The translations under genes were made by a program, and so were the position numbers. Positions 1-64,000 of a stretch of 64,000 nt of DNA are shown here, in pieces. How positions within the stretch are numbered: position 1 is the first letter of the stretch; each line of letters starts with the position of its first letter. Source of the DNA: Microbacterium sp. LWH3-1.2. Its GTDB lineage: Bacteria > Actinomycetota > Actinomycetes > Actinomycetales > Microbacteriaceae. The notes under the pieces are model-generated. The model was not told the DNA's origin and ran no database searches. It worked only from the letters and a program-made list of their open reading frames with translations. The stretch is taken from assembly GCF_040675855.1 (NCBI RefSeq), contig NZ_JBEGIK010000001.1:3844001-3908000 (forward strand), written 5' to 3'.

Positions 1-947
1 TTGGTCGGCATGTTGAATGCCATGTTCTGGTAGATGATCGTGTCGGCCAGCGGGTTGCCCGCGATCACCGCACCGTTTTCTCCATTTCCGGTGACCATCC
101 CTGCTCGCCACCACGTGTTCGGGCTCGACGACTTGGTGGGGAACGTGGTCGAGACGACTCTGCTGTTCGTGCTCGGCGGCGGCGGGATCGACGCGTGCTT
201 ACGGACGATCACGTCGGTCAGGGTGCCGGTGAAGTAGGGGTCGGTGGTCCAGACCGGGCGGCCGAGATAGCCGAAGACAGCGGAGCCATTGTTCAGCTGC
301 GGTGCGGTGGTACCCATGTTCGCGCTGCCCAGGAGAGCGCCATTGACGTACGCGTCGTAGGACCCATCGTTCTTCAGCACCGCTGTCGTTGTGGCGTAGG
401 CATCGGACGCGTAGGTCACGGGGCCCTGAATCTTGGCCCAGCGACTTCCGAACCTCGACTCCCACACTGCCTGTCCGGTGACGAGTGGATGGAAGCGGAG
501 GTGGTTCTGCGAACTGCTCGTACCCGTCGAGAACAAGCCCTCGTTGTTGCGCGTGCCCACCTTGTAGCGCAGTTCGACGACGACCGCTTGTTCGTTGCCG
601 ATGAAATTCGGGAGCTCGATGTAGCCCGTTCCATTGAACTTGAGTGCTTGGTCATCACCATCGGTGACGAAGTCGGCCGCACCGAGGCCCACGAGGCGGG
701 CATCCCTCCCACGGCCCGACATGTCTTTGAGGACACTGCCTTCGAACGACATGTCATAGTGCACGAGCACTTCCGGCTCCGCGGAACCATCCGGGGCGGC
801 GCCTGCCGCGGGGGTCGCCGCAACCGCACCCGCGACGAGCGCTACTGACACGGCGAGCGCGATCGGTGCTCGCCCTGGCGGCGTCCTCCGGGAGCGCGAT
901 GGACTGAAGAAGACTCTATGGAGGCTTCGGTGGAGGCGATTGGGCAT
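1..947 (-). CDS. Secreted LamG-like / GH95-like glycoside hydrolase, N-terminal part
   Basis: The gene runs off the window start, so only the first 315 codons are present. The ATG at 947 follows a GAAGGA ribosome-binding site 7-8 nt upstream. The protein opens with a basic stretch and a hydrophobic segment ending in an Ala-rich signal peptidase site (about residues 25-52). A concanavalin/LamG-like sandwich follows (about 60-230: LHYDMSF-like start, NNEGLFSTGTSS, LTDVIVRK). After a PPPPS linker comes WWRAGMVTGNGENGAVIAG, which resembles the GNGRLGAMVFGG opening of GH95-type fucosidases and relatives. It is probably an exported enzyme acting on plant or host glycans. It is divergent from the GH43 gene. 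The family of the catalytic domain is inferred from one motif only. Confidence 0.72.
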   Translation of the reverse strand, partial: MPNRLHRSLHRVFFSPSRSRRTPPGRAPIALAVSVALVAGAVAATPAAGAAPDGSAEPEVLVHYDMSFEGSVLKDMSGRGRDARLVGLGAADFVTDGDDQALKFNGTGYIELPNFIGNEQAVVVELRYKVGTRNNEGLFSTGTSSSQNHLRFHPLVTGQAVWESRFGSRWAKIQGPVTYASDAYATTTAVLKNDGSYDAYVNGALLGSANMGTTAPQLNNGSAVFGYLGRPVWTTDPYFTGTLTDVIVRKHASIPPPPSTNSRVVSTTFPTKSSSPNTWWRAGMVTGNGENGAVIAGNPLADTIIYQNMAFNMPT

Positions 948-996
948 GTCTAACGTCCTTCGTCTGATGGCGATCGTGCAACACCGCGCGGTGCCG

Positions 997-1019
997 TCAT
1001 CAGCATAATAATCTGATGA
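997..1019. promoter_or_regulatory. Palindromic operator candidate upstream of the GH95-like gene
   Basis: The sequence has perfect 7-bp arms, TCATCAG and CTGATGA, around a 9-bp AT-rich spacer that contains TAATAAT. It lies about 50 bp upstream of the start at 947. The size and symmetry fit a dimeric sugar-responsive regulator of the GntR or LacI type. No regulator gene lies next to it, and the assignment is inference. Confidence 0.4.
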
Positions 1020-1339
1020 ATCTCGCCGAATCCATAGACTGAGGTCATCTGTTTTGGCGGAGGGTCGTTCGCTTGACGTATGCTGGCAGCTATTCATCAC
1101 ATTAATCTGCTCCGACTGACGAGGCCGGCAGGTCCCCTTCTGCGCTGGAAGGATCGGCGCGGTGAAGCGACAGACAAACACCGACGATCTACCGTTCGAT
1201 CGCCTCGCAGGCCGTCGATCGTCTTCACCTGCGCCGACGAAGCGCCTCTGATCGCTGGGTGGGTCCCGCAAACGCCTGAAAGGCTTACGAGGAATGACCT
1301 CCGACGAAACACTTCCGTCGTCTCCTCAGGCCGGCGCAG

Positions 1340-1610
1340 AGGCAGTCACCTCCTCCCCGGTCGACGGGTCCCGGATCGAATGGCGAGGAGCGGCGAGGTG
1401 ATCGCCGTGGAGGCGTGGGGCACCGACAGCGTCCGTGGCCACCGAGCCGAAACCGAACCGTGATCGACGATCGTTGGGCGGTTCTGGATCCCGCACCGAG
1501 CGATGCGCTCATCGCGCTCGCCAGCAAACCAGCCATGCTCCGAAATGGTGCGATCACCGTCGTCGCGGAGGCGGGGGCCGAGCCAAGTCCTCCAGGGACT
1601 GACCAGCAGC
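1340..1610 (+). pseudogene. Decayed GH31-like (alpha-xylosidase type) N-terminal fragment
   Basis: No intact gene lies between 948 and 1649, but two reading frames joined across a shift near 1430 give a continuous glycosidase-like string. The first contains GEVIAVEAWGTDSVR (about 1396-1440). The second contains VIDDRWAVLDP and ALIALASKPAMLRNGAITVV (about 1458-1570). This pattern (EAWG-DSVRVRAT followed by a short beta-rich stretch) is typical of the first 100 residues of GH31 enzymes. No catalytic domain follows, and the GH43 gene starts directly after it. I read it as the relic of a deleted glycosidase gene of the same locus. The family call rests on pattern memory only. Confidence 0.42.
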
Positions 1611-1649
1611 ACGGACGGTCAACGCATGAATCAGATAATGAGGAACACA

Positions 1650-2630
1650 ATGATCACGCAGAATGACGCAGGCCGCCCGTCGACGTACGCAGGTTATCTC
1701 TACGTGCATTTCAAAAGGGAGACCGAGCACGGGGAGCAGGTCTACTTCGCCCTGAGCGACGGCGACGATCCCTTGCACTTCGACGACCTCAACGACGGCA
1801 AGCCCGTTCTCTGCTCCACGCTTGGCGATCGCGGCATCAGAGATCCGCACATCGTCCGGTCGCCGACAGGCGACCGGTTCTACCTCGTGGCGACCGATCT
1901 GCGTGTCTACGGCAATGACGACTGGGAACGCCTCCAGCGACGGGGCAGCCGCTCAATCATGATCTGGGAGTCGGAGGATCTCGTCGACTGGGGAGAGGGT
2001 CGGCTCGTCGAGGTCGCGCCTCCGGAGGCCGGGAACGCCTGGGCTCCCGAGTCCATCTGGGATCCCGAGCAGCAGGCGTTCCTCGTGCACTGGTCTTCGA
2101 CCCTCTACGACGACCCCGAACACGAAGGCGACAGCTACAACCGCATCATGTACGCCACGACTCGCGACTTCCGCACTTTCTCCGCACCTAGGGTCTGGAT
2201 CGACCGGGGATGGCAGACGATCGATGCCACGGTGATCGAACACGACGGCCTCTACTACCGCTTCGTCAAAGACGAGCGCACCCGGTCCGTGGATGCCCCT
2301 CACGGCAAGTCCGTCTTCTCGGAGACCTCCGCCTCACTGACGGCGGGAGACTGGACCCCCCTCACAGAGGGCATCGGCCTGGGGGCGATCAGCCGAGGCG
2401 AAGGTCCCCTCGTGTACAAGTCGAACCGCGAGGAGAAGTGGTTCCTTTGGATCGACGAGTTCACTCCTGAACGCCGCTATGTGCCGTTCGAGACGACCAG
2501 CTTGGCCGCCGGCGAATGGACCTTGGCAACGGACGTCAGGCTACCGAGCGATCCGTGCCATGGCGTCGTGCTGCCACTGACCGCTGTGGAGTACCGGCGG
2601 CTGAGCAACGCTTGGAGCACCGTCGCATGA
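1650..2630 (+). CDS. Glycoside hydrolase family 43 protein (Bt3655-like)
   Basis: The product is 326 residues with no signal peptide, so it probably acts in the cytosol on imported oligosaccharides, as an arabinofuranosidase or related exo-enzyme. The start YAGYLYVHFKRE and the segments FALSDGDDPLHF, RDPHIVRSPTGDRFYLVATD (putative catalytic-base Asp in RDPH) and WAPESIWDPEQQAFLVHW are the five-bladed propeller signatures of the GH43 group typified by Bt3655. Upstream in-frame ATGs at 1626 and 1638 exist. I chose 1650 because AGGAA sits 5 nt before it. It is divergent from the GH95-like gene and follows the GH31-like relic, so it is part of a glycan locus. Substrate is not readable from sequence. 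Confidence 0.82.
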   Translation: MITQNDAGRPSTYAGYLYVHFKRETEHGEQVYFALSDGDDPLHFDDLNDGKPVLCSTLGDRGIRDPHIVRSPTGDRFYLVATDLRVYGNDDWERLQRRGSRSIMIWESEDLVDWGEGRLVEVAPPEAGNAWAPESIWDPEQQAFLVHWSSTLYDDPEHEGDSYNRIMYATTRDFRTFSAPRVWIDRGWQTIDATVIEHDGLYYRFVKDERTRSVDAPHGKSVFSETSASLTAGDWTPLTEGIGLGAISRGEGPLVYKSNREEKWFLWIDEFTPERRYVPFETTSLAAGEWTLATDVRLPSDPCHGVVLPLTAVEYRRLSNAWSTVA

Positions 2631-2942
2631 TGCGATCTGAGGGACACCGGTCGTTTCGGCGTGATGCACTTGGGCTCGCTCTTCGGCGCCTGGAGCGACG
2701 GAGAGGAGACCGGGTCGGATGAGCGCACCCAGGATGTCGAAGCGAACCTGAGCATCCCGGGGCCTGTGCTCTCCTCCCACCTCCGCGGGCCGTGACGTTC
2801 CACGACGGCGATCAGGCGATCCTCGGTCGCTCGAGCCATCAGGTCGTCGAGAAGCGTGAGGCTGGGGCTTCGATTCGAGTAAGCGTGGGTTGCCAGCACG
2901 CAGAGCGCGCTGGCCTATCCGACGGGCGAATGGAGGCGCCAG

Positions 2943-3130
2943 TTGATTTCTCAGAGTACGAGCGTCGGGCTGGATGTGCACGCGCGAAGCGTGGTCGCGG
3001 CCGCGATCGATGAACAGACGGAGAGGTGCTCCGGCGACGATCCGTGTACGACCCCGCCGGTGTCATCGGGTGGGTAGCGTCGCTGTCGCAGCCCGCGGGC
3101 GTGATGTACGTGGCGGGGTCCGACCGTTGC
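2943..3130 (+). pseudogene. IS110-family transposase N-terminal remnant
   Basis: The frame from 2943 reads STSVGLDVHARSVVAAAIDEQT, the RuvC-like start of IS110 transposases (VGLDVHARSVV-AAID). Near 3024 the frame breaks and continues in another frame as VIGWVASLSQPAGVMYVAGS, the next conserved block (YEAGPTG in intact copies). Nothing recognisable follows. The 837-bp stretch 2631-3467 otherwise holds only the terminator at 3300 and no supported gene. Confidence 0.6.
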
Positions 3131-3299
3131 CCTGTGGATTTCCGCGATCTTCGCAATGCTCGCCGCGCTTCTGCTCACTCCCCAATGAAGCGCGACCAAG
3201 GCAACCCGACCTGGACGCGTCGACCATCGCAAGCCGCGAGGCCTCTCGGGATGCGAACGCCGCCCTCTGGTCGACTGACCTCGCAGCAGAGCAGACGTG

Positions 3300-3338
3300 C
3301 GGGAGCCCCCGCCCAGGCGACCTGAGCGGGGGCTCCCG
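3300..3338 (-). terminator. Strong hairpin terminator after the hydrolase cluster
   Basis: A 13-bp perfect stem (CGGGAGCCCCCGC with its complement) closes a 13-nt loop. It lies about 130 bp beyond the stop of the leftward gene at 3468. There is no long U-run, which is common for terminators in high-GC actinobacteria. Confidence 0.65.
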
Positions 3339-3467
3339 ATACGGAGGCGGAAGCTCAGCGGTTTTCGGCCCGGCTGGGGAAACCCTCCCGGTCGCTGTGG
3401 CGGATGAGCCGCGTTGCCGCGTCCTCCCGCTCGACGCCCTCTGGACTGCGGAGGGCCGGCCGGTTCC

Positions 3468-4298
3468 TCACTTTGCGGCTTGCTTGATGAGCGCGATGAC
3501 CGACTGCGGTTTGCTGATCATCGGGACGTGGGACGAGTCGACCTCGACCGTCGTCGCGTTCGCGCGGGCTGCCATGGCCCGTTCGGCTTCCGGGGGGATG
3601 ATACGGTCCTGCTTCGCGACCATGTACCAGCTGGGAATGGTCTTCCAGGCGGGAACGCCCGACGGGGTGACCAACGACGCGAACGAGCCGGGGCGCTGCG
3701 CAGCCGCCATCGACTTGGCGACGATCTTGGGTACGTCCTGCGCGAACAGGTCGGGGAACGACGCGGGATCGATGTAGGCATCGGCGTCGCCTTCGGTGGC
3801 ACCGGGGAAGGGCCGGATCACGAGGTGATCAGTGATGACAGCGTGTCCGCCCCCGAGGGTATTGGCTGCGGCCACGGATTCGCCCTCGTCGAGCGCATAC
3901 GCGGCGACGTACACCAGGGACTTGACGTTGCTGTTGTCGGTGGCGGCGTTGGTGATGAGCGCCCCGCCATAGGAGTGGCCGACGAGCACGACCGGTCCCT
4001 CGATCGTGGTCAGGAAGTCCCTGAGGTATTGGCTGTCGTACTGCACCCCGCGCAGCGGGTTGGAGAACGCGATCACCGGGTACCCGTCGGCGTGAAGCGC
4101 GGGCGCGACCAGGTTCCATCCGCTCGAGTCGGCGAACGCCCCGTGGACGAGGACGATGGTGGGCTTCGGCCCCGGGTTGGGGCGTGCGGCCGGGGTGGGT
4201 TCTGCGGTGGCGGGAGCGGCGACGCCGATGACCGCGACGAGCGCGACCGCGGCGGCCGCGGCGAGGCCGAGGAGTCCTCGACGCTTTCGGATGTTCAT
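3468..4298 (-). CDS. Secreted alpha/beta hydrolase
   Basis: This 276-residue protein starts with basic residues and a hydrophobic core ending APATAEP (cleavage about residue 32), so it is exported. The mature part is a compact alpha/beta hydrolase: HGAFADSSGW oxyanion loop (52-61), nucleophile elbow GHSYGG (Ser109), acid in KQDRIIP and catalytic His in SSHVPM near the end. The fold and the missing lipid-binding features fit the broad esterase/haloperoxidase-like group. The ATG at 4298 has AAGGA 9-10 nt upstream. It is the last gene of a leftward four-gene cluster (spacing 14 nt to the MBL gene), ending at the terminator at 3300. Substrate unknown. Confidence 0.85.
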   Translation of the reverse strand: MNIRKRRGLLGLAAAAAVALVAVIGVAAPATAEPTPAARPNPGPKPTIVLVHGAFADSSGWNLVAPALHADGYPVIAFSNPLRGVQYDSQYLRDFLTTIEGPVVLVGHSYGGALITNAATDNSNVKSLVYVAAYALDEGESVAAANTLGGGHAVITDHLVIRPFPGATEGDADAYIDPASFPDLFAQDVPKIVAKSMAAAQRPGSFASLVTPSGVPAWKTIPSWYMVAKQDRIIPPEAERAMAARANATTVEVDSSHVPMISKPQSVIALIKQAAK

Positions 4299-4312
4299 GA
4301 GGGACGTTCCTT

Positions 4313-5116
4313 TCAGATGGGTGTTGCGGATGGTGCGGTCAGGTCAACCGTCGAGCCGGCGGGCAGCCAGCGGAATCGGAGGCGTATGTCGGGGGGTGCG
4401 TCGCCGATGGCGGCCCGGATTCCTTGCTCGCCGTCGCGGAAGTGCGACCAGGCCTCATAGTGGGCGGGCGCCGCCACACGGGGCCGCAGTTCGTCGATGA
4501 GCCGTACGACGTGAGTGCCCGTCATCGTGTAACGGATCGGGCCCGTGAGTCCGAACCGCACGCCGCCGGCGTTGACGATCGCGACATCGACGTCGAGTCC
4601 GCGCGCGAACCTGCGTAGTCGGCGGGTCAGGACGGTGTCGCCGGTGACCCAGAGGTCGGGGCGGGGCTGAGACCCGCGATCCAGCAGGAATCCGATCACG
4701 TCGCCCACCACCGGACCGCTGAGGGGCGGGCCATGTCGTGCCGGCGTCGCGCTGACCCTCAGCGTCTCCTTGCCGTTGCTCTCGAGGCGTGTGCTCTCGC
4801 CCGGCTCAAGGCCCGTGACGTTCGGTAGGCGCAGGCGGCCTGCTCCGCTCGCGGTCGTGATCACCCGGCCGGCGGACGGCAGGAGCGCCCTGCCGAGCTG
4901 GTCGAGGTTGTCAGCGTGGTGGTCGTGGCTGAGCAGGATCACGTCGACCGGGCCGAGGTCGCCCGGTTGCATGGCCGGACCGCGGGTCTTCGTGCTCGAG
5001 GTACCCAGTCCGAAGGCGTAGCGGCGTCCGGGTGGGTCGAAGGTGGGATCGACGAGGATGCGCCAGCCGGCGAGTTCTACGAGGACCGTGGGTCCTCCGA
5101 TGCGGGTGACCAGCAC
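4313..5116 (-). CDS. MBL-fold metallohydrolase (UlaG-like)
   Basis: The product is 267 residues. The metal-binding motif SHDHHAD (63-69) is followed by a second ligand set around ATPARHGPP, the bridging Asp in VTGDTV and the late His in PAHYEAW, in the order of metallo-beta-lactamase-fold hydrolases related to UlaG and N-acyl-phosphatidylethanolamine hydrolases. It begins with GTG at 5116, 9 nt after the stop of the upstream hydrolase gene, so the two are co-transcribed. It is cytosolic (no signal). It may open a lactone or cleave a phosphodiester, but the true substrate cannot be read. The residue set for two metals looks complete. Confidence 0.85.
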   Translation of the reverse strand: MLVTRIGGPTVLVELAGWRILVDPTFDPPGRRYAFGLGTSSTKTRGPAMQPGDLGPVDVILLSHDHHADNLDQLGRALLPSAGRVITTASGAGRLRLPNVTGLEPGESTRLESNGKETLRVSATPARHGPPLSGPVVGDVIGFLLDRGSQPRPDLWVTGDTVLTRRLRRFARGLDVDVAIVNAGGVRFGLTGPIRYTMTGTHVVRLIDELRPRVAAPAHYEAWSHFRDGEQGIRAAIGDAPPDIRLRFRWLPAGSTVDLTAPSATPI

Positions 5117-5125
5117 GGCGCGTGC

Positions 5126-5977
5126 TCACGACGCTTCGTGTGTCGGCGCCGAGGGGACGCGCAACTGTGCGAGCGCCCAGTCGAGCGCGTAGTCGGCCAC
5201 TTCTTCCCACCCGTCCTGGCTGACGATGCGGTGGGTGCGACCGGCGAACTCGATCCGCTCGACGAGGGCGGTGCCCTGGGCGTAGCGCCTCAGTGCGGCG
5301 CGCTGGATCGCCAGAGGTGCGACGTGGTCGATCCCTCCCGAGATCAGCAGCAGCGGCGCGCGGTCGGGCTTGCGGAAGTCGACCCGGGTGACTCCGGTCT
5401 TCGGGCGCGGCAGCGACAGCACGCCTTCGAAGAACACCCGATTCACCGAGTTGACGGCGCTCTTCTCCCACTCGCGGTCCGATTCCTCACGCGGCAGGTC
5501 GTTTCCGAAGGTGTAGTGGAAGTGACGCTTGGTGAAGCGGTTCGCTTTCCGGATTCGGAACGGGTTGGCCAGGATGGGAAGCCCCGTCCGCAAGGTTGAG
5601 AGCGGAAGCGTGAGCACCCCGGCAGGCTGCCCGGGCTCGACTCCGACGCCTGCCACGCCGAGCCCTCGGTCGAGGAGCAGTTGCGCGAAGATCCCGCCGA
5701 ACGAGTGGCCCATGATGATGGGAGCTTCGGGCAGGGTGCGGATGACCCGGTCGTAGGAGTCGACGATCTCGGTGATCGAGACGTTCGCCAGAGCCCGTGG
5801 GTCCCGTCGAACCTCCGCGGGCGTGCGGTCGCCGATCCCGGGCCACCCCGGTGCGAGCACGCGATGCCCTCGCGCGCGGTAGCGCTGCGCCCACGTGTCC
5901 CAGCTGGACGGTGTCATCCACAACCCGTGCACCAGCACGATCGGCGGACGGTCGCTGTTGTCAGTCGATTCGGACAT
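5126..5977 (-). CDS. Alpha/beta hydrolase
   Basis: The product is 283 residues, cytosolic. HGLWMTPSSW forms the oxyanion loop (17-26), GHSFGG the nucleophile elbow (Ser92), SGGIDHVAP carries the acid and GRTHRI the catalytic His. The reading frame stays open far upstream, but that part reads as low-complexity Arg-rich shadow of the neighbouring gene. The ATG at 5977 gives the usual family start, 23 nt after the upstream stop. It is the second gene of the leftward hydrolase cluster. It could be a lactonase or ester hydrolase, and nothing narrows it further. Confidence 0.85.
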   Translation of the reverse strand: MSESTDNSDRPPIVLVHGLWMTPSSWDTWAQRYRARGHRVLAPGWPGIGDRTPAEVRRDPRALANVSITEIVDSYDRVIRTLPEAPIIMGHSFGGIFAQLLLDRGLGVAGVGVEPGQPAGVLTLPLSTLRTGLPILANPFRIRKANRFTKRHFHYTFGNDLPREESDREWEKSAVNSVNRVFFEGVLSLPRPKTGVTRVDFRKPDRAPLLLISGGIDHVAPLAIQRAALRRYAQGTALVERIEFAGRTHRIVSQDGWEEVADYALDWALAQLRVPSAPTHEAS

Positions 5978-6000
5978 GAATCTCGCCTCGTCTCTCTCGA

Positions 6001-6825
6001 TCAGGATTCGATGAATGCGAGCAGGTCGGCGTTCAGCCGTTCGCGGGCGGTGTCGGGCAGACCGTGCGCGCCCCCTTCGTAGACGATCAGCTGTGCGTCG
6101 GCGACGAGTTCGGCCGACAGCTTGCCGCTGATCTCGAAGGGCACGATCTGGTCGTCGTCGCCGTGGATGACGAGCGTGGGTACGTCGACCAGCGCCAGGT
6201 CGGGACGGAAGTCGGTGGCCGAGAAGGCGGCGATGCACTCGTAGGCGTTGCGGGTTCCGGATGCCAGACCCTGAAGCCAGAACGCGTCACGCGTTCCCTG
6301 CGACACGTCGCCCGACCGGTTGTTTCCGAAGAACGGCCCGTCGGCGAGGTCGCGGTACAGCTGGGACCGGTTGTGGGCTTCGCCGGCACGGATCTGGTCG
6401 AATACGTCGACCGGCAGGCCACCGGGGTTGTCGTCGGTGCGCACCATCAGCGGCGGCACGGCGGAGACGAGCACCGCCTTCGCGACGCGCGCGCTCCCGT
6501 GGCGGCCGATGTAGCGCACGACCTCGCCGCCGCCGGTCGAGTGACCCACGAGCGTCAGCTCCGTGAGGTCCAGGTGCTCGATGAGGCAGGCCAGGTCGTC
6601 GGCGTAGGTGTCCATCTCATTGCCGCTCCAGGTCTGGCTGGATCTGCCGTGCCCGCGTCGATCGGGGGCGATGGCGCGGTGGCCGTGCTGCGCGAGGAAC
6701 AGCGCGGTGGCCTCCCAGGCGTCGGAGTTGAGCGGCCACCCGTGGCTGAGCAGCACGGGGGTCCCGTCACCTCCCCAGTCTTTGTAGAAGAGCTGCGCAC
6801 CGTCGTCGGCGGTGATGTATGCCAT
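6001..6825 (-). CDS. Non-heme chloroperoxidase-like alpha/beta hydrolase (arylesterase family)
   Basis: The product is 274 residues. [18 protein letters not shown] and [12 protein letters not shown] are the standard start of the cofactor-free haloperoxidase/arylesterase family. The nucleophile elbow GHSTGG (Ser96), acid in HGDDDQIVP and His in GGAHGLP complete the triad. A GAGGAGG ribosome-binding site lies 5 nt before the ATG at 6825, which decides this start over an upstream in-frame ATG. These enzymes hydrolyse esters or lactones and show perhydrolase side activity. It heads the four-gene leftward cluster, 115 bp downstream of the LuxR-type regulator gene in the same direction. Confidence 0.88.
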
Positions 6826-6940
6826 GGCGTCCTCCTCGCGATCACTGCTGGATGACGCCATGGTGGCGTTCGGGCGTCCCGACGCGCACCACGCACGGCG
6901 CGTAGTCGTGAGAGGGATCCCGGATTGTCCGCTACGCGGA

Positions 6941-9736
6941 TCAGGAGCGGCGCGTGGCGTCCGCGAGTTGCCGGCGCGAGCTCACGCCGAGCTTGCGGAA
7001 GATCTTCCGCAGGTGATAGTCGACGGTGTTCCTGCTGATGAACAGTGCCGCGCCGATCTCCGCGTTGGTCGCGCCGTCGGCGGCGAGCTGGGCGATCACC
7101 GTCTCTTGCGCGGTCAGCGCAGATGCCGGTCGCTCCGCATCGGCCGGCGTGTCACCGAGCGCCACGAGCTCACGGCGCGCCCTCTCGGCGAACCGTGCGG
7201 CGCCGACGCGAACGAGGAGTTCGGCTGCCTCACGCAGATGGTGCCGGGCGTCCCTCCGCCGGCGGGATCGCCGCAGCCACTCGCCGTACATCAGCTGAGC
7301 GCGTCCGAGCTCCCCCACCATGCCGGTTGCCGCGAGGTGGTGGAGGGAGGCGACGTAATGGCGCTCGGCATCGACGTCTTCCGCCAGCAGCGCCGCGCAT
7401 CGCTCCGCCATCGCCATCGCCCAGGGGCTCGCGCAGTCCTGTGCGAATCGCCGCACCCGCTCGGCCACGACTTCCGCTTCGTCGCGGTGCCCGCTCTTGG
7501 CCGCGGCCTCGACGAACTCGGTCAGCTGGTGAAATCCCGTGTGCAGGAACGGCCGCGAGACGAGGGAACTCAGTCGCGCGTACGCTTCTGGGAAACGCCC
7601 GTCGGCGATGTCGCCGATGGCAAGGGCCGCCGCGGCCATACGCCACACCCCGTACCAGCCCGCCTCGGCCATGGCATCCGCGATCTGCTGGACCGTCGCT
7701 TCCGGCGCCCCCATCCACGCGAGAAGTGCGGCGTTGACCACCTGCTCGTCCGCGTAGCCCACCGCCCGTCGCAGCTCGGCGGCCTGGTCCATGTGGTTGC
7801 CGGCCCGGGCGGGATTGCCGCGCGTCAATTCGACCGCGCTCAACACCCACAGGACGGCGTCCGCCTCACGGATCGCACCCGTCTCGCGCGCCACCCGAGC
7901 GGTGCGTCCCAGCACCCGGGCCGCGGCGTCCGGATCCCACAGCCCGATCGCCGGGACCACCGAGCAGAAGCTGAACTCCAGGAGTGTCGCGTCGTCGACT
8001 GATTCGAGCATCGCCTGCGCCTCTCGGAGACGGGGAACCGCGACGTCGTAGGGGTCGAGCGTCAGGCTGCCCAGAGCCCGCAGCAGGACGGCATAGGGGC
8101 CGGGCGCGGCACGGGCACCGCGCTCGAACCTGCGCCCCAGCTCTTCGACGGTCACCGACGCCATCATGTGCTCGGCGGTCTGCGCGAAGTTGAAAGCGTG
8201 CAACAGAGCCCGCTGTTGCAGCTGCGGCGCATCATCGCCAAAGCTGTCGGCCGCAGCCAGCATCATCGTGGCGCCGCTGAGGAGTGACGACGCGTCGCCG
8301 AGGAACAGGCCGCTCATGGCCCGCACGAACAGGAACCGGCCCCGGACGACCGGCGCGAGAGCGTCGATGTCGACGCCGGTGAGGAGATCGAGTGCCAATC
8401 GTGCGGCACCGCTCCCGATGGCGGCCTCGCTCGCTGCGACCAGCCTTTCGTCCCGCTGGCGCGGCTCGGGGCTCAACTCGGCCGCGCGCGCCAGTAGTCT
8501 GGCGCGCGAAGACAATCCGCCTCGCGTCGCGGCCCGGTCCGCCAGCCCGACGAGCTCTTCCGCAAGCTCCGCGTCGGGACCGGCGGCTGCGGCCGCCGCG
8601 TGCCAGGCGCTGAAGTCCTCGAACCCCCGGTCGGCCGTCTCGACCCGGAGGACGGCGTGGACCGCCCTGCGATCCACGTCGGACGCCGAGTTGTACACCG
8701 CCGCACGAATCATCGGATGCCGGAACCGCACCGCGTCGCGAACCTCCACGAGCCGCTGCGCCTCCAGCTCACCGGATGCCGCAGCGGCCAGTCCGAGCCT
8801 CGCACTCGCCGCTCGTACCACCCCGGCATCGCCCGCCGATTCCGCCGCAGCGACGAGCAGCCACATTCGGGCGTCAGTCGAAAGCTCGTGCACGCGGGAG
8901 GTGTAATGCGCCTCGAGCCGCCTCCCGATCGGCGCCGGCGATTGCGCCATCGCGGTGAGAGTCAGCCGCTGAGGATCCGCTTCCAGCGCGAGCTCGGTCA
9001 GAGCCAGCGGGTTTCCGCCCGTGCTTGCCACGAGCGCCGCCACGACCGACGGGTCCAGTGCCGCTCCCGTCAACCGGGTCATCAGCTCCGCCACCTCAGA
9101 GGCCGGCAGACCTGCGAGCCGCAGCGACGGTACACCCGCAAGCGCCAGCTGCACGCGCTCGTCGTCCCGGGCAGCGAAGATCATCGCGACCGACTCAGCC
9201 GACAGGCGCCTCGCCACGAATCCGAGCACCCCGAGGGACTCGGCGTCGAGGTGCTGCGCATCGTCGACGAGGATCACCAGCGGATGGGCCTCGCTCGCGG
9301 ATGCGAGGAGCGACAGGGAGGCGAGGGCCACCAGAGGCCGTGTGGGCGGCTCGCCGTCCGAAAGGCCCGCCGCGATCAGGAGCGCATCACGCTGTCGGGG
9401 CGGCAGACCGTCGAGCTGCGCGCCGAGCATCCGGCCGAGTCGCTGTAACCCGCCGTAGGCGAAGTCAGACTCCGCTTCGAAGCCCGCCAATGGCAGCACC
9501 CGCGAGTTCGAAGAGAGACGCTGCACCTCGGCGAGGAGCGTGCTCTTGCCGACACCCGGGTCACCCAGCAGGAGAAGTGCGTCCGCCGCCCCATTGCGCG
9601 CGCCGGATACCAGCGCACGGAGGCGGCTCATCTCGTCTGCGCGTCCGAGAAGCGGCGTGGGGGGCATGACCACGCGATCACCGTATCCGCCGGCAAAGAT
9701 CCCGGACAACAACCGATCCTTCGGGGTCTCAGGCAT
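6941..9736 (-). CDS. LuxR-family ATPase regulator (LAL/MalT-like)
   Basis: This large regulator has about 931 residues. [15 protein letters not shown] introduces an AAA/NACHT-like ATPase with Walker [10 protein letters not shown] (58-66) and Walker [14 protein letters not shown] long helical TPR-like sensor region follows, then a C-terminal LuxR helix-turn-helix: [20 protein letters not shown], then [17 protein letters not shown]. The frame is open to 9904. I prefer MPETPKD at 9736 because sequence beyond it is low-complexity, but the start is unsure. It lies directly upstream of the hydrolase cluster in the same orientation, so it may control those genes. Ligand unknown. Confidence 0.85.
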
Positions 9737-10280
9737 CGCAACCCCGCCGACGCTGGACGTGGTGTCTGCGATTGGCACGGCGCGCACGGGGCATGGCGAT
9801 CTCCGGTTGTCAGGACACACCCTCGGGTCGGCGGTGGATGACTCAGGCATAGCACGCCGCGTTTCACGCAGGCAACGCGCGCCATCCGCCATTTCCCGCA
9901 GCAACCTACAACTTGGCGCGACGACGGGTCTGCACGGCAGTGAGCCGTGGCCGACCGAGGTTCGCGCCGCCCCAAGCTGGTTGGATGAGCGAAGGTTGAA
10001 CCAACCCGTGGCATGGCCGGCTGCAAGAGCTCGAATGGAGGCCGATCGCTAGTGCGCGGGAGTCGTCCTCGTTCCTTCGGCCGTCTGATCCCTGCCGCTC
10101 AGATCGGAACACTCCCGAGGATGCTGCCACAGCCGCGTCGACGCGGACTCCCCAGAAGATACCCGTGGAGCGCGGTTCCTTCTCGAGAACACTGGCGATA
10201 GCCGGCGCCATCGCGTGATTTACCTACAGGCGGTCGAGGACACCTCACTTCTACGGCTCGACCCTGCGATGATCGACTCC
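9737..10280. other. Intergenic region between divergent regulator and DUF1254 genes
   Basis: I see no supported gene, RNA or repeat in this 544-bp stretch. Part of it may be coding if the LuxR-type regulator starts at 9850 or 9904. An open frame before 10281 lacks coding character. Confidence 0.4.
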
Positions 10281-11225
10281 ATGACCACCCTCGTCAATGT
10301 GGATAACTTCGCGCTCGCTGAGACGCACCGGATGATGCACGACCTCCAGGCGAACGCCGGAGGTGTCAATCGATTGCTCCACAACCGCGAACCTGCGGCC
10401 ATCGATCACCAGACCGTCATCCGGATGAATCGTGACACCCTGTACAGCTACGCGGTAGCCGACATCAGCGCCGGGGCGACGCTCACTGTTCCCGAGCACG
10501 GCGAGCGGTATCTGTCGACCATGGTCGTAAACGAGCATCACTACATCGACGCTGTTTTCCACGACCCCGGCACGTACGAGTTGTCGATCGAACAGTTCGG
10601 CACACCGCACGTGGTGATCGCGACCCGCATCCTCGTCGATCCGAGCGACCCTCATGACGTGGCCGCCGTGGCGGAGATCCAGGATCGCATCCGACTCGAA
10701 GCGCGGTCTTCGCAGCCGTTCGAGATGCCGGCGTACGACGGCGCGACGTTTGATGAAACGCGCAACGCGCTACTCGCGCTTGCCAGCAATATCACCGGGT
10801 TCGACCGGACCTTCGGCGCGCGCGACGAGGTCGATCCGGTGCGCCATCTGATCGGCACCGCGGCCGGCTGGGGCGGGCTGCCTTCGAGCGAGGCGAGCTA
10901 CATCGGCGTGAACCCGAGGCTGCCCATCGGCCAGTACGAACTGACCGTCGGCGACGTTCCGGTCGACGGGTTCTGGTCGATCTCGGTGTACAACGCCGCC
11001 GGGTATTTCGAACCGAACGAACAGGACGCGTACACGATCAACAACATCACCGGCGTCCGCAACCCGGACGACACCATCACCGTCCGCTTCGGCACATACC
11101 CCGAAGGCACCCCCAACGCGCTGCCCATCACCGATGGCTGGAACTATCTCATCCGCCTATATCGCCCTCGCCCCGAGATTCGCGACGACTCCTGGACCTT
11201 CCCCCAGCTGGTGCAGCACAGCTGA
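10281..11225 (+). CDS. DUF1254/DUF1214 domain protein
   Basis: The product is 314 residues. MTTLVNVDNFALAETHRMM is the characteristic DUF1254 start, and VNPRLPIGQYELTVGDVPVDGFWSI and YEPNEQDAY-like segments mark the C-terminal DUF1214 half. Proteins of this family often sit in envelopes or near porins, and their function is unknown. This one has no signal peptide. A GTG at 10215 and an ATG at 10269 are alternatives, but 10281 matches the family start. The gene stands alone, with the decayed integrase fragment directly downstream. Confidence 0.8.
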   Translation: MTTLVNVDNFALAETHRMMHDLQANAGGVNRLLHNREPAAIDHQTVIRMNRDTLYSYAVADISAGATLTVPEHGERYLSTMVVNEHHYIDAVFHDPGTYELSIEQFGTPHVVIATRILVDPSDPHDVAAVAEIQDRIRLEARSSQPFEMPAYDGATFDETRNALLALASNITGFDRTFGARDEVDPVRHLIGTAAGWGGLPSSEASYIGVNPRLPIGQYELTVGDVPVDGFWSISVYNAAGYFEPNEQDAYTINNITGVRNPDDTITVRFGTYPEGTPNALPITDGWNYLIRLYRPRPEIRDDSWTFPQLVQHS

Positions 11226-11257
11226 CTGAAGTGCGCGCGAGCGCTCACTGGACTCGC

Positions 11258-11575
11258 CTTTCACCGGCCTGCGGCTCGGCGAGCTTGGGGGCTGCGGGGG
11301 GAGGATCTCGACGAGCACCGAAGGATCCTGACGGTACGTCGGACATCTCACCGGATGATCACGGTCGACTCGTCGAGCGGTCGACGAAGAGTGGCCAGTC
11401 GCGGCAAGTCCCGATTCTCGAAGGGTTGAAGCCTGGGCTCGACGACGCGTGCGTGCGGGGACACGAGCACGTCTCACCGGCGAACTCGGCGGACCGTCGA
11501 CAGCGGCAACCTCGCACGCGCTCTCCGCTGGCGCGTGATCCGCGGCGCGAATCGTGAGATTCACTTTTCGAGGGG
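11258..11575 (+). pseudogene. Decayed tyrosine-recombinase (integrase) catalytic fragment
   Basis: Three frames in succession spell the integrase core: FTGLRLGELGG (first catalytic Arg), then GEDLDEHRRILTVRR, then TKSGQSRQVPILEGLKPGL (the beta-hairpin Lys region), and finally an RWRVIRGA-like string. At least two frameshifts separate them and the HxxR and Tyr parts are gone. The fragment ends about 65 bp left of the left attachment repeat of the tRNA-Met element, so it is probably the scar of an earlier element that used the same site. Confidence 0.6.
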
Positions 11576-11612
11576 GTGAGAGCGCGGCGAACACGGGTTC
11601 GACACGACAAAA

Positions 11613-11630
11613 CCCCCGGAGATCCGGGGG
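11613..11630 (-). terminator. Original tRNA-Met terminator, displaced by the insertion
   Basis: The leftward strand reads CCCCCGGA, a 2-nt loop, TCCGGGGG and then TTTT. This is a classical intrinsic terminator only 9 bp beyond the tRNA 3'-end copy at 11639. Before insertion it would have followed the tRNA-Met gene directly. Now it is about 14.8 kb away from the intact tRNA. Confidence 0.65.
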
Positions 11631-11638
11631 CTTCATTC

Positions 11639-11677
11639 TGTAGCAGGAGCGGGGCTTGAACCCGCGACCTCACGATT
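11639..11677. repeat. Left attachment repeat (39 bp, tRNA-Met 3' half copy)
   Basis: The 39 bp are identical to 26389-26427. They carry the tRNA-Met 3' end, T-arm and half of the anticodon stem, then diverge. The integrase stop codon is 40 bp away. The copy cannot make a tRNA. Confidence 0.93.
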
Positions 11678-11716
11678 CTCAACCGGTGTATCCCTGTGAC
11701 TCCCGGTTCTCCTCGT

Positions 11717-12940
11717 TTATCCCGCCTGATCAGCCCGGAACGCACCCGGACGTTCCCGATTCTTCCCTCTGATTGGCGATACCGCTCGTTGATTCCGATG
11801 GGTAGGAGATGGATCGTCGCCCATCGCTTCAAGCCGGTCGCGGACGTCCGGGGCGAGTGTCGTGCGCGGGAGGTAGTGGGCTTTGGTCACCCGGGAGTCG
11901 GCATGTCCCAGCAGTCCCGCTGCGAGCTCCGGGTCCTCGACGAGCGCGGCCGCCGTCTTGCGGAACACGTGAGGGTGGACCCACTCGTAGCCCGCGCGCT
12001 TCTTGAACGTATCCCAGCCCTTGCGGAAGTTGTTCGGATCTCGGACCTTGCCTCGCGCGGATGGGAACACGAGATCCTCGTGACTGGGGTCGGCTGCGCG
12101 CTCGCGCAGCACTCGGACGACGAATCCGGGCAGCGGAATCTCACGGCGTGACGCGGTTCGCTTCGGGTGCGGCTGAATCAGCATGCCGCTCCCTTTCACG
12201 AAGATCGCGGTGGTGTGGATCAAGACCGTTGGCAAGTCAGCATCGAGATTCAGATCCGACCACCGCAGCGACATGGCTTCGCCGATACGCGCGCTCGTGC
12301 CGAGCATGAAGTCAACGCCGTGAGGGATGTCTCGCGCAATCGCGTCCTCGTCGGCGTACAGGTGCGTGCGCATGAGCTGCACGTCTTCAAGCGTAAGCGC
12401 CTCGACGTCTTTCGTCTCAACTCGCACCGGCGCGACGTCACGGATTGGGTTGGCCTCGAGCGCGCCGAGGCGGGTCGCGAGGCCGAGCACCCCAGAGAGG
12501 ACGGTCTTCGCGTGCTTGGCCGCGGACGGGCCGTGCGACTCGGCTGTGAGCTTGAGAAATCGGTCACAGCGCGCGACTGTCACTTCCCTGAGGGCGAGCA
12601 TTCCAACGCCGGGGAGAACCATGAGGTCAAGAACCTCGCGGTAGCGCCGCTCAGTGTTGTAGGCCTTCGCCCCCATGATCTCGTCGGCGAACCACTGCTC
12701 GGCGACCGCCTTGAGCCGAGTATCACCGGAGATGTCGTCGCCGTGGACCTTCGCTCGCTCGACGAGAGCTTCCTTCAGTGCGTTCTCGGCCTTCGCCCCT
12801 GTTGCCCCGGTCCGCTCCACGATTCGCGTTACCCCGTCGTAGTCCCGGAAACGGGCGTACGCCACCCAGTGCTTGGGCCCCACTTCGTTTCGGCGTATGC
12901 GCCCCCACGTCCCGATTGGCAGCGGCGGACGGGCCATCAT
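11717..12940 (-). CDS. int: Tyrosine-type site-specific integrase of the tRNA-Met element
   Basis: The product is 407 residues. An N-terminal Arg-rich arm-binding part (WVAYARFRDYDG) and an SAM-like core-binding domain (about 75-180) precede the catalytic domain. That domain has Arg in TSARIGEAMSLRW, Lys in HPKRTASRREIPL, HPHVFRKTAA (HxxR), the His in LLGHADSRVT and the nucleophile Tyr in AHYLPR, all in place. The gene reads toward and ends next to the left attachment repeat, so it should catalyse integration and excision at tRNA-Met. Its ATG overlaps the stop of the repressor gene by 4 nt, so int is expressed from the repressor transcript. Confidence 0.95.
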   Translation of the reverse strand: MMARPPLPIGTWGRIRRNEVGPKHWVAYARFRDYDGVTRIVERTGATGAKAENALKEALVERAKVHGDDISGDTRLKAVAEQWFADEIMGAKAYNTERRYREVLDLMVLPGVGMLALREVTVARCDRFLKLTAESHGPSAAKHAKTVLSGVLGLATRLGALEANPIRDVAPVRVETKDVEALTLEDVQLMRTHLYADEDAIARDIPHGVDFMLGTSARIGEAMSLRWSDLNLDADLPTVLIHTTAIFVKGSGMLIQPHPKRTASRREIPLPGFVVRVLRERAADPSHEDLVFPSARGKVRDPNNFRKGWDTFKKRAGYEWVHPHVFRKTAAALVEDPELAAGLLGHADSRVTKAHYLPRTTLAPDVRDRLEAMGDDPSPTHRNQRAVSPIRGKNRERPGAFRADQAG

Positions 12941-13365
12941 TGCCCCGCTTCATCGGTGCTTGCGGCGAGGAGCGGAATCAGGTTGCCGGTGGCGTCGACC
13001 GCAACCACCGTGGGCTCGCCACGGCGCGTCTCGTACGAGTACCCCTCCCCGTGCGCAACACGAGCAAGCGCCTCCTCCAGCAGCTCGGACGTCGAGAAGT
13101 CGTTCAGAGCGTATGCACGGGGCGGTGTGGTCGGCAGATCAAGCTCGTCCTCGTCGAGGTAGCCAGCTGCGACCAAGGCCTGCACTGGGCTCAACTCGAA
13201 CGCGCGTGCGTATGCAACCACCTGGCGAGGTTTCGGATCCACGGCTCCAGCCCTCCATCGGCCGACGGTGGCCGGATCGACACCAATCCGCTCGGCGATG
13301 ACAGCGTTGTACGCACCTGCGGAGGTTGCGTCGATGTAGTGGCTCCAGGAGGTCTTGTCGGGCAT
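12937..13365 (-). CDS. CI-like repressor of the element (HTH)
   Basis: The product is 142 residues. Residues 14-60 form a helix-turn-helix (AYNAVIAERIGVDPATVGRW and PKPRQVVAYARAF) of the lambda-repressor class. The C-terminal part is not a LexA-type autoprotease; no Ser-Lys dyad is seen. It is transcribed leftward from a promoter that overlaps the 26-bp palindrome at 13382 and starts without a leader (TACGCT, 7 nt, ATG). It overlaps int by 4 nt. It probably binds the TTGCAT-type operators between itself and the rightward gene and sets lysogeny or maintenance. How it is inactivated is not visible. Confidence 0.8.
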   Translation of the reverse strand: MPDKTSWSHYIDATSAGAYNAVIAERIGVDPATVGRWRAGAVDPKPRQVVAYARAFELSPVQALVAAGYLDEDELDLPTTPPRAYALNDFSTSELLEEALARVAHGEGYSYETRRGEPTVVAVDATGNLIPLLAASTDEAGQ

Positions 13366-13372
13366 GACGGTC

Positions 13373-13401
13373 AGCGTAGCGAGCTACTTGCATGCATGCA
13401 A
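13373..13401 (-). promoter_or_regulatory. Leftward promoter of the repressor-integrase unit
   Basis: On the minus strand TTGCAT (-35, 13401-13396), a 17-bp spacer and TACGCT (-10, 13378-13373) are followed after 7 nt by the repressor ATG at 13365, so the transcript should be leaderless. The -35 box lies inside the 26-bp palindrome. Confidence 0.7.
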
Positions 13402-13407
13402 GTAGCT
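13382..13407. promoter_or_regulatory. 26-bp perfect palindromic operator
   Basis: AGCTACTTGCATG and its exact complement form a 26-bp perfect palindrome, which contains two TTGCAT half-sites. It covers the -35 box of the leftward promoter, so binding would shut the repressor-integrase unit (autoregulation, or control by the rightward HTH protein). Confidence 0.75.
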
Positions 13408-13427
13408 TGCACGGCAGTCGTAGGAGA

Positions 13428-13445
13428 GATTGCAGGAATGCAATC
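13428..13445. promoter_or_regulatory. Second operator, spaced palindrome
   Basis: GATTGCA, 4 bp, TGCAATC. It shares the TTGCA half-site with the 26-bp palindrome and lies just upstream of the rightward -35 box. Two more TTGCAT or ATGCAA half-sites flank it (13450 and 13485). Confidence 0.65.
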
Positions 13446-13449
13446 CAAC

Positions 13450-13478
13450 TTGCATCACATCAATCCTCTAACTACCCT
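13450..13478 (+). promoter_or_regulatory. Rightward early promoter of the element
   Basis: TTGCAT (13450-13455), a 17-bp spacer and TACCCT (13473-13478) are followed after 6 nt by the ATG at 13485, which again predicts a leaderless mRNA. The -35 box is itself an operator half-site. Confidence 0.7.
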
Positions 13479-13484
13479 GACGTC

Positions 13485-13736
13485 ATGCAATCAACTAGCA
13501 CATCGTCATCGGAAGTCCGAATCACCATCACCCGCGAGCGTCTCGAAGCCCTCAAGTCCGCGCACGGCATTGCCTCCGATCAAGAGCTTGCAGAGAAGAT
13601 CGGCGTCAACAAGGCCACGCTCTATCGTGTGCGCGAAGGGAAGACGGCGCCGTCTGCGGAGTTCCTCGCCCGCGTCGCATCCGCCTTCCCCCAGGCGTCT
13701 CTCGATCACCTCTTCACACTGGTGCGAGTTGGCTGA
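13485..13736 (+). CDS. Cro-like small HTH regulator
   Basis: The product is 83 residues. An HTH_3-like fold is clear: ITRERLEALKSAHGIASDQE, then LAEKIGVNKATLYRVREGKT and PSAEFLARVASAFP. It is divergent from the repressor and the first gene of the rightward unit. The start at 13485 is fixed by the leaderless promoter and excludes an open frame from 13392 that would cross the operators. It probably competes with the leftward repressor at the shared TTGCA sites. It overlaps the next gene by 1 nt (TGATG), so translation is coupled. Confidence 0.8.
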   Translation: MQSTSTSSSEVRITITRERLEALKSAHGIASDQELAEKIGVNKATLYRVREGKTAPSAEFLARVASAFPQASLDHLFTLVRVG

Positions 13737-13954
13737 TGCCGCGCCTACTCACGGTCGAGGACGTCGCCGAAGAACTCGGCGTCTCAGTCAAGACGATCTA
13801 TCAATGGCGATCGCGTCAGCCGGCGCCTTACGGGCCGCCGGCCATCAAGGTCGGCAAGTACTTGCGATGGCGCCCGGACGCACTTCGCGAGTGGATCGAT
13901 GCGCAGTCGTCGGAGTCGAATGTGACTCCGATTCGCCGCCGCAGCACACGCTGA
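13736..13954 (+). CDS. AlpA/MerR-type HTH protein (excisionase-like)
   Basis: The product is 72 residues. LLTVEDVAEELGVSVKTIYQWR is the winged-helix start of excisionase/AlpA-type DNA-binding proteins, and VGKYLRWRPDALREWIDA is the usual second half. In an integrated element such a protein commonly directs excision or activates late genes. It is coupled to its neighbours by 1-nt overlaps on both sides (TGATG). Confidence 0.8.
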   Translation: MPRLLTVEDVAEELGVSVKTIYQWRSRQPAPYGPPAIKVGKYLRWRPDALREWIDAQSSESNVTPIRRRSTR

Positions 13955-14736
13955 TGGGATTCAAGTCGTCGGAGTGGGCGTATGGCGACAGCGTCCCGAA
14001 GCTCACCGCGCCTGAACGCGCGGTGTTGGTCGCGCTCGCCCACTGCCGCAACGACAAGACCGGCAACTGCTATCCCGGCCAGGACTTACTCGTCAAGATG
14101 ACGGATCTATCGGAGAAGACTGTGCGACGCGCGATCGCCACACTCGAGGCTCGCCAGCCGCCGCTCATCGCTCGGACGATCCGCTTCAACGGCCGGTACC
14201 GCACCAGCGACTCGTACGAGCTGCTGTTCGACAACTACCGGTCAGAGCGACCACCGGTCACAGTGACCACTGGTCAAGATGACCACTGGTCAGAGAGTCC
14301 CTCACCACCGGTCACTGTGTCCCCGACCACCGGTCACAGTGACCACCCCATAGAGGAACAGGAAGTGGAACAGGAAGCCGGTAACAGGAAGGTCTCTCTC
14401 TCGCCTCTCACTCCTGACCTTGACGCGGAGTTCGATCGGGCGTGGGCACATTGGCCCAAGAAGGAAGACCGGAAGCGGTCACTTCTGAAGTTCAAGAGCG
14501 CCGCGAGGCGCCGTGACGTGAGCATCCTCGTCGCCGACATCATCCGGTTCGGCGACGCGTATGCCTCCGCGAGGGATCGGCAGTACACGCCGGGGCTGGC
14601 GACTTGGTTGGAGCGCGAACGGTGGACCGACGAGCTGCCGACCCGCCCGATGACGCGCACCGAGCAGAACATGGCCGTCGTCGCCGACCTCGCGGCACGT
14701 GAGGCCGAAGAGCAGCAGAGAGGACTCACCGCATGA
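13954..14736 (+). CDS. Replication initiator-like protein with origin iterons inside the gene
   Basis: The product is 260 residues. The N-terminal 95 residues form a winged HTH of the replisome-organizer type (LTAPERAVLVALAHCRNDK, CYPGQDLLVKMTDLSEKTVR, RRAIATLE). Residues 96-140 are a Pro/Thr/Val-rich low-complexity linker encoded by the iteron array at 14240-14344. The C-terminal part (EFDRAWAHWPKKEDRKRSLLKF) is a helical domain found in phage replication proteins that contact the helicase loader. The layout is that of lambda O: DNA-binding domain, origin repeats in the linker, partner-binding domain. It is followed, with a 4-nt overlap, by a loader-like gene. Confidence 0.75.
   Translation: MGFKSSEWAYGDSVPKLTAPERAVLVALAHCRNDKTGNCYPGQDLLVKMTDLSEKTVRRAIATLEARQPPLIARTIRFNGRYRTSDSYELLFDNYRSERPPVTVTTGQDDHWSESPSPPVTVSPTTGHSDHPIEEQEVEQEAGNRKVSLSPLTPDLDAEFDRAWAHWPKKEDRKRSLLKFKSAARRRDVSILVADIIRFGDAYASARDRQYTPGLATWLERERWTDELPTRPMTRTEQNMAVVADLAAREAEEQQRGLTA
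14240..14344. repeat. Iteron cluster, putative replication origin of the element
   Basis: Nine copies of GGTCA or its complement TGACC lie within 105 bp. Most belong to a longer unit ACCACYGGTCA that also forms inverted pairs such as TGACCACTGGTCA. The array is inside the initiator gene between its two domains, as in lambda-type origins. Confidence 0.65.
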
Positions 14737-15137
14737 ATAAGTCCGAAGCCGCGAAGCTCCTGACCGTCGCGTCAGGCTTCGACCGCCGCCAGGTGGACGA
14801 GCTGACCGCGACCGCCTGGGCGGCCGCCCTCGACGGTCACACGTACGCCGAGTGCGAGCGGGCGATCATCGACCACCACCGCGACCCCGCGACCCGCACG
14901 ACGTACCTCAGCGTCGGGCACGTTCTGGACCGCGTGGAGGCCGGCGCCCGAACCAGCGCCGTGGACGTCGAGACGGATGTGCGCGCGGCGAAGGCCCGCG
15001 GCATCATCCCGGGCGATTGGCCCCGCCGCGAACCACTCAGCCCCGAGGCCGCGTACCAGCTCCAGGCCGCGCGCGAACGCGACCGCCAGGAAGCGATCCG
15101 CCTCAGTGCCGGCGAACTCGAAGGACCCCGGCCATGA
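14733..15137 (+). CDS. Helicase-loader-like phage protein
   Basis: The product is 134 residues, all helical. MNKSEAAKLLTVASGFDRRQ, then TATAWAAALDGHTYAECERAI and TYLSVGHVLDRV have the form of the short N-terminal domain shared by phage helicase loader/inhibitor proteins of the G39P type (helices, Trp, then a TF/Y-hydrophobic segment). It has no Walker motif, so it would not be a DnaC-type ATPase. It directly follows the initiator gene with a 4-nt overlap, the lambda O-P order. The assignment rests on position and this weak pattern. Confidence 0.5.
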   Translation: MNKSEAAKLLTVASGFDRRQVDELTATAWAAALDGHTYAECERAIIDHHRDPATRTTYLSVGHVLDRVEAGARTSAVDVETDVRAAKARGIIPGDWPRREPLSPEAAYQLQAARERDRQEAIRLSAGELEGPRP

Positions 15138-15313
15138 ATGGTGCGCTCGCCCCTACACCTTGCGTCCGAGGCCTCAACCACCGGTGCGACAGTCTCAGCG
15201 GTTGGTGCGTACACGGCTGCGGCTATCGCAACGACGCCCCATCAGCGGCGCCGGCAGTCGTTACCGCAGTACTCGATATCACGCGAGCGCTCCGGAGCCC
15301 TCATGACGAATGA
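15134..15313 (+). CDS. Small Cys-rich protein
   Basis: The product is 59 residues. CVRGLNHRCDSLSGWCVHGC contains four Cys and one His in a compact pattern that could bind one zinc. It overlaps the upstream stop by 4 nt (ATGA) and the next gene by 11 nt, which supports translation. Such small zinc-binding proteins are common in actinophage early regions. Function unknown. Confidence 0.55.
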   Translation: MNGALAPTPCVRGLNHRCDSLSGWCVHGCGYRNDAPSAAPAVVTAVLDITRALRSPHDE

Positions 15314-15554
15314 CCCCCACACCATCACCACCGAGAGCGGCGAACTCGGCTCATCCGCCCGCCGGACCGCCGAGACCCGCGTACGCGCGGCGCTCGGACG
15401 CCTCCAGGGCTCTGAGCGCAAGATCATCCCCCTCGTGGAGGCAGCACTCACCGCACTTCACCGCGAGTGCGCCATCCGCCGCCTCGAGCTGCGCGCCGCC
15501 GAGCACGAGATTGAGAAGCTCCGCGCCACCATCGAACGCCAGAGCACCCGATAG
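15303..15554 (+). CDS. Small coiled-coil protein
   Basis: The product is 83 residues. After a polar N-terminus, residues 25-80 form a long amphipathic helix (RVRAALGRLQGSERKIIPLV, then LHRECAIRRLELRAAEHEIE). It starts inside the previous gene and ends 11 nt before the next start. I do not recognise a family. A nucleic-acid-associated accessory protein is possible. Confidence 0.55.
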   Translation: MTNDPHTITTESGELGSSARRTAETRVRAALGRLQGSERKIIPLVEAALTALHRECAIRRLELRAAEHEIEKLRATIERQSTR

Positions 15555-15565
15555 GAACTACCCGA

Positions 15566-16117
15566 GTGACTTTCCATCCATCGATCAGCGCCGAACAGCG
15601 CGAACGCATCATCGAGCTGGCACGCGCCGGCGGCGCCCGCAACAAGATCGCTGCGGAAGTCGGCGTCGGCGTCGGCACCGTCTCCCGCTACGCGAAGGCC
15701 GCAGGGCTCAGCTTCGATAGGTCACGCACACGGGCCGCGACAGAGGCCGCCCGCATCGACAACGCCGCGAAGCGTGAAGCCTTGGCGATCGACGTCCTGA
15801 GCGAGGTAGCCTCCACCCTCGCGTCGATGAAGCTCTCGGGGCCGCCGACCTCGACCCGCGAGGAAGATCAACGGGCGCGAGCCGTGGCCTCGCTCAGTCG
15901 CGCAATGGGAGAAACCTTTCGAGCGTCGCCCATCGGCGATACGACTGTCGACGAGATCCGCGACGCCTTCCGGTCGTTCCGCGGGGCGCTTCACGACTCC
16001 GTGCGCCTTCGGAACATCATTCAGGCGTACGAGACGAAGTTCGGCGAGCTGTCCGCCGAGGAGCTGGAAGCCGCAGACCCGTCAGCTGACCGCTACGGGC
16101 AAGTCGACCAGGAGTAG
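15566..16117 (+). CDS. HTH protein, candidate small terminase subunit
   Basis: The product is 183 residues with GTG start. Residues 8-50 are a homeodomain-like HTH (ISAEQRERIIELARAGGARN, KIAAEVGVGVGTVSRYAKAA). The rest is helical with an acidic C-terminus (YETKFGELSAEELEAADPS). This build (HTH, oligomerising helices, acidic tail) and length match small terminase subunits. No large terminase follows. Satellites of the PICI/SaPI type often carry a lone TerS that redirects a helper phage's packaging, which is the interesting reading. A plain regulator is the alternative. The frame ends just before a GGACCGGTCC palindrome. Confidence 0.5.
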   Translation: MTFHPSISAEQRERIIELARAGGARNKIAAEVGVGVGTVSRYAKAAGLSFDRSRTRAATEAARIDNAAKREALAIDVLSEVASTLASMKLSGPPTSTREEDQRARAVASLSRAMGETFRASPIGDTTVDEIRDAFRSFRGALHDSVRLRNIIQAYETKFGELSAEELEAADPSADRYGQVDQE

Positions 16118-16119
16118 CT

Positions 16120-16131
16120 GGACCGGTCCAC
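16120..16131. repeat. GGACCGGTCCAC repeat, copy 1
   Basis: A 12-bp direct repeat with a 10-bp palindromic core. The second copy is at 16670-16681, so the two copies bracket the leftward gene 16177-16602. Copy 1 is followed by a GC-rich hairpin (CCTCGCGC with its complement) that may terminate transcription from both sides. Confidence 0.5.
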
Positions 16132-16176
16132 CTCGCGCGCGCGAGGAGCAGTCCGACGGATCAGGTGCCGGACCAC

Positions 16177-16602
16177 TCAGTCGCCTGAGTAGTTCAGATC
16201 GTCACGGACGGTGCGTCGCAGCGGCACACCCTCAGGCAAGTAGCTCGATAGCAGCTGCACGTCGAGACGCTTCAGCCCCCGCGACAAGAGGTCCAGCGCG
16301 CCGAGGTCGTGCACGAGGAAGTCAGTGACAGGGATCTCACCGTGCTCGGCGGCATAGGCATCAAGCGTCCGGCCACCAAGCTCCGCCTTGTCGACCGCGA
16401 ACAGCGTGAGGCCGTCGGACCCCTTCAGGTGGCGATGGCCGAACTCGATGCCGATGAGCTGGTAACGCTCGAGGTCCAGGCCGACCTCCCACGCCAGCTC
16501 GAACAGCGTCACGCCACCGTGGCCGTCAGCGGCCACGGTGCCCGTGAAGTCGCCGTACTGCGTGCCGGCCGGGTAAACCGGCTCGTCGGTCTCAACTGCC
16601 AT
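16177..16602 (-). CDS. Hypothetical protein on a reversed cassette
   Basis: The product is 141 residues with no family I recognise. It is soluble, rich in Gly and Leu, with an N-terminal beta-rich half (YGDFTGTVAADGHGGVTLFE) and RYQLIGIEFGHRH. The ATG at 16602 follows a GGGGGG-type ribosome-binding site. It opposes the surrounding rightward genes and is bracketed by the repeats at 16120 and 16670, as expected for an accessory (moron-type) gene expressed in the integrated state. Confidence 0.6.
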   Translation of the reverse strand: MAVETDEPVYPAGTQYGDFTGTVAADGHGGVTLFELAWEVGLDLERYQLIGIEFGHRHLKGSDGLTLFAVDKAELGGRTLDAYAAEHGEIPVTDFLVHDLGALDLLSRGLKRLDVQLLSSYLPEGVPLRRTVRDDLNYSGD

Positions 16603-16669
16603 GGAGGCCCCCCATCTCTGTAGCGAACGAGTTCGATCGTACTGGCTGGCTCCGCAGCGACTCAGATCC

Positions 16670-16681
16670 GGACCGGTCCAC
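16670..16681. repeat. GGACCGGTCCAC repeat, copy 2
   Basis: Identical to 16120-16131. It lies between the two leftward units (16177-16602 and 16714-17393). Confidence 0.5.
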
Positions 16682-16713
16682 TGGCGCGCGGGATCGAGAC
16701 ACGGTGAGGGCCG

Positions 16714-17211
16714 TCAGAACGGCACATAGGTGGTGTTCTCTTCGCTGTCTCCGTCGAAGCTCCAGACGAGTGTCATGCCCGTTGGCGCTCCGAACGCGCG
16801 GGTGAGCGCGGCGTACTGGAACTCTTCGCCCGGCTCGAGCGTGCACGGCAGCGGCTGCATGAGCGTCAGGTAGTTCTCGGTGCCCTCGGGCTTCGTGGGA
16901 GCGGCGGAGACGGTGACCCGCCGGCCAGAGGTGTTGGTCACGGCGCGGATCTCTCCGCGCACATGTCGCGGCCCGGTCCATGGCGGCCGGCGGGTCGCTT
17001 CCGCGACGAGGGCCTCGTGTGCCTCCGCCGAACGCGCCAGCGCGTCCGCGGCACCCTCCTGCGCGGCCAATGCGCGGTTCGCGGCGTCTTCGGCCTTCCC
17101 CCGCTCAGCACGCGCCTCGTTGGCCTTGCCCCATGCGATCGCCGTAGCGACCGCTGTCGCGACCAGGAGAGCGCCGTTGATGATCAGGCTGATGACCTCG
17201 AACGCGCTCAC
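16714..17211 (-). CDS. Membrane-anchored coiled-coil protein, unknown
   Basis: The product is 165 residues. A single N-terminal membrane helix (ISLIINGALLVATAVATAIA, about 6-26) is followed by an Ala/Glu-rich coiled coil (about 27-70, KANEARAERGKAEDAANRAL) and a beta-rich C-terminal domain. It starts with GTG overlapping the upstream stop (GTGA), so it is coupled to the 17208-17393 gene. Similar anchor-coil-beta proteins occur in actinobacterial prophages without known function. Surface or exclusion roles are possible but not shown. Confidence 0.65.
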   Translation of the reverse strand: MSAFEVISLIINGALLVATAVATAIAWGKANEARAERGKAEDAANRALAAQEGAADALARSAEAHEALVAEATRRPPWTGPRHVRGEIRAVTNTSGRRVTVSAAPTKPEGTENYLTLMQPLPCTLEPGEEFQYAALTRAFGAPTGMTLVWSFDGDSEENTTYVPF

Positions 17212-17393
17212 TGGATGGCGCCCACGCCTCGCAGATGCGCTGTCACGCGCTCGAGGTCCTCTCCGGTGACCTGGCTGCCGTCAGGGCGCACAGCCGTCTC
17301 CAGCGATCTCAGCACGTACCCGCCCTGGTAGAACTCTTGCTCGTCGATTGTCACGATGACCGTCCCGACTCCGGGCACGTCGAATGTCGCCAT
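17208..17393 (-). CDS. Small hypothetical protein
   Basis: The product is 61 residues, beginning MATFDVPGVGTVIVTIDEQE. It looks like a short beta-sheet protein. I place the start at 17393 because the longer frame upstream is Arg-rich and overlaps the divergent HTH gene's control region. It is the first gene of a leftward pair with the membrane coiled-coil gene (4-nt overlap). No family recognised. Confidence 0.55.
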   Translation of the reverse strand: MATFDVPGVGTVIVTIDEQEFYQGGYVLRSLETAVRPDGSQVTGEDLERVTAHLRGVGAIQ

Positions 17394-17626
17394 ATCGCCC
17401 AGCGTATGGCGACACGCCGACACATCAGCGGGCGATTCTGCCGATGTCGGCGATGCGCGCGATACTGGCAACCAAGAACTCCACACGCCGAGCTCCGCTC
17501 GCAGGTTGATCGCCAGGCGCGATCCCCGCGAGTGTGCCGAGACGCCAGGTGCCGATCGAGCAAAGAGACAAGCCACACTCGTGGCCTTTGTCCCTTGCTC
17601 GGCGCGCCCAGCGAAAGGACAAGAGC

Positions 17627-17968
17627 ATGGCGGGGAAACGTCGACTCGGCAGTGTTGCAGACGCCGCCGCCGAGCGTGGGGTGTCGGAATCGACAGTGCG
17701 CAGCTGGATCCGCTCCGGCAGCATCCAAGCAGAGCGAGTCGGGCAGCGGCGATATGTCGTTGACCTTGACTCAGGTCCGATCGATCCCCGGCGCGAGGCT
17801 TTCGCACGAGCCCTCGCGACGATCACGGCCGACGACGTTGCCGTCATGCGCGATCTGGCGGGCCGGCTCGACGAATCGCTCGGCGGAGAACCGACGCTCT
17901 TCGCACTCGCCTGGGACGTTCTCGGGACGACATCGCGTCACTCGCACCTGACTGAGAAGGCAGCCTGA
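17627..17968 (+). CDS. MerR/HTH_17-like DNA-binding protein
   Basis: The product is 113 residues. RRLGSVADAAAERGVSESTV, then RSWIRSGSIQAERVGQRRYV is an excisionase/MerR-type winged helix at residues 5-45. A helical C-terminal part follows. The ATG at 17627 follows AAAGGAC. The 13-bp stretch CCAGCGAAAGGAC containing this site recurs before the gene at 21692. It opens the second rightward block, which contains the tape measure gene, so it may be its activator. Confidence 0.7.
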   Translation: MAGKRRLGSVADAAAERGVSESTVRSWIRSGSIQAERVGQRRYVVDLDSGPIDPRREAFARALATITADDVAVMRDLAGRLDESLGGEPTLFALAWDVLGTTSRHSHLTEKAA

Positions 17969-17970
17969 CC

Positions 17971-18339
17971 ATGGGTCGCGGCGCCGACATGTTCGGCATC
18001 GCCGATGCGGCTGTGGCCGACCTGTACGAGTCCACCGCGCACGAGCTGGCCTATGCGCTGGCGTCGGCTTCAGTGCGGATCGGAGAAGCCGAGACGGATC
18101 CTGTGCTCGCGAGCACCATCAACGTTCTCCTCGGTGACGGCGAACGTGGTCCGGACCAAGTCGACGTCACGCTCACTCTCGTCATCCGGCACCTCCTGCA
18201 GATGCTCCGCAACGTCGCGGCCGGGAGTGCTCACCCCGTGATCGAGAGGCTCCGCACCGACACGGACCTCACCTCCGCCAAGGCAGCGGCCATGATCCTC
18301 GACATTGAGCGGGCGCTCCGGGACGGAGTGCTGTCGTGA
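17971..18339 (+). CDS. Hypothetical protein preceding the tape measure
   Basis: The product is 122 residues, helical. It starts 2 nt after the previous stop and overlaps the tape measure start by 4 nt (GTGA). In tailed phages this position holds the tail assembly chaperones, which bind the tape measure. This gene is shorter than usual and I see no slippery frameshift site, so a chaperone role is inferred from position only. Confidence 0.5.
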   Translation: MGRGADMFGIADAAVADLYESTAHELAYALASASVRIGEAETDPVLASTINVLLGDGERGPDQVDVTLTLVIRHLLQMLRNVAAGSAHPVIERLRTDTDLTSAKAAAMILDIERALRDGVLS

Positions 18340-21300
18340 GCTTCCAGGCTGCCGAACTCGTCGCAACGATCCAGCTGGGCGGGGTCTCGACGGCGGAGCG
18401 CGACCTCAACCGGTTCAAGGGCAAGCTCGAGCAGACCGATTCGTCGGCGTCGAAGCTGTCGAAGTCGGCGGACGCCGTGTTCCGCGGCACGGCGACCGCG
18501 ATCGGTGTCGCGTCGGTGGCGGCGGCCGCGTTCGTGACGAACCTGTTCAACACCGGTGTCGCGTACAACCAGCTGCAGCAGACCTCTCGCGCCGCACTCC
18601 GCACCCTCCTGGGCGGCGCGGAGGCCGCGAACGCCCAGATGGACAAGCTCGACGCGTTCGCGAAGACGTCACCGTTCTCGAAGTCCGTCTTCATCTCCGC
18701 ACAGCAGCAGCTCATCGGGTTCGGGTTCGAGGCTCAGAAGGTCATCCCGATCCTCAACTCGGTGCAGAACGCCGTGGCGGCGGTCGGTGGCTCGAACCAA
18801 CAGATCAGCGAAATCGTCTCGATCCTCGCCAAGATCCGGTCCTCCGGGAAGCTCACCGCCGAGGACCTCAACATGCTCGGCGAGCGAGGCCTCGACGCCG
18901 CGACGCTCCTCGGACAGGGATTCGGGAAGAGCGCCGGCGAAATCCGCGAATCCATCACCAAGGGCACCCTCGACGCCGCGCAGGCCGTCGACGTGCTCGT
19001 GGCCCAGATGGACGCAAAGTTCGCGGGCGCCGCCGCGAACGTCAAGGAGACGTACGCGGGCACCGTCGACCGGATCAAGGCCGCGTCGCGCGACATCGGC
19101 GCCGCTCTCGCCGAACCGTTCGTGTCCAAGAACGGTGGCGGTCTGTTCGTCACCTGGGGCAACCAGGTCGCCGACATCATGCGCGCCGTGGAGTCCCACA
19201 CGACACCCGTCGTGAACATCCTCACCGCTCGGGCGGCGCCCGCATTCGCCGACATCACTCGGACGCTTGACCGCGCCCGCGTGCAGGTGAAGTCGTGGGA
19301 CTCGTCCCGCCTCGAGGATGGCCTGGACGCGATCGCCAGCCACGGCCCGGCCATCGCCGCGACCGCGGGCGCCGTGCTCGGCGTGAACTCCCAGCTCCTC
19401 GCGAGCATCCCGATCGTGGGCCGCTTCGCGCCGGCGTTCTCCCCGCTCGCCGGGGCGATCGGTGCCGCCGCGCTGGCGTCGCCGGAACTGCGTGCCGAGC
19501 TGGGCGCCCTGCTGGGCACGCTGAAGCCTCTGCTGCCGGTGACGGTCGACATCGCGACCGTGTTCTCGGGCGTGCTGAACGCCGCTCTGCCCATCGTCGC
19601 GGACGGCATCCAGGCGGTCGTCGCTGTCGCGGAGCCATTCGTCGACGTGCTCGAAGCGATCCCCGCGCCCGTGCTCGCCACGACCATCGCAGCCGTGGGG
19701 ATGTTCACGGCCATGCGGTCCGGCGCGCCCGCAATCCAGGGTCTCGTCGACGGCATTAAGCGGATCGCGGAGCAGGCTGCCGTGCAGGCGGCCCTCGCCG
19801 GCATGGAGGGCAACACCTCCAAGCTGGCGGGCACGTTCGGTGTTGCCGGCAAGGCTGCGACCGGGCTCGGGAACTCGCTGAAAGCCGCATTCGTCGCAAA
19901 TCCCGTCGGCTTGATCATCCTGGGTGTCTCGACGGCCGCGGCCATCCTCACCGCGACGCTGTCGGCGCAAGCGGAGGAAGCCGCGGCGGTCAAGGACCGC
20001 GTCCAGGGCTACCGCGACACGCTCGACCAGACGACCGGCGCACTCCTGCGCGCCACCCGCGCCCAGGTGGAGAAGAACCTCGCCGACAAGGACGGCAACG
20101 AGTGGGCCGCGGCGCTGGGCATCTCCAACACCGAGGCTGCGGCCGCCATCCTCAAGGGCGGCGACGCGTACGACAAGCTCATCCAGAAGCTGCGGCACAT
20201 GAAGACCGCGATGCACGAGGCGTCCGAAGAGTCGTCGGTGCTCGGCGGGATGGGGTCCGCGCGTGAGGACGCGGTCGACGATCTCATCGAGTCGTACGAG
20301 TCCGAGCGGGCTGCGATCGCCAAGGCCCAAGACGAGCTGCGCGCATACAACGAGGAGCAGCGCCGCGCGACCGCCGCGATGAGCGACCTGCAGCGTTCCA
20401 ACGACCGCATGAACGAGGCTCTGACCATCGCCCGCGATGTCACGAAGGACGCCACGGAGCGGCTGAGGGCGCTCAAGGGCGCGCTCGACGAACTCAACGG
20501 TGGAACGAAATCGCAGGCCGACTTCACCCGCGATCTCAACGAGCAGACGAACCAGCTCCGGGAGTCGTTCGCGCAGGTCGACGACGCCGGCAACCGACTC
20601 GCCCCGACCCTAGTCAGTGCGGCCGGCGCGATCGACACCACAACGGCAGCCGGCATCGCGCTCTACGATGGCGTCTCGCGCCTGAACGACGCCATGCTCG
20701 ACGAGATCCTCGCCGCCGACGCAGCGGCCAAGAAGAACGGCGAGCACGGCGTCTCGATGGACGACGCCCGCGAGATCGCCGCGAAGTATCAGGATCGGCT
20801 TCGCGGTCTGGGCGACGAGGCTGGTCTCTCTGACGAGCAGATGTCAGGGCTCATCGAGACGATGCTCGCGACGCCCGAAGTGGTTGCTTACGCGGTAGAT
20901 GACTCGGGCACGATCGATGCGCAGAAGCTGCGCCTGATCGATCTCGCCTCCCAGATCCTCGCTACCCCGGACAAGCAGTTTGAGGTCAGCAGCGACGACT
21001 TCCCTGGCCTCATGGAAGCGCTGCGTGTGCTCGGCGTGGACATCACGACGCTCCCTGACGGCACCGTGAAGGTGAAGAAGGATGACGGCACGTTCACATC
21101 CGTCGCGGATGCGCTCGCGGGGCTGACGAGGTCTCGCACGGTCACCGTGTTCTCCCAGTGGGCTGGCAGCGGACCGCCAGTCGGCACCGGAACCGTGCTG
21201 AAGCCGGACCGGGCGTTCGGTGGCCCGGTGCAGGGGCCGGGCACGAACACGTCGGACTCGATCCCCGCGAACTTGTCCAACGACGAGCATGTGTGGACGG

Positions 21301-21653
21301 CCGCGGAGACGCGCGGTGCCGGTGGTCACGGCAAGGTCGCGTACATCCGTTCGCTCGCCCGTCAGGGGCGCCTCGGGGAGATCATTCCCGGGTTCCGTGA
21401 CGGCGGTCCTGTGATCCGCGCCGACCGACTGCCGCAGACCATGCTCAGCCTCGCCCCCGCCCGGACATCCACTGCGGCCGATGTGGCGCCAGCGGTCGGC
21501 CCGGCGACGGCGGTTGCGCGCGCTGCCGCTGTCGCCCCCCGCCCAATGGATCTATCGGACGCGTCGGTGGAGGCGCTCGCACACAAGTTCGCCCGCGAGG
21601 TCGCGGCCATCGTCCGAGGCGATCAACGCCGGGGAGGCAGGACCGATGGCTGA
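18336..21653 (+). CDS. Phage tail tape measure protein
   Basis: The product is 1105 residues with GTG start. The N-terminal tape-measure domain is clear (about 30-290: FRGTATAIGVASVAAAAF, LRTLLGGAEAANAQMDKLDA, TAEDLNMLGERGLDAATLLG, LDAAQAVDVLVAQMDAKF). Hydrophobic segments follow (about 340-440 and 515-535), then an extended coiled coil (about 540-800) and a Gly-rich C-terminus with VQGPGTNTSDSIPANLSNDE, usual for these proteins. By the common scaling of about 0.15 nm per residue it would set a tail near 165 nm. No other tail, head or packaging gene is present in the element, which is the oddest feature here. The frame is intact, which argues for a retained use. Confidence 0.88.
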   Translation: MSFQAAELVATIQLGGVSTAERDLNRFKGKLEQTDSSASKLSKSADAVFRGTATAIGVASVAAAAFVTNLFNTGVAYNQLQQTSRAALRTLLGGAEAANAQMDKLDAFAKTSPFSKSVFISAQQQLIGFGFEAQKVIPILNSVQNAVAAVGGSNQQISEIVSILAKIRSSGKLTAEDLNMLGERGLDAATLLGQGFGKSAGEIRESITKGTLDAAQAVDVLVAQMDAKFAGAAANVKETYAGTVDRIKAASRDIGAALAEPFVSKNGGGLFVTWGNQVADIMRAVESHTTPVVNILTARAAPAFADITRTLDRARVQVKSWDSSRLEDGLDAIASHGPAIAATAGAVLGVNSQLLASIPIVGRFAPAFSPLAGAIGAAALASPELRAELGALLGTLKPLLPVTVDIATVFSGVLNAALPIVADGIQAVVAVAEPFVDVLEAIPAPVLATTIAAVGMFTAMRSGAPAIQGLVDGIKRIAEQAAVQAALAGMEGNTSKLAGTFGVAGKAATGLGNSLKAAFVANPVGLIILGVSTAAAILTATLSAQAEEAAAVKDRVQGYRDTLDQTTGALLRATRAQVEKNLADKDGNEWAAALGISNTEAAAAILKGGDAYDKLIQKLRHMKTAMHEASEESSVLGGMGSAREDAVDDLIESYESERAAIAKAQDELRAYNEEQRRATAAMSDLQRSNDRMNEALTIARDVTKDATERLRALKGALDELNGGTKSQADFTRDLNEQTNQLRESFAQVDDAGNRLAPTLVSAAGAIDTTTAAGIALYDGVSRLNDAMLDEILAADAAAKKNGEHGVSMDDAREIAAKYQDRLRGLGDEAGLSDEQMSGLIETMLATPEVVAYAVDDSGTIDAQKLRLIDLASQILATPDKQFEVSSDDFPGLMEALRVLGVDITTLPDGTVKVKKDDGTFTSVADALAGLTRSRTVTVFSQWAGSGPPVGTGTVLKPDRAFGGPVQGPGTNTSDSIPANLSNDEHVWTAAETRGAGGHGKVAYIRSLARQGRLGEIIPGFRDGGPVIRADRLPQTMLSLAPARTSTAADVAPAVGPATAVARAAAVAPRPMDLSDASVEALAHKFAREVAAIVRGDQRRGGRTDG

Positions 21654-21691
21654 CCGACCCCCGCCGACGACACCAGCGAAAGGACGATCAC

Positions 21692-22354
21692 ATGACTGAG
21701 CCAGGACCGCGCGATCGAACAGCTCCGCGCGGAGTACAGAGAGGGAAAAGGGCTATGACCGAAGCACTGGACCGAGTGGCGGAGCTCGAGCGGGCGGCGA
21801 TCGCCGGCGAGGAGGTATCGGCCAGCGAGCTTGCCGCGGCCCGTGAAGAGGCGCGGATCGCAGAGCTTGCCGCGCGCGGCCGGCGCGAGCGGGATGCCGC
21901 CGACGGCGCCCGCCGACAGCAGGAGGCGGTGGCGCAGGCGAAGCGCGATGTTGCTGCGATGCTCGGCGGCGGGGTCACGGACGTGCTGTTGCCGCAGTAC
22001 GACGCGGCCGTGCGAGCGCTCGCCGATCTCATGGCGGCGGCCGAAGCGTGGAACGAGAAGCTGCAGTCCGCGGCACAGCAGTTCGATCAGGCCGGCATCC
22101 CGTCGCGCAGCGTGTTCCACGCAGCCCCTGAGGACCTCGACAAGCGGAACTACGTCTACTGGGACGGCGGCTATCAGGTTCAGTCGCTCACCGTCGACGG
22201 CAACGGCCACGTGCCCGCACAGCCGGCGCAGTGGGTGCTCGCGGCCATCCGCGAGACCGCGCGGCAGACTGGCGGCCTCTCGATGAACTACCACCCGAAC
22301 ATCGAGAACCAGCTGCGCGGCGACGACCCCTCCCAGCTCCGGGACCGCACGTGA
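21692..22354 (+). CDS. Hypothetical helical protein after the tape measure
   Basis: The product is 220 residues. Residues 25-95 are a charged coiled coil (ALDRVAELERAAIAGEEVSA). The C-terminal half has more globular character (YWDGGYQVQSLTVDGNGHVP, NYHPNIENQLRGDDPSQ). The start at 21692 has AAAGGAC upstream, within the 13-bp block shared with 17608. An ATG at 21758 is an alternative. It is not a recognisable distal tail, minor tail or lysis protein. Confidence 0.55.
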   Translation: MTEPGPRDRTAPRGVQRGKRAMTEALDRVAELERAAIAGEEVSASELAAAREEARIAELAARGRRERDAADGARRQQEAVAQAKRDVAAMLGGGVTDVLLPQYDAAVRALADLMAAAEAWNEKLQSAAQQFDQAGIPSRSVFHAAPEDLDKRNYVYWDGGYQVQSLTVDGNGHVPAQPAQWVLAAIRETARQTGGLSMNYHPNIENQLRGDDPSQLRDRT

Positions 22355-22608
22355 GCGCGGCACAGTCCGAGTACCTCGCCCCGCAGCTCGATCCCAGCCC
22401 ACCGAGGCCCGAGCTGCCGTCCTCCGACCCGCGCGAAGAGCTGGCGCGAGCCGAGAGGGATTACGGCGCGCTCCTGGACCTCTACGAGCGCCGCAACCCG
22501 GCCTCTGGGCCACGGAGCCGCTGGGCCGTCTCTGCCGAGCGGTACGCGCTCGCCAGGGCCCGCCTGGACGCCGCCCGCCGAGCCGTGGATCACCTCGGCA
22601 GGGTCTGA
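22351..22608 (+). CDS. Small helical protein
   Basis: The product is 85 residues. It begins with GTG overlapping the upstream stop by 4 nt. A Pro-rich N-terminus (LDPSPPRPELPSSDP) leads into one long helix (EELARAERDYGALLDLYERR). It ends 2 nt before the WhiB start. No family recognised. Confidence 0.55.
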   Translation: MSAAQSEYLAPQLDPSPPRPELPSSDPREELARAERDYGALLDLYERRNPASGPRSRWAVSAERYALARARLDAARRAVDHLGRV

Positions 22609-22610
22609 CC

Positions 22611-22898
22611 ATGTCCGGAGCGGATGAGCGCGCTGCGGCGTCCTACGGGGCGCTCAACGCGGCTCTCGCCGACACCACCCCGCCATGTAGCGGCGACCCG
22701 AGATTCATCCTGGAGCCTCACGAGATCGCCCCGGCGGAACTCATGCACCTGCGCGGCTCGATCTGTTTCCCATGCCCGCTCCGGTCACTCTGCGCCGCGT
22801 ACGCGGAAGAGGCGTGGCCGCCCGCCGGCATCTGGGCCGGACGGATGTACCGAATCGGTTCGCGCCGGCCAGTAGCACCCGCGCCCACCGACGAATGA
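22611..22898 (+). CDS. WhiB-family iron-sulfur transcription factor
   Basis: The product is 95 residues. Four Cys are spaced as in WhiB proteins (C in PPCSGD, then CFPCPLRSLC), followed by the PAGIWAGRMY turn (GVWGG-like). These residues bind a 4Fe-4S cluster, and the family partners with the main sigma factor in actinobacteria. Phage- and element-borne WhiB proteins can shut host whiB genes or drive element genes. It ends the rightward block, 75 bp before the Fic gene, which has its own promoter. The C-terminal basic tail is short. Confidence 0.85.
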   Translation: MSGADERAAASYGALNAALADTTPPCSGDPRFILEPHEIAPAELMHLRGSICFPCPLRSLCAAYAEEAWPPAGIWAGRMYRIGSRRPVAPAPTDE

Positions 22899-22937
22899 CC
22901 GTGGATAACGCCTCGGACACAAGATCGGACAGCGGTC

Positions 22938-22966
22938 TGGACAAAAACGGTATGAGTTAGTAGATT
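22938..22966 (+). promoter_or_regulatory. Leaderless promoter of the fic gene
   Basis: TGGACA (22938-22943), a 17-bp spacer, TAGATT (22961-22966), then 7 nt to the ATG at 22974. The gene can be expressed on its own in the integrated state. Confidence 0.65.
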
Positions 22967-22973
22967 CGCGCGC

Positions 22974-24215
22974 ATGCCCACCACATCCACGCGCGCCTTC
23001 GAAACGTCCCACCCGTGGATCACGTTCACGTTCGAGACGCGAGCGTTGAGCGAGATCGTCTGGGCCCACCTCGGTGAGTCCTACTCCAAGTGTCAGCACC
23101 TGATCGGCGCGCCCCTGCAGCCCCGTGTCGCTTGGGATCTCGCCCGCGTGTACATGCGGCGCGGCGCGCTGGCGTCTGCCGCCATCGAGGGCAACACGTT
23201 GAGCGAAGACGAAGTCAACGACATCCTCGACAACGACCATCGGCTGCCGGAGTCCCAGCAGTACCTCGAGCAAGAGGTTCGCAACGTTCTCGCTGCGCTG
23301 CGCAGCGTCCGCAACGAGGTGTGGGAACTCGATGGCTCCTTCCGACTCACCCCGGACTGGATCCTCGGCAAGCACGCGCAGCTGATGACCGATCTCGACG
23401 TCGCCGACCACGTAAACCCCGGAGCGTACCGAGACGTTCCAATCGTTGTCGGTCCGTACCGCGGCGTGCCCGCCGAGGACGTCCCTTATCTGATGGAGGA
23501 ACTCTGCAAGTGGATCAACAGCATCCTCGATGACGCCGGGTCCAAGCGCCACCGGACACCAGATCAGGCGTTCTTCCTCGTCTTCTTCGCCGCGACCCTC
23601 GCGCACTTGTACCTCGCGTGGATCCACCCCTTCGGTGACGGCAACGGACGAACGGCGCGTCTCATCGAGTGCGCGATCCTTGCACATTGCGGACTCGTGC
23701 CATGGGTCAGCACCAACCTCCTGTCCGACTACTACAACCGCACCCGCACGAAGTACTACGAGCGACTTGACGCGGCATCGCGGCAGGGCGACGTCGCCGG
23801 ATTCATCGCATACAGCGCACTCGGCTATCGCGACCAGTTGCGCGAACAGATCAAGACCGTCCAGGCGCATCAGCGAATGGTGGCGTGGATCAACTACGTC
23901 CATGAGGCGTTCCAGCACGAGCCATCAACGGACACGGCCCGTCGTCGCCGTTCGGTCGTGCTGGCGATGCCTGACGGCAAGCAGCTGACGCGTAAGCAGA
24001 TCCGCTACCTGACGCCCGCAATCTCAGAGATGTACGACGGCACCTCAGACCGGTTGTTCCGCCGCGACATGTCGAAGCTGATCGAGCTGCAGCTGATCGA
24101 AGAGACCACCCCGGGTCGATACGAGTCCAGCATCTGGCGGATGGATGCGTTCACCCCACGACCGGAGTTCGGCGCCTTCGCGCCCGTCTTGGAGCGACTG
24201 CCTGGCGACGAGTGA
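22974..24215 (+). CDS. fic: Fic-domain adenylyltransferase-type protein
   Basis: The product is 413 residues. The Fic active-site motif HPFGDGNGRTAR (218-229) is complete, with His218 as base, so it should transfer a nucleotide monophosphate (usually AMP) to a target hydroxyl. The class II inhibitory helix motif SAAIEGN (68-74, Glu72) lies in the N-terminal Fic_N domain, so the enzyme is likely held inactive in cis. A C-terminal winged-helix-like part (RKQIRYLTPAISEMYD, RRDMSKLIELQLIEETTPG) suggests DNA binding or oligomerisation. It has its own leaderless promoter. It could be a phage-resistance or stress factor. The target is unknown. Confidence 0.92.
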   Translation: MPTTSTRAFETSHPWITFTFETRALSEIVWAHLGESYSKCQHLIGAPLQPRVAWDLARVYMRRGALASAAIEGNTLSEDEVNDILDNDHRLPESQQYLEQEVRNVLAALRSVRNEVWELDGSFRLTPDWILGKHAQLMTDLDVADHVNPGAYRDVPIVVGPYRGVPAEDVPYLMEELCKWINSILDDAGSKRHRTPDQAFFLVFFAATLAHLYLAWIHPFGDGNGRTARLIECAILAHCGLVPWVSTNLLSDYYNRTRTKYYERLDAASRQGDVAGFIAYSALGYRDQLREQIKTVQAHQRMVAWINYVHEAFQHEPSTDTARRRRSVVLAMPDGKQLTRKQIRYLTPAISEMYDGTSDRLFRRDMSKLIELQLIEETTPGRYESSIWRMDAFTPRPEFGAFAPVLERLPGDE

Positions 24216-24263
24216 GACTGTGTCCGATGGTGCTGTGTCCGTGGCGGTCGCTACGCTCCGGCC

Positions 24264-24449
24264 ATGGGGAATCAGATCGATCTCGTGGGGCCAATCATCG
24301 CCGCCATCATGGCGCTACCTGGCGTGCTGATCGAGGCGTACGCCGCCAATCCGGGCCCGTGGAACCAGGTCGGCTTGATGATGCTCGGACTCGTGTTGCT
24401 GGGGTGGCTGGCATCACGAGTCCCGCGACGTCGAGGGCGCCCGCGCTAG
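24264..24449 (+). CDS. Small membrane protein
   Basis: The product is 61 residues with two predicted membrane segments (LVGPIIAAIMALPGVLIEAY and QVGLMMLGLVLLGWLAS) and a basic tail RVPRRRGRPR. TACGCT at 24252-24257 lies 6 nt before the ATG, which suggests a leaderless transcript. It follows fic by 48 bp. It may be a phage-exclusion or toxin-type peptide, or a partner of Fic. This is not resolvable from sequence. Confidence 0.55.
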   Translation: MGNQIDLVGPIIAAIMALPGVLIEAYAANPGPWNQVGLMMLGLVLLGWLASRVPRRRGRPR

Positions 24450-24802
24450 GACTGGATTAGGGTCTTCGAGACCCACGGCCACGTCGTCGTTCCAAGCAAG
24501 CTCAGGGCCTCGCTACGCGGCGGATAGGTCTCGGTTCGCCCAACAGCGGTCAGGTGCCGGGCGCTCTCGCTCAGCATCTCGGTGACCACAATGCACGCCT
24601 CGCACGCGGGTAGGTCCCGTGACGCCGCGTTGCCGGCGGAGGCCTCGTCAGCGGAAGCGACGACACGGCGCACGGCGAGCTCGCACAGGCTGCGTTGACT
24701 CGGAAGCCAGATGTGGCGGAGGTCTGGCACGGTGGGCGTGGTGACGTGCGCGACAGCCAGCTGAGGCGCGTGAGCCGGTTGAGGCATTGCCATGGCATGC
24801 AT
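24446..24802 (-). CDS. Hypothetical protein
   Basis: The product is up to 118 residues (starts at 24802, 24793 or 24787 are possible). It contains LCELAVRRVVASADEASAGN and LPACEACIVVTEMLSESARH, with three Cys that might bind a metal. It converges with the small membrane protein gene and follows the 24822-25325 gene by about 20 nt. No family recognised and no clear ribosome-binding site. Confidence 0.45.
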   Translation of the reverse strand: MHAMAMPQPAHAPQLAVAHVTTPTVPDLRHIWLPSQRSLCELAVRRVVASADEASAGNAASRDLPACEACIVVTEMLSESARHLTAVGRTETYPPRSEALSLLGTTTWPWVSKTLIQS

Positions 24803-24821
24803 GCTACGGGTACGAACCGCG

Positions 24822-25325
24822 TCAGAGTGGGTCCGGGACGATGCCGCCGACGAGTTGCCAGTGCTGCACAAGGTCGTCACTCACGGGTGCCGCCAGCTCG
24901 TCAGCGGCCTCCTCATCGGCTTCCTCGATGGACGCTTCAAGCGATTCAGCGACGCCTCGATCAATCTCCCTGCTGCGCTCGTTGTGCCCCGGGCCCAGAT
25001 GCTCGAGGTACTCCTCGACCATCTTGACTTGCGGAAGCTCGCGGTACTTGGCTGTCCGAATCGCGTTGTCGGCCGCAAGCGCCCGCAGCTCGGCGGGGCG
25101 TTGCATCGGTACGACGTGGCGGGCATCGACAACGATGCCGCCGGTCGCGGCCAGCCCATACCGCAGCGCGACGCGCACGTCGTCCGCGTTGGCCGGGCGG
25201 CTCGCTGCCTCCCACCAGTCGGCTGGGCCGAGATCCTTGCCGTGAGCGCGCGCTAGATCCAGGAGCGTCTGGTTGACGTCACCGGTCCAGGAGAGCTGGC
25301 CGGACGGCTTCACGAAGTAGAGCAA
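24822..25325 (-). CDS. Hypothetical protein
   Basis: The product is 167 residues. It starts with TTG at 25325, supported by GAGGA 6-7 nt upstream. It is mixed alpha/beta in the N-terminal half (YGLAATGGIVVDARHVVPMQ) with a very acidic helix near the end (SLEASIEEADEEAADELAAP). Heads a leftward pair. I do not recognise a family; the context is the accessory end of the element. Confidence 0.55.
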   Translation of the reverse strand: MLYFVKPSGQLSWTGDVNQTLLDLARAHGKDLGPADWWEAASRPANADDVRVALRYGLAATGGIVVDARHVVPMQRPAELRALAADNAIRTAKYRELPQVKMVEEYLEHLGPGHNERSREIDRGVAESLEASIEEADEEAADELAAPVSDDLVQHWQLVGGIVPDPL

Positions 25326-25433
25326 GCGCGTTCCTCACGGAGCAGGGTGAACAGGGACTCAACAACGCATCGTAAGGCTCAGCCGGCACCGCCTCAGTCC
25401 GTACACGCGGTTCTCACGCGACATGATGTTGGG

Positions 25434-25613
25434 ATGACGACAAGGGAACAGGCTCTCCGAGAGCTGGGGCGGGTAGTGGCTCAGACGCACGCGATCACGT
25501 CCAAGCTCACCCCGCTCGAAGCCGCGCAGCGCGCCTGGCATCCGGGCGGCCCATCCGTCGAAGTACTCGCCGAACGGATCGCGCAGAACAGGGCGGCACG
25601 ACGTGGACGCTGA
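25434..25613 (+). CDS. Small hypothetical protein
   Basis: The product is 59 residues, MTTREQALRELGRVVAQTHA, then LTPLEAAQRAWHPGGPSVEV. CATGAT lies 6 nt before the ATG, so it may be leaderless. It overlaps the next small gene by 11 nt in another frame, which supports both. Function unknown. Confidence 0.55.
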   Translation: MTTREQALRELGRVVAQTHAITSKLTPLEAAQRAWHPGGPSVEVLAERIAQNRAARRGR

Positions 25614-25764
25614 CGACCACCTCGCGTACGCGCGACGGTACCTCGCCGAGGGTGCGGTAGCTGACCTCGCAACGGGTAGCAGGCGGTCGAAGGCGCTGCA
25701 CGCGGCGGCGGCCATGCTCAACTACATCAGAGCGAATCTCTTCACTCGGTGTCGTCGAGTGTGA
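25603..25764 (+). CDS. Very small hypothetical protein
   Basis: The product is 53 residues with GTG start. VDADDHLAYARRYLAEGAVA and SKALHAAAAMLNYIRANLF form two helices with a good codon pattern. Translationally coupled to the preceding gene. Its 3' end overlaps the convergent gene at 25742 by 23 nt. No family recognised. Confidence 0.45.
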   Translation: MDADDHLAYARRYLAEGAVADLATGSRRSKALHAAAAMLNYIRANLFTRCRRV

Positions 25765-26239
25765 TGACCATGTCACTCCCACGGTCGGGATGATAGGACC
25801 ACTCGATGGTGATCCCGTCCCAGGACTCTGTCTGCCGGCCGTCCATCGACGTCGTCTGACCGATGTGCGAATCGACACTTGCCGGGACATCGAGCGCAGC
25901 GAGAATGCACGCCTGCTGTTCGTAGGTCGCACCACCGAGGTCGTCCTCACCCTTGACGTCGATGACGAGTGTGCGGTCCTCGTCTCCCAGTTCCATGCCG
26001 GTGCTGCCGCAGTCGTCGACGGCGTCGGCAAGGCGCATATCCACGGCTGCCTCGGCGGCAGTGGCAGCCGCGGCTTGGTTCACACCTGTCACCACTGCCC
26101 CCACCCCGAGCGTTCCCAGCACGCCGACGACTAGCCCCCCGAGCCCCGCAAGCGCGATCCACAGCGGAGCCTTCGAACTCGCCTGCGGTGTCGCAGTCTC
26201 AATCGGCGCGGGCGTATCGGTGAGCGGTTCATTCCCCAT
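25742..26239 (-). CDS. Membrane-anchored hypothetical protein
   Basis: The product is 165 residues. A short cytoplasmic part (about 1-30) and one membrane helix (WIALAGLGGLVVGVLGTLGV) precede an exported acidic domain with two Cys that could pair. On the minus strand TAGGCT lies 7 nt before the ATG at 26239, so the transcript should be leaderless. The longer frame to 26293 is therefore rejected. It is the last gene before the right attachment site, expressed inward. It could act at the surface, for example in exclusion. This is a guess from position. Confidence 0.6.
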   Translation of the reverse strand: MGNEPLTDTPAPIETATPQASSKAPLWIALAGLGGLVVGVLGTLGVGAVVTGVNQAAAATAAEAAVDMRLADAVDDCGSTGMELGDEDRTLVIDVKGEDDLGGATYEQQACILAALDVPASVDSHIGQTTSMDGRQTESWDGITIEWSYHPDRGSDMVITLDDTE

Positions 26240-26350
26240 GACCCGGAGCCTATCGCCTGGCATGCAGGCGGTCTGCCCGCGCTGGGTGCTCATGATCCTG
26301 AGCCCGCGCTTGGTGACGACTCACCGAGCTGAAAGCGATGGGTAACCGAT

Positions 26351-26380
26351 GGGAGCCGGTCTCCGAAGAGGCCGACTCCC
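26351..26380 (-). terminator. Element-supplied hairpin downstream of tRNA-Met
   Basis: A 13-bp stem with one mismatch and a TTCG tetraloop lies 11 bp beyond the tRNA 3' end. It may replace the original terminator that was moved to 11613. It lacks a U-run. Confidence 0.45.
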
Positions 26381-26388
26381 TAGTGTTT

Positions 26389-26427
26389 TGTAGCAGGAGC
26401 GGGGCTTGAACCCGCGACCTCACGATT
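26389..26427. repeat. Right attachment repeat within tRNA-Met
   Basis: The 39-bp copy identical to 11639-11677. It runs from 2 bp beyond the tRNA 3' end into the anticodon stem, so insertion leaves the tRNA intact. Confidence 0.93.
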
Positions 26428-26464
26428 ATGAGTCGTGCGCTCTCACCAACTGAGCTACCCTGCC
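26391..26464 (-). tRNA. tRNA-Met (CAT), elongator type
   Basis: A 74-nt cloverleaf with 7-bp acceptor stem (GGCAGGG with TCCTGCT), anticodon loop CTCATAA and TTC in the T-loop. CCA is not encoded. It is the attachment gene of the 14.8-kb element. It does not look like an initiator tRNA; tRNA-Ile(CAT) is a less likely alternative. Confidence 0.92.
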
Positions 26465-26498
26465 ATACGCATCCAACGGTCACGAAATGGATGCCGCG

Positions 26499-26570
26499 AG
26501 CCCCGAGTCAGGATTGAACTGACGACCCCTTCCTTACCATGGAAGTGCTCTGCCACTGAGCTATCGGGGC
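26499..26570 (-). tRNA. tRNA-Thr (GGT)
   Basis: A 72-nt cloverleaf, acceptor stem GCCCCGA with TCGGGGC, anticodon stem CTTCC/GGAAG around ATGGTAA. It lies 34 bp upstream of tRNA-Met on the same strand, so they are co-transcribed. Confidence 0.95.
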
Positions 26571-26632
26571 GTGCTGCCCGCCAACAGGCAACTAGAAGAG
26601 AATACCAGAGCCGCGGCATCCTTCCGAACCAG

Positions 26633-28570
26633 TCAACCCACCGTGTGGGTCCCGTCGGTGTACTCCTGGAGCCACGGCCACGGGTCGATGGCGGTGGTGC
26701 CGTTCTTGAGGATCTCGAAGTGCGTGTGGGCGCCGTACGAGCGGCCCGTGTTGCCGGTGCGGCCGATGACCGTGCCCACGGTGACGCGCTGGCCGGCGCT
26801 GACCTGCAGGGACCCGTACTGCATGTGCGCGTAATGGCTCGAGACCATCTGCCCGTCGACGATGTGGTCGATGATGACGTGCACGCCGTATGCGCCACCG
26901 GCCTCGGAGGCGACGCGTACAGTGCCGTCGGCGATCGCCTGCACCGGTGCGCCGTTGCCGGGCGTGAAGTCGATGCCCTCGTGCATGCGTCCGGAGCGCA
27001 TGCCGAACCCGTACGACATGGTCACGCCGACCGCGAAGGGCCACTGGATGTTCGAGTTCGGGTTGTTGTGGAACAGGTTCGAGAAGTTGCGGATGCCCGC
27101 CTCCGACGCCAGCTGGGCCGTCGTCGTCGTCGAGTAGTTCTCGGTGCGCTGGAGGGTGTCGCTCTGCGCGTCCCCCGGCGCCACGTAGGCCTGGATCTCG
27201 GCCTCGTCGATCACGGGAGCGGAGTCGTCGCCTGCTGCGAGCACCGAGAGCGCGGCATCCGTCCCGTTGACGGCGGCGACCGCTTCCGCCGGAGTCGTCA
27301 TGCCGACGGCCATGAGGCCGACGATGCCGAAGACGCCCACCGAGAACGACGCGGTGGCGACGCGCTTGAAGGCGGAGCCACGACGGGCCTGCGGGCGGCG
27401 GAGCGCTGTGTGCGGCGCAGTCTCACCCTCCGCTTCGGGCGCGGGCTGCTGGACGGGGGTCTCGCCGGTGAAGGCGAACAGGCGGGATGCGGCTTCGAAC
27501 TCGTCGATTCCGGATGCTGCGGGCTCGGGGATGGGCCCGGTCAGAGGCTCGATCCGCTCCGTGCGGGGGCGCGACGCGCGCGCCTCGACAGGCCGCGAGG
27601 CCCCGGAGGCGGTAGAGCCCGCGGTCGCCGTCGGCTGCGCGGTGGTGGCGGTCTGCGACGGTGTTGCGGCCCGGGGCGCGGACGTCGTCTGCGGCGTGAC
27701 CTGCTCCGGGGTGGACGCCGGTGACTCCACGGGCGCTGCGGTCGGCTGGGGCGCGGCGGCCTCGACGGTGGATGCGGTCGTCGCGACCGTCTCGGCGGCC
27801 TCAGCGGCGAGGAGCCTCGCGAACGTGTCGGCCATCCATGTGGAGGCGCCCTCGGCCGGCGACGCACTCGCGGCGGCAGGGACGGCGGTGGCGGAGGCCG
27901 GCGACTCGGCGCTGGCGACAGGCTCGAGGAGCTCGAACGGCTCGGCGGAAGCGAGCACGGTCTCGAGCAGTGGGGCCGGCTCTACGCGGGTCGGCAGCTC
28001 GGCTTCGAAGGCCGCGGCCGGACGCTCCGGCCGGGCCGGAGCGGCGGGGGCGATCGGCGGCACGACCGCGACGGGCAGCTCACCTGTCTGCGTGCGGCGG
28101 GAGCGGCGGCTCACCTGGTCGACACCGGGTGCGGCCGAAGACACGGCGGTCGCCGAGGAACGGGCGCGGGCTCGGAGCGCGGCGGCCTCGACGACCGGGC
28201 CGGTCCCGGCCGGGAACTCGACCGACGACGGGGCGGGGGCCACCGGCGCGACGGGCGCCGTCGCCGGCGCGGGGGCCTGAGCCGGAGCTGCCGGAGCGGC
28301 CGCCGGGGGTGCCGGAGCTTCAGGGGCCGAAGTCAGGTACGTCGTCGCCTCGGGCTTCGCCGCGGGGGTGGCGGCAGCATCCGCCCGAATCGAAGCGACC
28401 GGACGACCCCACACGACCGCGGGACGCTCGGGAGCGGTGCTCGCGGCCTGCCGCCGTGCGGTCGCACGGCCTGCCCCGGGAGCCTCCGGCGTCGCCTGGG
28501 CAGGCGCTGCGGAGGGTCGGCTGGAGCGGCGCGTTGGCGCAGATCCGGCCTGGGGGGCGTCGAAAGGCAA
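26633..28570 (-). CDS. M23-family peptidoglycan metallopeptidase with long Ala/Pro-rich region
   Basis: The product is about 645 residues. Residues 1-390 are low-complexity Ala/Pro/Thr, then a hydrophobic segment (TASFSVGVFGIVGLMAVGM) serves as signal or anchor. The C-terminal catalytic M23 domain has HEGIDF (first zinc ligands), SHYAHM and GAHTHFE (HxH), all complete, so it should cut peptidoglycan cross-links. The start is unclear. The only early codon is TTG at 28570 after an in-frame stop, so the disordered region may be shorter. A long cytoplasmic tail before the membrane helix is unusual. It lies downstream of no operon partner and ends 63 bp from tRNA-Thr. Confidence 0.85.
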   Translation of the reverse strand: MPFDAPQAGSAPTRRSSRPSAAPAQATPEAPGAGRATARRQAASTAPERPAVVWGRPVASIRADAAATPAAKPEATTYLTSAPEAPAPPAAAPAAPAQAPAPATAPVAPVAPAPSSVEFPAGTGPVVEAAALRARARSSATAVSSAAPGVDQVSRRSRRTQTGELPVAVVPPIAPAAPARPERPAAAFEAELPTRVEPAPLLETVLASAEPFELLEPVASAESPASATAVPAAASASPAEGASTWMADTFARLLAAEAAETVATTASTVEAAAPQPTAAPVESPASTPEQVTPQTTSAPRAATPSQTATTAQPTATAGSTASGASRPVEARASRPRTERIEPLTGPIPEPAASGIDEFEAASRLFAFTGETPVQQPAPEAEGETAPHTALRRPQARRGSAFKRVATASFSVGVFGIVGLMAVGMTTPAEAVAAVNGTDAALSVLAAGDDSAPVIDEAEIQAYVAPGDAQSDTLQRTENYSTTTTAQLASEAGIRNFSNLFHNNPNSNIQWPFAVGVTMSYGFGMRSGRMHEGIDFTPGNGAPVQAIADGTVRVASEAGGAYGVHVIIDHIVDGQMVSSHYAHMQYGSLQVSAGQRVTVGTVIGRTGNTGRSYGAHTHFEILKNGTTAIDPWPWLQEYTDGTHTVG

Positions 28571-28765
28571 AGCGGAAGCGGGCTCTCAGGTCGTGCCGCG
28601 AGGGGGGTGTTCGCGACAAGGCGGTCTTCGGGCAAAGGACCCCTCCGCCGTTCGGGTGGCGAAGGTAACGATCGGGTAAACCCTACCCCGGGCGTCCTGG
28701 GAATGCCATGTACGGCTTGGATTTCACGACGCGCGTTTCGTGAGGATTCGATGAGAACCGCGTCA

Positions 28766-29572
28766 TCACTCGAGCCCCGCCGCCTCGGCCAGGCGGTCGA
28801 AGATGGACGGTGTGGCGGCCACGACGAGGGGTGCGCGCGGACCGCCATCGGGCTCCGCGCGGCCGAACCGGCCGCCCGCCTCGGTCACGAGGAGGGACCC
28901 CGCCGCGAGATCCCACGGGGCGAGCCCGCGCTCGAAGTAGCCGTCGAGGCGTCCGGCCGCGACGTACGCGAGGTCGCTCGCCGCCGATCCGCCGCGCCGC
29001 AGATCGCGCGCCGGCACCGCGGGCATCACGCGGCCGATGAGCTCGATGTCGCCGGGTCGCGTCGCCGGGTCGTAGCCGAAGCCGGTCGCGAGGAGCGCGC
29101 CGGCACCGCCGACCTCAGGGTTGACGGCGAGCCGGTTCACACCCAGCCACGCGCCCTCATTGCGCGCGGCGTGGAAGATCTCGCCGAGCACCGGGGTGTA
29201 GACGACGCCCGCCAGCGCCTCCCACTCGCCGGGGGTCGGCTCACCTTGCACGGCCGCGATGCTGACCGCGTACGACGGGATGCCGTACGCGTAGTTGACG
29301 GTGCCGTCGATCGGGTCGACGACCCACGTCACGCCGCTCGCACCCTGAGCTCCGCCGGTCTCCTCGCCGAGGAACCCGTCGTCGGGCCGGGCCGCCGTCA
29401 GGCGGGCCCGGATCAGTGCCTCGACCTCTCGATCTGCCTCCGTCACGATGTCGGCGAGGGCGGTCTTGGTCGCCGCGATCGCGACGCCGGCTTCGCGGAG
29501 CGACCGCGCGAGCTCCCCGGCTTCGCGGGCGATGTCGATGGCAAGGGATTCGAGGTCGTGCTCGAGGCTCAT
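28766..29572 (-). CDS. Inositol monophosphatase family protein
   Basis: The product is 268 residues. The lithium-sensitive phosphatase motifs are present in order: FLGEETGG (Glu ligand), WVVDPIDGTVNY (DPIDGT metal site) and APWDLAAGSLLVTEAGG (WDxAAG). It dephosphorylates inositol phosphate, histidinol phosphate or a sugar phosphate. The family member cannot be resolved. The frame extends further upstream, but MSLEHDLES at 29572 is the natural start. It is divergent from the FAD oxidoreductase with a short shared control region (about 100 bp). Confidence 0.9.
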   Translation of the reverse strand: MSLEHDLESLAIDIAREAGELARSLREAGVAIAATKTALADIVTEADREVEALIRARLTAARPDDGFLGEETGGAQGASGVTWVVDPIDGTVNYAYGIPSYAVSIAAVQGEPTPGEWEALAGVVYTPVLGEIFHAARNEGAWLGVNRLAVNPEVGGAGALLATGFGYDPATRPGDIELIGRVMPAVPARDLRRGGSAASDLAYVAAGRLDGYFERGLAPWDLAAGSLLVTEAGGRFGRAEPDGGPRAPLVVAATPSIFDRLAEAAGLE

Positions 29573-29659
29573 GCCTCCACGGTAACGAACCGGCGGCGAC
29601 GCCCCGCCACCGGGCGGGCGAACCACATTCGACATCGCGGCGAGAGGACGAGGGCTGGG

Positions 29660-29665
29660 TAGCGT
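29660..29665 (+). promoter_or_regulatory. -10 box of a leaderless transcript
   Basis: TAGCGT is followed after 7 nt by the ATG at 29673. No good -35 box is visible. Confidence 0.45.
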
Positions 29666-29672
29666 GGTGCGC

Positions 29673-31265
29673 ATGGTCGCTGCCGCCCGCCCCTCCGGCT
29701 ATGACGTCGCCATCGTCGGCGGCGGTCACAACGCCCTCGTCGCCGCCGCGTACCTGGCACGGGCCGGATGCTCGGTCGTCGTCCTCGAACGGCTGGACCA
29801 CGTCGGCGGCGCCGCGGTGTCGGAGCGGCCGTGGGCCGGCGTCGACGCGCGGATCTCGCGGTACTCGTACCTCGTCAGCCTGCTGCCGCAGGGCATCATC
29901 GACGACCTCCGCCTCGAGATCCGTCTCCTCCGCCGCCGCTACTCGTCCTACACCCCGGATCCGGCGAGCCCGTCGCGCGGGATCCTGATCGATACGGCGG
30001 ACGCTGCGGCCACCGCCGACTCGTTCAGCCGAGTCACCGGGGGCCCCGCAGAAGCACGGCGGTTCGCCGACTTCTCCCACCGGATCGAACCGGTCGCGCG
30101 CCTCCTCTTCCCCTCGATGATGCGGCCGCTTGCTCGCGAACACGAGGTGCTGACGGAGCTCGGAGATGCCCGGCTCTGGTCCGACCTCTTCGAGCGTCCG
30201 CTGGGTGACATGCTGCGGTCATCGTTCGACACGGACATCACCCGCGGCATCGCCCTCACCGACGGGCTCATCGGCACCTTCGCCTCGGCCGACGACGAGA
30301 GCCTGCGCCAGAACCGATGCTTCCTCTACCACGTGATCGGCGGCGGAACCGGGCACTGGGACGTGCCCGTCGGCGGCATGGGCGGCGTGACGGCGGAGCT
30401 GTCGCGCGCCGCGCGCCAGGCGGGCGCCGAGCTGCGTACGAACACCGAGGTGACCGCCGTGGCACCAGGCGGCGAGATCACGCTCGCCGATGGTGGTTCC
30501 ATCCATGCGCGACTGGCGCTGAGCGGTGTCGGCCCCGCCGTGCTCGCGCGGCTGCTCGCAGCGAGCGGCGCCGGCGCCTCGCTCGGCAGCGCCCCGGCGC
30601 CCGAGGGCGCGCAGCTGAAGGTGAACATGCTGCTGAAGCGCCTCCCCCGCCTGCGCGACGACCGCGTCGCCACCGAGGCCGCGTTCGCCGGCACGTTCCA
30701 CGTCAACGAGACCATGACCCAGCTCGACGACGCGTACCGGGCGGCCGCGAGCGGCGGCATCCCCGATCCCCTCCCGGCCGAGATCTACTGCCACTCCCTC
30801 ACCGACCCGACGATCCTCGGCCCAGGGCTCCGCGCATCGGGCGCGCAGACCCTCACGCTCTTCGGCCTGCAGGTGCCGCACCGCCTCCTCGACGGACGGG
30901 ACACGGATGCTGCGCGCGCCGCGCTCCTGGAAGCGGCCCAGCGCTCACTCGACGCGGTGCTGGGCGAGCCCCTCGCCGACTGCATCTACGAGGCCCCTGA
31001 CGGCACGCCGTGCGTCGAGGCGCGGACCACCGCCGACCTCGAGCTGTCGCTCGGTATGGTCGGCGGCGACATCTTCCACGGGCCGCTCTCGTGGCCGTGG
31101 GCGGGCGATGACGAGCCTCTCGACACGCCCGCTCGACGGTGGGGCGTCGCGACGGAGCATCCGGACGTGCTGCTGTGCGGCTCGGGCGCGCGCCGCGGCG
31201 GCGCGGTCAGCGGCCTCGGCGGCCACAACGCCGCCATGGCCGCGCTCGAGCTGCTCGCCCGCTGA
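29673..31265 (+). CDS. Phytoene-desaturase-like FAD oxidoreductase (PYROXD2 type)
   Basis: The product is 530 residues. The N-terminal FAD-binding fold VAIVGGGHNALVAAAYLARA (GxGxxG) and the DVPVGGMGGVTAELSRAARQ stretch with LSGVGP and the C-terminal GSGARRGGAVSGLGGHNAAM FAD loop are those of the NAD(P)/FAD amine-oxidase/phytoene-desaturase group. No carotenoid genes lie nearby, so a carotenoid role is not supported. The start at 29673 follows the leaderless signal, in preference to a GTG 9 nt upstream. Substrate unknown. Confidence 0.87.
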   Translation: MVAAARPSGYDVAIVGGGHNALVAAAYLARAGCSVVVLERLDHVGGAAVSERPWAGVDARISRYSYLVSLLPQGIIDDLRLEIRLLRRRYSSYTPDPASPSRGILIDTADAAATADSFSRVTGGPAEARRFADFSHRIEPVARLLFPSMMRPLAREHEVLTELGDARLWSDLFERPLGDMLRSSFDTDITRGIALTDGLIGTFASADDESLRQNRCFLYHVIGGGTGHWDVPVGGMGGVTAELSRAARQAGAELRTNTEVTAVAPGGEITLADGGSIHARLALSGVGPAVLARLLAASGAGASLGSAPAPEGAQLKVNMLLKRLPRLRDDRVATEAAFAGTFHVNETMTQLDDAYRAAASGGIPDPLPAEIYCHSLTDPTILGPGLRASGAQTLTLFGLQVPHRLLDGRDTDAARAALLEAAQRSLDAVLGEPLADCIYEAPDGTPCVEARTTADLELSLGMVGGDIFHGPLSWPWAGDDEPLDTPARRWGVATEHPDVLLCGSGARRGGAVSGLGGHNAAMAALELLAR

Positions 31266-31276
31266 CCGTCCCGCGC

Positions 31277-32263
31277 TCAGGGACGCGGCGGCAGCGGCGG
31301 AGGCGGCGGGTAGCCCTCGTACCCGGACGGCGTCCTCGACGGCTCGGGAGCCGCCGACTCGGAGGCCGCAGGCTCGGGAGTCGGCGCGGCGAGCTCCGCC
31401 GGCGCCGGCTCGATCCGCGTGAACACGTGCGCGCCCGGCGACGGGTACCCCGTGTAGTACGCGTTCCAGTCCGGCGAGCCGTCCGGGAGCATCGGGAGCG
31501 GCGTGACCGCGTCGACGTACGTCGGCCACGGCAGGAGGTCCTGCGCGGCCGGCGCGATGGCGGCCGGCGTCGTCGGCGAGGTGGCCGTGTGATGCACGGC
31601 GTACGAACGGGGCCGCTTCGGCGCGAACAGCACGTTGACGAGGGGAACGAGCGCCGTGCCCACGGCGGCGAGGATCGCGACCGCGACGACGATGCGCCAG
31701 TAGATGTCGGCGAAGTACAGCCACTCCCAGAACGCCAGCGGGATGATCAGCAGCGCCGCGAGTCCTACGACCAGCGCGATCGTGAGGACGACAACCGTGC
31801 GGGTGAAAGGGGTGTCGTGGCGCTGGAAAGCCTTGATGTACAGGCGCACGTGCAGCAGCACGAGCTGCAGGATCAGCACGATCAGCAGGAACTGGATGAC
31901 CCGCGAGACCCCCAGCCACGGAAAGCGGTCGGGCATCCAGATCATGATGGCGCCGATGAGGAGGGCGACGATCCACGACGCCATGCTCGCCAGGGCGAAC
32001 CAGCTCGGCCGACGGGGCGCCAGGTGCGCGTCGAGGATGGCGACGCCGGCGAACGCGGCGAGCAGCAGGATCGTCAGGAACGCCCGGCCGATGAGGCCGT
32101 TCTGCGATCCGATCAGCACCCAGACGACGCAGACCAGCGCCGCGGCGATGAGGGCGCCGATCGCGACCCAGATGGCGGCGCGCAGCAACGGCGAGGGCGA
32201 GGCATCCGTCCGTCCGGCTTCCCCTCTCGGAGCGGGCGTCGCATAGGGGTCGGGCGCAGTCAT
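31277..32263 (-). CDS. Multi-spanning membrane protein with Pro-rich tail
   Basis: The product is 328 residues. After a short Pro-rich head, six or seven membrane helices fill residues 30-220 (for example AAIWVAIGALIAAALVCVVW, VIQFLLIVLILQLVLLHVRL). The C-terminal 100 residues are soluble and Pro-rich (YPPPPPLPPRP end) and contain DWNAYYTGYPSPGAHVF. The ATG at 32263 has GAGAGGA upstream. The frame continues upstream into the YbaK remnant, but the ribosome-binding site decides the start here. It is convergent with the FAD oxidoreductase, 11 bp apart. No known family; envelope function likely. Confidence 0.7.
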   Translation of the reverse strand: MTAPDPYATPAPRGEAGRTDASPSPLLRAAIWVAIGALIAAALVCVVWVLIGSQNGLIGRAFLTILLLAAFAGVAILDAHLAPRRPSWFALASMASWIVALLIGAIMIWMPDRFPWLGVSRVIQFLLIVLILQLVLLHVRLYIKAFQRHDTPFTRTVVVLTIALVVGLAALLIIPLAFWEWLYFADIYWRIVVAVAILAAVGTALVPLVNVLFAPKRPRSYAVHHTATSPTTPAAIAPAAQDLLPWPTYVDAVTPLPMLPDGSPDWNAYYTGYPSPGAHVFTRIEPAPAELAAPTPEPAASESAAPEPSRTPSGYEGYPPPPPLPPRP

Positions 32264-32382
32264 GGCGTTCCTCTCGTGACGCGGGCGGGGTGCCTGCACC
32301 GCCCATCCTGACACGCCGACCCGGGCCGCGTGGGAGGTGATCGCGGCCGGGGTCGCCGACTGGATGGGAACGGATGCCTCGG

Positions 32383-32698
32383 CCACGGTGCGTCCGAGAT
32401 CCTCGACGAGCTCGGCACCCGTGAGGGCGAGCAGGGCGCTGCACGGAACGAAGAGCTCGATGCCGCGCACTCCCCCGCCGATGACGATCTCGGGCGCGAC
32501 GCCGTACCGCTCGCGGAACGCTGCCGTGTCGGCGAGCGACGCGTCGATCGCGGCGACGGCACGGTCGCCGCCACGGCGGGATCGCTGCGCGAGGCCGCCG
32601 GCGACGACAGGGCTGACGAGCTCGGGATGCCGCGTCGCGGCCTCCGGGGTGAGGGCGCCCGTGGCCGTCCAGATCATCGCCTCAGGCCGGCGCCGCAA
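32383..32698 (-). pseudogene. YbaK-type aminoacyl-tRNA deacylase with internal deletion
   Basis: The string AVAAIDASLADTAAFRERYG matches the N-terminal region, and EIVIGGGVRGIELFVPCSAL with GAELVEDLGR the C-terminal region, of YbaK/EbsC-type deacylases. The middle (the SANCVVV core, the Lys-containing turn and the GGITPxG loop) is missing, with the reading frame kept. The fragment has lost its stop and reads on into the membrane protein gene. It is about 100 residues instead of about 160-180. It sits 40 bp from tRNA-Tyr. Active-site loss makes function unlikely. Confidence 0.5.
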
Positions 32699-32704
32699 AC
32701 CACG

Positions 32705-32728
32705 AAGCGCCCCGCGATGCGGGACGCT
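32705..32728 (-). terminator. tRNA-Tyr terminator
   Basis: On the minus strand AAGCGTCCCGC, a 3-nt loop and GCGGGGCGCTT form an 11-bp stem (one G-U pair) directly after the encoded CCA end of tRNA-Tyr. Confidence 0.6.
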
Positions 32729-32737
32729 TTCGGATGG

Positions 32738-32819
32738 TGGCGAGTGAGGGATTCGAACCCCCGAAGTCTAAGACGGCTGATTTACAGTCAGATCCCTTTG
32801 GCCGCTTGGGTAACTCGCC
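32738..32819 (-). tRNA. tRNA-Tyr (GTA)
   Basis: An 82-nt class II tRNA with long variable arm. Acceptor stem GGCGAGT with its complement, anticodon loop CTGTAAA, T-loop TTCGAAT. CCA is encoded next to it at 32735-32737. The outermost anticodon-stem pair is a mismatch. Confidence 0.93.
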
Positions 32820-32908
32820 AGGTGCGCACCCGTCCGACTTTTCCAGACGACCGGAGGCGCGATCCACCATCTTACGCGTAGATCCTCGAGGTCAGAAATC
32901 GAGAGCGC

Positions 32909-33820
32909 TCACGTGCCCATGCGGTCGAGATCCAGGGTCTCGAGCGCGCTCGGCGTGCGCAGCAGCGCCCCCTCGAACCGGCACGTCGCGGCGGCTGCGT
33001 CCATCGCCGAGACCAGCACGGCGTCCCACTCCTCCGCGCTGTCGGGCGTCCCCGCGACGAGCGCGGCGATCGTGGCGGCGAAGGCGGCGTCGCCGGCGCC
33101 CATCGTGTCGACGATGCGGCCCGGAAGGTTCGAGATCGGCCGTGTCACCACGATGTCGCCGGCCTCGATCGTGGCGCCGGCGGCACCCTCGGTCGCCAGC
33201 ACGGCGCGGGCACCGAGGTCGATGAGGCGGGCGCGCATTGCGTCGAGCCTCTCGTCGTGCAGCAGCGCGGCGTCGTCTTCGCCGACCTTCACGAGCGCGG
33301 CACCGGCCGCAAGAGCCTCGAAGCCCCGCACGAACTCGTCCTTGTCGTGCAGCATGCCCGCGCGCGGGTTGGGGTCGACCGCGACGGACGCGTCGGCCCC
33401 GGCGACCGCTTCGGCCAGCTCGGCCGCCTGCTCGGGGTCGTCGAAGGCGAAGCAGCTCACGACCACGAGGTCGGCGCCCGCGAAGGCCTGGCGCTCGGCC
33501 TCGCCGAAGCGGATCCGGCGTCGCTGCGACGCCTCGTTGAACTCGTACACGGGCTCCCCCGCACCGGAGCGGGTGCTCACGGCGCGCGCAGTGCCCAGCA
33601 GCGACGGGGTCGCGAGCAGGCCCACGCCGAAGTCGGCGAGGTAGCGCCGCACGCGCGATGCGGGCTCATCGTCACCCAGCATCGCGACGAGGGTGGCCGG
33701 CACGCCGAGCCGCGCGAGCCCGACCGCGACGTTGAGCGCAGCCCCGCCGACGAACTCCCGCACGCCGTGGTCGTCGCGCAGCTCGTCGATGAGCGCGTCG
33801 CCCACCACGATGACGGTCAT
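32909..33820 (-). CDS. PfkB-family carbohydrate kinase
   Basis: The product is 303 residues. The family pattern is complete: VVGDALIDEL, GGAALNVAVGLARLGVPATL (substrate side), a mid-region KVGEDDAALL and the C-terminal signature VDTMGAGDAAFAATIAAL with the catalytic Asp in GAGDAAF. It phosphorylates a sugar or nucleoside (fructokinase-like by length); the substrate is not certain. It overlaps the FBP gene by 4 nt (ATGA), so they form an operon. Confidence 0.9.
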   Translation of the reverse strand: MTVIVVGDALIDELRDDHGVREFVGGAALNVAVGLARLGVPATLVAMLGDDEPASRVRRYLADFGVGLLATPSLLGTARAVSTRSGAGEPVYEFNEASQRRRIRFGEAERQAFAGADLVVVSCFAFDDPEQAAELAEAVAGADASVAVDPNPRAGMLHDKDEFVRGFEALAAGAALVKVGEDDAALLHDERLDAMRARLIDLGARAVLATEGAAGATIEAGDIVVTRPISNLPGRIVDTMGAGDAAFAATIAALVAGTPDSAEEWDAVLVSAMDAAAATCRFEGALLRTPSALETLDLDRMGT

Positions 33821-34317
33821 CGCCTCACTCCTGCGGTCTCGAGCACGCGGCCGACGAAGGCCTCGGTGCGCCGGCGCGTGCCGTCGATCTTCATGTCGAC
33901 GCTCGCGCGCACCTCGTTCGGCGCGAGCGGTGGCGCCAGGCGCACGTTCTCGTGGCACGACAGATCGGCGCAGATGTACGTGCCGACGCTGTCGCCGTGC
34001 ACGCCGGCCTCACCGGCCTTGCGTGCCGTGTACATGGTGACCTGGTCGGCCGGCTGCATCGTGTGGCACAGGTTGCAGAGCGCCGCGCGGGCGTGGGACG
34101 AGCCCTCCGCGCCGCGCAGCACGACACCGGCGGGTTCTCCGTCGATCTCGGCGACCAGGTAGCCCCGGCCCCGCGTGCGCGGGTCGCGCCACGCCAGGAA
34201 GTCGAGATGGTCCCAGTCTGTGAGCACGAAGTCGTGAGGCAGGGTGACGAGACGCAGCTCGTCGGCGGAGGCGTTCACGAATGCGGAACGCAACTCATCT
34301 TCGGTCAGTGGGCGCAT
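33817..34317 (-). CDS. FBP-domain protein (EF-G-binding treble-clef zinc finger)
   Basis: The product is 166 residues. The C-terminal four-Cys treble clef is clear: LCNLCHTMQPADQVTMYTAR and GTYICADLSCHENVR. This matches the FBP family whose C-terminal domain resembles fusidic-acid-resistance proteins that free EF-G from the ribosome. GAGGAGG precedes the ATG at 34317. It is the first gene of a two-gene unit with the PfkB kinase. A translation-related role is inferred from the family only. Confidence 0.85.
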   Translation of the reverse strand: MRPLTEDELRSAFVNASADELRLVTLPHDFVLTDWDHLDFLAWRDPRTRGRGYLVAEIDGEPAGVVLRGAEGSSHARAALCNLCHTMQPADQVTMYTARKAGEAGVHGDSVGTYICADLSCHENVRLAPPLAPNEVRASVDMKIDGTRRRTEAFVGRVLETAGVRR

Positions 34318-34423
34318 GGCACCTCCTCGCCCGCCCAGTCTACGAAGGACGACGGATGCCGCCACCCCGCGTCTTCGCGGCGCGCGGAGCGGCAGCATCC
34401 GTCCTGCGACGCGCTCTGCGCGA

Positions 34424-35434
34424 TCAGCCCTTCGTGGCTCCGGCGGTGAGGCCGCCGACGATGTACCTCTGCAGCAGCAGGAAGACGATGACGACCGGAA
34501 TCGCGGCCATCACCGCCCCCGCGGCGAAGCCCGACCAGTCCGCGTAGCGCGGGTTCGACACGAGCTTGGTCAGACCGACGACGAGCGTCTGCTTGTCGGG
34601 ATCGATGAGCAGCACGCTCGCGATCATGTACTCGTTCACGATGCCGATGAACGACAGCAGTCCGACGACGGCGAGGATGGGTGCGACCAGGCGCAGGATG
34701 ATCGTGAAGAAGATGCGCGCGTGGCCGGCCCCGTCGATCTTCGCCGCCTCGTCGAGCTCCTTCGGGATCGTGTTGAAGAAGCCGTACATGAGGTAGGTGT
34801 TCACGCCCAGCGCGCCGCCGAGGTAGATCAGGATCAGACCGCTCAGCGTGTTGAGTCCGATCGCCGGGAACCAGTCGCTGATGGAGCTGAACATGAGGAA
34901 GATCGCCACGACGGCAAGCATCTGCGGGAACATCTGCACGACCACGATCGTGATGAGGCCCACACGGCGGCCCGTGAAGCGCATGCGCGAGAAGGCGTAC
35001 GCGGCCAGTGCCCCGATGAACACCATCGTGAATCCGGTGATCAGCGCCACGATCATGGTGTTGAGGAACCACTGCGGGTACGGGATCTGCGGGTCGGTGA
35101 GGATGCGCACGTAGCTGTCGATGCCGACCGCCGAGAACAGCTGATTGGTGCCGGTGAGGGTGCCGCTCGGGTTCAGCGACGCCGACAGCACGTAGAGCAG
35201 CGGAAAGATCGCGAATGCCGACACCACGATCGCGACGAGGTGCCGCCAGCCGGTGTCGGCGAACCACTTGCCGAACGGGCGACGGCGCACCGGCCGTTCG
35301 GCACGTGGCGAGGGCGCCATGCCCGGGGCCGCGGTCTCGAACTGCTCGGCGGCGCTGCCGCCGGCGACGGCGAGGGTCGCGTTCTGCGTGACGGTCTTGT
35401 CGGGATGGGCGAGACGGTCCTGAGATTCCGACAT
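34424..35434 (-). CDS. malG: Sugar ABC transporter permease (MalG type)
   Basis: The product is 336 residues with six membrane helices after a 60-residue cytoplasmic head. The EAA loop (PKELDEAAKIDGAGHARIFF) that docks on the ATPase is intact. CUT1 family; partner of the MalF-type gene upstream (1-nt gap between stop and start) and of the substrate-binding protein at 37138. No ATPase gene is present in the operon, so the shared MsiK-type ATPase of actinobacteria is expected to energise it. The long N-terminal extension matches actinobacterial MalG proteins. Confidence 0.85.
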   Translation of the reverse strand: MSESQDRLAHPDKTVTQNATLAVAGGSAAEQFETAAPGMAPSPRAERPVRRRPFGKWFADTGWRHLVAIVVSAFAIFPLLYVLSASLNPSGTLTGTNQLFSAVGIDSYVRILTDPQIPYPQWFLNTMIVALITGFTMVFIGALAAYAFSRMRFTGRRVGLITIVVVQMFPQMLAVVAIFLMFSSISDWFPAIGLNTLSGLILIYLGGALGVNTYLMYGFFNTIPKELDEAAKIDGAGHARIFFTIILRLVAPILAVVGLLSFIGIVNEYMIASVLLIDPDKQTLVVGLTKLVSNPRYADWSGFAAGAVMAAIPVVIVFLLLQRYIVGGLTAGATKG

Positions 35435-35435
35435 G

Positions 35436-37055
35436 TCAGTTCAGCTCCTCGAGGGCCTTGGTCTTACGGAAACTGATCACCGCGATGACGGCGACCACGA
35501 TGAAGATCAGGATCGTGAACGCCGAGGCGAGACCGTAGTCGCGGTTCTGCCCGGTGAAGGCGACCTTGTACACCATCGAGATGAGCAGGTCGGTGTGTCC
35601 CGCCGGTATCGCCGTGTCCTCGAATCGCGGACCGCCTCCGGTGAGCATGTAGATCAGGTTGAAGTTGTTGAAGTTGAAGGCGAACGACGCGATCAAGAGC
35701 GGCGTCACCGTGACGAGCAGGAGCGGCAGCTTGATGCGGCGGAAGATCTGCCACGGGCTCGCACCGTCCATCACGCCGGCTTCATTGACCTCTTCGGGGA
35801 TGCCCTGCAGCGCTCCCATGCACACGAGGAACATGTACGGGAAGCCGAGCCAGAGGTTGACCAGCAGGACCGAGAACTTCGCGATCCACGGGTCGGTCAG
35901 CCAGCCGATCTCGGCTCCGCCCAGAAGGACCTGGTTGATGAACCCGAAGCTCTTGTTCATCATGCCCGCCCAGATGAGGGCCGACAGGAACGCCGGGAAC
36001 GCATAGGGCAGGATCAGCATGATCCGGTACCCGTTCTTGAACCGCATCCGCGTGTTCTGGAAGAGCATCGCCAGCAGCAGACCGAGGAAGAAGGTCGTGG
36101 CCACCGAGACGATCGCGAAGACGAAGGTCCATGCCGTCACCGCCAGCAGCGGGCCGCGGATCGTCGTGTCGGTCAGGGCGCGCACGAAGTTGTCGAAGCC
36201 GACGAAGACCTGCCATCCGGGCAGCAGCTGTTCGCCGGACTCGGACGTGAAGGCGCCCTCGCCATCGTCTGTATAGACCGTCCCGGTCGTGGTGTCGGTC
36301 ATCGTGTCGGCGGATGCGTCGTATACGAGGGTGGAGGTGTAGAGGTACCCCTTCTGGCCGTCCTGGGTGCGGATCGCCCCGTCATTGGGGTCGTCGGTGT
36401 ACGGCACCGCGAGCTCTTCCACCTCGTTGCTGCGCGCGAGCACGTCCGCGAAGGTGAGCGTGGTCCAGCCGTCGACGGCGACGGCCTTGCCGCCCTCCAT
36501 GGTGGCGTCGACCGGTTCGAGCGGCTTCAGGTTCGTGCCGAGCGACGCTTCGCCGTCGGTGGGGTCGGTCACCAGGAGGCCGAGTTCGCCGACGCGCTCG
36601 ACGACGGTCACGTCGAACGTCGGCGAGTCCTCGACACGGACGAGGGATGACCGCATGAGGGACGCGATCGCCTGGTCCTTGGAGCCGTTGTGGCCGGTGC
36701 CGTAGTTGGTGAGGCCGATGTAGGCGGTGTAGCTCAGGGTGAAGATCTGGAACACGACCAGCAGGATGATGCCCGGGGTCAGATACTTCGCCGGGATCTG
36801 CTTGCGGGAGAAGTAGATCCAGTTGACGAGGATCGTCACGGCCGTCACCAGCGTGAGGACGAGCCACTCGTTGTGCAGGAAGAGGACGAAGACGGCATAG
36901 AGCGCGACGGCGTCCACGATCGCCAGCATCACGATCTTGAGGACCAGCCAGCGGAGACGGCCTCCGGCGGCGTCGGCCATGCGGGCGGCGCTGCGCTGCC
37001 TCGGCGTCTGCGGCGGGGCCTTCTCGTCAGTCGCGGTCGAGAGAGTATCGGTCAT
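35436..37055 (-). CDS. malF: Sugar ABC transporter permease (MalF type)
   Basis: The product is 539 residues, longer than most CUT1 permeases. After three N-terminal helices, an extracytoplasmic domain of about 180 residues (from NYGTGHNGSKDQAI to LPGWQVFVGFDNF) corresponds to the P2 loop of maltose MalF. Then come the core helices with the EAA loop IPEEVNEAGVMDGASPWQIF. The P2-like loop supports a maltose/maltodextrin type rather than a generic sugar permease. Lies 82 bp downstream of the binding-protein gene, separated from it by a 16-bp perfect hairpin. Confidence 0.85.
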   Translation of the reverse strand: MTDTLSTATDEKAPPQTPRQRSAARMADAAGGRLRWLVLKIVMLAIVDAVALYAVFVLFLHNEWLVLTLVTAVTILVNWIYFSRKQIPAKYLTPGIILLVVFQIFTLSYTAYIGLTNYGTGHNGSKDQAIASLMRSSLVRVEDSPTFDVTVVERVGELGLLVTDPTDGEASLGTNLKPLEPVDATMEGGKAVAVDGWTTLTFADVLARSNEVEELAVPYTDDPNDGAIRTQDGQKGYLYTSTLVYDASADTMTDTTTGTVYTDDGEGAFTSESGEQLLPGWQVFVGFDNFVRALTDTTIRGPLLAVTAWTFVFAIVSVATTFFLGLLLAMLFQNTRMRFKNGYRIMLILPYAFPAFLSALIWAGMMNKSFGFINQVLLGGAEIGWLTDPWIAKFSVLLVNLWLGFPYMFLVCMGALQGIPEEVNEAGVMDGASPWQIFRRIKLPLLLVTVTPLLIASFAFNFNNFNLIYMLTGGGPRFEDTAIPAGHTDLLISMVYKVAFTGQNRDYGLASAFTILIFIVVAVIAVISFRKTKALEELN

Positions 37056-37074
37056 CGATCATCCTCATCATCGG

Positions 37075-37108
37075 GACCGGGACGGATGCCTCGGCATCCG
37101 TCCCGGTC
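37075..37108 (-). other. Intercistronic hairpin between binding-protein and MalF-type genes
   Basis: A 16-bp perfect inverted repeat (left arm GACCGGGACGGATGCC, loop TC). It could stabilise the upstream malE-like mRNA or lower expression of the permeases, as known for the malE-malF region of enteric bacteria. Confidence 0.6.
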
Positions 37109-37137
37109 GCCTGTCGCGGTCGTGAGACCGCAGGGTG

Positions 37138-38367
37138 TTACTTGATGGCGGCGCTCACGTCGTCGGTGAGCTTCTGCCACGTCGCCGTCGGGTCGGCGCC
37201 GTTGATGATCGCGGCCTCGGCGATTCCCCAGTACTGCCACACGGCACCCATCGCCGGGATGGCGGGCATCGGGACGGCGTCGGCACCGACGGTCTGGAAT
37301 CCGGCGATGATCGGGTCGGCGGCCGCCGTGTCGGCAGCGGCGGTGAGGGCGGGCAGCACGTTGCCGGCCTTGAAGAGCTCGAGCTGGACGTCCTCGGTTC
37401 CGATGTAGTTGACGAGGAAGTCGTTCGCGGCGACCTTGTTGTCGGACTCGGAGCTCACGAAGAAACCCTTGACGCCCGCGAACGGCTGAGCGGCGGCGTC
37501 GGTCGGGCTCGGGATCGGGTCGATCGCGACGTTGATGCCCGCGTCGGTCGCGACGCCGACGTTCCACGGGCCAGTCAGCCAGAAGGCCGCCTCGCCCTCG
37601 GTGAACTTCGTCTTGGCGATGTCGCCGTCGACGTCGGTGTTGACGTTGCCGGCCGCGCCCTGCGCGCCGAGCCAGGTGGCGAACTGGAAGCCGCCCTCGT
37701 TGCCGATCTGCAGGTCGGCCGGGTCGTAGTTGCCCTCGGCGTCGGTGCCGAACACCGGCGCCCCGAACGCGGTCTGGAACGGGTACAGGTGGTACGGGTC
37801 GCCCTCGACGCCCTGCTGGACGACGAACGGGGAGGTGAGGCCGGCGGCCTGGCCCTTCGCGATCATGTCGTCGAAGCTCGTGGCCGGCTCGGGGATGATG
37901 TCGGCGTTGCGGAGGATCGCGATGTTCTCGACGGCGTACGGGAGCATGTAGGTCGTGCCCTCGTAGGTCGACGCCTGCAGCGCGACCGGGAGGTAGTCGC
38001 CGGCGGTGTCGCCGAGCTCGATCGGAGCCACCACGCCGTTGGTCGACAGCTCGCCGAGCCAGTCGTGGGCGCCCATGACCACGTCGGGGCCCTTGCCCGT
38101 CGGAGCCTGCTGGATGAAGTCGTCCTTGATCTTGCCGGTGTCCTTGCCCACCAGGTCGACCTTGACGCCGGTCTTCTCGCTGTACGCGTCGGCCGCGCCC
38201 TTCAGCGCATCGACGCGCTCGGAGTCGACCCAGACGGTCAGCGTCGACGTGGCGTCGCCCTCGTCGGTCGAACCGGCGTCGTTTGCGCTGCCCGCGCAGC
38301 CCGCGAGGACGATCGATGCGACGGCGAGACCGCCGAGCGCGAGCCAGCTCTTCTTGTTCACCTTCAT
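37138..38367 (-). CDS. malE: Maltose-type ABC substrate-binding lipoprotein
   Basis: The product is 409 residues. A signal peptide ends in the lipobox LAGCAG (Cys lipid anchor). The MalE-type fold shows LTVWVDSERVDALK, GPDVVMGAHDWLGELSTNG, LPYAVENIAILRNAD, FWLTGPWNVGVA and IPAMGAVWQYWGIAEAAI. Binds maltodextrin-like sugar outside the membrane for the two permeases downstream. A LacI-type operator lies 81 bp upstream of the start, so the operon is probably sugar-inducible. Sugar specificity is inferred from resemblance to MalE and the P2-loop permease. Confidence 0.85.
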   Translation of the reverse strand: MKVNKKSWLALGGLAVASIVLAGCAGSANDAGSTDEGDATSTLTVWVDSERVDALKGAADAYSEKTGVKVDLVGKDTGKIKDDFIQQAPTGKGPDVVMGAHDWLGELSTNGVVAPIELGDTAGDYLPVALQASTYEGTTYMLPYAVENIAILRNADIIPEPATSFDDMIAKGQAAGLTSPFVVQQGVEGDPYHLYPFQTAFGAPVFGTDAEGNYDPADLQIGNEGGFQFATWLGAQGAAGNVNTDVDGDIAKTKFTEGEAAFWLTGPWNVGVATDAGINVAIDPIPSPTDAAAQPFAGVKGFFVSSESDNKVAANDFLVNYIGTEDVQLELFKAGNVLPALTAAADTAAADPIIAGFQTVGADAVPMPAIPAMGAVWQYWGIAEAAIINGADPTATWQKLTDDVSAAIK

Positions 38368-38447
38368 CGGTGCAGTGCCTCTCTGGAGTGCTGAGTGAGT
38401 CCGGCCGCACTGCCGGTCGCGACGGTGCGGGTTCGACTCTCGCTGCG

Positions 38448-38467
38448 AAATGCAAGCGCTTACATTT
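38448..38467. promoter_or_regulatory. LacI-family operator of the sugar transporter operon
   Basis: A 20-bp near-perfect palindrome, AAATG-C-AAGCGCTT-A-CATTT, with the central CG typical of LacI/MalR-type operators. It lies between malE and yajQ. No LacI regulator is encoded in the window. Confidence 0.7.
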
Positions 38468-38617
38468 GTAACTCAGCACTCGTCATATGGCAACACCGGG
38501 TTCGGATCGATATCTCGCCGTGACTTTCAGGGCCCGTTTGGAATCGCTTGCACGGAGGCGGCGACGAGAATGGCGTGCAGCAGCACCCGTTCTCCCGCGC
38601 CGCGCGACAGCCGCAGA

Positions 38618-38623
38618 TAGACT
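38618..38623 (+). promoter_or_regulatory. -10 box for a leaderless yajQ transcript
   Basis: TAGACT followed after 7 nt by the ATG at 38631. Confidence 0.5.
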
Positions 38624-38630
38624 GCCCGCC

Positions 38631-39119
38631 ATGGCAGATTCTTCGTTCGACATCGTCAGCAAGGTCGACCACCAGGAGGCGGAGAACGCCCTCAACCAGG
38701 CCCGCAAAGAGATCGAGCAGCGCTACGACTTCAAGGGCACCGGGGCCTCCATCGAGTGGAGCGGCGAGTCCGTGCTCATCAAGGCGAGCACCGAGGACCG
38801 CGCGAACGCCGTCCTCGACGTCTTCCAGTCCAAGCTCATCAAGCGGGGCATCTCCCTGAAGAGCCTCGACTCGGGCGAACCCTTCGCCAGCGGCAAGGAG
38901 TACCGCATCGTCTCGACCATCAAGGACGGCATCTCGTCGGAGAACGCGAAGAAGATCTCGAAGATCATCCGCGACGAGGGCCCCAAGTCGGTGAAGTCGC
39001 AGATCCAGGGCGACGAGCTGCGCGTGCAGTCGAAGTCCCGCGACGACCTGCAGGAGGTGCAGCGCCTGCTCAAGGCCGCCGACCTCGACGTCGACCTCCA
39101 GTTCGTCAACTACCGCTGA
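38631..39119 (+). CDS. yajQ: YajQ-family nucleotide-binding protein
   Basis: The product is 162 residues, a full-length Yaj[41 protein letters not shown] and [20 protein letters not shown] are family signatures; family members bind cyclic di-GMP or RNA. Frame upstream to 38487 is not coding-like, and the leaderless signal fixes the start. The integrase of the adjacent island overlaps its last 10 bp on the other strand, so the yajQ 3' end may be that island's attachment site. Confidence 0.93.
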
Positions 39120-40243
39120 CGCGAGCCGCTGACCTGGGGTTTTTTGGTTTCAGTCCGCACGGAGTCCGCAGAATTGCGGATCTCCGTCATGAACGACGCG
39201 GTTGCGGACCGTGTTTTGTCCTCCGCGGACGGCCAGAGGTGGCTATAGACGTTCAGCGTGATGGACGGCGTGGAGTGTCCGAGCGCGCGCTGCACGGTGA
39301 CGACATCGCAGCCCTGCGCGATCAGGTTCGACGCGAACGTGTGGCGAAGCGTGTGCAGGGTGATCTCGTCAGAGAGGCCAATGGCTTGCCGGATGCGGCG
39401 CCACTCCTCCGCAGCGTTGTTGCGGTGCCAGAGCCGGCCGAGCGGGGTGACGAAGAGCTGCTCGTCGTGATCGGTGACGTTCTGGCGTTGGACGTGAGCG
39501 GCCAGTGACGCCATCAGCTCGTCGGGGACGTAGACCGTGCGCTCGGATTCGTACTTGGGCGGCACGATCTGGGCGGTGGTGTTCGTCGCGCCCTGCACCT
39601 GGCGGGCGACGCTGATCGAGCGCCCGAGAAAGTTCACATCCCGCAGCTGCAGCCCGGCAGCCTCGCCGAGCCGCAAGCCGGCGAAGACGCAGACCTCGAC
39701 GAAGCCGCGGAAGTCAGCGGCCGCCTCGAGCGCGGCGTTGACCTCCTCCGCGGACATGATCCGCATGGCGGCCTCGGCCTTCCGACCCCGAGGGGCTTTG
39801 ACGCCCACGGCCGGGCTCGACGCGATGACCTTGTCGGCGACGGCAGCGCGGAACGACATCTGCACGTAGTTGAGGCGCGTCCTGATGGTGGAAGCTGCCA
39901 GCCCGCGTTTCGACTCCGCGGCCACCCACGCCTGGACATGCGACGACTTGATGCCCGCGATCGGGCCGTCGCGCCACGGGACGCTCTGCACCGCGACGGC
40001 CGCCGCCTCGTGGGTGCCCACCGCCCAGGACTGTCGCTCCATCCACCGGGTCGCCCATTCGTCCCAGGTGATTCGTCCCGCTTTGGGGTCGACATACTGC
40101 CCGGTGACGACGGCGGCCGCGACTTCGTCGAGCCACCGTTGCGCATCGCGCTTGAGAGTGAAGTGACGGGCGTGCTCCCGTCCGGCGTCATCGCGGTAGC
40201 GGGCGCGCCAGACGCCGTCAGTTCTCTGCTTGATCGATGCCAT
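39110..40243 (-). CDS. int: Tyrosine integrase of a small island at yajQ
   Basis: The product is 377 residues. The N-terminal beta-strand arm-binding domain ([20 protein letters not shown]), the core-binding domain (about 55-170) and the catalytic set are complete: Arg in [20 protein letters not shown] (HxxR), [18 protein letters not shown] (His and Tyr). The stop codon overlaps the yajQ end tail to tail by 10 bp. Transcribed with the XRE regulator, whose end overlaps the int start by 26 nt. No matching far end of the island is visible, so excision may no longer be possible. Confidence 0.92.
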
Positions 40244-40814
40244 CGTCTTCCTCCGCCCGGTCGCCGCGGTCGCGTTTGGCCTCCTCGATCACCTCGCGGA
40301 CGCGCGCGAGGAAGGCGTCGGTGTGGACGCTGGAGGCGGCATGGGTTCTGTTCAACCATCCACCCGCTTCGCTGATGCCGCGTTGGTTCGCCTCGGCGCG
40401 GGCGAGCCCGTCCAGCGCGGCGTCGATGGCACTTCGGGTCACGATGGTGAGCGAATCTTTGGGCCACTCGGACTCGGGTCGGTCGTCGATCGCGCGGGCG
40501 AGCCTCAGTTGTGCATCGAATGCCACTCCGGCGAGTTCGGCGATCTCGTCGAGCAGGTTGGCGAAGTCGACCACTTCGGCGTGGAGGTCGAGCTCTTGAG
40601 GTGTTGCGAGCAGCAGATCCGGATTGATCCGCAGCACAACGCCGAGTCCTTCCGCTTCGGTGAGGCGCAACGGTCGCTCACCCTTCTCGACCGACCACAC
40701 AGTGGCTTGGGACCACTTGAAACCTCGCGCGCGCATAGCCTCGGCGAGATCCTTCTGGCTCATGCCGTTTCTGATGCGGGTGAGGTTCGTGCCGATCTGC
40801 TCGTCTGTCGCCAT
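40218..40814 (-). CDS. XRE-family regulator
   Basis: The product is 198 residues. Residues 7-60 form an HTH_3 domain (IGTNLTRIRNGMSQKDLAEA, KWSQATVWSVEKGERPLRLT) followed by an all-helical C-terminal part. On the minus strand TAGCAT lies 6 nt and TACAAT about 21 nt before the ATG, so leaderless start is possible. It faces the excisionase-like gene, a repressor/excisionase arrangement, and shares a transcript with int. Confidence 0.82.
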   Translation of the reverse strand: MATDEQIGTNLTRIRNGMSQKDLAEAMRARGFKWSQATVWSVEKGERPLRLTEAEGLGVVLRINPDLLLATPQELDLHAEVVDFANLLDEIAELAGVAFDAQLRLARAIDDRPESEWPKDSLTIVTRSAIDAALDGLARAEANQRGISEAGGWLNRTHAASSVHTDAFLARVREVIEEAKRDRGDRAEEDDGIDQAEN

Positions 40815-40909
40815 GGTCGGATGCTACTACGCACGGCTATTGTAGGCGACTAGAGATTGTGGTTCACTAAGCTATCCAGTTGGCTTCAACTAGCAAGGCG
40901 GGTGATGAG

Positions 40910-41092
40910 ATGGATCGCATTCTGTTCCTGGACGAGGTGGCCGAGCGCCTGCGGCGGACTCCAGCGCAGCTGAGGTGGATGCTGCACACGGGCTCGGCAC
41001 CGAAGTCGGCAATGATCGCCGGCAGGCGGTGCTGGCGGGAGTCTGACGTGGAGAAGTTCATCGCGGACGCGTTCGCTGACTCGCAGGGCTGA
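40910..41092 (+). CDS. Excisionase-like HTH protein
   Basis: The product is 60 residues. RILFLDEVAERLRRTPAQLR, then GRRCWRESDVEKFIADAFAD is the helix-wing pattern of small excisionases/AlpA proteins. It is divergent from the XRE regulator across a 95-bp control region. An earlier in-frame ATG at 40880 is possible; 40910 has GATGAG before it. The island's cargo beyond it is lost. Confidence 0.7.
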   Translation: MDRILFLDEVAERLRRTPAQLRWMLHTGSAPKSAMIAGRRCWRESDVEKFIADAFADSQG

Positions 41093-41348
41093 GGACGGTA
41101 CGACGTCCGCACCTCCACAGCGTTGCTGATAGGTCGTGGGGTGGGCATCGGCTCGATAGGCGGCAAGCCACGGCCGGAGCGTGGGAGATGTCAATGTGGA
41201 GCACGCGCAGCGGAGCGAGCATGAACGACATTGACCTCGCCAAGCGCAGGCTGAGGATGGGCCGTCGAGGCGATGGCCTGTCGTGATCGCGTGCGAGTTC
41301 CGCTGACGACGCGGCCCTGACCGCCGCTGGGCGGTAAGGAGGTCCGTG

Positions 41349-41529
41349 ATGTTTGCTTCAAGCGCCGCTGGCGCCTTCGACCCTCGTCGTGGCCGTTGAT
41401 CCGGGGAAGGTGATGAATCGCGTCTGGGTCAGTGACGGGGCGGGCCCGGTGACCGAGCCGGTCTCGATGCCTGTCTCGCGCCGGGCCGCGCAGCATCGGC
41501 CCGACGACGCCAAAGCCGTCGACGCGTGA
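41349..41529 (+). pseudogene. IS110-family transposase N-terminal remnant
   Basis: AAGGAGGT and an ATG at 41349 start [12 protein letters not shown]. One frameshift later the text continues [20 protein letters not shown], the conserved IS110 start with the catalytic Asp. It stops at 41529 (premature). The rest of 41093-41704 holds no other supported feature. The insertion probably destroyed the right part of the yajQ island. Confidence 0.6.
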
Positions 41530-41704
41530 CATCGAGGTGGGGCCGATCCCCTTCAGATGCAGATCGCGCAGGCGCCCCGACCCGTCGCGGCGATCGCCGA
41601 GAAGCGCCGCGCGACCGTCGCCGAGGATCGGCTTGTACACCCCCCCCACTGAGGGAAGGCCTCCGCCCAGACGCGCTCGAGCACCGGCGCTTCATGCGCG
41701 AGGG

Positions 41705-42910
41705 TCACGCGCGCTGTCGCTGCAGCGCGCGTCCCAGCCGCGCCGCGGCCTCAGTGAGCTGGTCCTGAGAAGTGTCCCCGAAGGCGAGTCGCAGATGGCG
41801 TGCAGCATCCGTCCCGGGTCCTGAGGGGAAGAAGGCGCCGCGCTGATATTCGACGCCCTCGGCGCTCGCGTCGGCGGCGAGGCGGTCGGCGTCGACGCTC
41901 GCATCACGCAGCCGCGGCCACAGGAACAGGCCGCCGCCGGGCACCTCGACGTCGAAGGCACCGGGCGCCTCCCGATCGATCGCCTCCGCGAGCGTGCGGG
42001 CACGCGACGCGTACGTCGCCCGCGCGCGGTCGAGGGTCCGATCGAAGAGGCCGGGATCCTGCGTCAGCAGCTCGGCCACGACGGCCTGCACGAACGTGGA
42101 CGAGTGCGAGTCCTGACGGCTCCGCAGCGCGACGATGTCGGGCGTCAGCGACTCCGGCAGCACGAGCCATCCCAGCCGCAGTCCGGGGCCGAGGGTCTTC
42201 GTGAATGTGTTGATGTGAATGACGCGCTCGGAGTGGTTGAACGGCTCCTCCTTCGGCGCCCGACCGCTGAACCGCAGCTCACGATAGGGGTTGTCGGCGA
42301 ACACGACGAAGCCGTAGTGCTCCGCGAGCCGCACCAGCTCGCGGCGGCCCTCGAGCGGCAGCGATCCCTGCGTCGGGTTGTGGAAGTCGGGCACCGTGTA
42401 CAGCGCCGCCGGACGCGCGCCGCCCTTCAGGAGCCCGCTCAGCTCCTCGATGTCGATGCCGTGCGCACCCACCCGCACCGGAAGCGTGCGCCCAGCCGAC
42501 AGCTCGAGGCCCCGCAGGAACAGCGGGAAGATCGGGTTGTCGACCGCCACGAGGTCGCCGCGCTCGACGGTCGTCTGGATCGCGAGCGCGAGCCCGTGGA
42601 AGCCGCCGTTGGTCACGACGATGCGCGAGACCGGCACGCCCTCGCGGGCCGCGATCCACTCCCGCAGCGCCGGAATACCCTCCGTCCGCGAGTACTGCAG
42701 TGCCGGCAGTCCGGGTTGTGACAGCACACGAGCGGTCGCCTCGGCGAGCTCGCGCGCGGGCAGCACGGCGGGATCCGGGATGCCGCCGAGCAGCTCGATC
42801 GCATCGGCTCGGCGCTCGCGGAGCGTCTGGTCGCCGAAGCCCTTCGGAGCGGTGAACGCGCTCACCAGCGCGGTGCGGCGATCGAGTGCGGGCAGCGTGT
42901 CGAGGGTCAT
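41705..42910 (-). CDS. PLP-dependent aminotransferase (fold type I, MocR-related without HTH)
   Basis: The product is 401 residues. The class I/II aminotransferase features are complete: LQYSRTEGIPALREWIA, TNGGFHGLALA, PDFHNPTQGSLP, DNPYREL (Asp near the ring N), FTKTLGPGLRLGW (Schiff-base Lys) and a late Arg in RLAFGD. Related proteins handle 2-aminoadipate, aromatic or branched amino acids. Last gene of the leftward transporter-oxidase operon (15 bp from the ATPase gene), so it probably acts on the imported compound or its oxidised product. Confidence 0.87.
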   Translation of the reverse strand: MTLDTLPALDRRTALVSAFTAPKGFGDQTLRERRADAIELLGGIPDPAVLPARELAEATARVLSQPGLPALQYSRTEGIPALREWIAAREGVPVSRIVVTNGGFHGLALAIQTTVERGDLVAVDNPIFPLFLRGLELSAGRTLPVRVGAHGIDIEELSGLLKGGARPAALYTVPDFHNPTQGSLPLEGRRELVRLAEHYGFVVFADNPYRELRFSGRAPKEEPFNHSERVIHINTFTKTLGPGLRLGWLVLPESLTPDIVALRSRQDSHSSTFVQAVVAELLTQDPGLFDRTLDRARATYASRARTLAEAIDREAPGAFDVEVPGGGLFLWPRLRDASVDADRLAADASAEGVEYQRGAFFPSGPGTDAARHLRLAFGDTSQDQLTEAAARLGRALQRQRA

Positions 42911-42925
42911 TCCAGACTCCAGTTC

Positions 42926-44551
42926 TCAGGCGGTGCGAGCGAGTTCGGTGGGGATGCGCGATTCCGGACGCGGGATCGCCGACAGCAGGGTCTTCGTGTA
43001 CTCGTCCTGCGGGTCGGAGAAGACCCGCTCGACGGGGCCGCTCTCGACGACTCGGCCGCTGCGCAGCACCGAGATCGAGTCGGCGACCTGCCGCACGAGC
43101 GCGAGGTCGTGCGAGACGAAGAGGTACGTGAGCCCGCGCTCGGCCTGCAGCGTCAGCAGCACATCGAGGATGTCGGCCTGCACGCTGACGTCCAGGGCGC
43201 TCGTCGGCTCGTCGAGCACGATGACGTCGGGCTCGAGCACGAGCGCGCGCGCGATGGCGACGCGCTGCCGCTGACCACCCGACAGCTCGGCGGGCCGGCG
43301 CCGGGCGTGGGCGGGCGTCAGGCCGACGGCGGCGAGCGTCTCCGACACGCGGGCGGCCCGTTCGCGACGCGCGCCGACGCGATACCGATCGAGCGGCTCG
43401 CGCGCGATGGCGCCGACGCGCCACGCGGGGTCGAGCGAGGTGAACGGGTTCTGGTACACGAGCTGCAGATGACGACGGATGCCGCGGACCGCCTCCGCGC
43501 TGCGATCGACGACCGAGTCCCCGTCGACGAGAAGCGCGCCGTCATCCGGCCGCTCGAGGCCGAGGAGGGTCCGGAGGGCGGTCGTCTTGCCGGAGCCGGA
43601 CTCGCCCACGAGGGCATGGGTGGTGCCGGCGGGCACGGCGAACGACACGTCGTCAAGGGCCTTCAATGCCCTCCCGTCGGCGGAGAACGTCTTCGTGAGG
43701 CCGCACACCTCGATGCGCAGCGGCGGACCGACTTCGGGCAACCGCTGCGCGCGGAGCGGCGCGTAGCGCTCCGGATTGAGGGCGGGAGCATCCGCCTGCA
43801 GTCGCAGCGTGTAGTCCGAACCGGGCTGGGCGAAGACGTCACGGGTGGCCCCGGCATCCTGGACGCGGCCGTCTTTCAGGACCACGATGCGGTCGGTGCG
43901 CTCCCCGGCGATGGCGAGGTCGTGCGTGATCAGCAGCAGGCCGATGCCGCGCTCGGTCTGCAGCTGGGTCAGCAGGTCGAGTATGCGCTTCTGGATCGTG
44001 ACGTCGAGCGCGCTGGTGGGCTCATCGGCCACGATGAGCGAGGGCGCCGGGATCAGCGCGAGGCCGATGAGCACGCGCTGCAGCATGCCGCCCGACAGCT
44101 GATGCGGGTAGGAGTCGTAGACCCGCTGCGGGTCGGGGAGCCCGACCTTCTCGAACGTGTCGAGGATCAGCAGCCGTCGAGCCTTCGCATCGCGGGGCTC
44201 GACGAGCGCCGCAGCCTCGTGCGCCTGCGCCCCGATGCGGCGCACCGGATTGAGTGCGTTCGCCGGGTCCTGCGGCACGAAGCCGATCTGCCGGCCGCGC
44301 AGCGGCCGGAAGCGGCGCTCGGGCAGCGCGAGCGTCTCTGTTCCCTGGAACTCGACGCGTCCGCGCGCCCGCGATCCGTCGGGCAGCAGCCGCAGGATCG
44401 AGCGCGCGATCGTGGACTTGCCGGATCCGGACTCACCGATCAGCGCGAGGCTCTCACCGCGCGCCAGGCGGAAGCCGACGTCGAAGACGACGGGCGTCGA
44501 TCCGTACGAGACCGACAGGCCGTCGACGCGGAGGAGGTCGGGAGAGGTCAT
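42926..44551 (-). CDS. Fused dipeptide/opine ABC transporter ATPase (DppD-DppF type)
   Basis: The product is 541 residues with two ABC domains. Domain 1 has GESGSGKSTI, LSGGMLQRV and ADEPTSALDV. Domain 2 has GESGSGKTTAL, LSGGQRQRV and LDEPTSALDV. Both Walker A, signature and Walker B sites look active. It energises the permease pair encoded just upstream (23 bp). Fusion of the two ATPases is common in actinobacteria. Second-last gene of the operon. Confidence 0.93.
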   Translation of the reverse strand: MTSPDLLRVDGLSVSYGSTPVVFDVGFRLARGESLALIGESGSGKSTIARSILRLLPDGSRARGRVEFQGTETLALPERRFRPLRGRQIGFVPQDPANALNPVRRIGAQAHEAAALVEPRDAKARRLLILDTFEKVGLPDPQRVYDSYPHQLSGGMLQRVLIGLALIPAPSLIVADEPTSALDVTIQKRILDLLTQLQTERGIGLLLITHDLAIAGERTDRIVVLKDGRVQDAGATRDVFAQPGSDYTLRLQADAPALNPERYAPLRAQRLPEVGPPLRIEVCGLTKTFSADGRALKALDDVSFAVPAGTTHALVGESGSGKTTALRTLLGLERPDDGALLVDGDSVVDRSAEAVRGIRRHLQLVYQNPFTSLDPAWRVGAIAREPLDRYRVGARRERAARVSETLAAVGLTPAHARRRPAELSGGQRQRVAIARALVLEPDVIVLDEPTSALDVSVQADILDVLLTLQAERGLTYLFVSHDLALVRQVADSISVLRSGRVVESGPVERVFSDPQDEYTKTLLSAIPRPESRIPTELARTA

Positions 44552-44573
44552 GGGCGATCCTTCTGTCGGGCGG

Positions 44574-45419
44574 TCAGGAGGTCTTGCGCAGCCAGCGGCT
44601 GATGCGGTTGATCGAGAGGACCGTGGCGACGGTGACGAGCGCGGGATACAGGACCAGCCACGGCGCGCGGGGGTAGTCCTTGCCCGACGAGATGAGCAGG
44701 CCCCAGTCCGACGCGGGTGGCGGATCGCCGTAGCCGAGGAACGCGAGTCCCGCGATCACGAGGATCGACAGGCCGAACTGCAGCACGGCGAGCGTCAGCA
44801 CCGAGCGAGAGGCGTTGGGCAGCACATGTCGGAACAGGATGTGGCCGCGGGAGCCTCCCTGCAGAGCGGATGCCTCGACGAAGACCGCGCGCCGGGTCTT
44901 GATGACCTCGGACCGCATGACGCGCGCGAAGACTGCGACCGCCGAGACGCCCGTAGCGATGGCGGCGTTGATGGTCTGGAAGCCGAGCGAGCTGACGATC
45001 ACGACGGCGAGCAGGAAGCTGGGGATCGCGAGCAGCACATCGACGACGCGTGCGAGCGCGACATCCGTCCACCCCGCGAAGAAGCCCGCGACCAGACCGA
45101 TCGCACCGCCCACGAAGACCCCGATCCCCACAGCCACGAGCGCGCTCAGCACGGAGGACTGCGTGCCGAATACGACGCGGGCGAATTGGTCGCGGCCCAG
45201 CTGGTCGGTGCCGAAGAAGTGCTCGAGGCTGGGCGGCAGGAACTTGTCGGCCGGGACGCCGGCCGCGGGGTCGTACGACGTGAAGAGCGTGGGCACCGTC
45301 GACCAGGCGATCACGACCGCCAGGGCGAGAAACGAGGCGATGACGGTCGGCGGGACGACCGTCGCAAGGGCGTGGGTGGCCGTGATGTGGCGTCTGATCG
45401 TGAGGGCTGCGCCGGTCAT
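44574..45419 (-). CDS. Dipeptide-type ABC permease (DppC)
   Basis: The product is 281 residues with an N-terminal OppC_N-like helix (VIASFLALAVVIAWSTVPTL), five further helices and the EAA-like segment EASALQGGSRGHILFRHVLP. The 'FGTDQLGRDQFARVVFG' stretch is a DppC signature. ATG overlaps the stop of the DppB-type gene by 4 nt. Confidence 0.9.
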   Translation of the reverse strand: MTGAALTIRRHITATHALATVVPPTVIASFLALAVVIAWSTVPTLFTSYDPAAGVPADKFLPPSLEHFFGTDQLGRDQFARVVFGTQSSVLSALVAVGIGVFVGGAIGLVAGFFAGWTDVALARVVDVLLAIPSFLLAVVIVSSLGFQTINAAIATGVSAVAVFARVMRSEVIKTRRAVFVEASALQGGSRGHILFRHVLPNASRSVLTLAVLQFGLSILVIAGLAFLGYGDPPPASDWGLLISSGKDYPRAPWLVLYPALVTVATVLSINRISRWLRKTS

Positions 45420-46438
45420 ATGACGCTCACCTCCTCCTGGAGAGTGGTCCGGATCGGCTGCTCGGTGGTGGGGTCGGAGTCGCGCGAGCGGAGGCTGTGC
45501 TCGAGGCTCACGCGCGGATCGAGCAGGGGGTAGGCGAGGTCGGCGATGAGGTTCACGACCACGAAGACGACGGCGGCGAGCGAAACGACGGCCTGCAGCA
45601 CCGGCAAGTCTTGACTGGCGACGGCCCGCTGAACGAGCGTGCCGATGCCGGTGCGTCCGAAGATGGTCTCCGTGATGAGCGAGCCGCCGAGCAACTCGCC
45701 GACGATGAGCGCCAGCACCGTGATAGTGGGCAGTGCGGAAGGCTTGACGAGGTGCCGGGCAAACAGGCGGGTGCGGCGCAGGCCTTGCGAGCGGGCCACG
45801 GCCACGTACTCCTGGCGCGACTCATGGTCCAGGTTGGCGATGAGCACCTCGGCGAGCTGCGCCGAGACGGGGATGCCGAGTGCCACCGCCGCGAAGAAGG
45901 TGGACCACGGGCTCTCGGCGTCGATGATGCGGAACAGTCCGAGGCCGAAGGCGAACACCTGGATGAGCAGGAGGCCGATGACGAAGTTCGGCACCGACAG
46001 GAACAGCGACGGCAGTGCGCGGAGCAGGCCCTGCCCGTACTCCCCGGGGAGCACCTGCGTGCCCCACGCGATGAGTGCCGCGAGGATGATCGCGACGATG
46101 AGTGCCGTCGTGGCGAGGATGAGCGTAGAGGGCAGCGCCTCGGCGATGAGCTGGCTGACCGGCAGGTTGGAGCGCAGCGAGATGCCGAAGTCGCCGATGA
46201 GGAATCGGGTGAGCGCGGTCCACAGCTGGGTGAGCAGCGGCTCGTCGAGCCCGTAGTAGGCGATGATGCGATCGATGTCGTCCTGCGTGAACCCGCTGTC
46301 GGGGCTCTTCAGTGTGCTCGACACCGGGTCGCCGGGAAGCACGCTGATCACGATGAAGGTGAAGACGTAGGCGAGCAGTACCACGACGACCGCCTGCGCC
46401 GTGCGCGAGAGCGCGAACCGCGCGTAAGGGGATTTCAT
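45416..46438 (-). CDS. Dipeptide-type ABC permease (DppB)
   Basis: The product is 340 residues with six membrane helices. VLPGDPVSSTL, YGLDEPLLTQLWTALTRFLI, LRSNLPVSQLIAEALPSTLI and ARSQGLRRTRLFARHLVKPS (EAA loop) are standard for DppB proteins. Lies downstream of the binding-protein gene with a 14-bp perfect hairpin between them. Partner of DppC. Confidence 0.9.
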   Translation of the reverse strand: MKSPYARFALSRTAQAVVVVLLAYVFTFIVISVLPGDPVSSTLKSPDSGFTQDDIDRIIAYYGLDEPLLTQLWTALTRFLIGDFGISLRSNLPVSQLIAEALPSTLILATTALIVAIILAALIAWGTQVLPGEYGQGLLRALPSLFLSVPNFVIGLLLIQVFAFGLGLFRIIDAESPWSTFFAAVALGIPVSAQLAEVLIANLDHESRQEYVAVARSQGLRRTRLFARHLVKPSALPTITVLALIVGELLGGSLITETIFGRTGIGTLVQRAVASQDLPVLQAVVSLAAVVFVVVNLIADLAYPLLDPRVSLEHSLRSRDSDPTTEQPIRTTLQEEVSVI

Positions 46439-46465
46439 CTCGGCATCCTCGGAAGTCGAAGGGGT

Positions 46466-46499
46466 GCTGGGGCGCCGCCGTGCGCGGCGGCGCCCCAGC
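46466..46499 (-). other. Intercistronic hairpin between binding-protein and DppB-type genes
   Basis: A 14-bp perfect stem (GCTGGGGCGCCGCC and complement) with a 6-nt loop starts 5 bp after the binding-protein stop. It probably stabilises the upstream message or attenuates the permease genes. Confidence 0.6.
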
Positions 46500-46503
46500 G
46501 GGA

Positions 46504-48165
46504 TCAGCGGTCCGCCCAGGCGGTGTAGTAGTTCGCGTAGGCGAGGCCGTTGTAGGTGACGTCGTGCAGGTCCGGCGTCTGCACGTACACGCGCTGCACG
46601 ATCTGTGTGATCGGCACGAAGTAGCCCTTCTCGAGGACGTACTGCTGCAGGTCGTCGAACACGGCCGCGCGGGAGTCGCGGTCGGTGGCCGACGCGACCT
46701 GGGCCGAGAGGTCGTTGAGGGTCGCGTCGCTCGTGCCGACCTTGAACCAGTCCTCGTCACCCGGGTTGCTGGCCGTCAGCACACCGGGGATGGTGCCGAT
46801 GTCGACGAAGCTGCGGGTGATCTCCGTGGCGGCGAGGGTCTTGTTGTTGATGACTTTCTCGCCGTAGGTGACCACGTCGTACGCCTCGATGTCGACCTTG
46901 AAGCCGATCTCTGCGAGCTGCTGGGCGACGAGCTCGTCGATCGCCTTCGACGTGGCGAGGTACGGGTTCGCGTACAGCGTCAGGGCGAGCCGCTGACCGT
47001 CCTTCTCGCGCACGCCGTCGGCGCCTTCGACCCAGCCGGCGTCGTCGAGCAGCTGCGCGGACTCCTCCGGGTCGTAGGCGAACGCGTCAGTGTGGTCGGT
47101 CGCCTCCGGCACGTTGCTCTGCACGAACGACTCGGCGGCATGCCAGTCCTCGGTGTAGACGGTGGAGAGGATCTCGTCGCGGTCGATGCCGTGAGAGAAC
47201 GCCTGGCGCACCGCTTCCTCGCCGAACGGTGCGGCCGTGACGTTGAGCGCGTAGCCGTTGACGAACCCGAGGTAGCGGGGTACCGAGACGAAGAAGCCTT
47301 CGTCCTTCAGGGCGTCGAGCTCCTGCGGCGACGCGTTGTACGCGACATCCGCCTGCCCGGACTGGACGGACCCGGTGCGCAGCGTGGGCTCGGCGACGAT
47401 CTTGTAGGTGATCGAGTCGAGGTAGGCCGGGCCGGTGTGGTCGAGCGCCTCCGGGCCCCAGTCGTAGTCATCGCGCTTCTTGAGCACGACGCTGTCGCCC
47501 TCCTTCCACGACTCCACCACGAAAGGGCCGCTGCCGATGTCGTTCGACAGGTCGGCCTGCTCCTCTGCTGGAAGGGCGAGGGTCTCCGGCGAGATGAGGA
47601 TCGAGCCGTGGTAAGCGAGCGTGGGGATGAAGCTCAGCGTCGCCTTGGAGAACGTCACCTTGACCGTTGTATCGTCGACGGCCTCGGCCCCGACGTAGTT
47701 GGCCGAGGGGAACAGGCCGATGCGGGCGATGCCCTTGTCGGGTGCGCCCTTGGCCCAGATGTCGATGTTCGCGACGACGGCCGCGGCATCCAGCGGTGTG
47801 CCGTCGGAGAACGTGACGCCGGCCTTCAAGTGGATGGTGAACTCCGTTGCGGCGTCGTTCTGCTCCCAGCTCTCGGCGACCCAGGGGCTGAGCTCGCCCT
47901 CGCCGTCGACGTAGATCAGCTTGTCGGTCACGTGCCCCCAGACGTGGCCCTGGTAGCTCGAGATCGAGCTGGAGTTGGGGATCCAGGTGGCGCCGAGCGA
48001 GTCGATGAGGAAGGTGATGTCGCCGCCTTCCTGGGGCTCGTCGGAGCCGGTGCTCGCCTGCGGCGCGATGCCGCTGGCGCAGCCCGCGATCAGGGCGATG
48101 GTGGCGAGCGCCGTGGTGACAGTGAGCGCGGCCCGCTGGAGCGGATGTCTGGTTCGGGTGGTCAT
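46504..48165 (-). CDS. Dipeptide-type ABC substrate-binding lipoprotein (SBP_bac_5)
   Basis: The product is 553 residues. Signal peptide with lipobox IAGCAS, then the family-5 fold: EFTIHLKAGVTFSDGTPLDA, ISPETLALPAEEQADLSNDI, GSGPFVVESWKEGDSVVLKK, LRTGSVQSGQADVAYNASPQ and AVRQAFSHGIDRDEILSTVY. It delivers the ligand (peptide, opine or related amino compound) to the DppBC-type permeases. Large aromatic-lined pockets are typical but ligand is not predictable here. Upstream gene is the FAD-linked oxidase. Confidence 0.92.
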   Translation of the reverse strand: MTTRTRHPLQRAALTVTTALATIALIAGCASGIAPQASTGSDEPQEGGDITFLIDSLGATWIPNSSSISSYQGHVWGHVTDKLIYVDGEGELSPWVAESWEQNDAATEFTIHLKAGVTFSDGTPLDAAAVVANIDIWAKGAPDKGIARIGLFPSANYVGAEAVDDTTVKVTFSKATLSFIPTLAYHGSILISPETLALPAEEQADLSNDIGSGPFVVESWKEGDSVVLKKRDDYDWGPEALDHTGPAYLDSITYKIVAEPTLRTGSVQSGQADVAYNASPQELDALKDEGFFVSVPRYLGFVNGYALNVTAAPFGEEAVRQAFSHGIDRDEILSTVYTEDWHAAESFVQSNVPEATDHTDAFAYDPEESAQLLDDAGWVEGADGVREKDGQRLALTLYANPYLATSKAIDELVAQQLAEIGFKVDIEAYDVVTYGEKVINNKTLAATEITRSFVDIGTIPGVLTASNPGDEDWFKVGTSDATLNDLSAQVASATDRDSRAAVFDDLQQYVLEKGYFVPITQIVQRVYVQTPDLHDVTYNGLAYANYYTAWADR

Positions 48166-48248
48166 GCTGTGTCCTTGCTGTGCGGGGTGGGGATCGGCTA
48201 TGGAGCGTCGCCGACGTGATCGGGACCGGTCGGCCCGGGGTCGAGGGG

Positions 48249-49673
48249 TCAGAGGGCTTTGCCGGGGTTGAGCAGCTCGAACGGATCGAAGGCCGCCTTC
48301 ACCGCGAGTTGCGCCTCGCGATTGCGAGGCGAGAGCTCGAGCGCGGCGAGCTCGCGCTTGACGGTGCCGATGCCGTGCTCGCCGCTGACCGTCCCGCCGA
48401 GCGACAGCGCGAGACGCACCAGCGCGTCGGCGGCGTCGTGCAGCTCCGCCGGCGGGCTCAGCGGGTCGGCGCCGTCGGGGATCGCCTTTGTGATGACGGG
48501 GTGCAGGTTGCCGTCGCCGGCATGCGCAACTGCCCCGATCTCGACGCCGAAGCGCTGCTCGAGTTCCGGTAGGGCGGCGTAGATGTCAGGAATCCGCGAC
48601 TTCGGCACGGCGATATCGCCGCCGACGAACCACGAACGCTCGTCGAAGCCGCGGCCGCCTCGGCGCAGCGCCCAGAGGGCCTCGGCTTCGGCATCCTCCT
48701 CCTGCTGCACCCGCCCGCCGACGGCTTCGAGCGCATCGCGGAGGTCGGCGAACTGCTCGCCGATCCCGTAGCCATCGAGCTCGATCAGCAGCAGCGAGCC
48801 GCCCCGGCGGCTCAGACCCGTGCCGCGGTGGCGATCGATGTTCACGAGGGTGCGGCCGTCCAGGAACTCGATGACGGCAGGACGCACCGGGCTGCGTGTG
48901 ATGGCGGACAGAGCGGATGCCCCGGCCTCGGTCGTGTCGAAGAACGCCGACACGGTGCGGCGGGCGACCGGAGTCGGGCGCAGCCGCACGGTCGCGCGCA
49001 CCACGATCCCGAGCACCCCCTCCGAGCCCACGAAAAGAGACACCAGATCGAGCCCCGTAACGCCCTTGATCGATCGGTGACCGATGGTGATCAGCTCGCC
49101 GTCGGCGAGGACGACATCCAGAGCGAGCACCGACTCGCGCGTCACGCCGTACTTCGCGCAGCGCAAGCCTCCGGCGTTGGTGGCGATGTTTCCGCCGATC
49201 GTCGAGATCTCGTAGCTCGCGGGATCCGGCGCGTAGAACAGACCCCACGGGGCGAGGTGCTCGTTGAGCGCGGCGTTGAGCACACCCGGCTCAACGATCG
49301 CGACCTCGTCGAGCGGGGCGACCTCCACGATGCGGTCGAGTCGCTCCGTCGACACCACGAGCTGTCCCGCCGTCGCGGAGGCGCCGCCGGACAGGCCCGT
49401 TCCCGCGCCCCGGGGCACGATCGTCACGCCGTGGTGCGCTGCCGCCCGGACGACGTCCTGCACCTCCTCGGCAGTCGAGGGGAGCGCGACGGCCGGACCG
49501 GATGCCGCGTCCCCGTGCGCACGCCGCGTCGCGGCGTCGTCGAGGTAGCCGACCGTCTCGACTGATGGTGCGAGTACCGCGATGTGCGGGAAGCTGGTGG
49601 CGAGGTCGTCGAGCACGGCACCGAGCGCACTCGTATGCGCGGTGGGTTCGCTGACGGGAGCCGGAGCAGCCAT
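48249..49673 (-). CDS. FAD-linked oxidase (GlcD/D-lactate dehydrogenase type)
   Basis: The product is 474 residues. The FAD_binding_4 domain shows TIVPRGAGTGLSGGASATAG, the DPASYEISTIGGNIATNAGG stretch, RCAKYGVTRESVLALDVVLA and GLDLVSLFVGSEGVLGIVVR. The C-terminal FAD-oxidase_C domain has AHAGDGNLHP and SGEHGIGTVKR (active-site His). Oxidises a D-2-hydroxy acid such as glycolate, D-lactate or a related acid. First gene of the operon with the transporter and the aminotransferase, so its substrate may derive from the imported compound. Confidence 0.9.
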   Translation of the reverse strand: MAAPAPVSEPTAHTSALGAVLDDLATSFPHIAVLAPSVETVGYLDDAATRRAHGDAASGPAVALPSTAEEVQDVVRAAAHHGVTIVPRGAGTGLSGGASATAGQLVVSTERLDRIVEVAPLDEVAIVEPGVLNAALNEHLAPWGLFYAPDPASYEISTIGGNIATNAGGLRCAKYGVTRESVLALDVVLADGELITIGHRSIKGVTGLDLVSLFVGSEGVLGIVVRATVRLRPTPVARRTVSAFFDTTEAGASALSAITRSPVRPAVIEFLDGRTLVNIDRHRGTGLSRRGGSLLLIELDGYGIGEQFADLRDALEAVGGRVQQEEDAEAEALWALRRGGRGFDERSWFVGGDIAVPKSRIPDIYAALPELEQRFGVEIGAVAHAGDGNLHPVITKAIPDGADPLSPPAELHDAADALVRLALSLGGTVSGEHGIGTVKRELAALELSPRNREAQLAVKAAFDPFELLNPGKAL

Positions 49674-49683
49674 GGGGTGCCTT

Positions 49684-49712
49684 TCGCAGGGATACTGATC
49701 GCAGGGAATCTG
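49684..49712. repeat. Tandem 14-bp operator-like repeat at the operon head
   Basis: TCGCAGGGATACTG and TCGCAGGGAATCTG lie with a 15-bp period (12 of 14 identical), 10 bp upstream of the FAD-oxidase start. They may be a binding site of a regulator that is not encoded here. Confidence 0.4.
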
Positions 49713-50122
49713 AGCGGAGCAGGTACCCCTCCGCGGCTTCCCCAGAAGGTACGAGAGGTCCTCGGGGCCGTGCGCAGACGCATGTCACGCGACGTCCGAG
49801 TAGGTCACGCCTCGTCGCACACCGTCATGCGGCGACATCTGTTGGACTCGGCTCGTTGGCCAGGTGTCGGGCGCCCGGGGTGCAATTCGTCCTGGGCGCG
49901 GCGCGGAACACCAGCTCAGCTGGCGATGCGTGATTTTGGGGGAGCGCGCTAACTCGTCAGCAATCGCGAGGATTCCTCCGCGCGCCGAGGTGTCGCGACG
50001 GCGGTCTGCATGCCCGCTGAGGGGGCCGCCCAATCGTGTCAAGCATGCCGGTCACCCTCACGTGATCCGATTCTCCCCGCTTGAGATGCGGGCTGACCTC
50101 TCGACGTAGTGAGCTTGAAATC
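49713..50122. other. Intergenic, no gene seen
   Basis: I see no supported coding region, RNA or repeat in this stretch between the oxidase operon and the small promoter at 50123. Confidence 0.4.
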
Positions 50123-50151
50123 TTGCCATGCCGGCGCTCGCCGGCTACCCT
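50123..50151 (+). promoter_or_regulatory. Promoter of a tiny transcription unit
   Basis: TTGCCA, a 17-bp spacer and TACCCT. Transcription should start near 50158, leading into the ribosome-binding site and mini-ORF at 50180. Confidence 0.55.
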
Positions 50152-50179
50152 CAAGGTCCCCAACGGAAGGATGTTGATT

Positions 50180-50200
50180 ATGAGCACCCACGATCGTTGA
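50180..50200 (+). CDS. Six-codon mini-ORF (leader-peptide candidate)
   Basis: ATG AGC ACC CAC GAT CGT TGA (MSTHDR) with GGAAGG 9 nt upstream, promoter before it and terminator 12 nt after its stop. It might be an attenuator leader for the genes from 50498, or the unit may be a small RNA. Its codons do not point to one amino acid. Confidence 0.3.
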   Translation: MSTHDR

Positions 50201-50212
50201 AATACCAAAGCG

Positions 50213-50245
50213 AGCCCCCGCCCGACCTGGTCGAGCGGGGGCTTC
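50213..50245 (+). terminator. Hairpin closing the tiny transcription unit
   Basis: GAGCCCCCGC pairs with GCGGGGGCTT across an inner CGAC/GTCG pairing. A related GCCCCCGC hairpin ends the hydrolase cluster at 3300. Confidence 0.6.
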
Positions 50246-50497
50246 GTCTGAGCAGCGAACAGTCAGCACGGCAAGGGCAGCAAGGTGCGAGGCATCGAGT
50301 GCACGCGCGGGCTGGATCCCTGACCGGGCAGAGTGAAAGCCAGGCCTCTGCAGACGCTCCCGGTCACCACGACTCTCTCGATCGACGTCATCACGTGGGT
50401 CTTGGGGCACGCGGCGACCCGACGCAGTCTGATGTCCAACTGATGCAGCGCATAGATCGGGCAGGATGAAGGAGTTTTCACCCGACAGGAGGCCGCC

Positions 50498-50695
50498 GTG
50501 CCACTCATCCCGCAGCAGGACATTCTCGTCATCACCGGCCCTTACAGGCCAGCGCGCGGAGGGTCGTTCGAGGGCGCGGCGGTCGAGAAGCTCAGAGCGG
50601 CGCTGGAGGGCTATCCGCCCTGCCGGATCATCACGTTCCACATCAGTGGCTCGATGCACAGCGTCATACTCACTGCGGTGATCGAGACCATCTGA
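50498..50695 (+). CDS. Small hypothetical protein
   Basis: The product is 65 residues. It starts with GTG at 50498 after a strong AGGAGG site 5 nt upstream. ILVITGPYRPARGGSFEGAA, then LEGYPPCRIITFHISGSMHS suggests a small alpha/beta fold. It overlaps the next gene by 1 nt (TGATG), so the two are coupled. No family recognised. Confidence 0.6.
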   Translation: MPLIPQQDILVITGPYRPARGGSFEGAAVEKLRAALEGYPPCRIITFHISGSMHSVILTAVIETI

Positions 50696-51258
50696 TGAGT
50701 GAGCCGCGTCCGTACGACGAGCGCCCCGCTGCGCGCCCGGTTCCGCCCGCTGCCGTTCCGGGTGGGAGCGTTCCGCCGAATGCCAAGGTGCCGCCTAAGA
50801 AGAGCATGGGCTGCTTCGCGATCGGTTGCCTTGGTGTGATCGTCGTGATCGTGCTCGCGATCCTGATTCCGGTCATCGGGAACGCGATCGGGAGTGCGTC
50901 GAACGGCGGCGACTCTTCGACGACAACGACGAGCGGACCGTCGCCGGGCGGGAACAGCGGCGGAGGCTCTGGCGGATCGAGCGATCCAATCGAGCAAGCG
51001 CGGGTCGTTCTCCGCGGCGCGTACTCCTACGACACCGTCAAGGCTGCGACGGATGCCGCGCTCGCTGCGACGAACACACCGATCTCCGATGAGAACTACT
51101 CGCGCGCGTGGAGCGCGGTGCTAGAAGTGACGGACAATCTCACCGGCGTCGCGCCGATGGACGTGATGGCGTGCGTCGCGGAACTTGGTCCGTCGTCGGG
51201 GATGGACTTCCCAGACACGACGGCGATCTGCGCGACGAGTATCCACCTCGACGGTTAA
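50695..51258 (+). CDS. Membrane-anchored protein with Ser/Gly linker
   Basis: The product is 187 residues. A Pro-rich cytoplasmic head and one membrane helix (GCLGVIVVIVLAILIPVIGN, about 43-64) lead through a Ser/Thr/Gly linker (about 66-100) into an exported helical domain with two Cys (MACVAELGPS, TTAICATS). Similar tail-anchored-out proteins with a C-terminal helical repeat (Ltp family) are frequent in actinobacteria, but I cannot assign the family safely. Coupled to the 65-residue gene. Confidence 0.6.
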   Translation: MSEPRPYDERPAARPVPPAAVPGGSVPPNAKVPPKKSMGCFAIGCLGVIVVIVLAILIPVIGNAIGSASNGGDSSTTTTSGPSPGGNSGGGSGGSSDPIEQARVVLRGAYSYDTVKAATDAALAATNTPISDENYSRAWSAVLEVTDNLTGVAPMDVMACVAELGPSSGMDFPDTTAICATSIHLDG

Positions 51259-51260
51259 CC

Positions 51261-51402
51261 GATCCTTCTACGGGCAATGAACGGATGCGGTCCGATTCGT
51301 GCGAGGGTTAGCGCGTGCCATTGGGATCCGTATTCGGGCAATGCCCGCAAGCGGGACTGTCACGTGCGTCGGGATCCCTGTCCGGGCAGCGCCCGGTAGC
51401 GG
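51261..51402. repeat. Three hairpin-bearing repeats
   Basis: Related units lie at 51261-51290, 51323-51354 and 51371-51402: GATCC, variable 4-5 nt, CGGGCA-GCCCG, then AGCGG or ATGCGG. Units 2 and 3 share about 24 of 32 positions and each forms a short CGGGC/GCCCG stem. They lie right after the 50695-51258 gene. A regulatory or terminator cluster is possible. Confidence 0.45.
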
Positions 51403-51465
51403 TTGGCCTGCGGGCGTTGTCACGATTTCGGAGGCCGGTCGACTACGGGTTGAGATGGGATCGGA

Positions 51466-51726
51466 TTAGCCGATGTCGCGATCGCGGTCGCGGTCGCGAG
51501 CCGTCGTCTGGTCCCTGCTTGTCTGGGCCAGTCTGGGGCGAAGTCCGATGCTGCGAGGCGTCATCGCACGGATCGGATCGGCGACCGTGACGCTGACCCG
51601 GGCGGGGATGCCGATGCCGTCGCGCTCGGACGTGATCGCCTCGAGTTCGACGAGCGGGGGCACGGTCTCGACGCCGAGGACGTCCGGCGCCGACTCGGCG
51701 AGGGCCGCCAGCCGGGTCGGTGTCAT
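51466..51726 (-). CDS. Hypothetical protein, possibly a gene remnant
   Basis: The product is 86 residues. MTPTRLAALAESAPDVLGVE, then LVELEAITSERDGIGIPARV looks coded, but the last 25 residues degrade into TTARDRDRDRDIG, which suggests a broken 3' end. Its ATG overlaps the stop of the next leftward frame (ATGA), as in a real gene pair. Family unknown. Confidence 0.35.
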   Translation of the reverse strand: MTPTRLAALAESAPDVLGVETVPPLVELEAITSERDGIGIPARVSVTVADPIRAMTPRSIGLRPRLAQTSRDQTTARDRDRDRDIG

Positions 51727-51920
51727 TCCTGCACCTCGTCGACGGTCTGCACGTACGCGCCGGTGTACTCGCTGCCGTCGGCGCGGTCGAACCCCGCGGC
51801 CGCTAGACCGGTATGGCTTACCTGGTACGACGACGTGATCGCGACCGCGCGCCGCGTCGGGGGTACTCCCGGTGGGCGCCGGATGGCGTCGGGGTCTTCC
51901 AGGAGGAGCCGGCCGACCAC
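51723..51920 (-). pseudogene. C-terminal remnant of an unidentified gene
   Basis: The frame reads AVAITSSYQVSHTGLAAAGF, then GSEYTGAYVQTVDEVQE before its stop, which is protein-like. Upstream of about 51920 the frame turns into low-complexity Arg/Pro sequence with no start. It is coupled to the 51466-51726 frame by ATGA. Probably the end of a truncated operon. Confidence 0.35.
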
Positions 51921-52134
51921 AGCGACGAGCTCATGTCGTTTCGGGCGACTCCAGCGGGGTCCCGAGACCGCCGTCCAGCACGATGGGGCCGGCGGCGAGG
52001 GGGCGCGAGGAAGGAGGACACCGCGTCGGTCTAGAAGCGGCGCCGTTCCAGCGTCCGCCCAGCGTTGCCTATGAGCTCGCTGTGACGGGCCGATTCTTAG
52101 CGGCTCCTCAGAATCGTGTCTCCACGATGAACGC

Positions 52135-53577
52135 ATGACCACTCTCGCTCCGCGGACGCGCACAATCCCGGCATCCTCCGTGTCCGCTCCCACGGCGCCG
52201 GCTGTTCCGCTCGCCCACCGCCCCGCACGGCGCGCCCTCTGGCATGCCGCGGCGACCGCGGTCATCTGGCTCACGAGCCTGTTCGTCGTCGCGCTGTGGG
52301 TCGCCGGTGGAGGGGTGACGGCGATCCTGGGTTTCAACGCCGAGACCCTGACGACGCTCGGACGGCTTACGGGCCTGGTCGGCGCGAACCTCCTTCTCTA
52401 CCAAGTCGTGCTGATGGCACGGATCCCGCTGTTCGAGCGGGGCTTCGGGCGTGGCGCGATCACCCGCATGCATCGCTTCGTCGGGTTCTGGTCGTTCTGG
52501 CTCATGGGAGCCCACATCGTGCTCCTCGTGCTCGGGTACGCAGCGACCGCCGCCGTGAACCCGTTCGTGCAGCTCTGGGAGTTCATCTGGGACTACCCCG
52601 GGATGCTGCTCGCCACGGCCGGTGCGCTCCTGATCCTGCTCGTCGTCGTCACCTCGATCCGCCGCGCGCGGAAGAAGCTGCGCTACGAGTACTGGCACCT
52701 GCTGCACCTGTACGCGTACGTAGGCATCTTCCTGGCACTGCCGCACCAGCTGTGGACGGGCGCGGATTTCCTCTCCTCGCCCGCGGCGACCGTCTACTGG
52801 TGGACGCTCTGGGCGGTGGCGGCGGCGTCCGTCCTCGTCTTCCGGGTCGGCATCCCGCTGGTCCGCTCCGCGCGCCACGACGTGCGGGTGCACGCGGTCG
52901 AACCCGACGGCGACAACGGCGTGACCGTGCACATGGCGGGACGCGATCTGCACCGCCTCGGCGCGCGGGCGGGCCAGTTCTTCGTGTGGCGCTTCATGGA
53001 CGGAGCCGGCTGGACGCGCGGTCACCCATTCTCCCTGTCCGGCGCGCCGGACGGCAGGTCGCTGCGGATCTCGGCGCGCATTTCCGGGGATGGCACGCAG
53101 CGTCTCACCCGGCTGCCCCCCGGAACCCGGGTGCTCATCGAGGGACCGTACGGCCACATGACCGGTGACGCACGGAAGGGGACGAAGCTCCTCATGATCG
53201 GCGCCGGCGCAGGAGTCGCGCCGCTCGTGTCACTCCTGGAGGAGCAGGCCTACCGCCCCGGCGACGCGATCCTGCTGACCCGCGACCACACCGAGCGCGA
53301 CGCGCTCCGCCAGGGCGCGATCGCGCGACTGGTCGCCGAGCGGGGCGTGCGACACGCCGCACTGTCCGGTCCCCGCAACCCCGGCGCATCGTCGTGGCTG
53401 GACGCCGGCCACGCGGCGTGGCGGGGGCCGGATCTCATCCGCTACCTCGCCCCCGACATCGCCGCGTGCGACGTGTACGTGTGCGGTCCCGTCCCGTGGA
53501 TGGACGCCGTGATCGCCGACCTGAGGCAGGCGGGCGTCCGGGCCGACCGCATCCACTCCGAAGCCTTCACCATCTGA
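52135..53577 (+). CDS. Ferric-reductase-like transmembrane flavoprotein
   Basis: The product is 480 residues. Six membrane helices (about 35-235) carry paired His for b-heme (RMHRFVGFWSFWLMGAHI, YWHLLHLYAYVGIFLALPHQ). The C-terminal half is a ferredoxin-NADP reductase unit: FFVWRFMDG and HPFSLSGAP (flavin), LLMIGAGAGVAPLVSLLEEQ (NAD(P)) and CDVYVCGPVPWMD. Electrons pass from NAD(P)H through FAD and heme to the outer face. First gene of a rightward unit with the FMN-binding protein and ApbE, so it probably reduces the flavinylated partner. Confidence 0.92.
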   Translation: MTTLAPRTRTIPASSVSAPTAPAVPLAHRPARRALWHAAATAVIWLTSLFVVALWVAGGGVTAILGFNAETLTTLGRLTGLVGANLLLYQVVLMARIPLFERGFGRGAITRMHRFVGFWSFWLMGAHIVLLVLGYAATAAVNPFVQLWEFIWDYPGMLLATAGALLILLVVVTSIRRARKKLRYEYWHLLHLYAYVGIFLALPHQLWTGADFLSSPAATVYWWTLWAVAAASVLVFRVGIPLVRSARHDVRVHAVEPDGDNGVTVHMAGRDLHRLGARAGQFFVWRFMDGAGWTRGHPFSLSGAPDGRSLRISARISGDGTQRLTRLPPGTRVLIEGPYGHMTGDARKGTKLLMIGAGAGVAPLVSLLEEQAYRPGDAILLTRDHTERDALRQGAIARLVAERGVRHAALSGPRNPGASSWLDAGHAAWRGPDLIRYLAPDIAACDVYVCGPVPWMDAVIADLRQAGVRADRIHSEAFTI

Positions 53578-53597
53578 ACCCGCTCGAGGAGCACACC

Positions 53598-54158
53598 ATG
53601 AAGAGAATCGTCTACGCCGTCCTGGCCACTCTGAGCGGCCTGGTCCTGCTGTTCAGCTACCGCACCTCCCTCGACGCGGTGCAGCCGCTCGCCGTGGCGG
53701 ACACGGCTGCGACCACCGGGACGACCGCGGCCCCGAGCACCGGAACGCCGAGCTCGGACGACGAGTCGAGCGAGTCCGGCGACGACGAGGCGAGCGAGGA
53801 GGGCAAGTCTTCCTCCATCGGATCCTCCTCGAGTTCGTCGGGTTCGCCCTCCGGGTCGACGACTCCGGCGAGCGGTCTGACCGACGGCGCGTACACCGGC
53901 GGCGCGGCGAACACGCGCTACGGCGCCGTGCAGGTGCAGATCACCGTGTCCGGAGGCGTTATCACCGACGTGCAGGTCCCGCAGTACCCGAATAGCAACC
54001 ACGAAGACCAGCGGATCAACTCCCGCGCACTGCCGACCCTGATCGCCGAGTCGACGCAAGCGCAGAGCGCGCATATCGACATGGTGTCGGGCGCGACCTA
54101 CACCAGCCAGGGCTACATCGCGTCGCTGCAGAGCGCGATCGACCAGGCGAGCGCCTGA
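53598..54158 (+). CDS. Secreted FMN-binding protein, ApbE substrate
   Basis: The product is 186 residues. An N-terminal signal/anchor (IVYAVLATLSGLVLLFSYRT), an acidic Ser-rich linker (about 40-95) and a C-terminal FMN_bind domain (DGAYTGGAANTRYGAVQVQI). The flavinylation motif DMVSGAT (161-167) is present, with Thr167 as the likely covalent FMN site. ATG at 53598 is 20 nt after the reductase stop, and its stop overlaps the ApbE start by 1 nt. Confidence 0.92.
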   Translation: MKRIVYAVLATLSGLVLLFSYRTSLDAVQPLAVADTAATTGTTAAPSTGTPSSDDESSESGDDEASEEGKSSSIGSSSSSSGSPSGSTTPASGLTDGAYTGGAANTRYGAVQVQITVSGGVITDVQVPQYPNSNHEDQRINSRALPTLIAESTQAQSAHIDMVSGATYTSQGYIASLQSAIDQASA

Positions 54159-54973
54159 TGATCGCGACCGGGTGCGCGGCCCTCACCCGTTCGGTACGCG
54201 TGGAAGAGATCATGGGGATGCCGATCAGCATCCACGTGCTGACCGCGGCGGTCCGCGACGGGGACACCGAACGGGCCGTCGAAGCGTGCTTCGCCGAGCT
54301 TCGCGACATCGACCGGGTGTTCTCGACGTATCGCACCGACTCCGACATCAGCCGCATGGCCCGCGGCGAGCTCGCTCTGCGGGACGCCGAACCCCGCGTC
54401 GCCGACGTGGAGGCGGCGTGCCGGGCGGCGGCGATCGAGACCGGCGGTCTGTTCTCCGCCACGTGGAACGGCACCTTCGATCCCACCGGGTTCGTGAAGG
54501 GGTGGGCCGTTGAGAACGCCGCCCGCCGCCACCTCGAGCCGATCCTCGGCGCCGTCGACGCGGTCGGCATCAACGCCGGCGGCGACATGCAGCTGTTCAC
54601 CGCCGAGCGCTCGGAGTGGGTCTGGAACGTGGGGATCGCCGACCCCCGGCACCCGGGACAGGTCATCGCGACGCTCCCTGTTCGTACCGGGGCCGTGGCG
54701 ACCTCCGGGTCGGCCGAGCGCGGCGCGCACATCGTCGATCCGCGGACCGGCTCTCCCGCTCACGGTGTCCGCAGCGCGACGGTGGTCGACACGAGCCTCG
54801 CGCGCGCCGACCTCTGGGCGACGACCGCCGTGATCGCCGGTTTCGAGGACCGCACGTGGATCCCCCGCTCGGGCACGCGGACCGGCATCCTGATCGCCGA
54901 CGACGGCCGCGTCACGCGCTGGCTCGACGGCACCTCGGTCGATGTGGTCCCACAGGGTACGCTCCTGGGCTGA
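54158..54973 (+). CDS. apbE: FAD:protein FMN transferase (ApbE)
   Basis: The product is 271 residues. EIMGMPISIHVL, FSTYRTDSDISRMARGEL, FDPTGFVKGWAVE, GINAGGDMQL and RTGAVATSGSAERGAHIVDP, then DPRTGSPAHGV are the ApbE motifs for Mg and FAD. No signal peptide or lipobox is seen, unlike many ApbE proteins, so it may act before export or use a non-classical route. It should flavinylate the FMN-binding protein encoded next to it. Confidence 0.93.
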   Translation: MIATGCAALTRSVRVEEIMGMPISIHVLTAAVRDGDTERAVEACFAELRDIDRVFSTYRTDSDISRMARGELALRDAEPRVADVEAACRAAAIETGGLFSATWNGTFDPTGFVKGWAVENAARRHLEPILGAVDAVGINAGGDMQLFTAERSEWVWNVGIADPRHPGQVIATLPVRTGAVATSGSAERGAHIVDPRTGSPAHGVRSATVVDTSLARADLWATTAVIAGFEDRTWIPRSGTRTGILIADDGRVTRWLDGTSVDVVPQGTLLG

Positions 54974-54978
54974 CCCGG

Positions 54979-55953
54979 TTAGGACGCGAGAGGCAGCCGC
55001 AGGAGGAACGTCGTTCCGGCATCCGAGGTGCTCTCCACCTCGACACCGCCGCCCGCCCGCACCGCGACATCGCGGACGAGCGAGAGCCCGAGGCCGAAGC
55101 TGCGCCGGCGTCCGCTCTCGGCCGACCGCGAGAACCGCTCGAACACATCCGCCGGGGCGATCCCGCGGATGCCACCACCCCGGTCGACGACCCGGATCGC
55201 CGCCGTGCCGCCCTCGCGCGCGACACGGACCGTCACCTCCGCTCCGCTCGGCGAGTGCTCAATCGCGTTGTCCAACAGCGCCACGAGGATCCGCGCGAAC
55301 GTGACGGACGGCAGGGCGACCGTGACCGGACCCTCCGTCTCCGACCGCAGCGACACGCCCGCCTCAAGGGCCAGGGGCCGCACGGAGTGCACCGCGCTCG
55401 CGACGGCGTCGTCGACGGATGCCGAGGCCCCGGCGCTCGCGCCGCCCTCGGCTGCCAGCAGCAGGTCGCTCAGCACGTCGTTCATCATCGCGGCATCCGT
55501 CCGCAGCTCCCGCAGCGTGTCGTCGATGGGCTCCCCGCGGTCGTGCCGTCGCTGCAGAAGCTGGATCCGGCTCGTGAGGGCCGTCAGCGGGGTGCGAAGC
55601 TCGTGAGACGCGTCCGCGACGAAGTTGCGCTGCATCCTGAGCGCCTCCCCGAGTGGCCGCACCGACCGTCGCGCGGCAAACCAGGCGACGGCCGCAAGCA
55701 GCACGACGCCGATGACACCCAGCACGATCACGGGGGGGAGGACCCGGTCCACATCGATCACGAAGTCGTCGTCACCGCCGGGCCGCGGGAATCCCCCGTC
55801 GTGCTCGCCGCCCTCCGGACGCCGGTTGAGGACGATGACCGCGAGGAGCAGTCCGACGCCGGCGGCGATGATCAGCGCGGAGGCAACCGCGACCGTGAGC
55901 CCGATCGACACCGCGGCGCGCCGCACCCGCGTGCGGTCGTCCTGCGCGGTCAC
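54979..55953 (-). CDS. Sensor histidine kinase
   Basis: The product is 324 residues. Two membrane helices (about 15-43 and 73-93) flank a short acidic extracytoplasmic loop of about 28 residues (GGEHDGGFPRPGGDDDF). The HisKA motif ADASHELRTPL (His117) and the HATPase boxes (ALLDNAIEHSPSG N-box, DRGGGIRG G1, FGLGLSLVRDVAV G2) are complete; no HAMP is obvious. GTG start overlaps the regulator's stop by 4 nt. It converges with apbE at a 5-bp spacing, and may sense envelope redox or metal state. Confidence 0.92.
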   Translation of the reverse strand: MTAQDDRTRVRRAAVSIGLTVAVASALIIAAGVGLLLAVIVLNRRPEGGEHDGGFPRPGGDDDFVIDVDRVLPPVIVLGVIGVVLLAAVAWFAARRSVRPLGEALRMQRNFVADASHELRTPLTALTSRIQLLQRRHDRGEPIDDTLRELRTDAAMMNDVLSDLLLAAEGGASAGASASVDDAVASAVHSVRPLALEAGVSLRSETEGPVTVALPSVTFARILVALLDNAIEHSPSGAEVTVRVAREGGTAAIRVVDRGGGIRGIAPADVFERFSRSAESGRRRSFGLGLSLVRDVAVRAGGGVEVESTSDAGTTFLLRLPLAS

Positions 55954-56630
55954 GACGGATTCCCTGCTCGGTAGCCGCGGGCGCGGACAGTCTCGATCAT
56001 GTCGCGGGTCGACTTCCGCCGCACGTAGTGCACGTACGTGTCCACCGAGCTCGTCGTCTCGCCTTCGTGAAAGACCGAGCGCAGGATCTCCTCCCGCGAG
56101 AACACGTGCTCGGGGCTCGCGCTCAGGAGCTCCAGGAGCGCTGTTTCGGTGGCCGTCAGGGCGATGCGGTAGCCGCTCGGGTCGTACAGCGCTTGCGACG
56201 CGGGCGTGAACGTCCACTCGCCCAGACGGCGTCGCCCGGCATCCGCATCGAAGCCCCGCCGCAGGGAACGCAGTCGCGCGAGCAGCTCCTCGTAGTCGAA
56301 GGGCTTCACGAGGTAGTCGTTCGCTCCCTCGTCCAGGCCGCTCACGCGGTCCTGCACCGAGCCGAGCGCGGTCAGCATCAGGATCGGCGTCGTGATGCGT
56401 GCCGTACGCACGGCGCGGATGAACTCGACCCCGTCCATGCCCGGCAGGCGCCGATCGACGACCATGACGTCGTAGCGTCCGTTGAGCGCGAGCCGCAGCC
56501 CCGCCTCGCCGGTGGTCGCGTGATCGACGCGGTACGCGTCCGAGAGCACCTCGACGGTCATCGCGGCGATGCGCGCGTCGTCTTCGACGTACAGCAGCGC
56601 CCCACGGCCGGCCTCCGCATCCGAGTTCAT
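55950..56630 (-). CDS. OmpR-family response regulator
   Basis: The product is 226 residues. Receiver domain with acidic pair VEDD (15-18), phosphoacceptor Asp59 (MVVDRRLPGMDG) and Lys in YLVKPFDYEEL, then a winged-helix output domain (TATETALLELLSASPEHVFS, EEILRSVFHEG, VDTYVHYVRRKS). Coupled to the kinase gene. The target genes are unknown; the neighbouring flavin operon is a natural candidate. Confidence 0.94.
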   Translation of the reverse strand: MNSDAEAGRGALLYVEDDARIAAMTVEVLSDAYRVDHATTGEAGLRLALNGRYDVMVVDRRLPGMDGVEFIRAVRTARITTPILMLTALGSVQDRVSGLDEGANDYLVKPFDYEELLARLRSLRRGFDADAGRRRLGEWTFTPASQALYDPSGYRIALTATETALLELLSASPEHVFSREEILRSVFHEGETTSSVDTYVHYVRRKSTRDMIETVRARGYRAGNPS

Positions 56631-56829
56631 CGCACCTCCCGTCGGGCTGGCTCCGAGACTACGGCCCGAGCTGATGCACCGCCTGTGACGACCTCGGTTT
56701 CGGCGGATTCCGACCTGCGGAGCCGGATCCCTCTATGCGTAACACCCAGAAGCCATCCGTAATCGGGCGCCGGCCGAATCGGGAACCCATGCGGGCTGCC
56801 GATTCGGTTCCTGCGTGGCCCGAAGGTCG

Positions 56830-57438
56830 CTAGAAGACGTGCGCTTCGAACGAAGCGAAGAGTTGCTCGCGGCGATGCTGCAGCTCGCGATAGACCGTGG
56901 CACGCGAGACGCTGAAAAGTTCGGCGATTTCGGTCTGGGTGTATTCGCCGCGGTCGTGCACTTCAAACAAGAGGTTCCGCTGACTCTTCGACAGTTTCGG
57001 CTGCTTCCCCTTCAGCCTGCCCTTGGCGCGGGCGACGGCCATCCCCTCCCGTGTCCGCATGCTAATCAGGTCGCGCTCGAACTCCGCGACCATGGCGAGC
57101 ACGTTGAACAACAGCCGCCCGACGGGATCAGTCGGGTCATACCGGCTCCCGCCGAGGCTGAGCGCGACTCCCTTCGTCGTCAATTCATCCGCGATCTCTC
57201 GAGCATCCCGTAGTGACCGAGCAAGCCGGTCAAGCTTCGTCACCACGAGGGTGTCGCCGGTTCGCACGGCGGCAAGTGCCTCACGCAGCCCTGGTCGGGC
57301 GCGATTCGCACCGGTCATCCCGTGGTCGACGAAGATGTGCTCGTCGTGCACGCCCAGACGCAGCAGTCCGTCGCGTTGTGCGGTGAGGTCCTGATCTGTG
57401 GTCGAGACCCTGGCGTATCCAATCTGTATTCCATCCAT
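56830..57438 (-). CDS. Serine recombinase (resolvase/invertase family)
   Basis: The product is 202 residues. Catalytic Ser in YARVSTTDQDL, KLDRLARSLRD and EFERDLISMRTREGMAVARA are the small serine-recombinase signatures. The C-terminal HTH (YTQTEIAELFSVSRATVYRE) is Hin/Tn3-resolvase-like. The ATG at 57438 gives the standard MDGIQIGYARVS start. It is the left-most gene of the mobile defence region and typical for a resolvase of a plasmid or transposon. No clear res site was seen. Confidence 0.93.
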   Translation of the reverse strand: MDGIQIGYARVSTTDQDLTAQRDGLLRLGVHDEHIFVDHGMTGANRARPGLREALAAVRTGDTLVVTKLDRLARSLRDAREIADELTTKGVALSLGGSRYDPTDPVGRLLFNVLAMVAEFERDLISMRTREGMAVARAKGRLKGKQPKLSKSQRNLLFEVHDRGEYTQTEIAELFSVSRATVYRELQHRREQLFASFEAHVF

Positions 57439-57652
57439 CCACCCAGCGTCACCCCCGGCACCCGCCATGCCATTCGGATCCCTCTGCGAGCACCCGCGCG
57501 ATCGGGTCCCCGCGTCGCGCATCCTGGCCGAGCGATCCGAGGAGGCAGGCGTTCGCCAGTCGTCGGGGTGATCTCCGCCCGTGGGGCTGCGCGCGATCAG
57601 GGCGCCTATCGGGCATGTCGATTCATCGCGGACTTATCGGAGGAAACGCCGT

Positions 57653-57692
57653 ACGCGAAGGGCGCATCACCGAGGTGATGCGCCCTTCGCGT
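57653..57692 (-). terminator. 19-bp hairpin after the TIR gene
   Basis: A perfect 19-bp stem (ACGCGAAGGGCGCATCACC and complement) with a 2-nt tip, 39 bp beyond the TIR stop. It may work on both strands. The 290 bp between 57439 and 57730 hold nothing else. Confidence 0.75.
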
Positions 57693-57730
57693 GCTGGACC
57701 GCTAGGCGGGAGCGGCGGTGACAGTGACCA

Positions 57731-58462
57731 CTAGTCGATCAATACCGTGTCAGCGATCTTCGTCGCGACCACTTCCAACGACGGGTAGTCGGCGGTGGTC
57801 AACCCTGAGTGCGAGGCGAGCATCGGGCTAACGTCCAGCAGATCCTTGAACGTCACGCCGTGCGCGATCGGAATAACACGACCGGTCGAGAGCAACACCG
57901 ACAACTCCCTATCCGCGATCCCCTCAGCGTTCAGGCTGCGAAGGAGAGCCGGTGTCACAAGGACGATGCCAGCGCGGGAGTTCTTCAGACCCTTATCGAT
58001 CTGTCGCATGAGCGGCGTACCGAGCGGTACGTCCTTCTCGCTGAACCACACCTTGACGTCAAGACCGGTCAGAAGGTTGTAGAACTCGAGGGCGTCACCC
58101 TGGCGGTCGTCCCAGGCATGGCAGAGGAACAGGTCACGGCGGTCGATGTCAGTCTTTGCGAGTCGCACGACCTCCTCGCGAACCGGATTCAACGTCCGGT
58201 ACTCAGCGGTGGAATACGTGACTGAGGACCGACGCGACCGGCTGGACGAACTACGCCCACCGCCTCCGCCGGACGACTTGCTGGCATAGCTCGGGTGACG
58301 CTTCGCGGGCGGAATCGTCGCGACAGTCGGTGCCGTGAAAGTGCGGGTGGGTCGCGGATACTCGTAGTCGTACCGGTAGCGAGATGAACGTCCGCCGTGA
58401 ACGGGGCAGTCGTCGCCGCCACCACGAATATGGCCTCGGATCGGTGCAGTGCATCGGGACAT
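57731..58462 (-). CDS. TIR-domain protein with N-terminal Cys/His cluster
   Basis: The product is 243 residues. The TIR domain (about 108-243) shows DLFLCHAWDDRQGDALEF, VKVWFSEKDVPLGTPLMRQI, NSRAGIVLVTPALLRSL and ADRELSVLL, where Glu186 is at the catalytic position of NAD-cleaving TIRs. Residues 4-22 hold Cys4, His11, Cys19 and His22, which could bind zinc. A Ser/Gly/Arg-rich linker (about 60-82) joins them. The start at 58462 has GAGGAGGAG upstream. TIR effectors kill infected cells or signal by making cyclic nucleotides. It lies next to two other defence genes, 540 bp from the Abi_C gene, in the opposite direction. Confidence 0.85.
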   Translation of the reverse strand: MSRCTAPIRGHIRGGGDDCPVHGGRSSRYRYDYEYPRPTRTFTAPTVATIPPAKRHPSYASKSSGGGGGRSSSSRSRRSSVTYSTAEYRTLNPVREEVVRLAKTDIDRRDLFLCHAWDDRQGDALEFYNLLTGLDVKVWFSEKDVPLGTPLMRQIDKGLKNSRAGIVLVTPALLRSLNAEGIADRELSVLLSTGRVIPIAHGVTFKDLLDVSPMLASHSGLTTADYPSLEVVATKIADTVLID

Positions 58463-58590
58463 GGTGTGGCTCCTCCTCAGGAACCTTGCGCCGTAGACCA
58501 AGAGCCTCGCGGCGAGCCCTCGGTGGGCTCACCTCCGCGCGGCGGTACTAAGGTTGGAAGCGCCATCCCCTCCTACAGTTTTGGTGCAGT

Positions 58591-58625
58591 CAACCCCGAC
58601 CCGGCTCCCCCGGTGATCGGGGTTG
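58591..58625. terminator. Hairpin, possible terminator
   Basis: A 9-bp perfect stem with a 17-nt C-rich loop in the divergent region between TIR and Abi_C. No U-run, so its role is unsure. Confidence 0.3.
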
Positions 58626-58989
58626 TCGTGCTTCGGCTGGGCCGTCGTTGGCTTGCTTCAAATACTACATATGGGTACCGACATTCGATAGAACCACAAG
58701 GGGTAGTAGTTACATCGGTGTGATTATCCACCGTTCTCCCCACGTGCAACACAGGTTGTCCACAGGAGATTGCACAGGAACTGCCGACACTACATCGTCG
58801 TGAATCCGCCGAAGTAGCGGACCTGCCTTCGACAGCCCACAGCCGCGGGTGTTAGTGGGCATGTCTGACACTCGTTTCCCCTGTGGATAGCCGCGTCGGC
58901 GTGTCGCATGAGAGTACTTCCTGTGTTGGCTTGCCATGACCGGCACGTCGGCCAGTTCGAGAATCCTGCAGCCGAGCGGAGTGACACCC

Positions 58990-58995
58990 TAGGCT
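58990..58995 (+). promoter_or_regulatory. -10 box of the Abi_C-ApeA unit
   Basis: TAGGCT followed after 6 nt by the GTG at 59002, predicting a leaderless transcript. Confidence 0.55.
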
Positions 58996-59001
58996 CACGT
59001 C

Positions 59002-59952
59002 GTGCCAATCAGTGAGGAATACGTGCGTGAGGAACGCATCAAGCGACTGCGAAAGTTCGTCAGGACGGGCGAGAGTCACTTGCTCACTCTCCACGACGCC
59101 GTGAAACGCTACTTGCGGATGGTTCCGCAAGGGGCGGAGCCCTTCAAGGTCAAGGGCATCGACGGGGATGTCGTGTTGCACCCACCCATCGTTTGGGATC
59201 GCGATCACCTGATCGCGCTCGGAATGTTCACCGACAACAAGCTGCACAACACATATGCGACGATCAGCAAGTGGTTGTTCAGTGATGCCGCGAATCTCTC
59301 GTTGCGTGACCTCAACGACGACCTCCTTGCGGAGTTCGAAGCGCTGAGCAATCCGATCGACCTAACCGTTGGTCAGGGAAAAAAGACGGCTGAGGAGCAA
59401 CTAGATCAGTTGGCTCTCGACATCGAGGCGCGCGTCGCCATCTTCGCGGCGCAGTTGAAGAGCGATGGCGAGCACGAAGACATCACCCCCGCCCTTCGGG
59501 ATGCTCCTGGGGGGTGGCCGCACCTGCGAGGAATCATCGCCGATCCGGTGCTCGATGGCTATCTCGCGCAAATGAGAAGGCGGCGGACGAAGAGCGAGAT
59601 ATCGGCTGCGATCGGGGCAGCCAAGGAGGTCACCGAGGCGACCATCAAGCATGTCGCGAGCGCAACGGGCCTCACGCCGGCCAACCCAAACTCAACGAGC
59701 CTTGGCCAATGGTGGAAGCTCATTGAGCCGACGCTCGAAAGCGCCAAAATCGAGAAGGCGCTCGGCTCGAAGGACCTTGGACTTATCAAACTTCTGGCCA
59801 GTCAGGTCAATACGGTCTCGTCACTCGGCGAGTTGCGTAACAAGGTCGGCACCGGTCACGGGAAGTCCGTGCACCCCGCGGGGCTCACGACGGCACACGC
59901 GCTGTTCGCGATCGACACTGCACACACCGTGACGCGCTACCTGACCAACTGA
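59002..59952 (+). CDS. Abortive-infection family protein (Abi_C)
   Basis: The product is 316 residues with GTG start and a leaderless promoter. Residues 1-140 are helical (LRKFVRTGESHLLTLHDAVK, NTYATISKWLFSDAANLSLR). The C-terminal Abi_C domain ends with LGELRNKVGTGHGKS. Here Arg279 to His286 form an RNxxxxxH site like the Rx4-6H catalytic motif of HEPN ribonucleases. Such proteins act in phage defence by RNA cleavage or cell dormancy. It lies 10 bp before the ApeA gene, so the two are probably one system. Confidence 0.78.
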   Translation: MPISEEYVREERIKRLRKFVRTGESHLLTLHDAVKRYLRMVPQGAEPFKVKGIDGDVVLHPPIVWDRDHLIALGMFTDNKLHNTYATISKWLFSDAANLSLRDLNDDLLAEFEALSNPIDLTVGQGKKTAEEQLDQLALDIEARVAIFAAQLKSDGEHEDITPALRDAPGGWPHLRGIIADPVLDGYLAQMRRRRTKSEISAAIGAAKEVTEATIKHVASATGLTPANPNSTSLGQWWKLIEPTLESAKIEKALGSKDLGLIKLLASQVNTVSSLGELRNKVGTGHGKSVHPAGLTTAHALFAIDTAHTVTRYLTN

Positions 59953-59962
59953 GTGGAGCGTC

Positions 59963-61432
59963 GTGGATAAGTACCTACTGAGCGATTCACACGAATGGTC
60001 AGGGCATTGGTGGTTGCCTTCGGCGCCTGACGACCGAGTCGCGGGCGTGCTCTCGTTCGAGCCGGATGACGGGCTAACGCTTCGGCTGATCGGCGGATGG
60101 AGTATCGACTACGAGGAGCCAACCGAGTCGGTTATCGTGACGGCGAACCGGATGCCGCAGGCACCGCTGATCCACGGAGTGTCGCGCGGGGAGCTGATCA
60201 CTCTCGCGGACGTCTTCTTCACGAAAATGGAACGGTTCCGCGTCGGACATCGAGGTCCCGCGGATTCGACCATCGCGCATGCGGAGACGGCGCTCGTAGG
60301 ATGCCACCTGGACGACGCCGACTCGACCGTGTTTGAGGGCGCCATCGCGACCATCGAGAACATGTCGTCATGGTCTCGCCTGAGCGGCATGCGGTCCGAG
60401 GTGGGACGCGACGACGACGGACGCCGCACCAGCGGGATCACGAATGTGCAAGTCGGCCCGCTCGTGGCTGAAATTGGTGACGTTACGGCGACGCTCTTTC
60501 ACATGCTGTGGCTGCCGCAGAGCGAGTTCACGCGGTGGGGAACTCGTGAGAGCTTGCGCGAGACGGCATCGCTCCAGATCACCTCTGGGCAGCCGCGGAG
60601 CCTCGCGGGCTGGACTGAAGAGTTGAGAAGCGCCGGGGACCTGATTTCCCTGTGTGGGCTGACCGCGTGTGGCTTGCTGTCGATCCGACTCCTCCTGCCT
60701 GCGACGCCTGAGCGCTACCGCGAGGGTGATCCCCGAGCAAGCGTCAGGAACGAGGTGTACGTCGTCCAGAAACGGATCACGCAGCCCAACCCGACGGCGT
60801 CGGCGCTCGAGGCTCGCCACTTCGTAGTCACCCTCGACGACTTTGACTTCGAGACGCTCATGCAGCGGTGGTTCGAGGTGCGTGAGACGTTCTCAGCTGC
60901 GCGAGGCATGATCCTCGGACTCAAGTACGTCCCGGGCGGCTACGTCGAGACTCAGTTGATTGCGGCCGTCGCCGCTGCGGAGTCGATGCATCGCGCACTC
61001 GCGCCAGCCTCACCGATCGATGATGACAAGTACCGTCGCCTTCGCAAGCTGCTCGTCGATGCGACTCCGCCAGAACTCGTGACATGGGTCCGGGACCGAC
61101 TCCCGAGAAACGAGCCGTCCTTAAAGGACCGGCTCCTTGACCTCGCCCGCCGCCCCGGCGAGTTCATGAGCACACTTGTCCCAGATGCCGAAAAGTGGGC
61201 AAGGGCGGCACGCACATCGCGAGACCAGCTCGCTCACACAGGCGAGACCAAAGCGCAGAGTGTCGAGCAAATGGCTGCGGTCTCAGAGGTCACCGCGGCA
61301 GTGGTAGCGCTGAACTTGCTCTTCGAGCTGGGCGCGCCGATCGACGCGCTCGCTGAAGCGCTGAGCGCACAGCCTGACCTTCGCATCGCGTGCGACTTTG
61401 GCCAGGAGAACTTCTCCTCCGAGACGGGCTGA
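59963..61432 (+). CDS. ApeA-like HEPN anti-phage protein
   Basis: The product is 489 residues with GTG start. The N-terminal half (SDSHEWSGHWWLPSAPDDRV, GVLSFEPDDGLTLRLIGGWS) is the ApeA N-terminal domain. The C-terminal part is an all-helical HEPN domain with TSRDQLAHTG (Arg420, His425), the Rx4H catalytic motif. ApeA proteins are known from abortive anti-phage systems, where the HEPN cuts RNA after infection is sensed. Here it is in a two-gene unit with an Abi_C gene, which is not the standard single-gene layout. Translation may be coupled (10-bp gap, GTG start). Confidence 0.85.
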   Translation: MDKYLLSDSHEWSGHWWLPSAPDDRVAGVLSFEPDDGLTLRLIGGWSIDYEEPTESVIVTANRMPQAPLIHGVSRGELITLADVFFTKMERFRVGHRGPADSTIAHAETALVGCHLDDADSTVFEGAIATIENMSSWSRLSGMRSEVGRDDDGRRTSGITNVQVGPLVAEIGDVTATLFHMLWLPQSEFTRWGTRESLRETASLQITSGQPRSLAGWTEELRSAGDLISLCGLTACGLLSIRLLLPATPERYREGDPRASVRNEVYVVQKRITQPNPTASALEARHFVVTLDDFDFETLMQRWFEVRETFSAARGMILGLKYVPGGYVETQLIAAVAAAESMHRALAPASPIDDDKYRRLRKLLVDATPPELVTWVRDRLPRNEPSLKDRLLDLARRPGEFMSTLVPDAEKWARAARTSRDQLAHTGETKAQSVEQMAAVSEVTAAVVALNLLFELGAPIDALAEALSAQPDLRIACDFGQENFSSETG

Positions 61433-61737
61433 CTGACGAAGCGCCCCTTACGCCCGACAACATCGCGCAGCTTTTGGACGCGGATGTCGAACTCGTCGAA
61501 CGCGCACTGCATAGTCACCGCGGTCAACCAGGCAGGCCGCCGGTGAGCTCGCTGCGCAGGCGATCCGCGAACGACTGAAGGGCGCCGGAGAGAAGCCTCA
61601 CCCGCAGCGCGGGAGCCGGTGGCGTCATAGCGCGCCCCGGGCCGCATTTCTCTCTACTCTCAGTATCCCGGCGGTCGGGCCTTATGGTCATCGAGCGCCC
61701 GGATGTCGGTCCTGGGCCGGGCATCCGACGCGGCGGA
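61433..61737. other. Intergenic; possible small coding remnant
   Basis: After the ApeA stop a frame reads LTPDNIAQLLDADVELVERA (about 61446-61510), which resembles the end of a helical DNA-binding or regulatory protein but lacks a start and a family. Nothing else is supported. Confidence 0.35.
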
Positions 61738-62289
61738 TTACCGCTCTTCGATGTCGACCAACCACCCGGCGAATGAGCGAGTCGTACCTTCGCCGAGCGG
61801 ACGGCTCATGCTGGCGCCGTCCGGTTGCAGCGGGGTATCCGGTTCTTCCGGCGGCAGCCGCACGCCGCGGGTCGGCTCCAGTTTGGCTGTGCCGGGCACA
61901 GGCACGATCTCAACCACGTACCGCGACGGTCTCGAGCCCGCAAACACGCCGCCGCCGAGGTCCCGGCCGACCAGTGGCCACTCCTCGCCGTCAGGCGGCA
62001 TGACTGCGTCAGCCGGCGCGCCGTGGCCTGGACGACGCAGTGAGCGACGTTCCTCGACTTCGTGCGCGACCATACTCACGGCGGTCACGCGGCCGCGCAC
62101 TCGATCGGCGACTTCCTGTTCGTGATGCGACTCGACCGCGTCCACCGTTGCGATCAGTGCCGGACCGAGGAGGTCACCGAGCGACGGATCGGGGGTGCGT
62201 GTGGCGATGCCAAAGTCGACTTCGTCGCCGACAACGAATGCGTCACCACAGCACGCCCACTCCCACTCCGTCAGCCACACGTGCGTCAT
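61738..62289 (-). CDS. DUF6578-like protein
   Basis: The product is 183 residues. MTHVWLTEWEWACCGDAFVV, then GDEVDFGI is the conserved opening of this actinobacterial family (VWL-WEW-CCG-F-GD). The ATG at 62289 matches the family start; frame upstream of it is Arg/Pro-rich noise. The rest is beta-rich with LVGRDLGGGVFAGSRPSRYV. Function unknown; often in mobile or accessory regions. The family name is given from memory. Confidence 0.6.
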   Translation of the reverse strand: MTHVWLTEWEWACCGDAFVVGDEVDFGIATRTPDPSLGDLLGPALIATVDAVESHHEQEVADRVRGRVTAVSMVAHEVEERRSLRRPGHGAPADAVMPPDGEEWPLVGRDLGGGVFAGSRPSRYVVEIVPVPGTAKLEPTRGVRLPPEEPDTPLQPDGASMSRPLGEGTTRSFAGWLVDIEER

Positions 62290-62350
62290 GCAGCCCACCG
62301 TAGCGAGCGGCGGCGGACCTATCTGCACCGCGGGCCCGGAGGTGGGTGTG

Positions 62351-62761
62351 CTACCGCGCGGCGGAGAGGCTTTCGCGGACTCGCGCGATTGCGGCCGCCC
62401 ACGCTTCGGATCCGGCGTCGCTCCACAGTTCAGCGAGCTCCCCTTGCGGAGAGGCCGCGATCTCGAGCGCACTCAGCGCGACCGGCACGATCCCTTGTGG
62501 CGGATTCGGAAGTCGCTCCACGAACGCGGTAACGCTTTCCGTGTAGACGTCTGATTGAGTGGGTGCGCCACTGGCGTGCGCGACGACCTCGGCCGCTGCG
62601 ATGGCAACACTGGCAACATCCGCGTCGATGGATGCCGGCTCCTCTTCGAGGACACCGGTGAGGGCATCCAGAACCAGGTCCCAATTCTCGGCCTCGTCGA
62701 GTTCCCACGCCCAGTCGGCCACGGTGTCGTTGCCGAACGGCTCTGCACTCCATGCACCCAT
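62351..62761 (-). CDS. DUF4259 domain protein
   Basis: The product is 136 residues. MGAWSAEPFGNDTVADWAWE, then LDEAENWDLVLDALTGVLEE is the family signature, with the ASEAWAAAI-type end. All-helical; function unknown. These proteins are often near toxin-immunity or mobile loci. It follows the DUF6578-like gene on the same strand by 61 bp upstream of it. Confidence 0.8.
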   Translation of the reverse strand: MGAWSAEPFGNDTVADWAWELDEAENWDLVLDALTGVLEEEPASIDADVASVAIAAAEVVAHASGAPTQSDVYTESVTAFVERLPNPPQGIVPVALSALEIAASPQGELAELWSDAGSEAWAAAIARVRESLSAAR

Positions 62762-62978
62762 GACGGCACAGTAACGTGCAGCAGGTGCCCGCGATGACAG
62801 CTGTGGACAACGTCACTGACCGCGACCTTCAAGCGCGGATGGCGGTCCGCAATCGTGCGGACATGGGTTCGCCAGCGCGCGACTCGATAGCGCCACGCGT
62901 AGATGCTGACTCGGCCCAGATCGCTCGTTTAGCCCGCTCGCGAGTGCGCACACTCGGGGTTCATCTTGCGTGCCGGGC

Positions 62979-64000
62979 CTAGCGCGTGATTCCGTTCCCG
63001 AACGAGTTCAGTGGGCCGTATCCGACGGGTCGAGTAGCCGCTTCTCGTGAGGCTCGGCGGAGTTCGAGATGAGCGGCCGTAATCGACTCGGCGATAGTGA
63101 TCTCGGCGGCACCCCGGAGCATCGTCGTGGCTACATCGTCGATCGCGGCTCGGTCGCTGTGGGCAACGCTGACAGCGACGTTGTGATGGCGACCGCGGGT
63201 GAGGCCGACGTAGAGTCCGGCGGCGTCGACGTCGGGCCCGACGAAGGCGGCGTCGGTGGTGTCGCCTTGGATGCCGTGCACGGTTGAGGCGTAGGCGAGT
63301 TGGACGTAGTCGAGGGCGTAATCATGGGTGATACGGCGGCGCTCGCCGGCGTCGCTGGGTGAGACTAGGTCGATCGCGTCGTCGCGGATGCCGTCGACGA
63401 TCCAGGTGGCGCGGTTATCGATGCCGGTGCGAGGGTCGTTGCGGCGGGTCTGCACGGTATCTCCGACGAGGAGTCGTTGCTCATCGCGCCCCCACGCGAG
63501 GACCCTGGGGTCGAGTTCGCCGATGTCGACGCGGTGCTGCTGGATGAGTGTGCTGACCGCGTCGGCTTCCGTGTTGCTGCCGCACACCAGTGCAACCCGC
63601 TGCCCATGAGCCCGGGCGTCGATGTACCCGTCGACCATGACGGTGCGCGCGGCTTCGGTGGACTCCACGCGGCGGACGTGGCCGCCGGCGGCGAGAGCGG
63701 TCGCGATGCGGAGTGCGTGCTGGTGGTCCCGAGGGTGGCGTAGCTGCAGTGTGAGGGCGGCGTAGGCAGGGTCGCGGAATCGGTGCACGGTATCCAGCTC
63801 GACGGTGGCGGTGGTGTGGCGCGTGGCGATCGCCATCGCCCCCGCGTGCCCGACGGGCAGGGCTTGGTGTGGGTCACCGACCAGGGCCAGGTCGACGCCG
63901 GTATCGAGCGCGAGTTCGGCGAGCGCGTCAGCAGTCTGCAGGTCGACCATGCCTGCCTCGTCCACCACGATCCGGTCCCTCGGATACAGCGGATACTGCT
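62979..64000 (-). CDS. MobF/TraA-type relaxase-helicase, C-terminal part
   Basis: The gene continues beyond the right end of the window. The 340 codons present begin inside an SF1 helicase with Walker B RIVVDEAGMVD, then LALVGDPHQALPVGHAGAM, LDTVHRFRDP, RVALVCGSNTEADAVSTLI and the late motifs YALDYVQLAYASTVHGIQGD, YVGLTRGRHHNVAVS. This is the RecD-like AAA_30 region of TraA/TrwC-type conjugative relaxases. It ends with a short tail at 62979. Its presence says that the defence genes ride on a mobilizable or conjugative element. Confidence 0.85.
   Translation of the reverse strand, partial: QYPLYPRDRIVVDEAGMVDLQTADALAELALDTGVDLALVGDPHQALPVGHAGAMAIATRHTTATVELDTVHRFRDPAYAALTLQLRHPRDHQHALRIATALAAGGHVRRVESTEAARTVMVDGYIDARAHGQRVALVCGSNTEADAVSTLIQQHRVDIGELDPRVLAWGRDEQRLLVGDTVQTRRNDPRTGIDNRATWIVDGIRDDAIDLVSPSDAGERRRITHDYALDYVQLAYASTVHGIQGDTTDAAFVGPDVDAAGLYVGLTRGRHHNVAVSVAHSDRAAIDDVATTMLRGAAEITIAESITAAHLELRRASREAATRPVGYGPLNSFGNGITR

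Follow-up and report, generated by a model that had tools for sequence, protein, structure and literature searches.

A satellite-like element with its own tape measure gene at a tRNA-Met site in Microbacterium

Gene content of the integrated element

In the window (the whole 64,000-nt stretch of a Microbacterium genome that was analysed), a 14.8-kb element spans positions 11639-26427. The 3' end of tRNA-Met (39 nt) is repeated without mismatch at both ends of the element, at 11639-11677 on the left and 26389-26427 on the right, the right copy overlapping the intact tRNA-Met gene (26390-26464, reverse strand). The empty site was recovered by joining the flanks, which matched unbroken across the junction in at least 20 of 34 same-genus genomes (its own excluded, within 58 genomes searched). 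Matches were counted if they began no later than query base 80 and reached base 320 of 406 or further, and their part left of the junction was short (about 30-77 nt). Three related genomes (L109, L110, and L111) carry insertions close to this tRNA-Met site, seen in their gene lists; these are of another kind, since the genomes gave no tape measure match at 1e-15.

Genes lie on the forward strand unless marked (-). The left end encodes a 407-aa tyrosine integrase (11717-12940(-); phrog_1, 6.8e-43; PF00589) and a 142-aa repressor (12937-13365(-); phrog_5301, 4.3e-19), followed divergently by an 83-aa Cro-like HTH protein (13485-13736; phrog_3642, 2.2e-20) and a 72-aa excisionase-like HTH_17 protein (13736-13954; phrog_66, 2.9e-13; PF12728). 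The 260-aa replication initiator Rep (13954-14736; phrog_270, 9.6e-25) contains within its gene six iterons (14234-14346), whose core ACYACYGGTC recurs in six copies at 14234-14335. An earlier note, made from the sequence alone, had described exact attachment repeats at tRNA-Met, an intact integrase and switch, and an initiator with iterons, all of which were borne out. Adjoining Rep is a 134-aa protein (14733-15137; phrog_37378 of unknown function, 5.6e-7) that from its position is perhaps a loader. An ORF for an 83-aa protein (15303-15554) precedes the TerS-like g183 (183 aa, 15566-16117).

The centre of the element is occupied by a 113-aa HTH protein, h113 (17627-17968; PF12728, 2.6e-6), the element-specific 122-aa g122 (17971-18339), and a 1105-aa tail tape measure protein (TMP; 18336-21653), whose start is overlapped by the end of g122 by 4 nt. 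The TMP, which matched Pfam TMP_3 (PF20155, 4.8e-21) and many PHROG tape-measure profiles, has a reading frame without a stop. An endolysin profile also matched it (3.8e-17), among better tape-measure matches. Downstream lie g220 (220 aa, 21692-22354), an 85-aa ORF (22351-22608), a WhiB-like protein (22611-22898; phrog_9926, 3.6e-8; Pfam score 22.8 bits, just below the cut-off of 23.6), and a 413-aa Fic protein of the SoFic defence family (22974-24215; PADLOC SoFic, 4.3e-56; PF02661, 5.2e-16). The tape measure, WhiB, and Fic genes named in the earlier note were each matched by profiles. A 61-aa ORF (24264-24449) had no significant PHROG or Pfam match. Four reverse-strand genes are possible cargo, encoding proteins of 141 aa (16177-16602(-); phrog_28692, 1.1e-5) and 165 aa (16714-17211(-); phrog_20680, 0.001), both profiles being of unknown function, 167 aa (24822-25325(-); no significant PHROG or Pfam match), and 183 aa (25742-26293(-); no PHROG or Pfam match).

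The structural genes reported as lacking (terL, portal, capsid, tail tube, baseplate, and lysis) were indeed not found, as comparison of the 20 element proteins taken as genes with PHROGs and Pfam gave no convincing match to these or to other head proteins. Relaxase or transfer profiles were likewise absent among the 20. Near misses were TerS profiles that hit short HTH proteins weakly, a virion-protein profile for the 61-aa protein (0.12), and a profile of a holin-like toxin for the 165-aa protein (0.18).

Tape measure and TerS-like proteins and their relatives in phages

The element TMP is 58-67% identical to the TMPs of four candidate helper phages (L024, L025, L027, and L033) and of near-equal length (1105 aa versus 1095-1123 aa). 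The highest identity, 67% at like length, was to L025, a 53-kb siphophage. Its contig, about 99% of which was covered, was compared with the other 19 element proteins at E<=0.1 and matched them weakly, with only its TerS over the HTH (0.004, the best) and a stray match to g220 (0.038). Elsewhere among the candidate contigs, relatives turned up solely for the repressor (35%, 1e-13) and for the Cro-like protein (31%, 1e-8), in both cases on that of L027, besides a match to the 141-aa protein at 0.001. The element's own genome contains neither a second TMP_3 protein nor a phrog_2 TerL, so no resident helper was found; a like prophage (L095) is present in another genome of the genus. A PDB sequence search with the TMP returned no relative.

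Several lines of evidence point to g183 as a candidate TerS. Single-linkage clustering placed it with phage proteins encoded directly upstream of TerL, and its profile matched the TerS of the candidate helpers weakly (E 1.8e-5, prob 78, with few sequences in the profile). A C-terminal YGQV motif is common to both. TerL was not found among the 20 scanned proteins and the genome has no phrog_2 match; g183 is the protein meant by the possible lone TerS of the earlier note. The predicted structure of g183 (mean pLDDT 68.9) comprises an HTH and long helices; Foldseek found nothing at E<=0.001, and the TerS of phage G20c was not counted as a fold match (E 0.84, TM 0.18). Searching the g183 sequence against the PDB yielded nothing beyond weak matches, which included several HTH proteins.

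The position beside the TMP usually taken by a tail assembly chaperone is held by g122, which shares no similarity with the gene found there in phages. Its profile, compared with that of the TMP-upstream gene of eight phages, reached a prob of 0.2, and it was rejected as a usual tail chaperone; because of this dissimilarity, no chaperone was identified. The AlphaFold model of g122 is of low confidence (pLDDT 57.5), and no relative was found in IMG/VR.

Related elements in Microbacterium and beyond

A search for relatives with the same gene order revealed compact elements in two other Microbacterium strains, one of 12.4 kb at tRNA-Ser (L002) and one of 14.3 kb at a gene end read as yajQ (L003). 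All three elements, in three strains and at three sites, share the order h113-g122-TMP and a WhiB gene. Relative to our element, identities in L002 and L003 were 56% and 37% for h113, 42% and 37% for g122, and 50% and 42% for WhiB, which there precedes h113. In L003, a relative of g220 also follows the TMP (36% over 154 aa), and the downstream SoFic gene is shared (48%). Nine further L002 and L003 proteins matched no structural PHROG. A TerL fragment, decayed, lies at the right end of L003, in which no TerS was recognised. L002 carries a 42-nt hairpin that is absent from the window and had no Rfam match. Close relatives of the element are rare, with g122 present in 3 of 366 genus genomes, its own included.

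Across 74 TMP loci, 58 had a complete TMP ORF and ten of these lacked the chosen phage structural clusters. Three were set aside (L020 and L023, with ORFs of 396 and 240 aa, and L054, a 6.7-kb contig), leaving L002, L003, L006, L010, L011, L016, and L017. Further small TMP elements occur in Leucobacter, Leifsonia, and M. commune. L006 was the only scanned relative with a capsid gene, while L016 and L017 pair the TMP with a TerS of another family (phrog_1496). Attachment repeats were not found for L010, L011, L016, and L017, of which L011 and L016 reach contig ends.

None of the three Microbacterium element TMPs contains a stop, and dN was below dS in five comparisons. L003 has kept the phage-type TMP C-terminus, as seen in L024. 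A single clade of the three element TMPs was rejected (p-AU 1.2e-6), indicating that the TMP gene has been exchanged between elements and phages. TMPs were kept out of the 47-row tree when cut (16), duplicated (seven), or shorter than 800 aa (five). Support for the L002 grouping in the 12-row tree was 88/93, under the program's star; L095 is in neither tree.

Interpretation and comparison with known satellites

The best-supported reading is a satellite-like, PICI-like element, as the earlier note had claimed. Lack of a full structural gene set in an integrated element is one general feature of satellites, and it applies here. The case named in the earlier note as refuting did not turn up: we found no full prophage that equals the element once its structural block is removed. 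A TMP and a likely TerS with no other recognised building genes suggest that the remaining parts are borrowed from infecting viruses and that hybrid tails are built. We consider it probable that the element is a phage satellite whose TerS redirects packaging and whose TMP builds chimeric tails; its helper dependence, excision, and transfer are inferred. Infection by, or induction of, a siphophage of the L024/L025/L027/L033 type would trigger excision, and the element would then replicate from its own Rep and iterons. Its DNA would be packaged by the helper terminase, with g183 selecting satellite DNA and perhaps docking on the helper TerL via the shared C-terminal motif. Judging from what the element lacks, heads, tail tube, tip, and lysis would come from the helper. 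The element TMP may replace that of the helper, a step with experimental precedent only in Vibrio PLEs; the tail would then be chimeric, unchanged in length but with a ruler and ejected protein from the element. Cargo would comprise SoFic and the genes on the reverse strand.

Other explanations account for parts of these data. The TMP could act as a decoy, in that a surplus or ill-fitting ruler would disrupt the tails of incoming phages during assembly, as part of the defence cargo beside Fic. A SoFic gene does lie downstream in both the element and L003, and defence systems that target tail assembly are described in the consulted part of PMC11364771. However, the TMP lengths closely match those of phages, small elements pair the TMP with TerS and replication genes, and neither full length nor a phage-type C-terminus (L003 with L024) is necessary for a decoy, which makes this unlikely. 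A decaying prophage that has lost its structural block would explain the TerL fragment of L003 and the phage-like regulators, with repressor and Cro-like relatives on the L027 contig. It is nonetheless very improbable, given that a core is common to three elements at different sites, that no TMP among them has a stop, that non-TMP proteins are unmatched in L025 beyond the TerS HTH and the stray g220 match, and that g122 was not found in IMG/VR. The earlier note, too, had argued against simple decay. Least credible is an integrative element of plasmid type that spreads by other means, with the TMP as passenger. Integrase, Rep, and iterons are plasmid features too, but no relaxase or transfer profile was present among the 20 proteins, megablast against 72,556 plasmid records gave no near-identity match, and the TMP recurs with TerS genes.

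If the element is a satellite, its TMP may be an exchangeable part matched to the helper. Satellites whose core (h113, g122, and WhiB) persists would acquire the ruler gene time and again from the phage lineage currently exploited, along with the 42-nt hairpin in the case of L002, such that TMP kinship reveals the helper. We regard this model as tentative, with the odds somewhat against it.

PICIs such as SaPIs combine site-specific integration, a divergent switch, Rep with iterons, and a lone TerS in about 15 kb. Our element has an integrase, regulators in divergent orientation, a Rep whose gene carries origin repeats, and a candidate TerS at a similar size, a likeness based on gene content. 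It differs in its structural tail gene and actinobacterial host. Capsid-forming PICIs encode capsid, portal, and terminase, as described in the consulted part of PMC10690885; of that set, only a TerS-like protein was recognised here, with capsid, portal, and TerL not found among the 20 scanned proteins. The same source describes the Streptomyces satellites MulchRoom and MiniFlayer, actinobacterial like our element; by its passages they encode terminase and capsid but nothing for replication, and its text contains no word beginning with 'tape'.

The earlier note found the combination with an own TMP, a WhiB protein, and a Fic enzyme unfamiliar from described satellites. Satellite TMPs are already known from Vibrio cholerae PLEs, and on our reading the element would be a variant of that kind. 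According to the consulted part of Mathur et al. 2026 (PMC12987554), the PLE TMP enters chimeric tails and is needed for efficient transfer, and predicted tmp genes are listed in PLE-like elements and in some cf-PICIs, which our element resembles in this respect. There, the PLE11 TMP is 20% identical to that of its helper and tails are about 10 nm shorter, whereas our TMP is closer to those of its candidate helpers in identity and length. PLEs are V. cholerae elements on ICP1, while the element and its nearest relatives belong to Microbacterium and their TMP is of siphophage type. A further difference is that tac was not found, a TerS-like protein is present, and TMP exchange with phages was seen. 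If our reading is correct, chimeric-tail satellites would occur beyond Vibrio PLEs, in actinobacteria and with siphophages, the pairing of TerS and TMP would appear to have arisen more than once, and the helper of a satellite could be guessed from its TMP. Why satellites bring their own ruler would become testable in soil bacteria.

A small gene missing from the earlier note's list encodes a 59-aa protein (25434-25613) with relatives in element L003, on the phage L024 contig, and in locus L020. In L024, it lies near a repressor-like gene.

Borders, gene content and relatives of the element

The element (window 11639-26427) lies in a genome of 3.94 Mb in two contigs, from a host that we assign to Microbacterium. 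An exact 39-nt repeat, copying the 3' end of tRNA-Met, borders it on both sides. Its joined flanks matched unbroken across the junction in at least 20 of 34 genomes of the same genus (its own left out), with about 30-77 nt covering the left side of the junction. PHROGs and Pfam scans of the 20 called element proteins revealed an integrase, a repressor, Cro-like and Xis-like proteins, Rep, WhiB, Fic, and a 1105-aa tape measure protein (TMP), with no convincing match to head, portal, TerL, tube, baseplate, or lysis genes. The rep gene contains six iterons, and the Fic protein matched the SoFic defence family (PADLOC). Outside the left repeat, an ORF at window 11231-11557 (STKSGQSRQVPIL) resembled an integrase remnant by eye and is perhaps the scar of an earlier element. 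Related genomes contain other insertions at this tRNA-Met (L109 and L110), each marked by a second att-like copy at a distance of 14-16 kb; one of these insertions carries genes judged by eye to be defence-like and Rep-like.

The TMP query yielded 22 genome loci and 52 IMG/VR loci. The related elements L002 (Microbacterium sp. SA39) and L003 (Microbacterium sp. Leaf151) share the HTH protein h113, the element-specific protein g122, TMP, and WhiB with the window element. The order h113-g122-TMP was identical in all three; WhiB follows TMP in the window element and precedes h113 in the other two. The TerS-like protein g183 was additionally common to L002 and the window element, as were g220 (encoded after TMP), Fic, and part of Rep to L003 and the window element. 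No structural gene was matched among nine further L002 and L003 proteins. The window element belongs to a family of elements and is not a single wreck.

At 4034, L002 starts with the tRNA-Ser 3' end, of which a 91% identical 33-nt repeat ends at 16478; an exact copy of the 20-nt tRNA-Ser end alone lies at 16335, so the element measures 12.3-12.4 kb. It also has repeats of its own at 7602-7705. A second g183-like protein in the SA39 genome, near another integrase-like gene (L086, 10902-18394), possibly marks another small element. L003 has 14-nt borders, set at the 3' end of what we take to be yajQ, and spans 4013 to ~18340 (14.3 kb). Five matches to g122, itself counted, were present among 5.8 billion proteins, and none was found in IMG/VR. 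It occurred in 3 of 366 genus genomes (own included); 398 family genomes gave its own and one weak match (7e-4).

Other small TMP elements differed in content. A 9.1-kb element of Leifsonia aquatica (L006, 1466-10559), between exact 39-nt repeats, carries a TMP together with two integrase-like proteins and a major head protein of the HK97 type (phrog_10, 6.3e-42); no other structural gene was found among the four non-TMP proteins scanned, a subset of its proteins. Elements of Leucobacter (L017) and M. commune (L016) each pair a TMP with a phrog_1496 TerS (7.5e-16 and 3.1e-24, respectively). The remaining scanned proteins of these elements were assigned to replication or integrase, or had no match.

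Exchange of the tape measure gene

Four phages (L024, L025, L027, and L033) were taken as candidate helpers. The candidates derive from IMG/VR records and one genome, and none of them is a known phage of this host. Their TMPs were 59-67% identical to that of the window element by best tblastn segment (58-66% over the alignment) and of similar length (1095-1123 aa; the other two elements, 1107 and 1117 aa as called). Profile matches to portal, major head, and major tail proteins mark L027 as a siphophage, and a similar prophage with a TMP of 1107 aa (L095) resides in another genome of the genus. TMP relatives at E<=1e-15 were present in 7 of 366 genus genomes, own included.

In TMP trees (a quick one of 47 rows and a careful one of 12), L003 paired with phage L024 (support 100/100) and L002 grouped with L027 and L033 (88/93), while the window TMP fell near L025 without a firm sister. 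Constraining the three element TMPs to one group, chosen after the quick tree was seen, cost 201 log-likelihood units (p-AU 1.2e-6). Sliding identities revealed mosaics. The last two TMP segments were common to L003 and L024 at 62-67%, all others being below 30%; the first segment of L002 was common to L027 and L033 at 80%, with the window TMP at 69%. Together, the trees and mosaics indicate that elements and phages have exchanged the TMP gene, the tree being silent on which side was the donor, as h113 and g122 stayed.

The TerS-like protein

Single-linkage clustering placed g183 with proteins directly upstream of TerL at four loci (L007, L012, L022, and L066); the TerL of L012 is a phrog_2 match. 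At L038, in the same cluster, TerL is fused to the next gene as called. The TerS of the candidate helpers (~159 aa) immediately precedes TerL in each of the four phages, and its profile matched g183 (prob 78, E 1.8e-5, few sequences). All four helper proteins have DTYGQV near their end, and g183 terminates in DRYGQVDQE. Five aligned g183 relatives read YGTV (L002), YGQV (P0007 and P0008), YGQA (P0009), and YGRE (P0010). A looser YGQV-type pattern occurred in 3 of 1368 called proteins, a set outside which the helpers' TerS fall: two element TerS and one unrelated protein. From these sequences, we infer that the motif may form a TerL-docking tail.

In the literature searched, which left bioRxiv and most subscription papers outside, we found no tape measure gene reported for an actinobacterial satellite. 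Mathur et al. 2026 (PMC12987554) showed that Vibrio PLE satellites build chimeric tails with a TMP of their own. The new points here are therefore that the TMP is exchanged and that TerS and TMP occur as a pair.

Possible signs of helper matching and evidence against a satellite

On the L025 contig, matches to the window element at E<=0.1 were TMP, the TerS HTH (0.004), and g220 (0.038). Across all candidate phage contig pieces at 1e-3, the repressor (1e-13) and Cro-like protein (1e-8) matched the L027 contig besides TMP, and a 141-aa element protein matched that of L024 (0.001). A 42-nt hairpin in L002 (14995-15036) is identical to one in phage L033, located in the intergenic space that follows the minor-head gene. 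It was 95% identical in L095 and 87% in L027, was not found in L024, L025, or the window, and had no Rfam match. In an IMG/VR scan, the hairpin pattern occurred in three contigs. One measures 17 kb, and the other two belong to L027 and L033, the two phages grouped with L002 in the TMP trees. L003 and the contig of its TMP partner L024 have a 147-nt stretch in common (76%), whose small protein also occurs at window 25434-25613 and in L020, a TMP locus set aside. The shared hairpin and the shared 147-nt stretch may be signs of helper matching.

Other observations weigh against a satellite. No resident helper was found in the element's own genome, g122 had no visible chaperone likeness, and structure models contributed little. 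The decayed TerL piece of L003, on the opposite strand, also counts against this reading. This C-terminal fragment (18029-18214, reverse strand), with one stop and near the element's right end, is perhaps a scar of past prophages.
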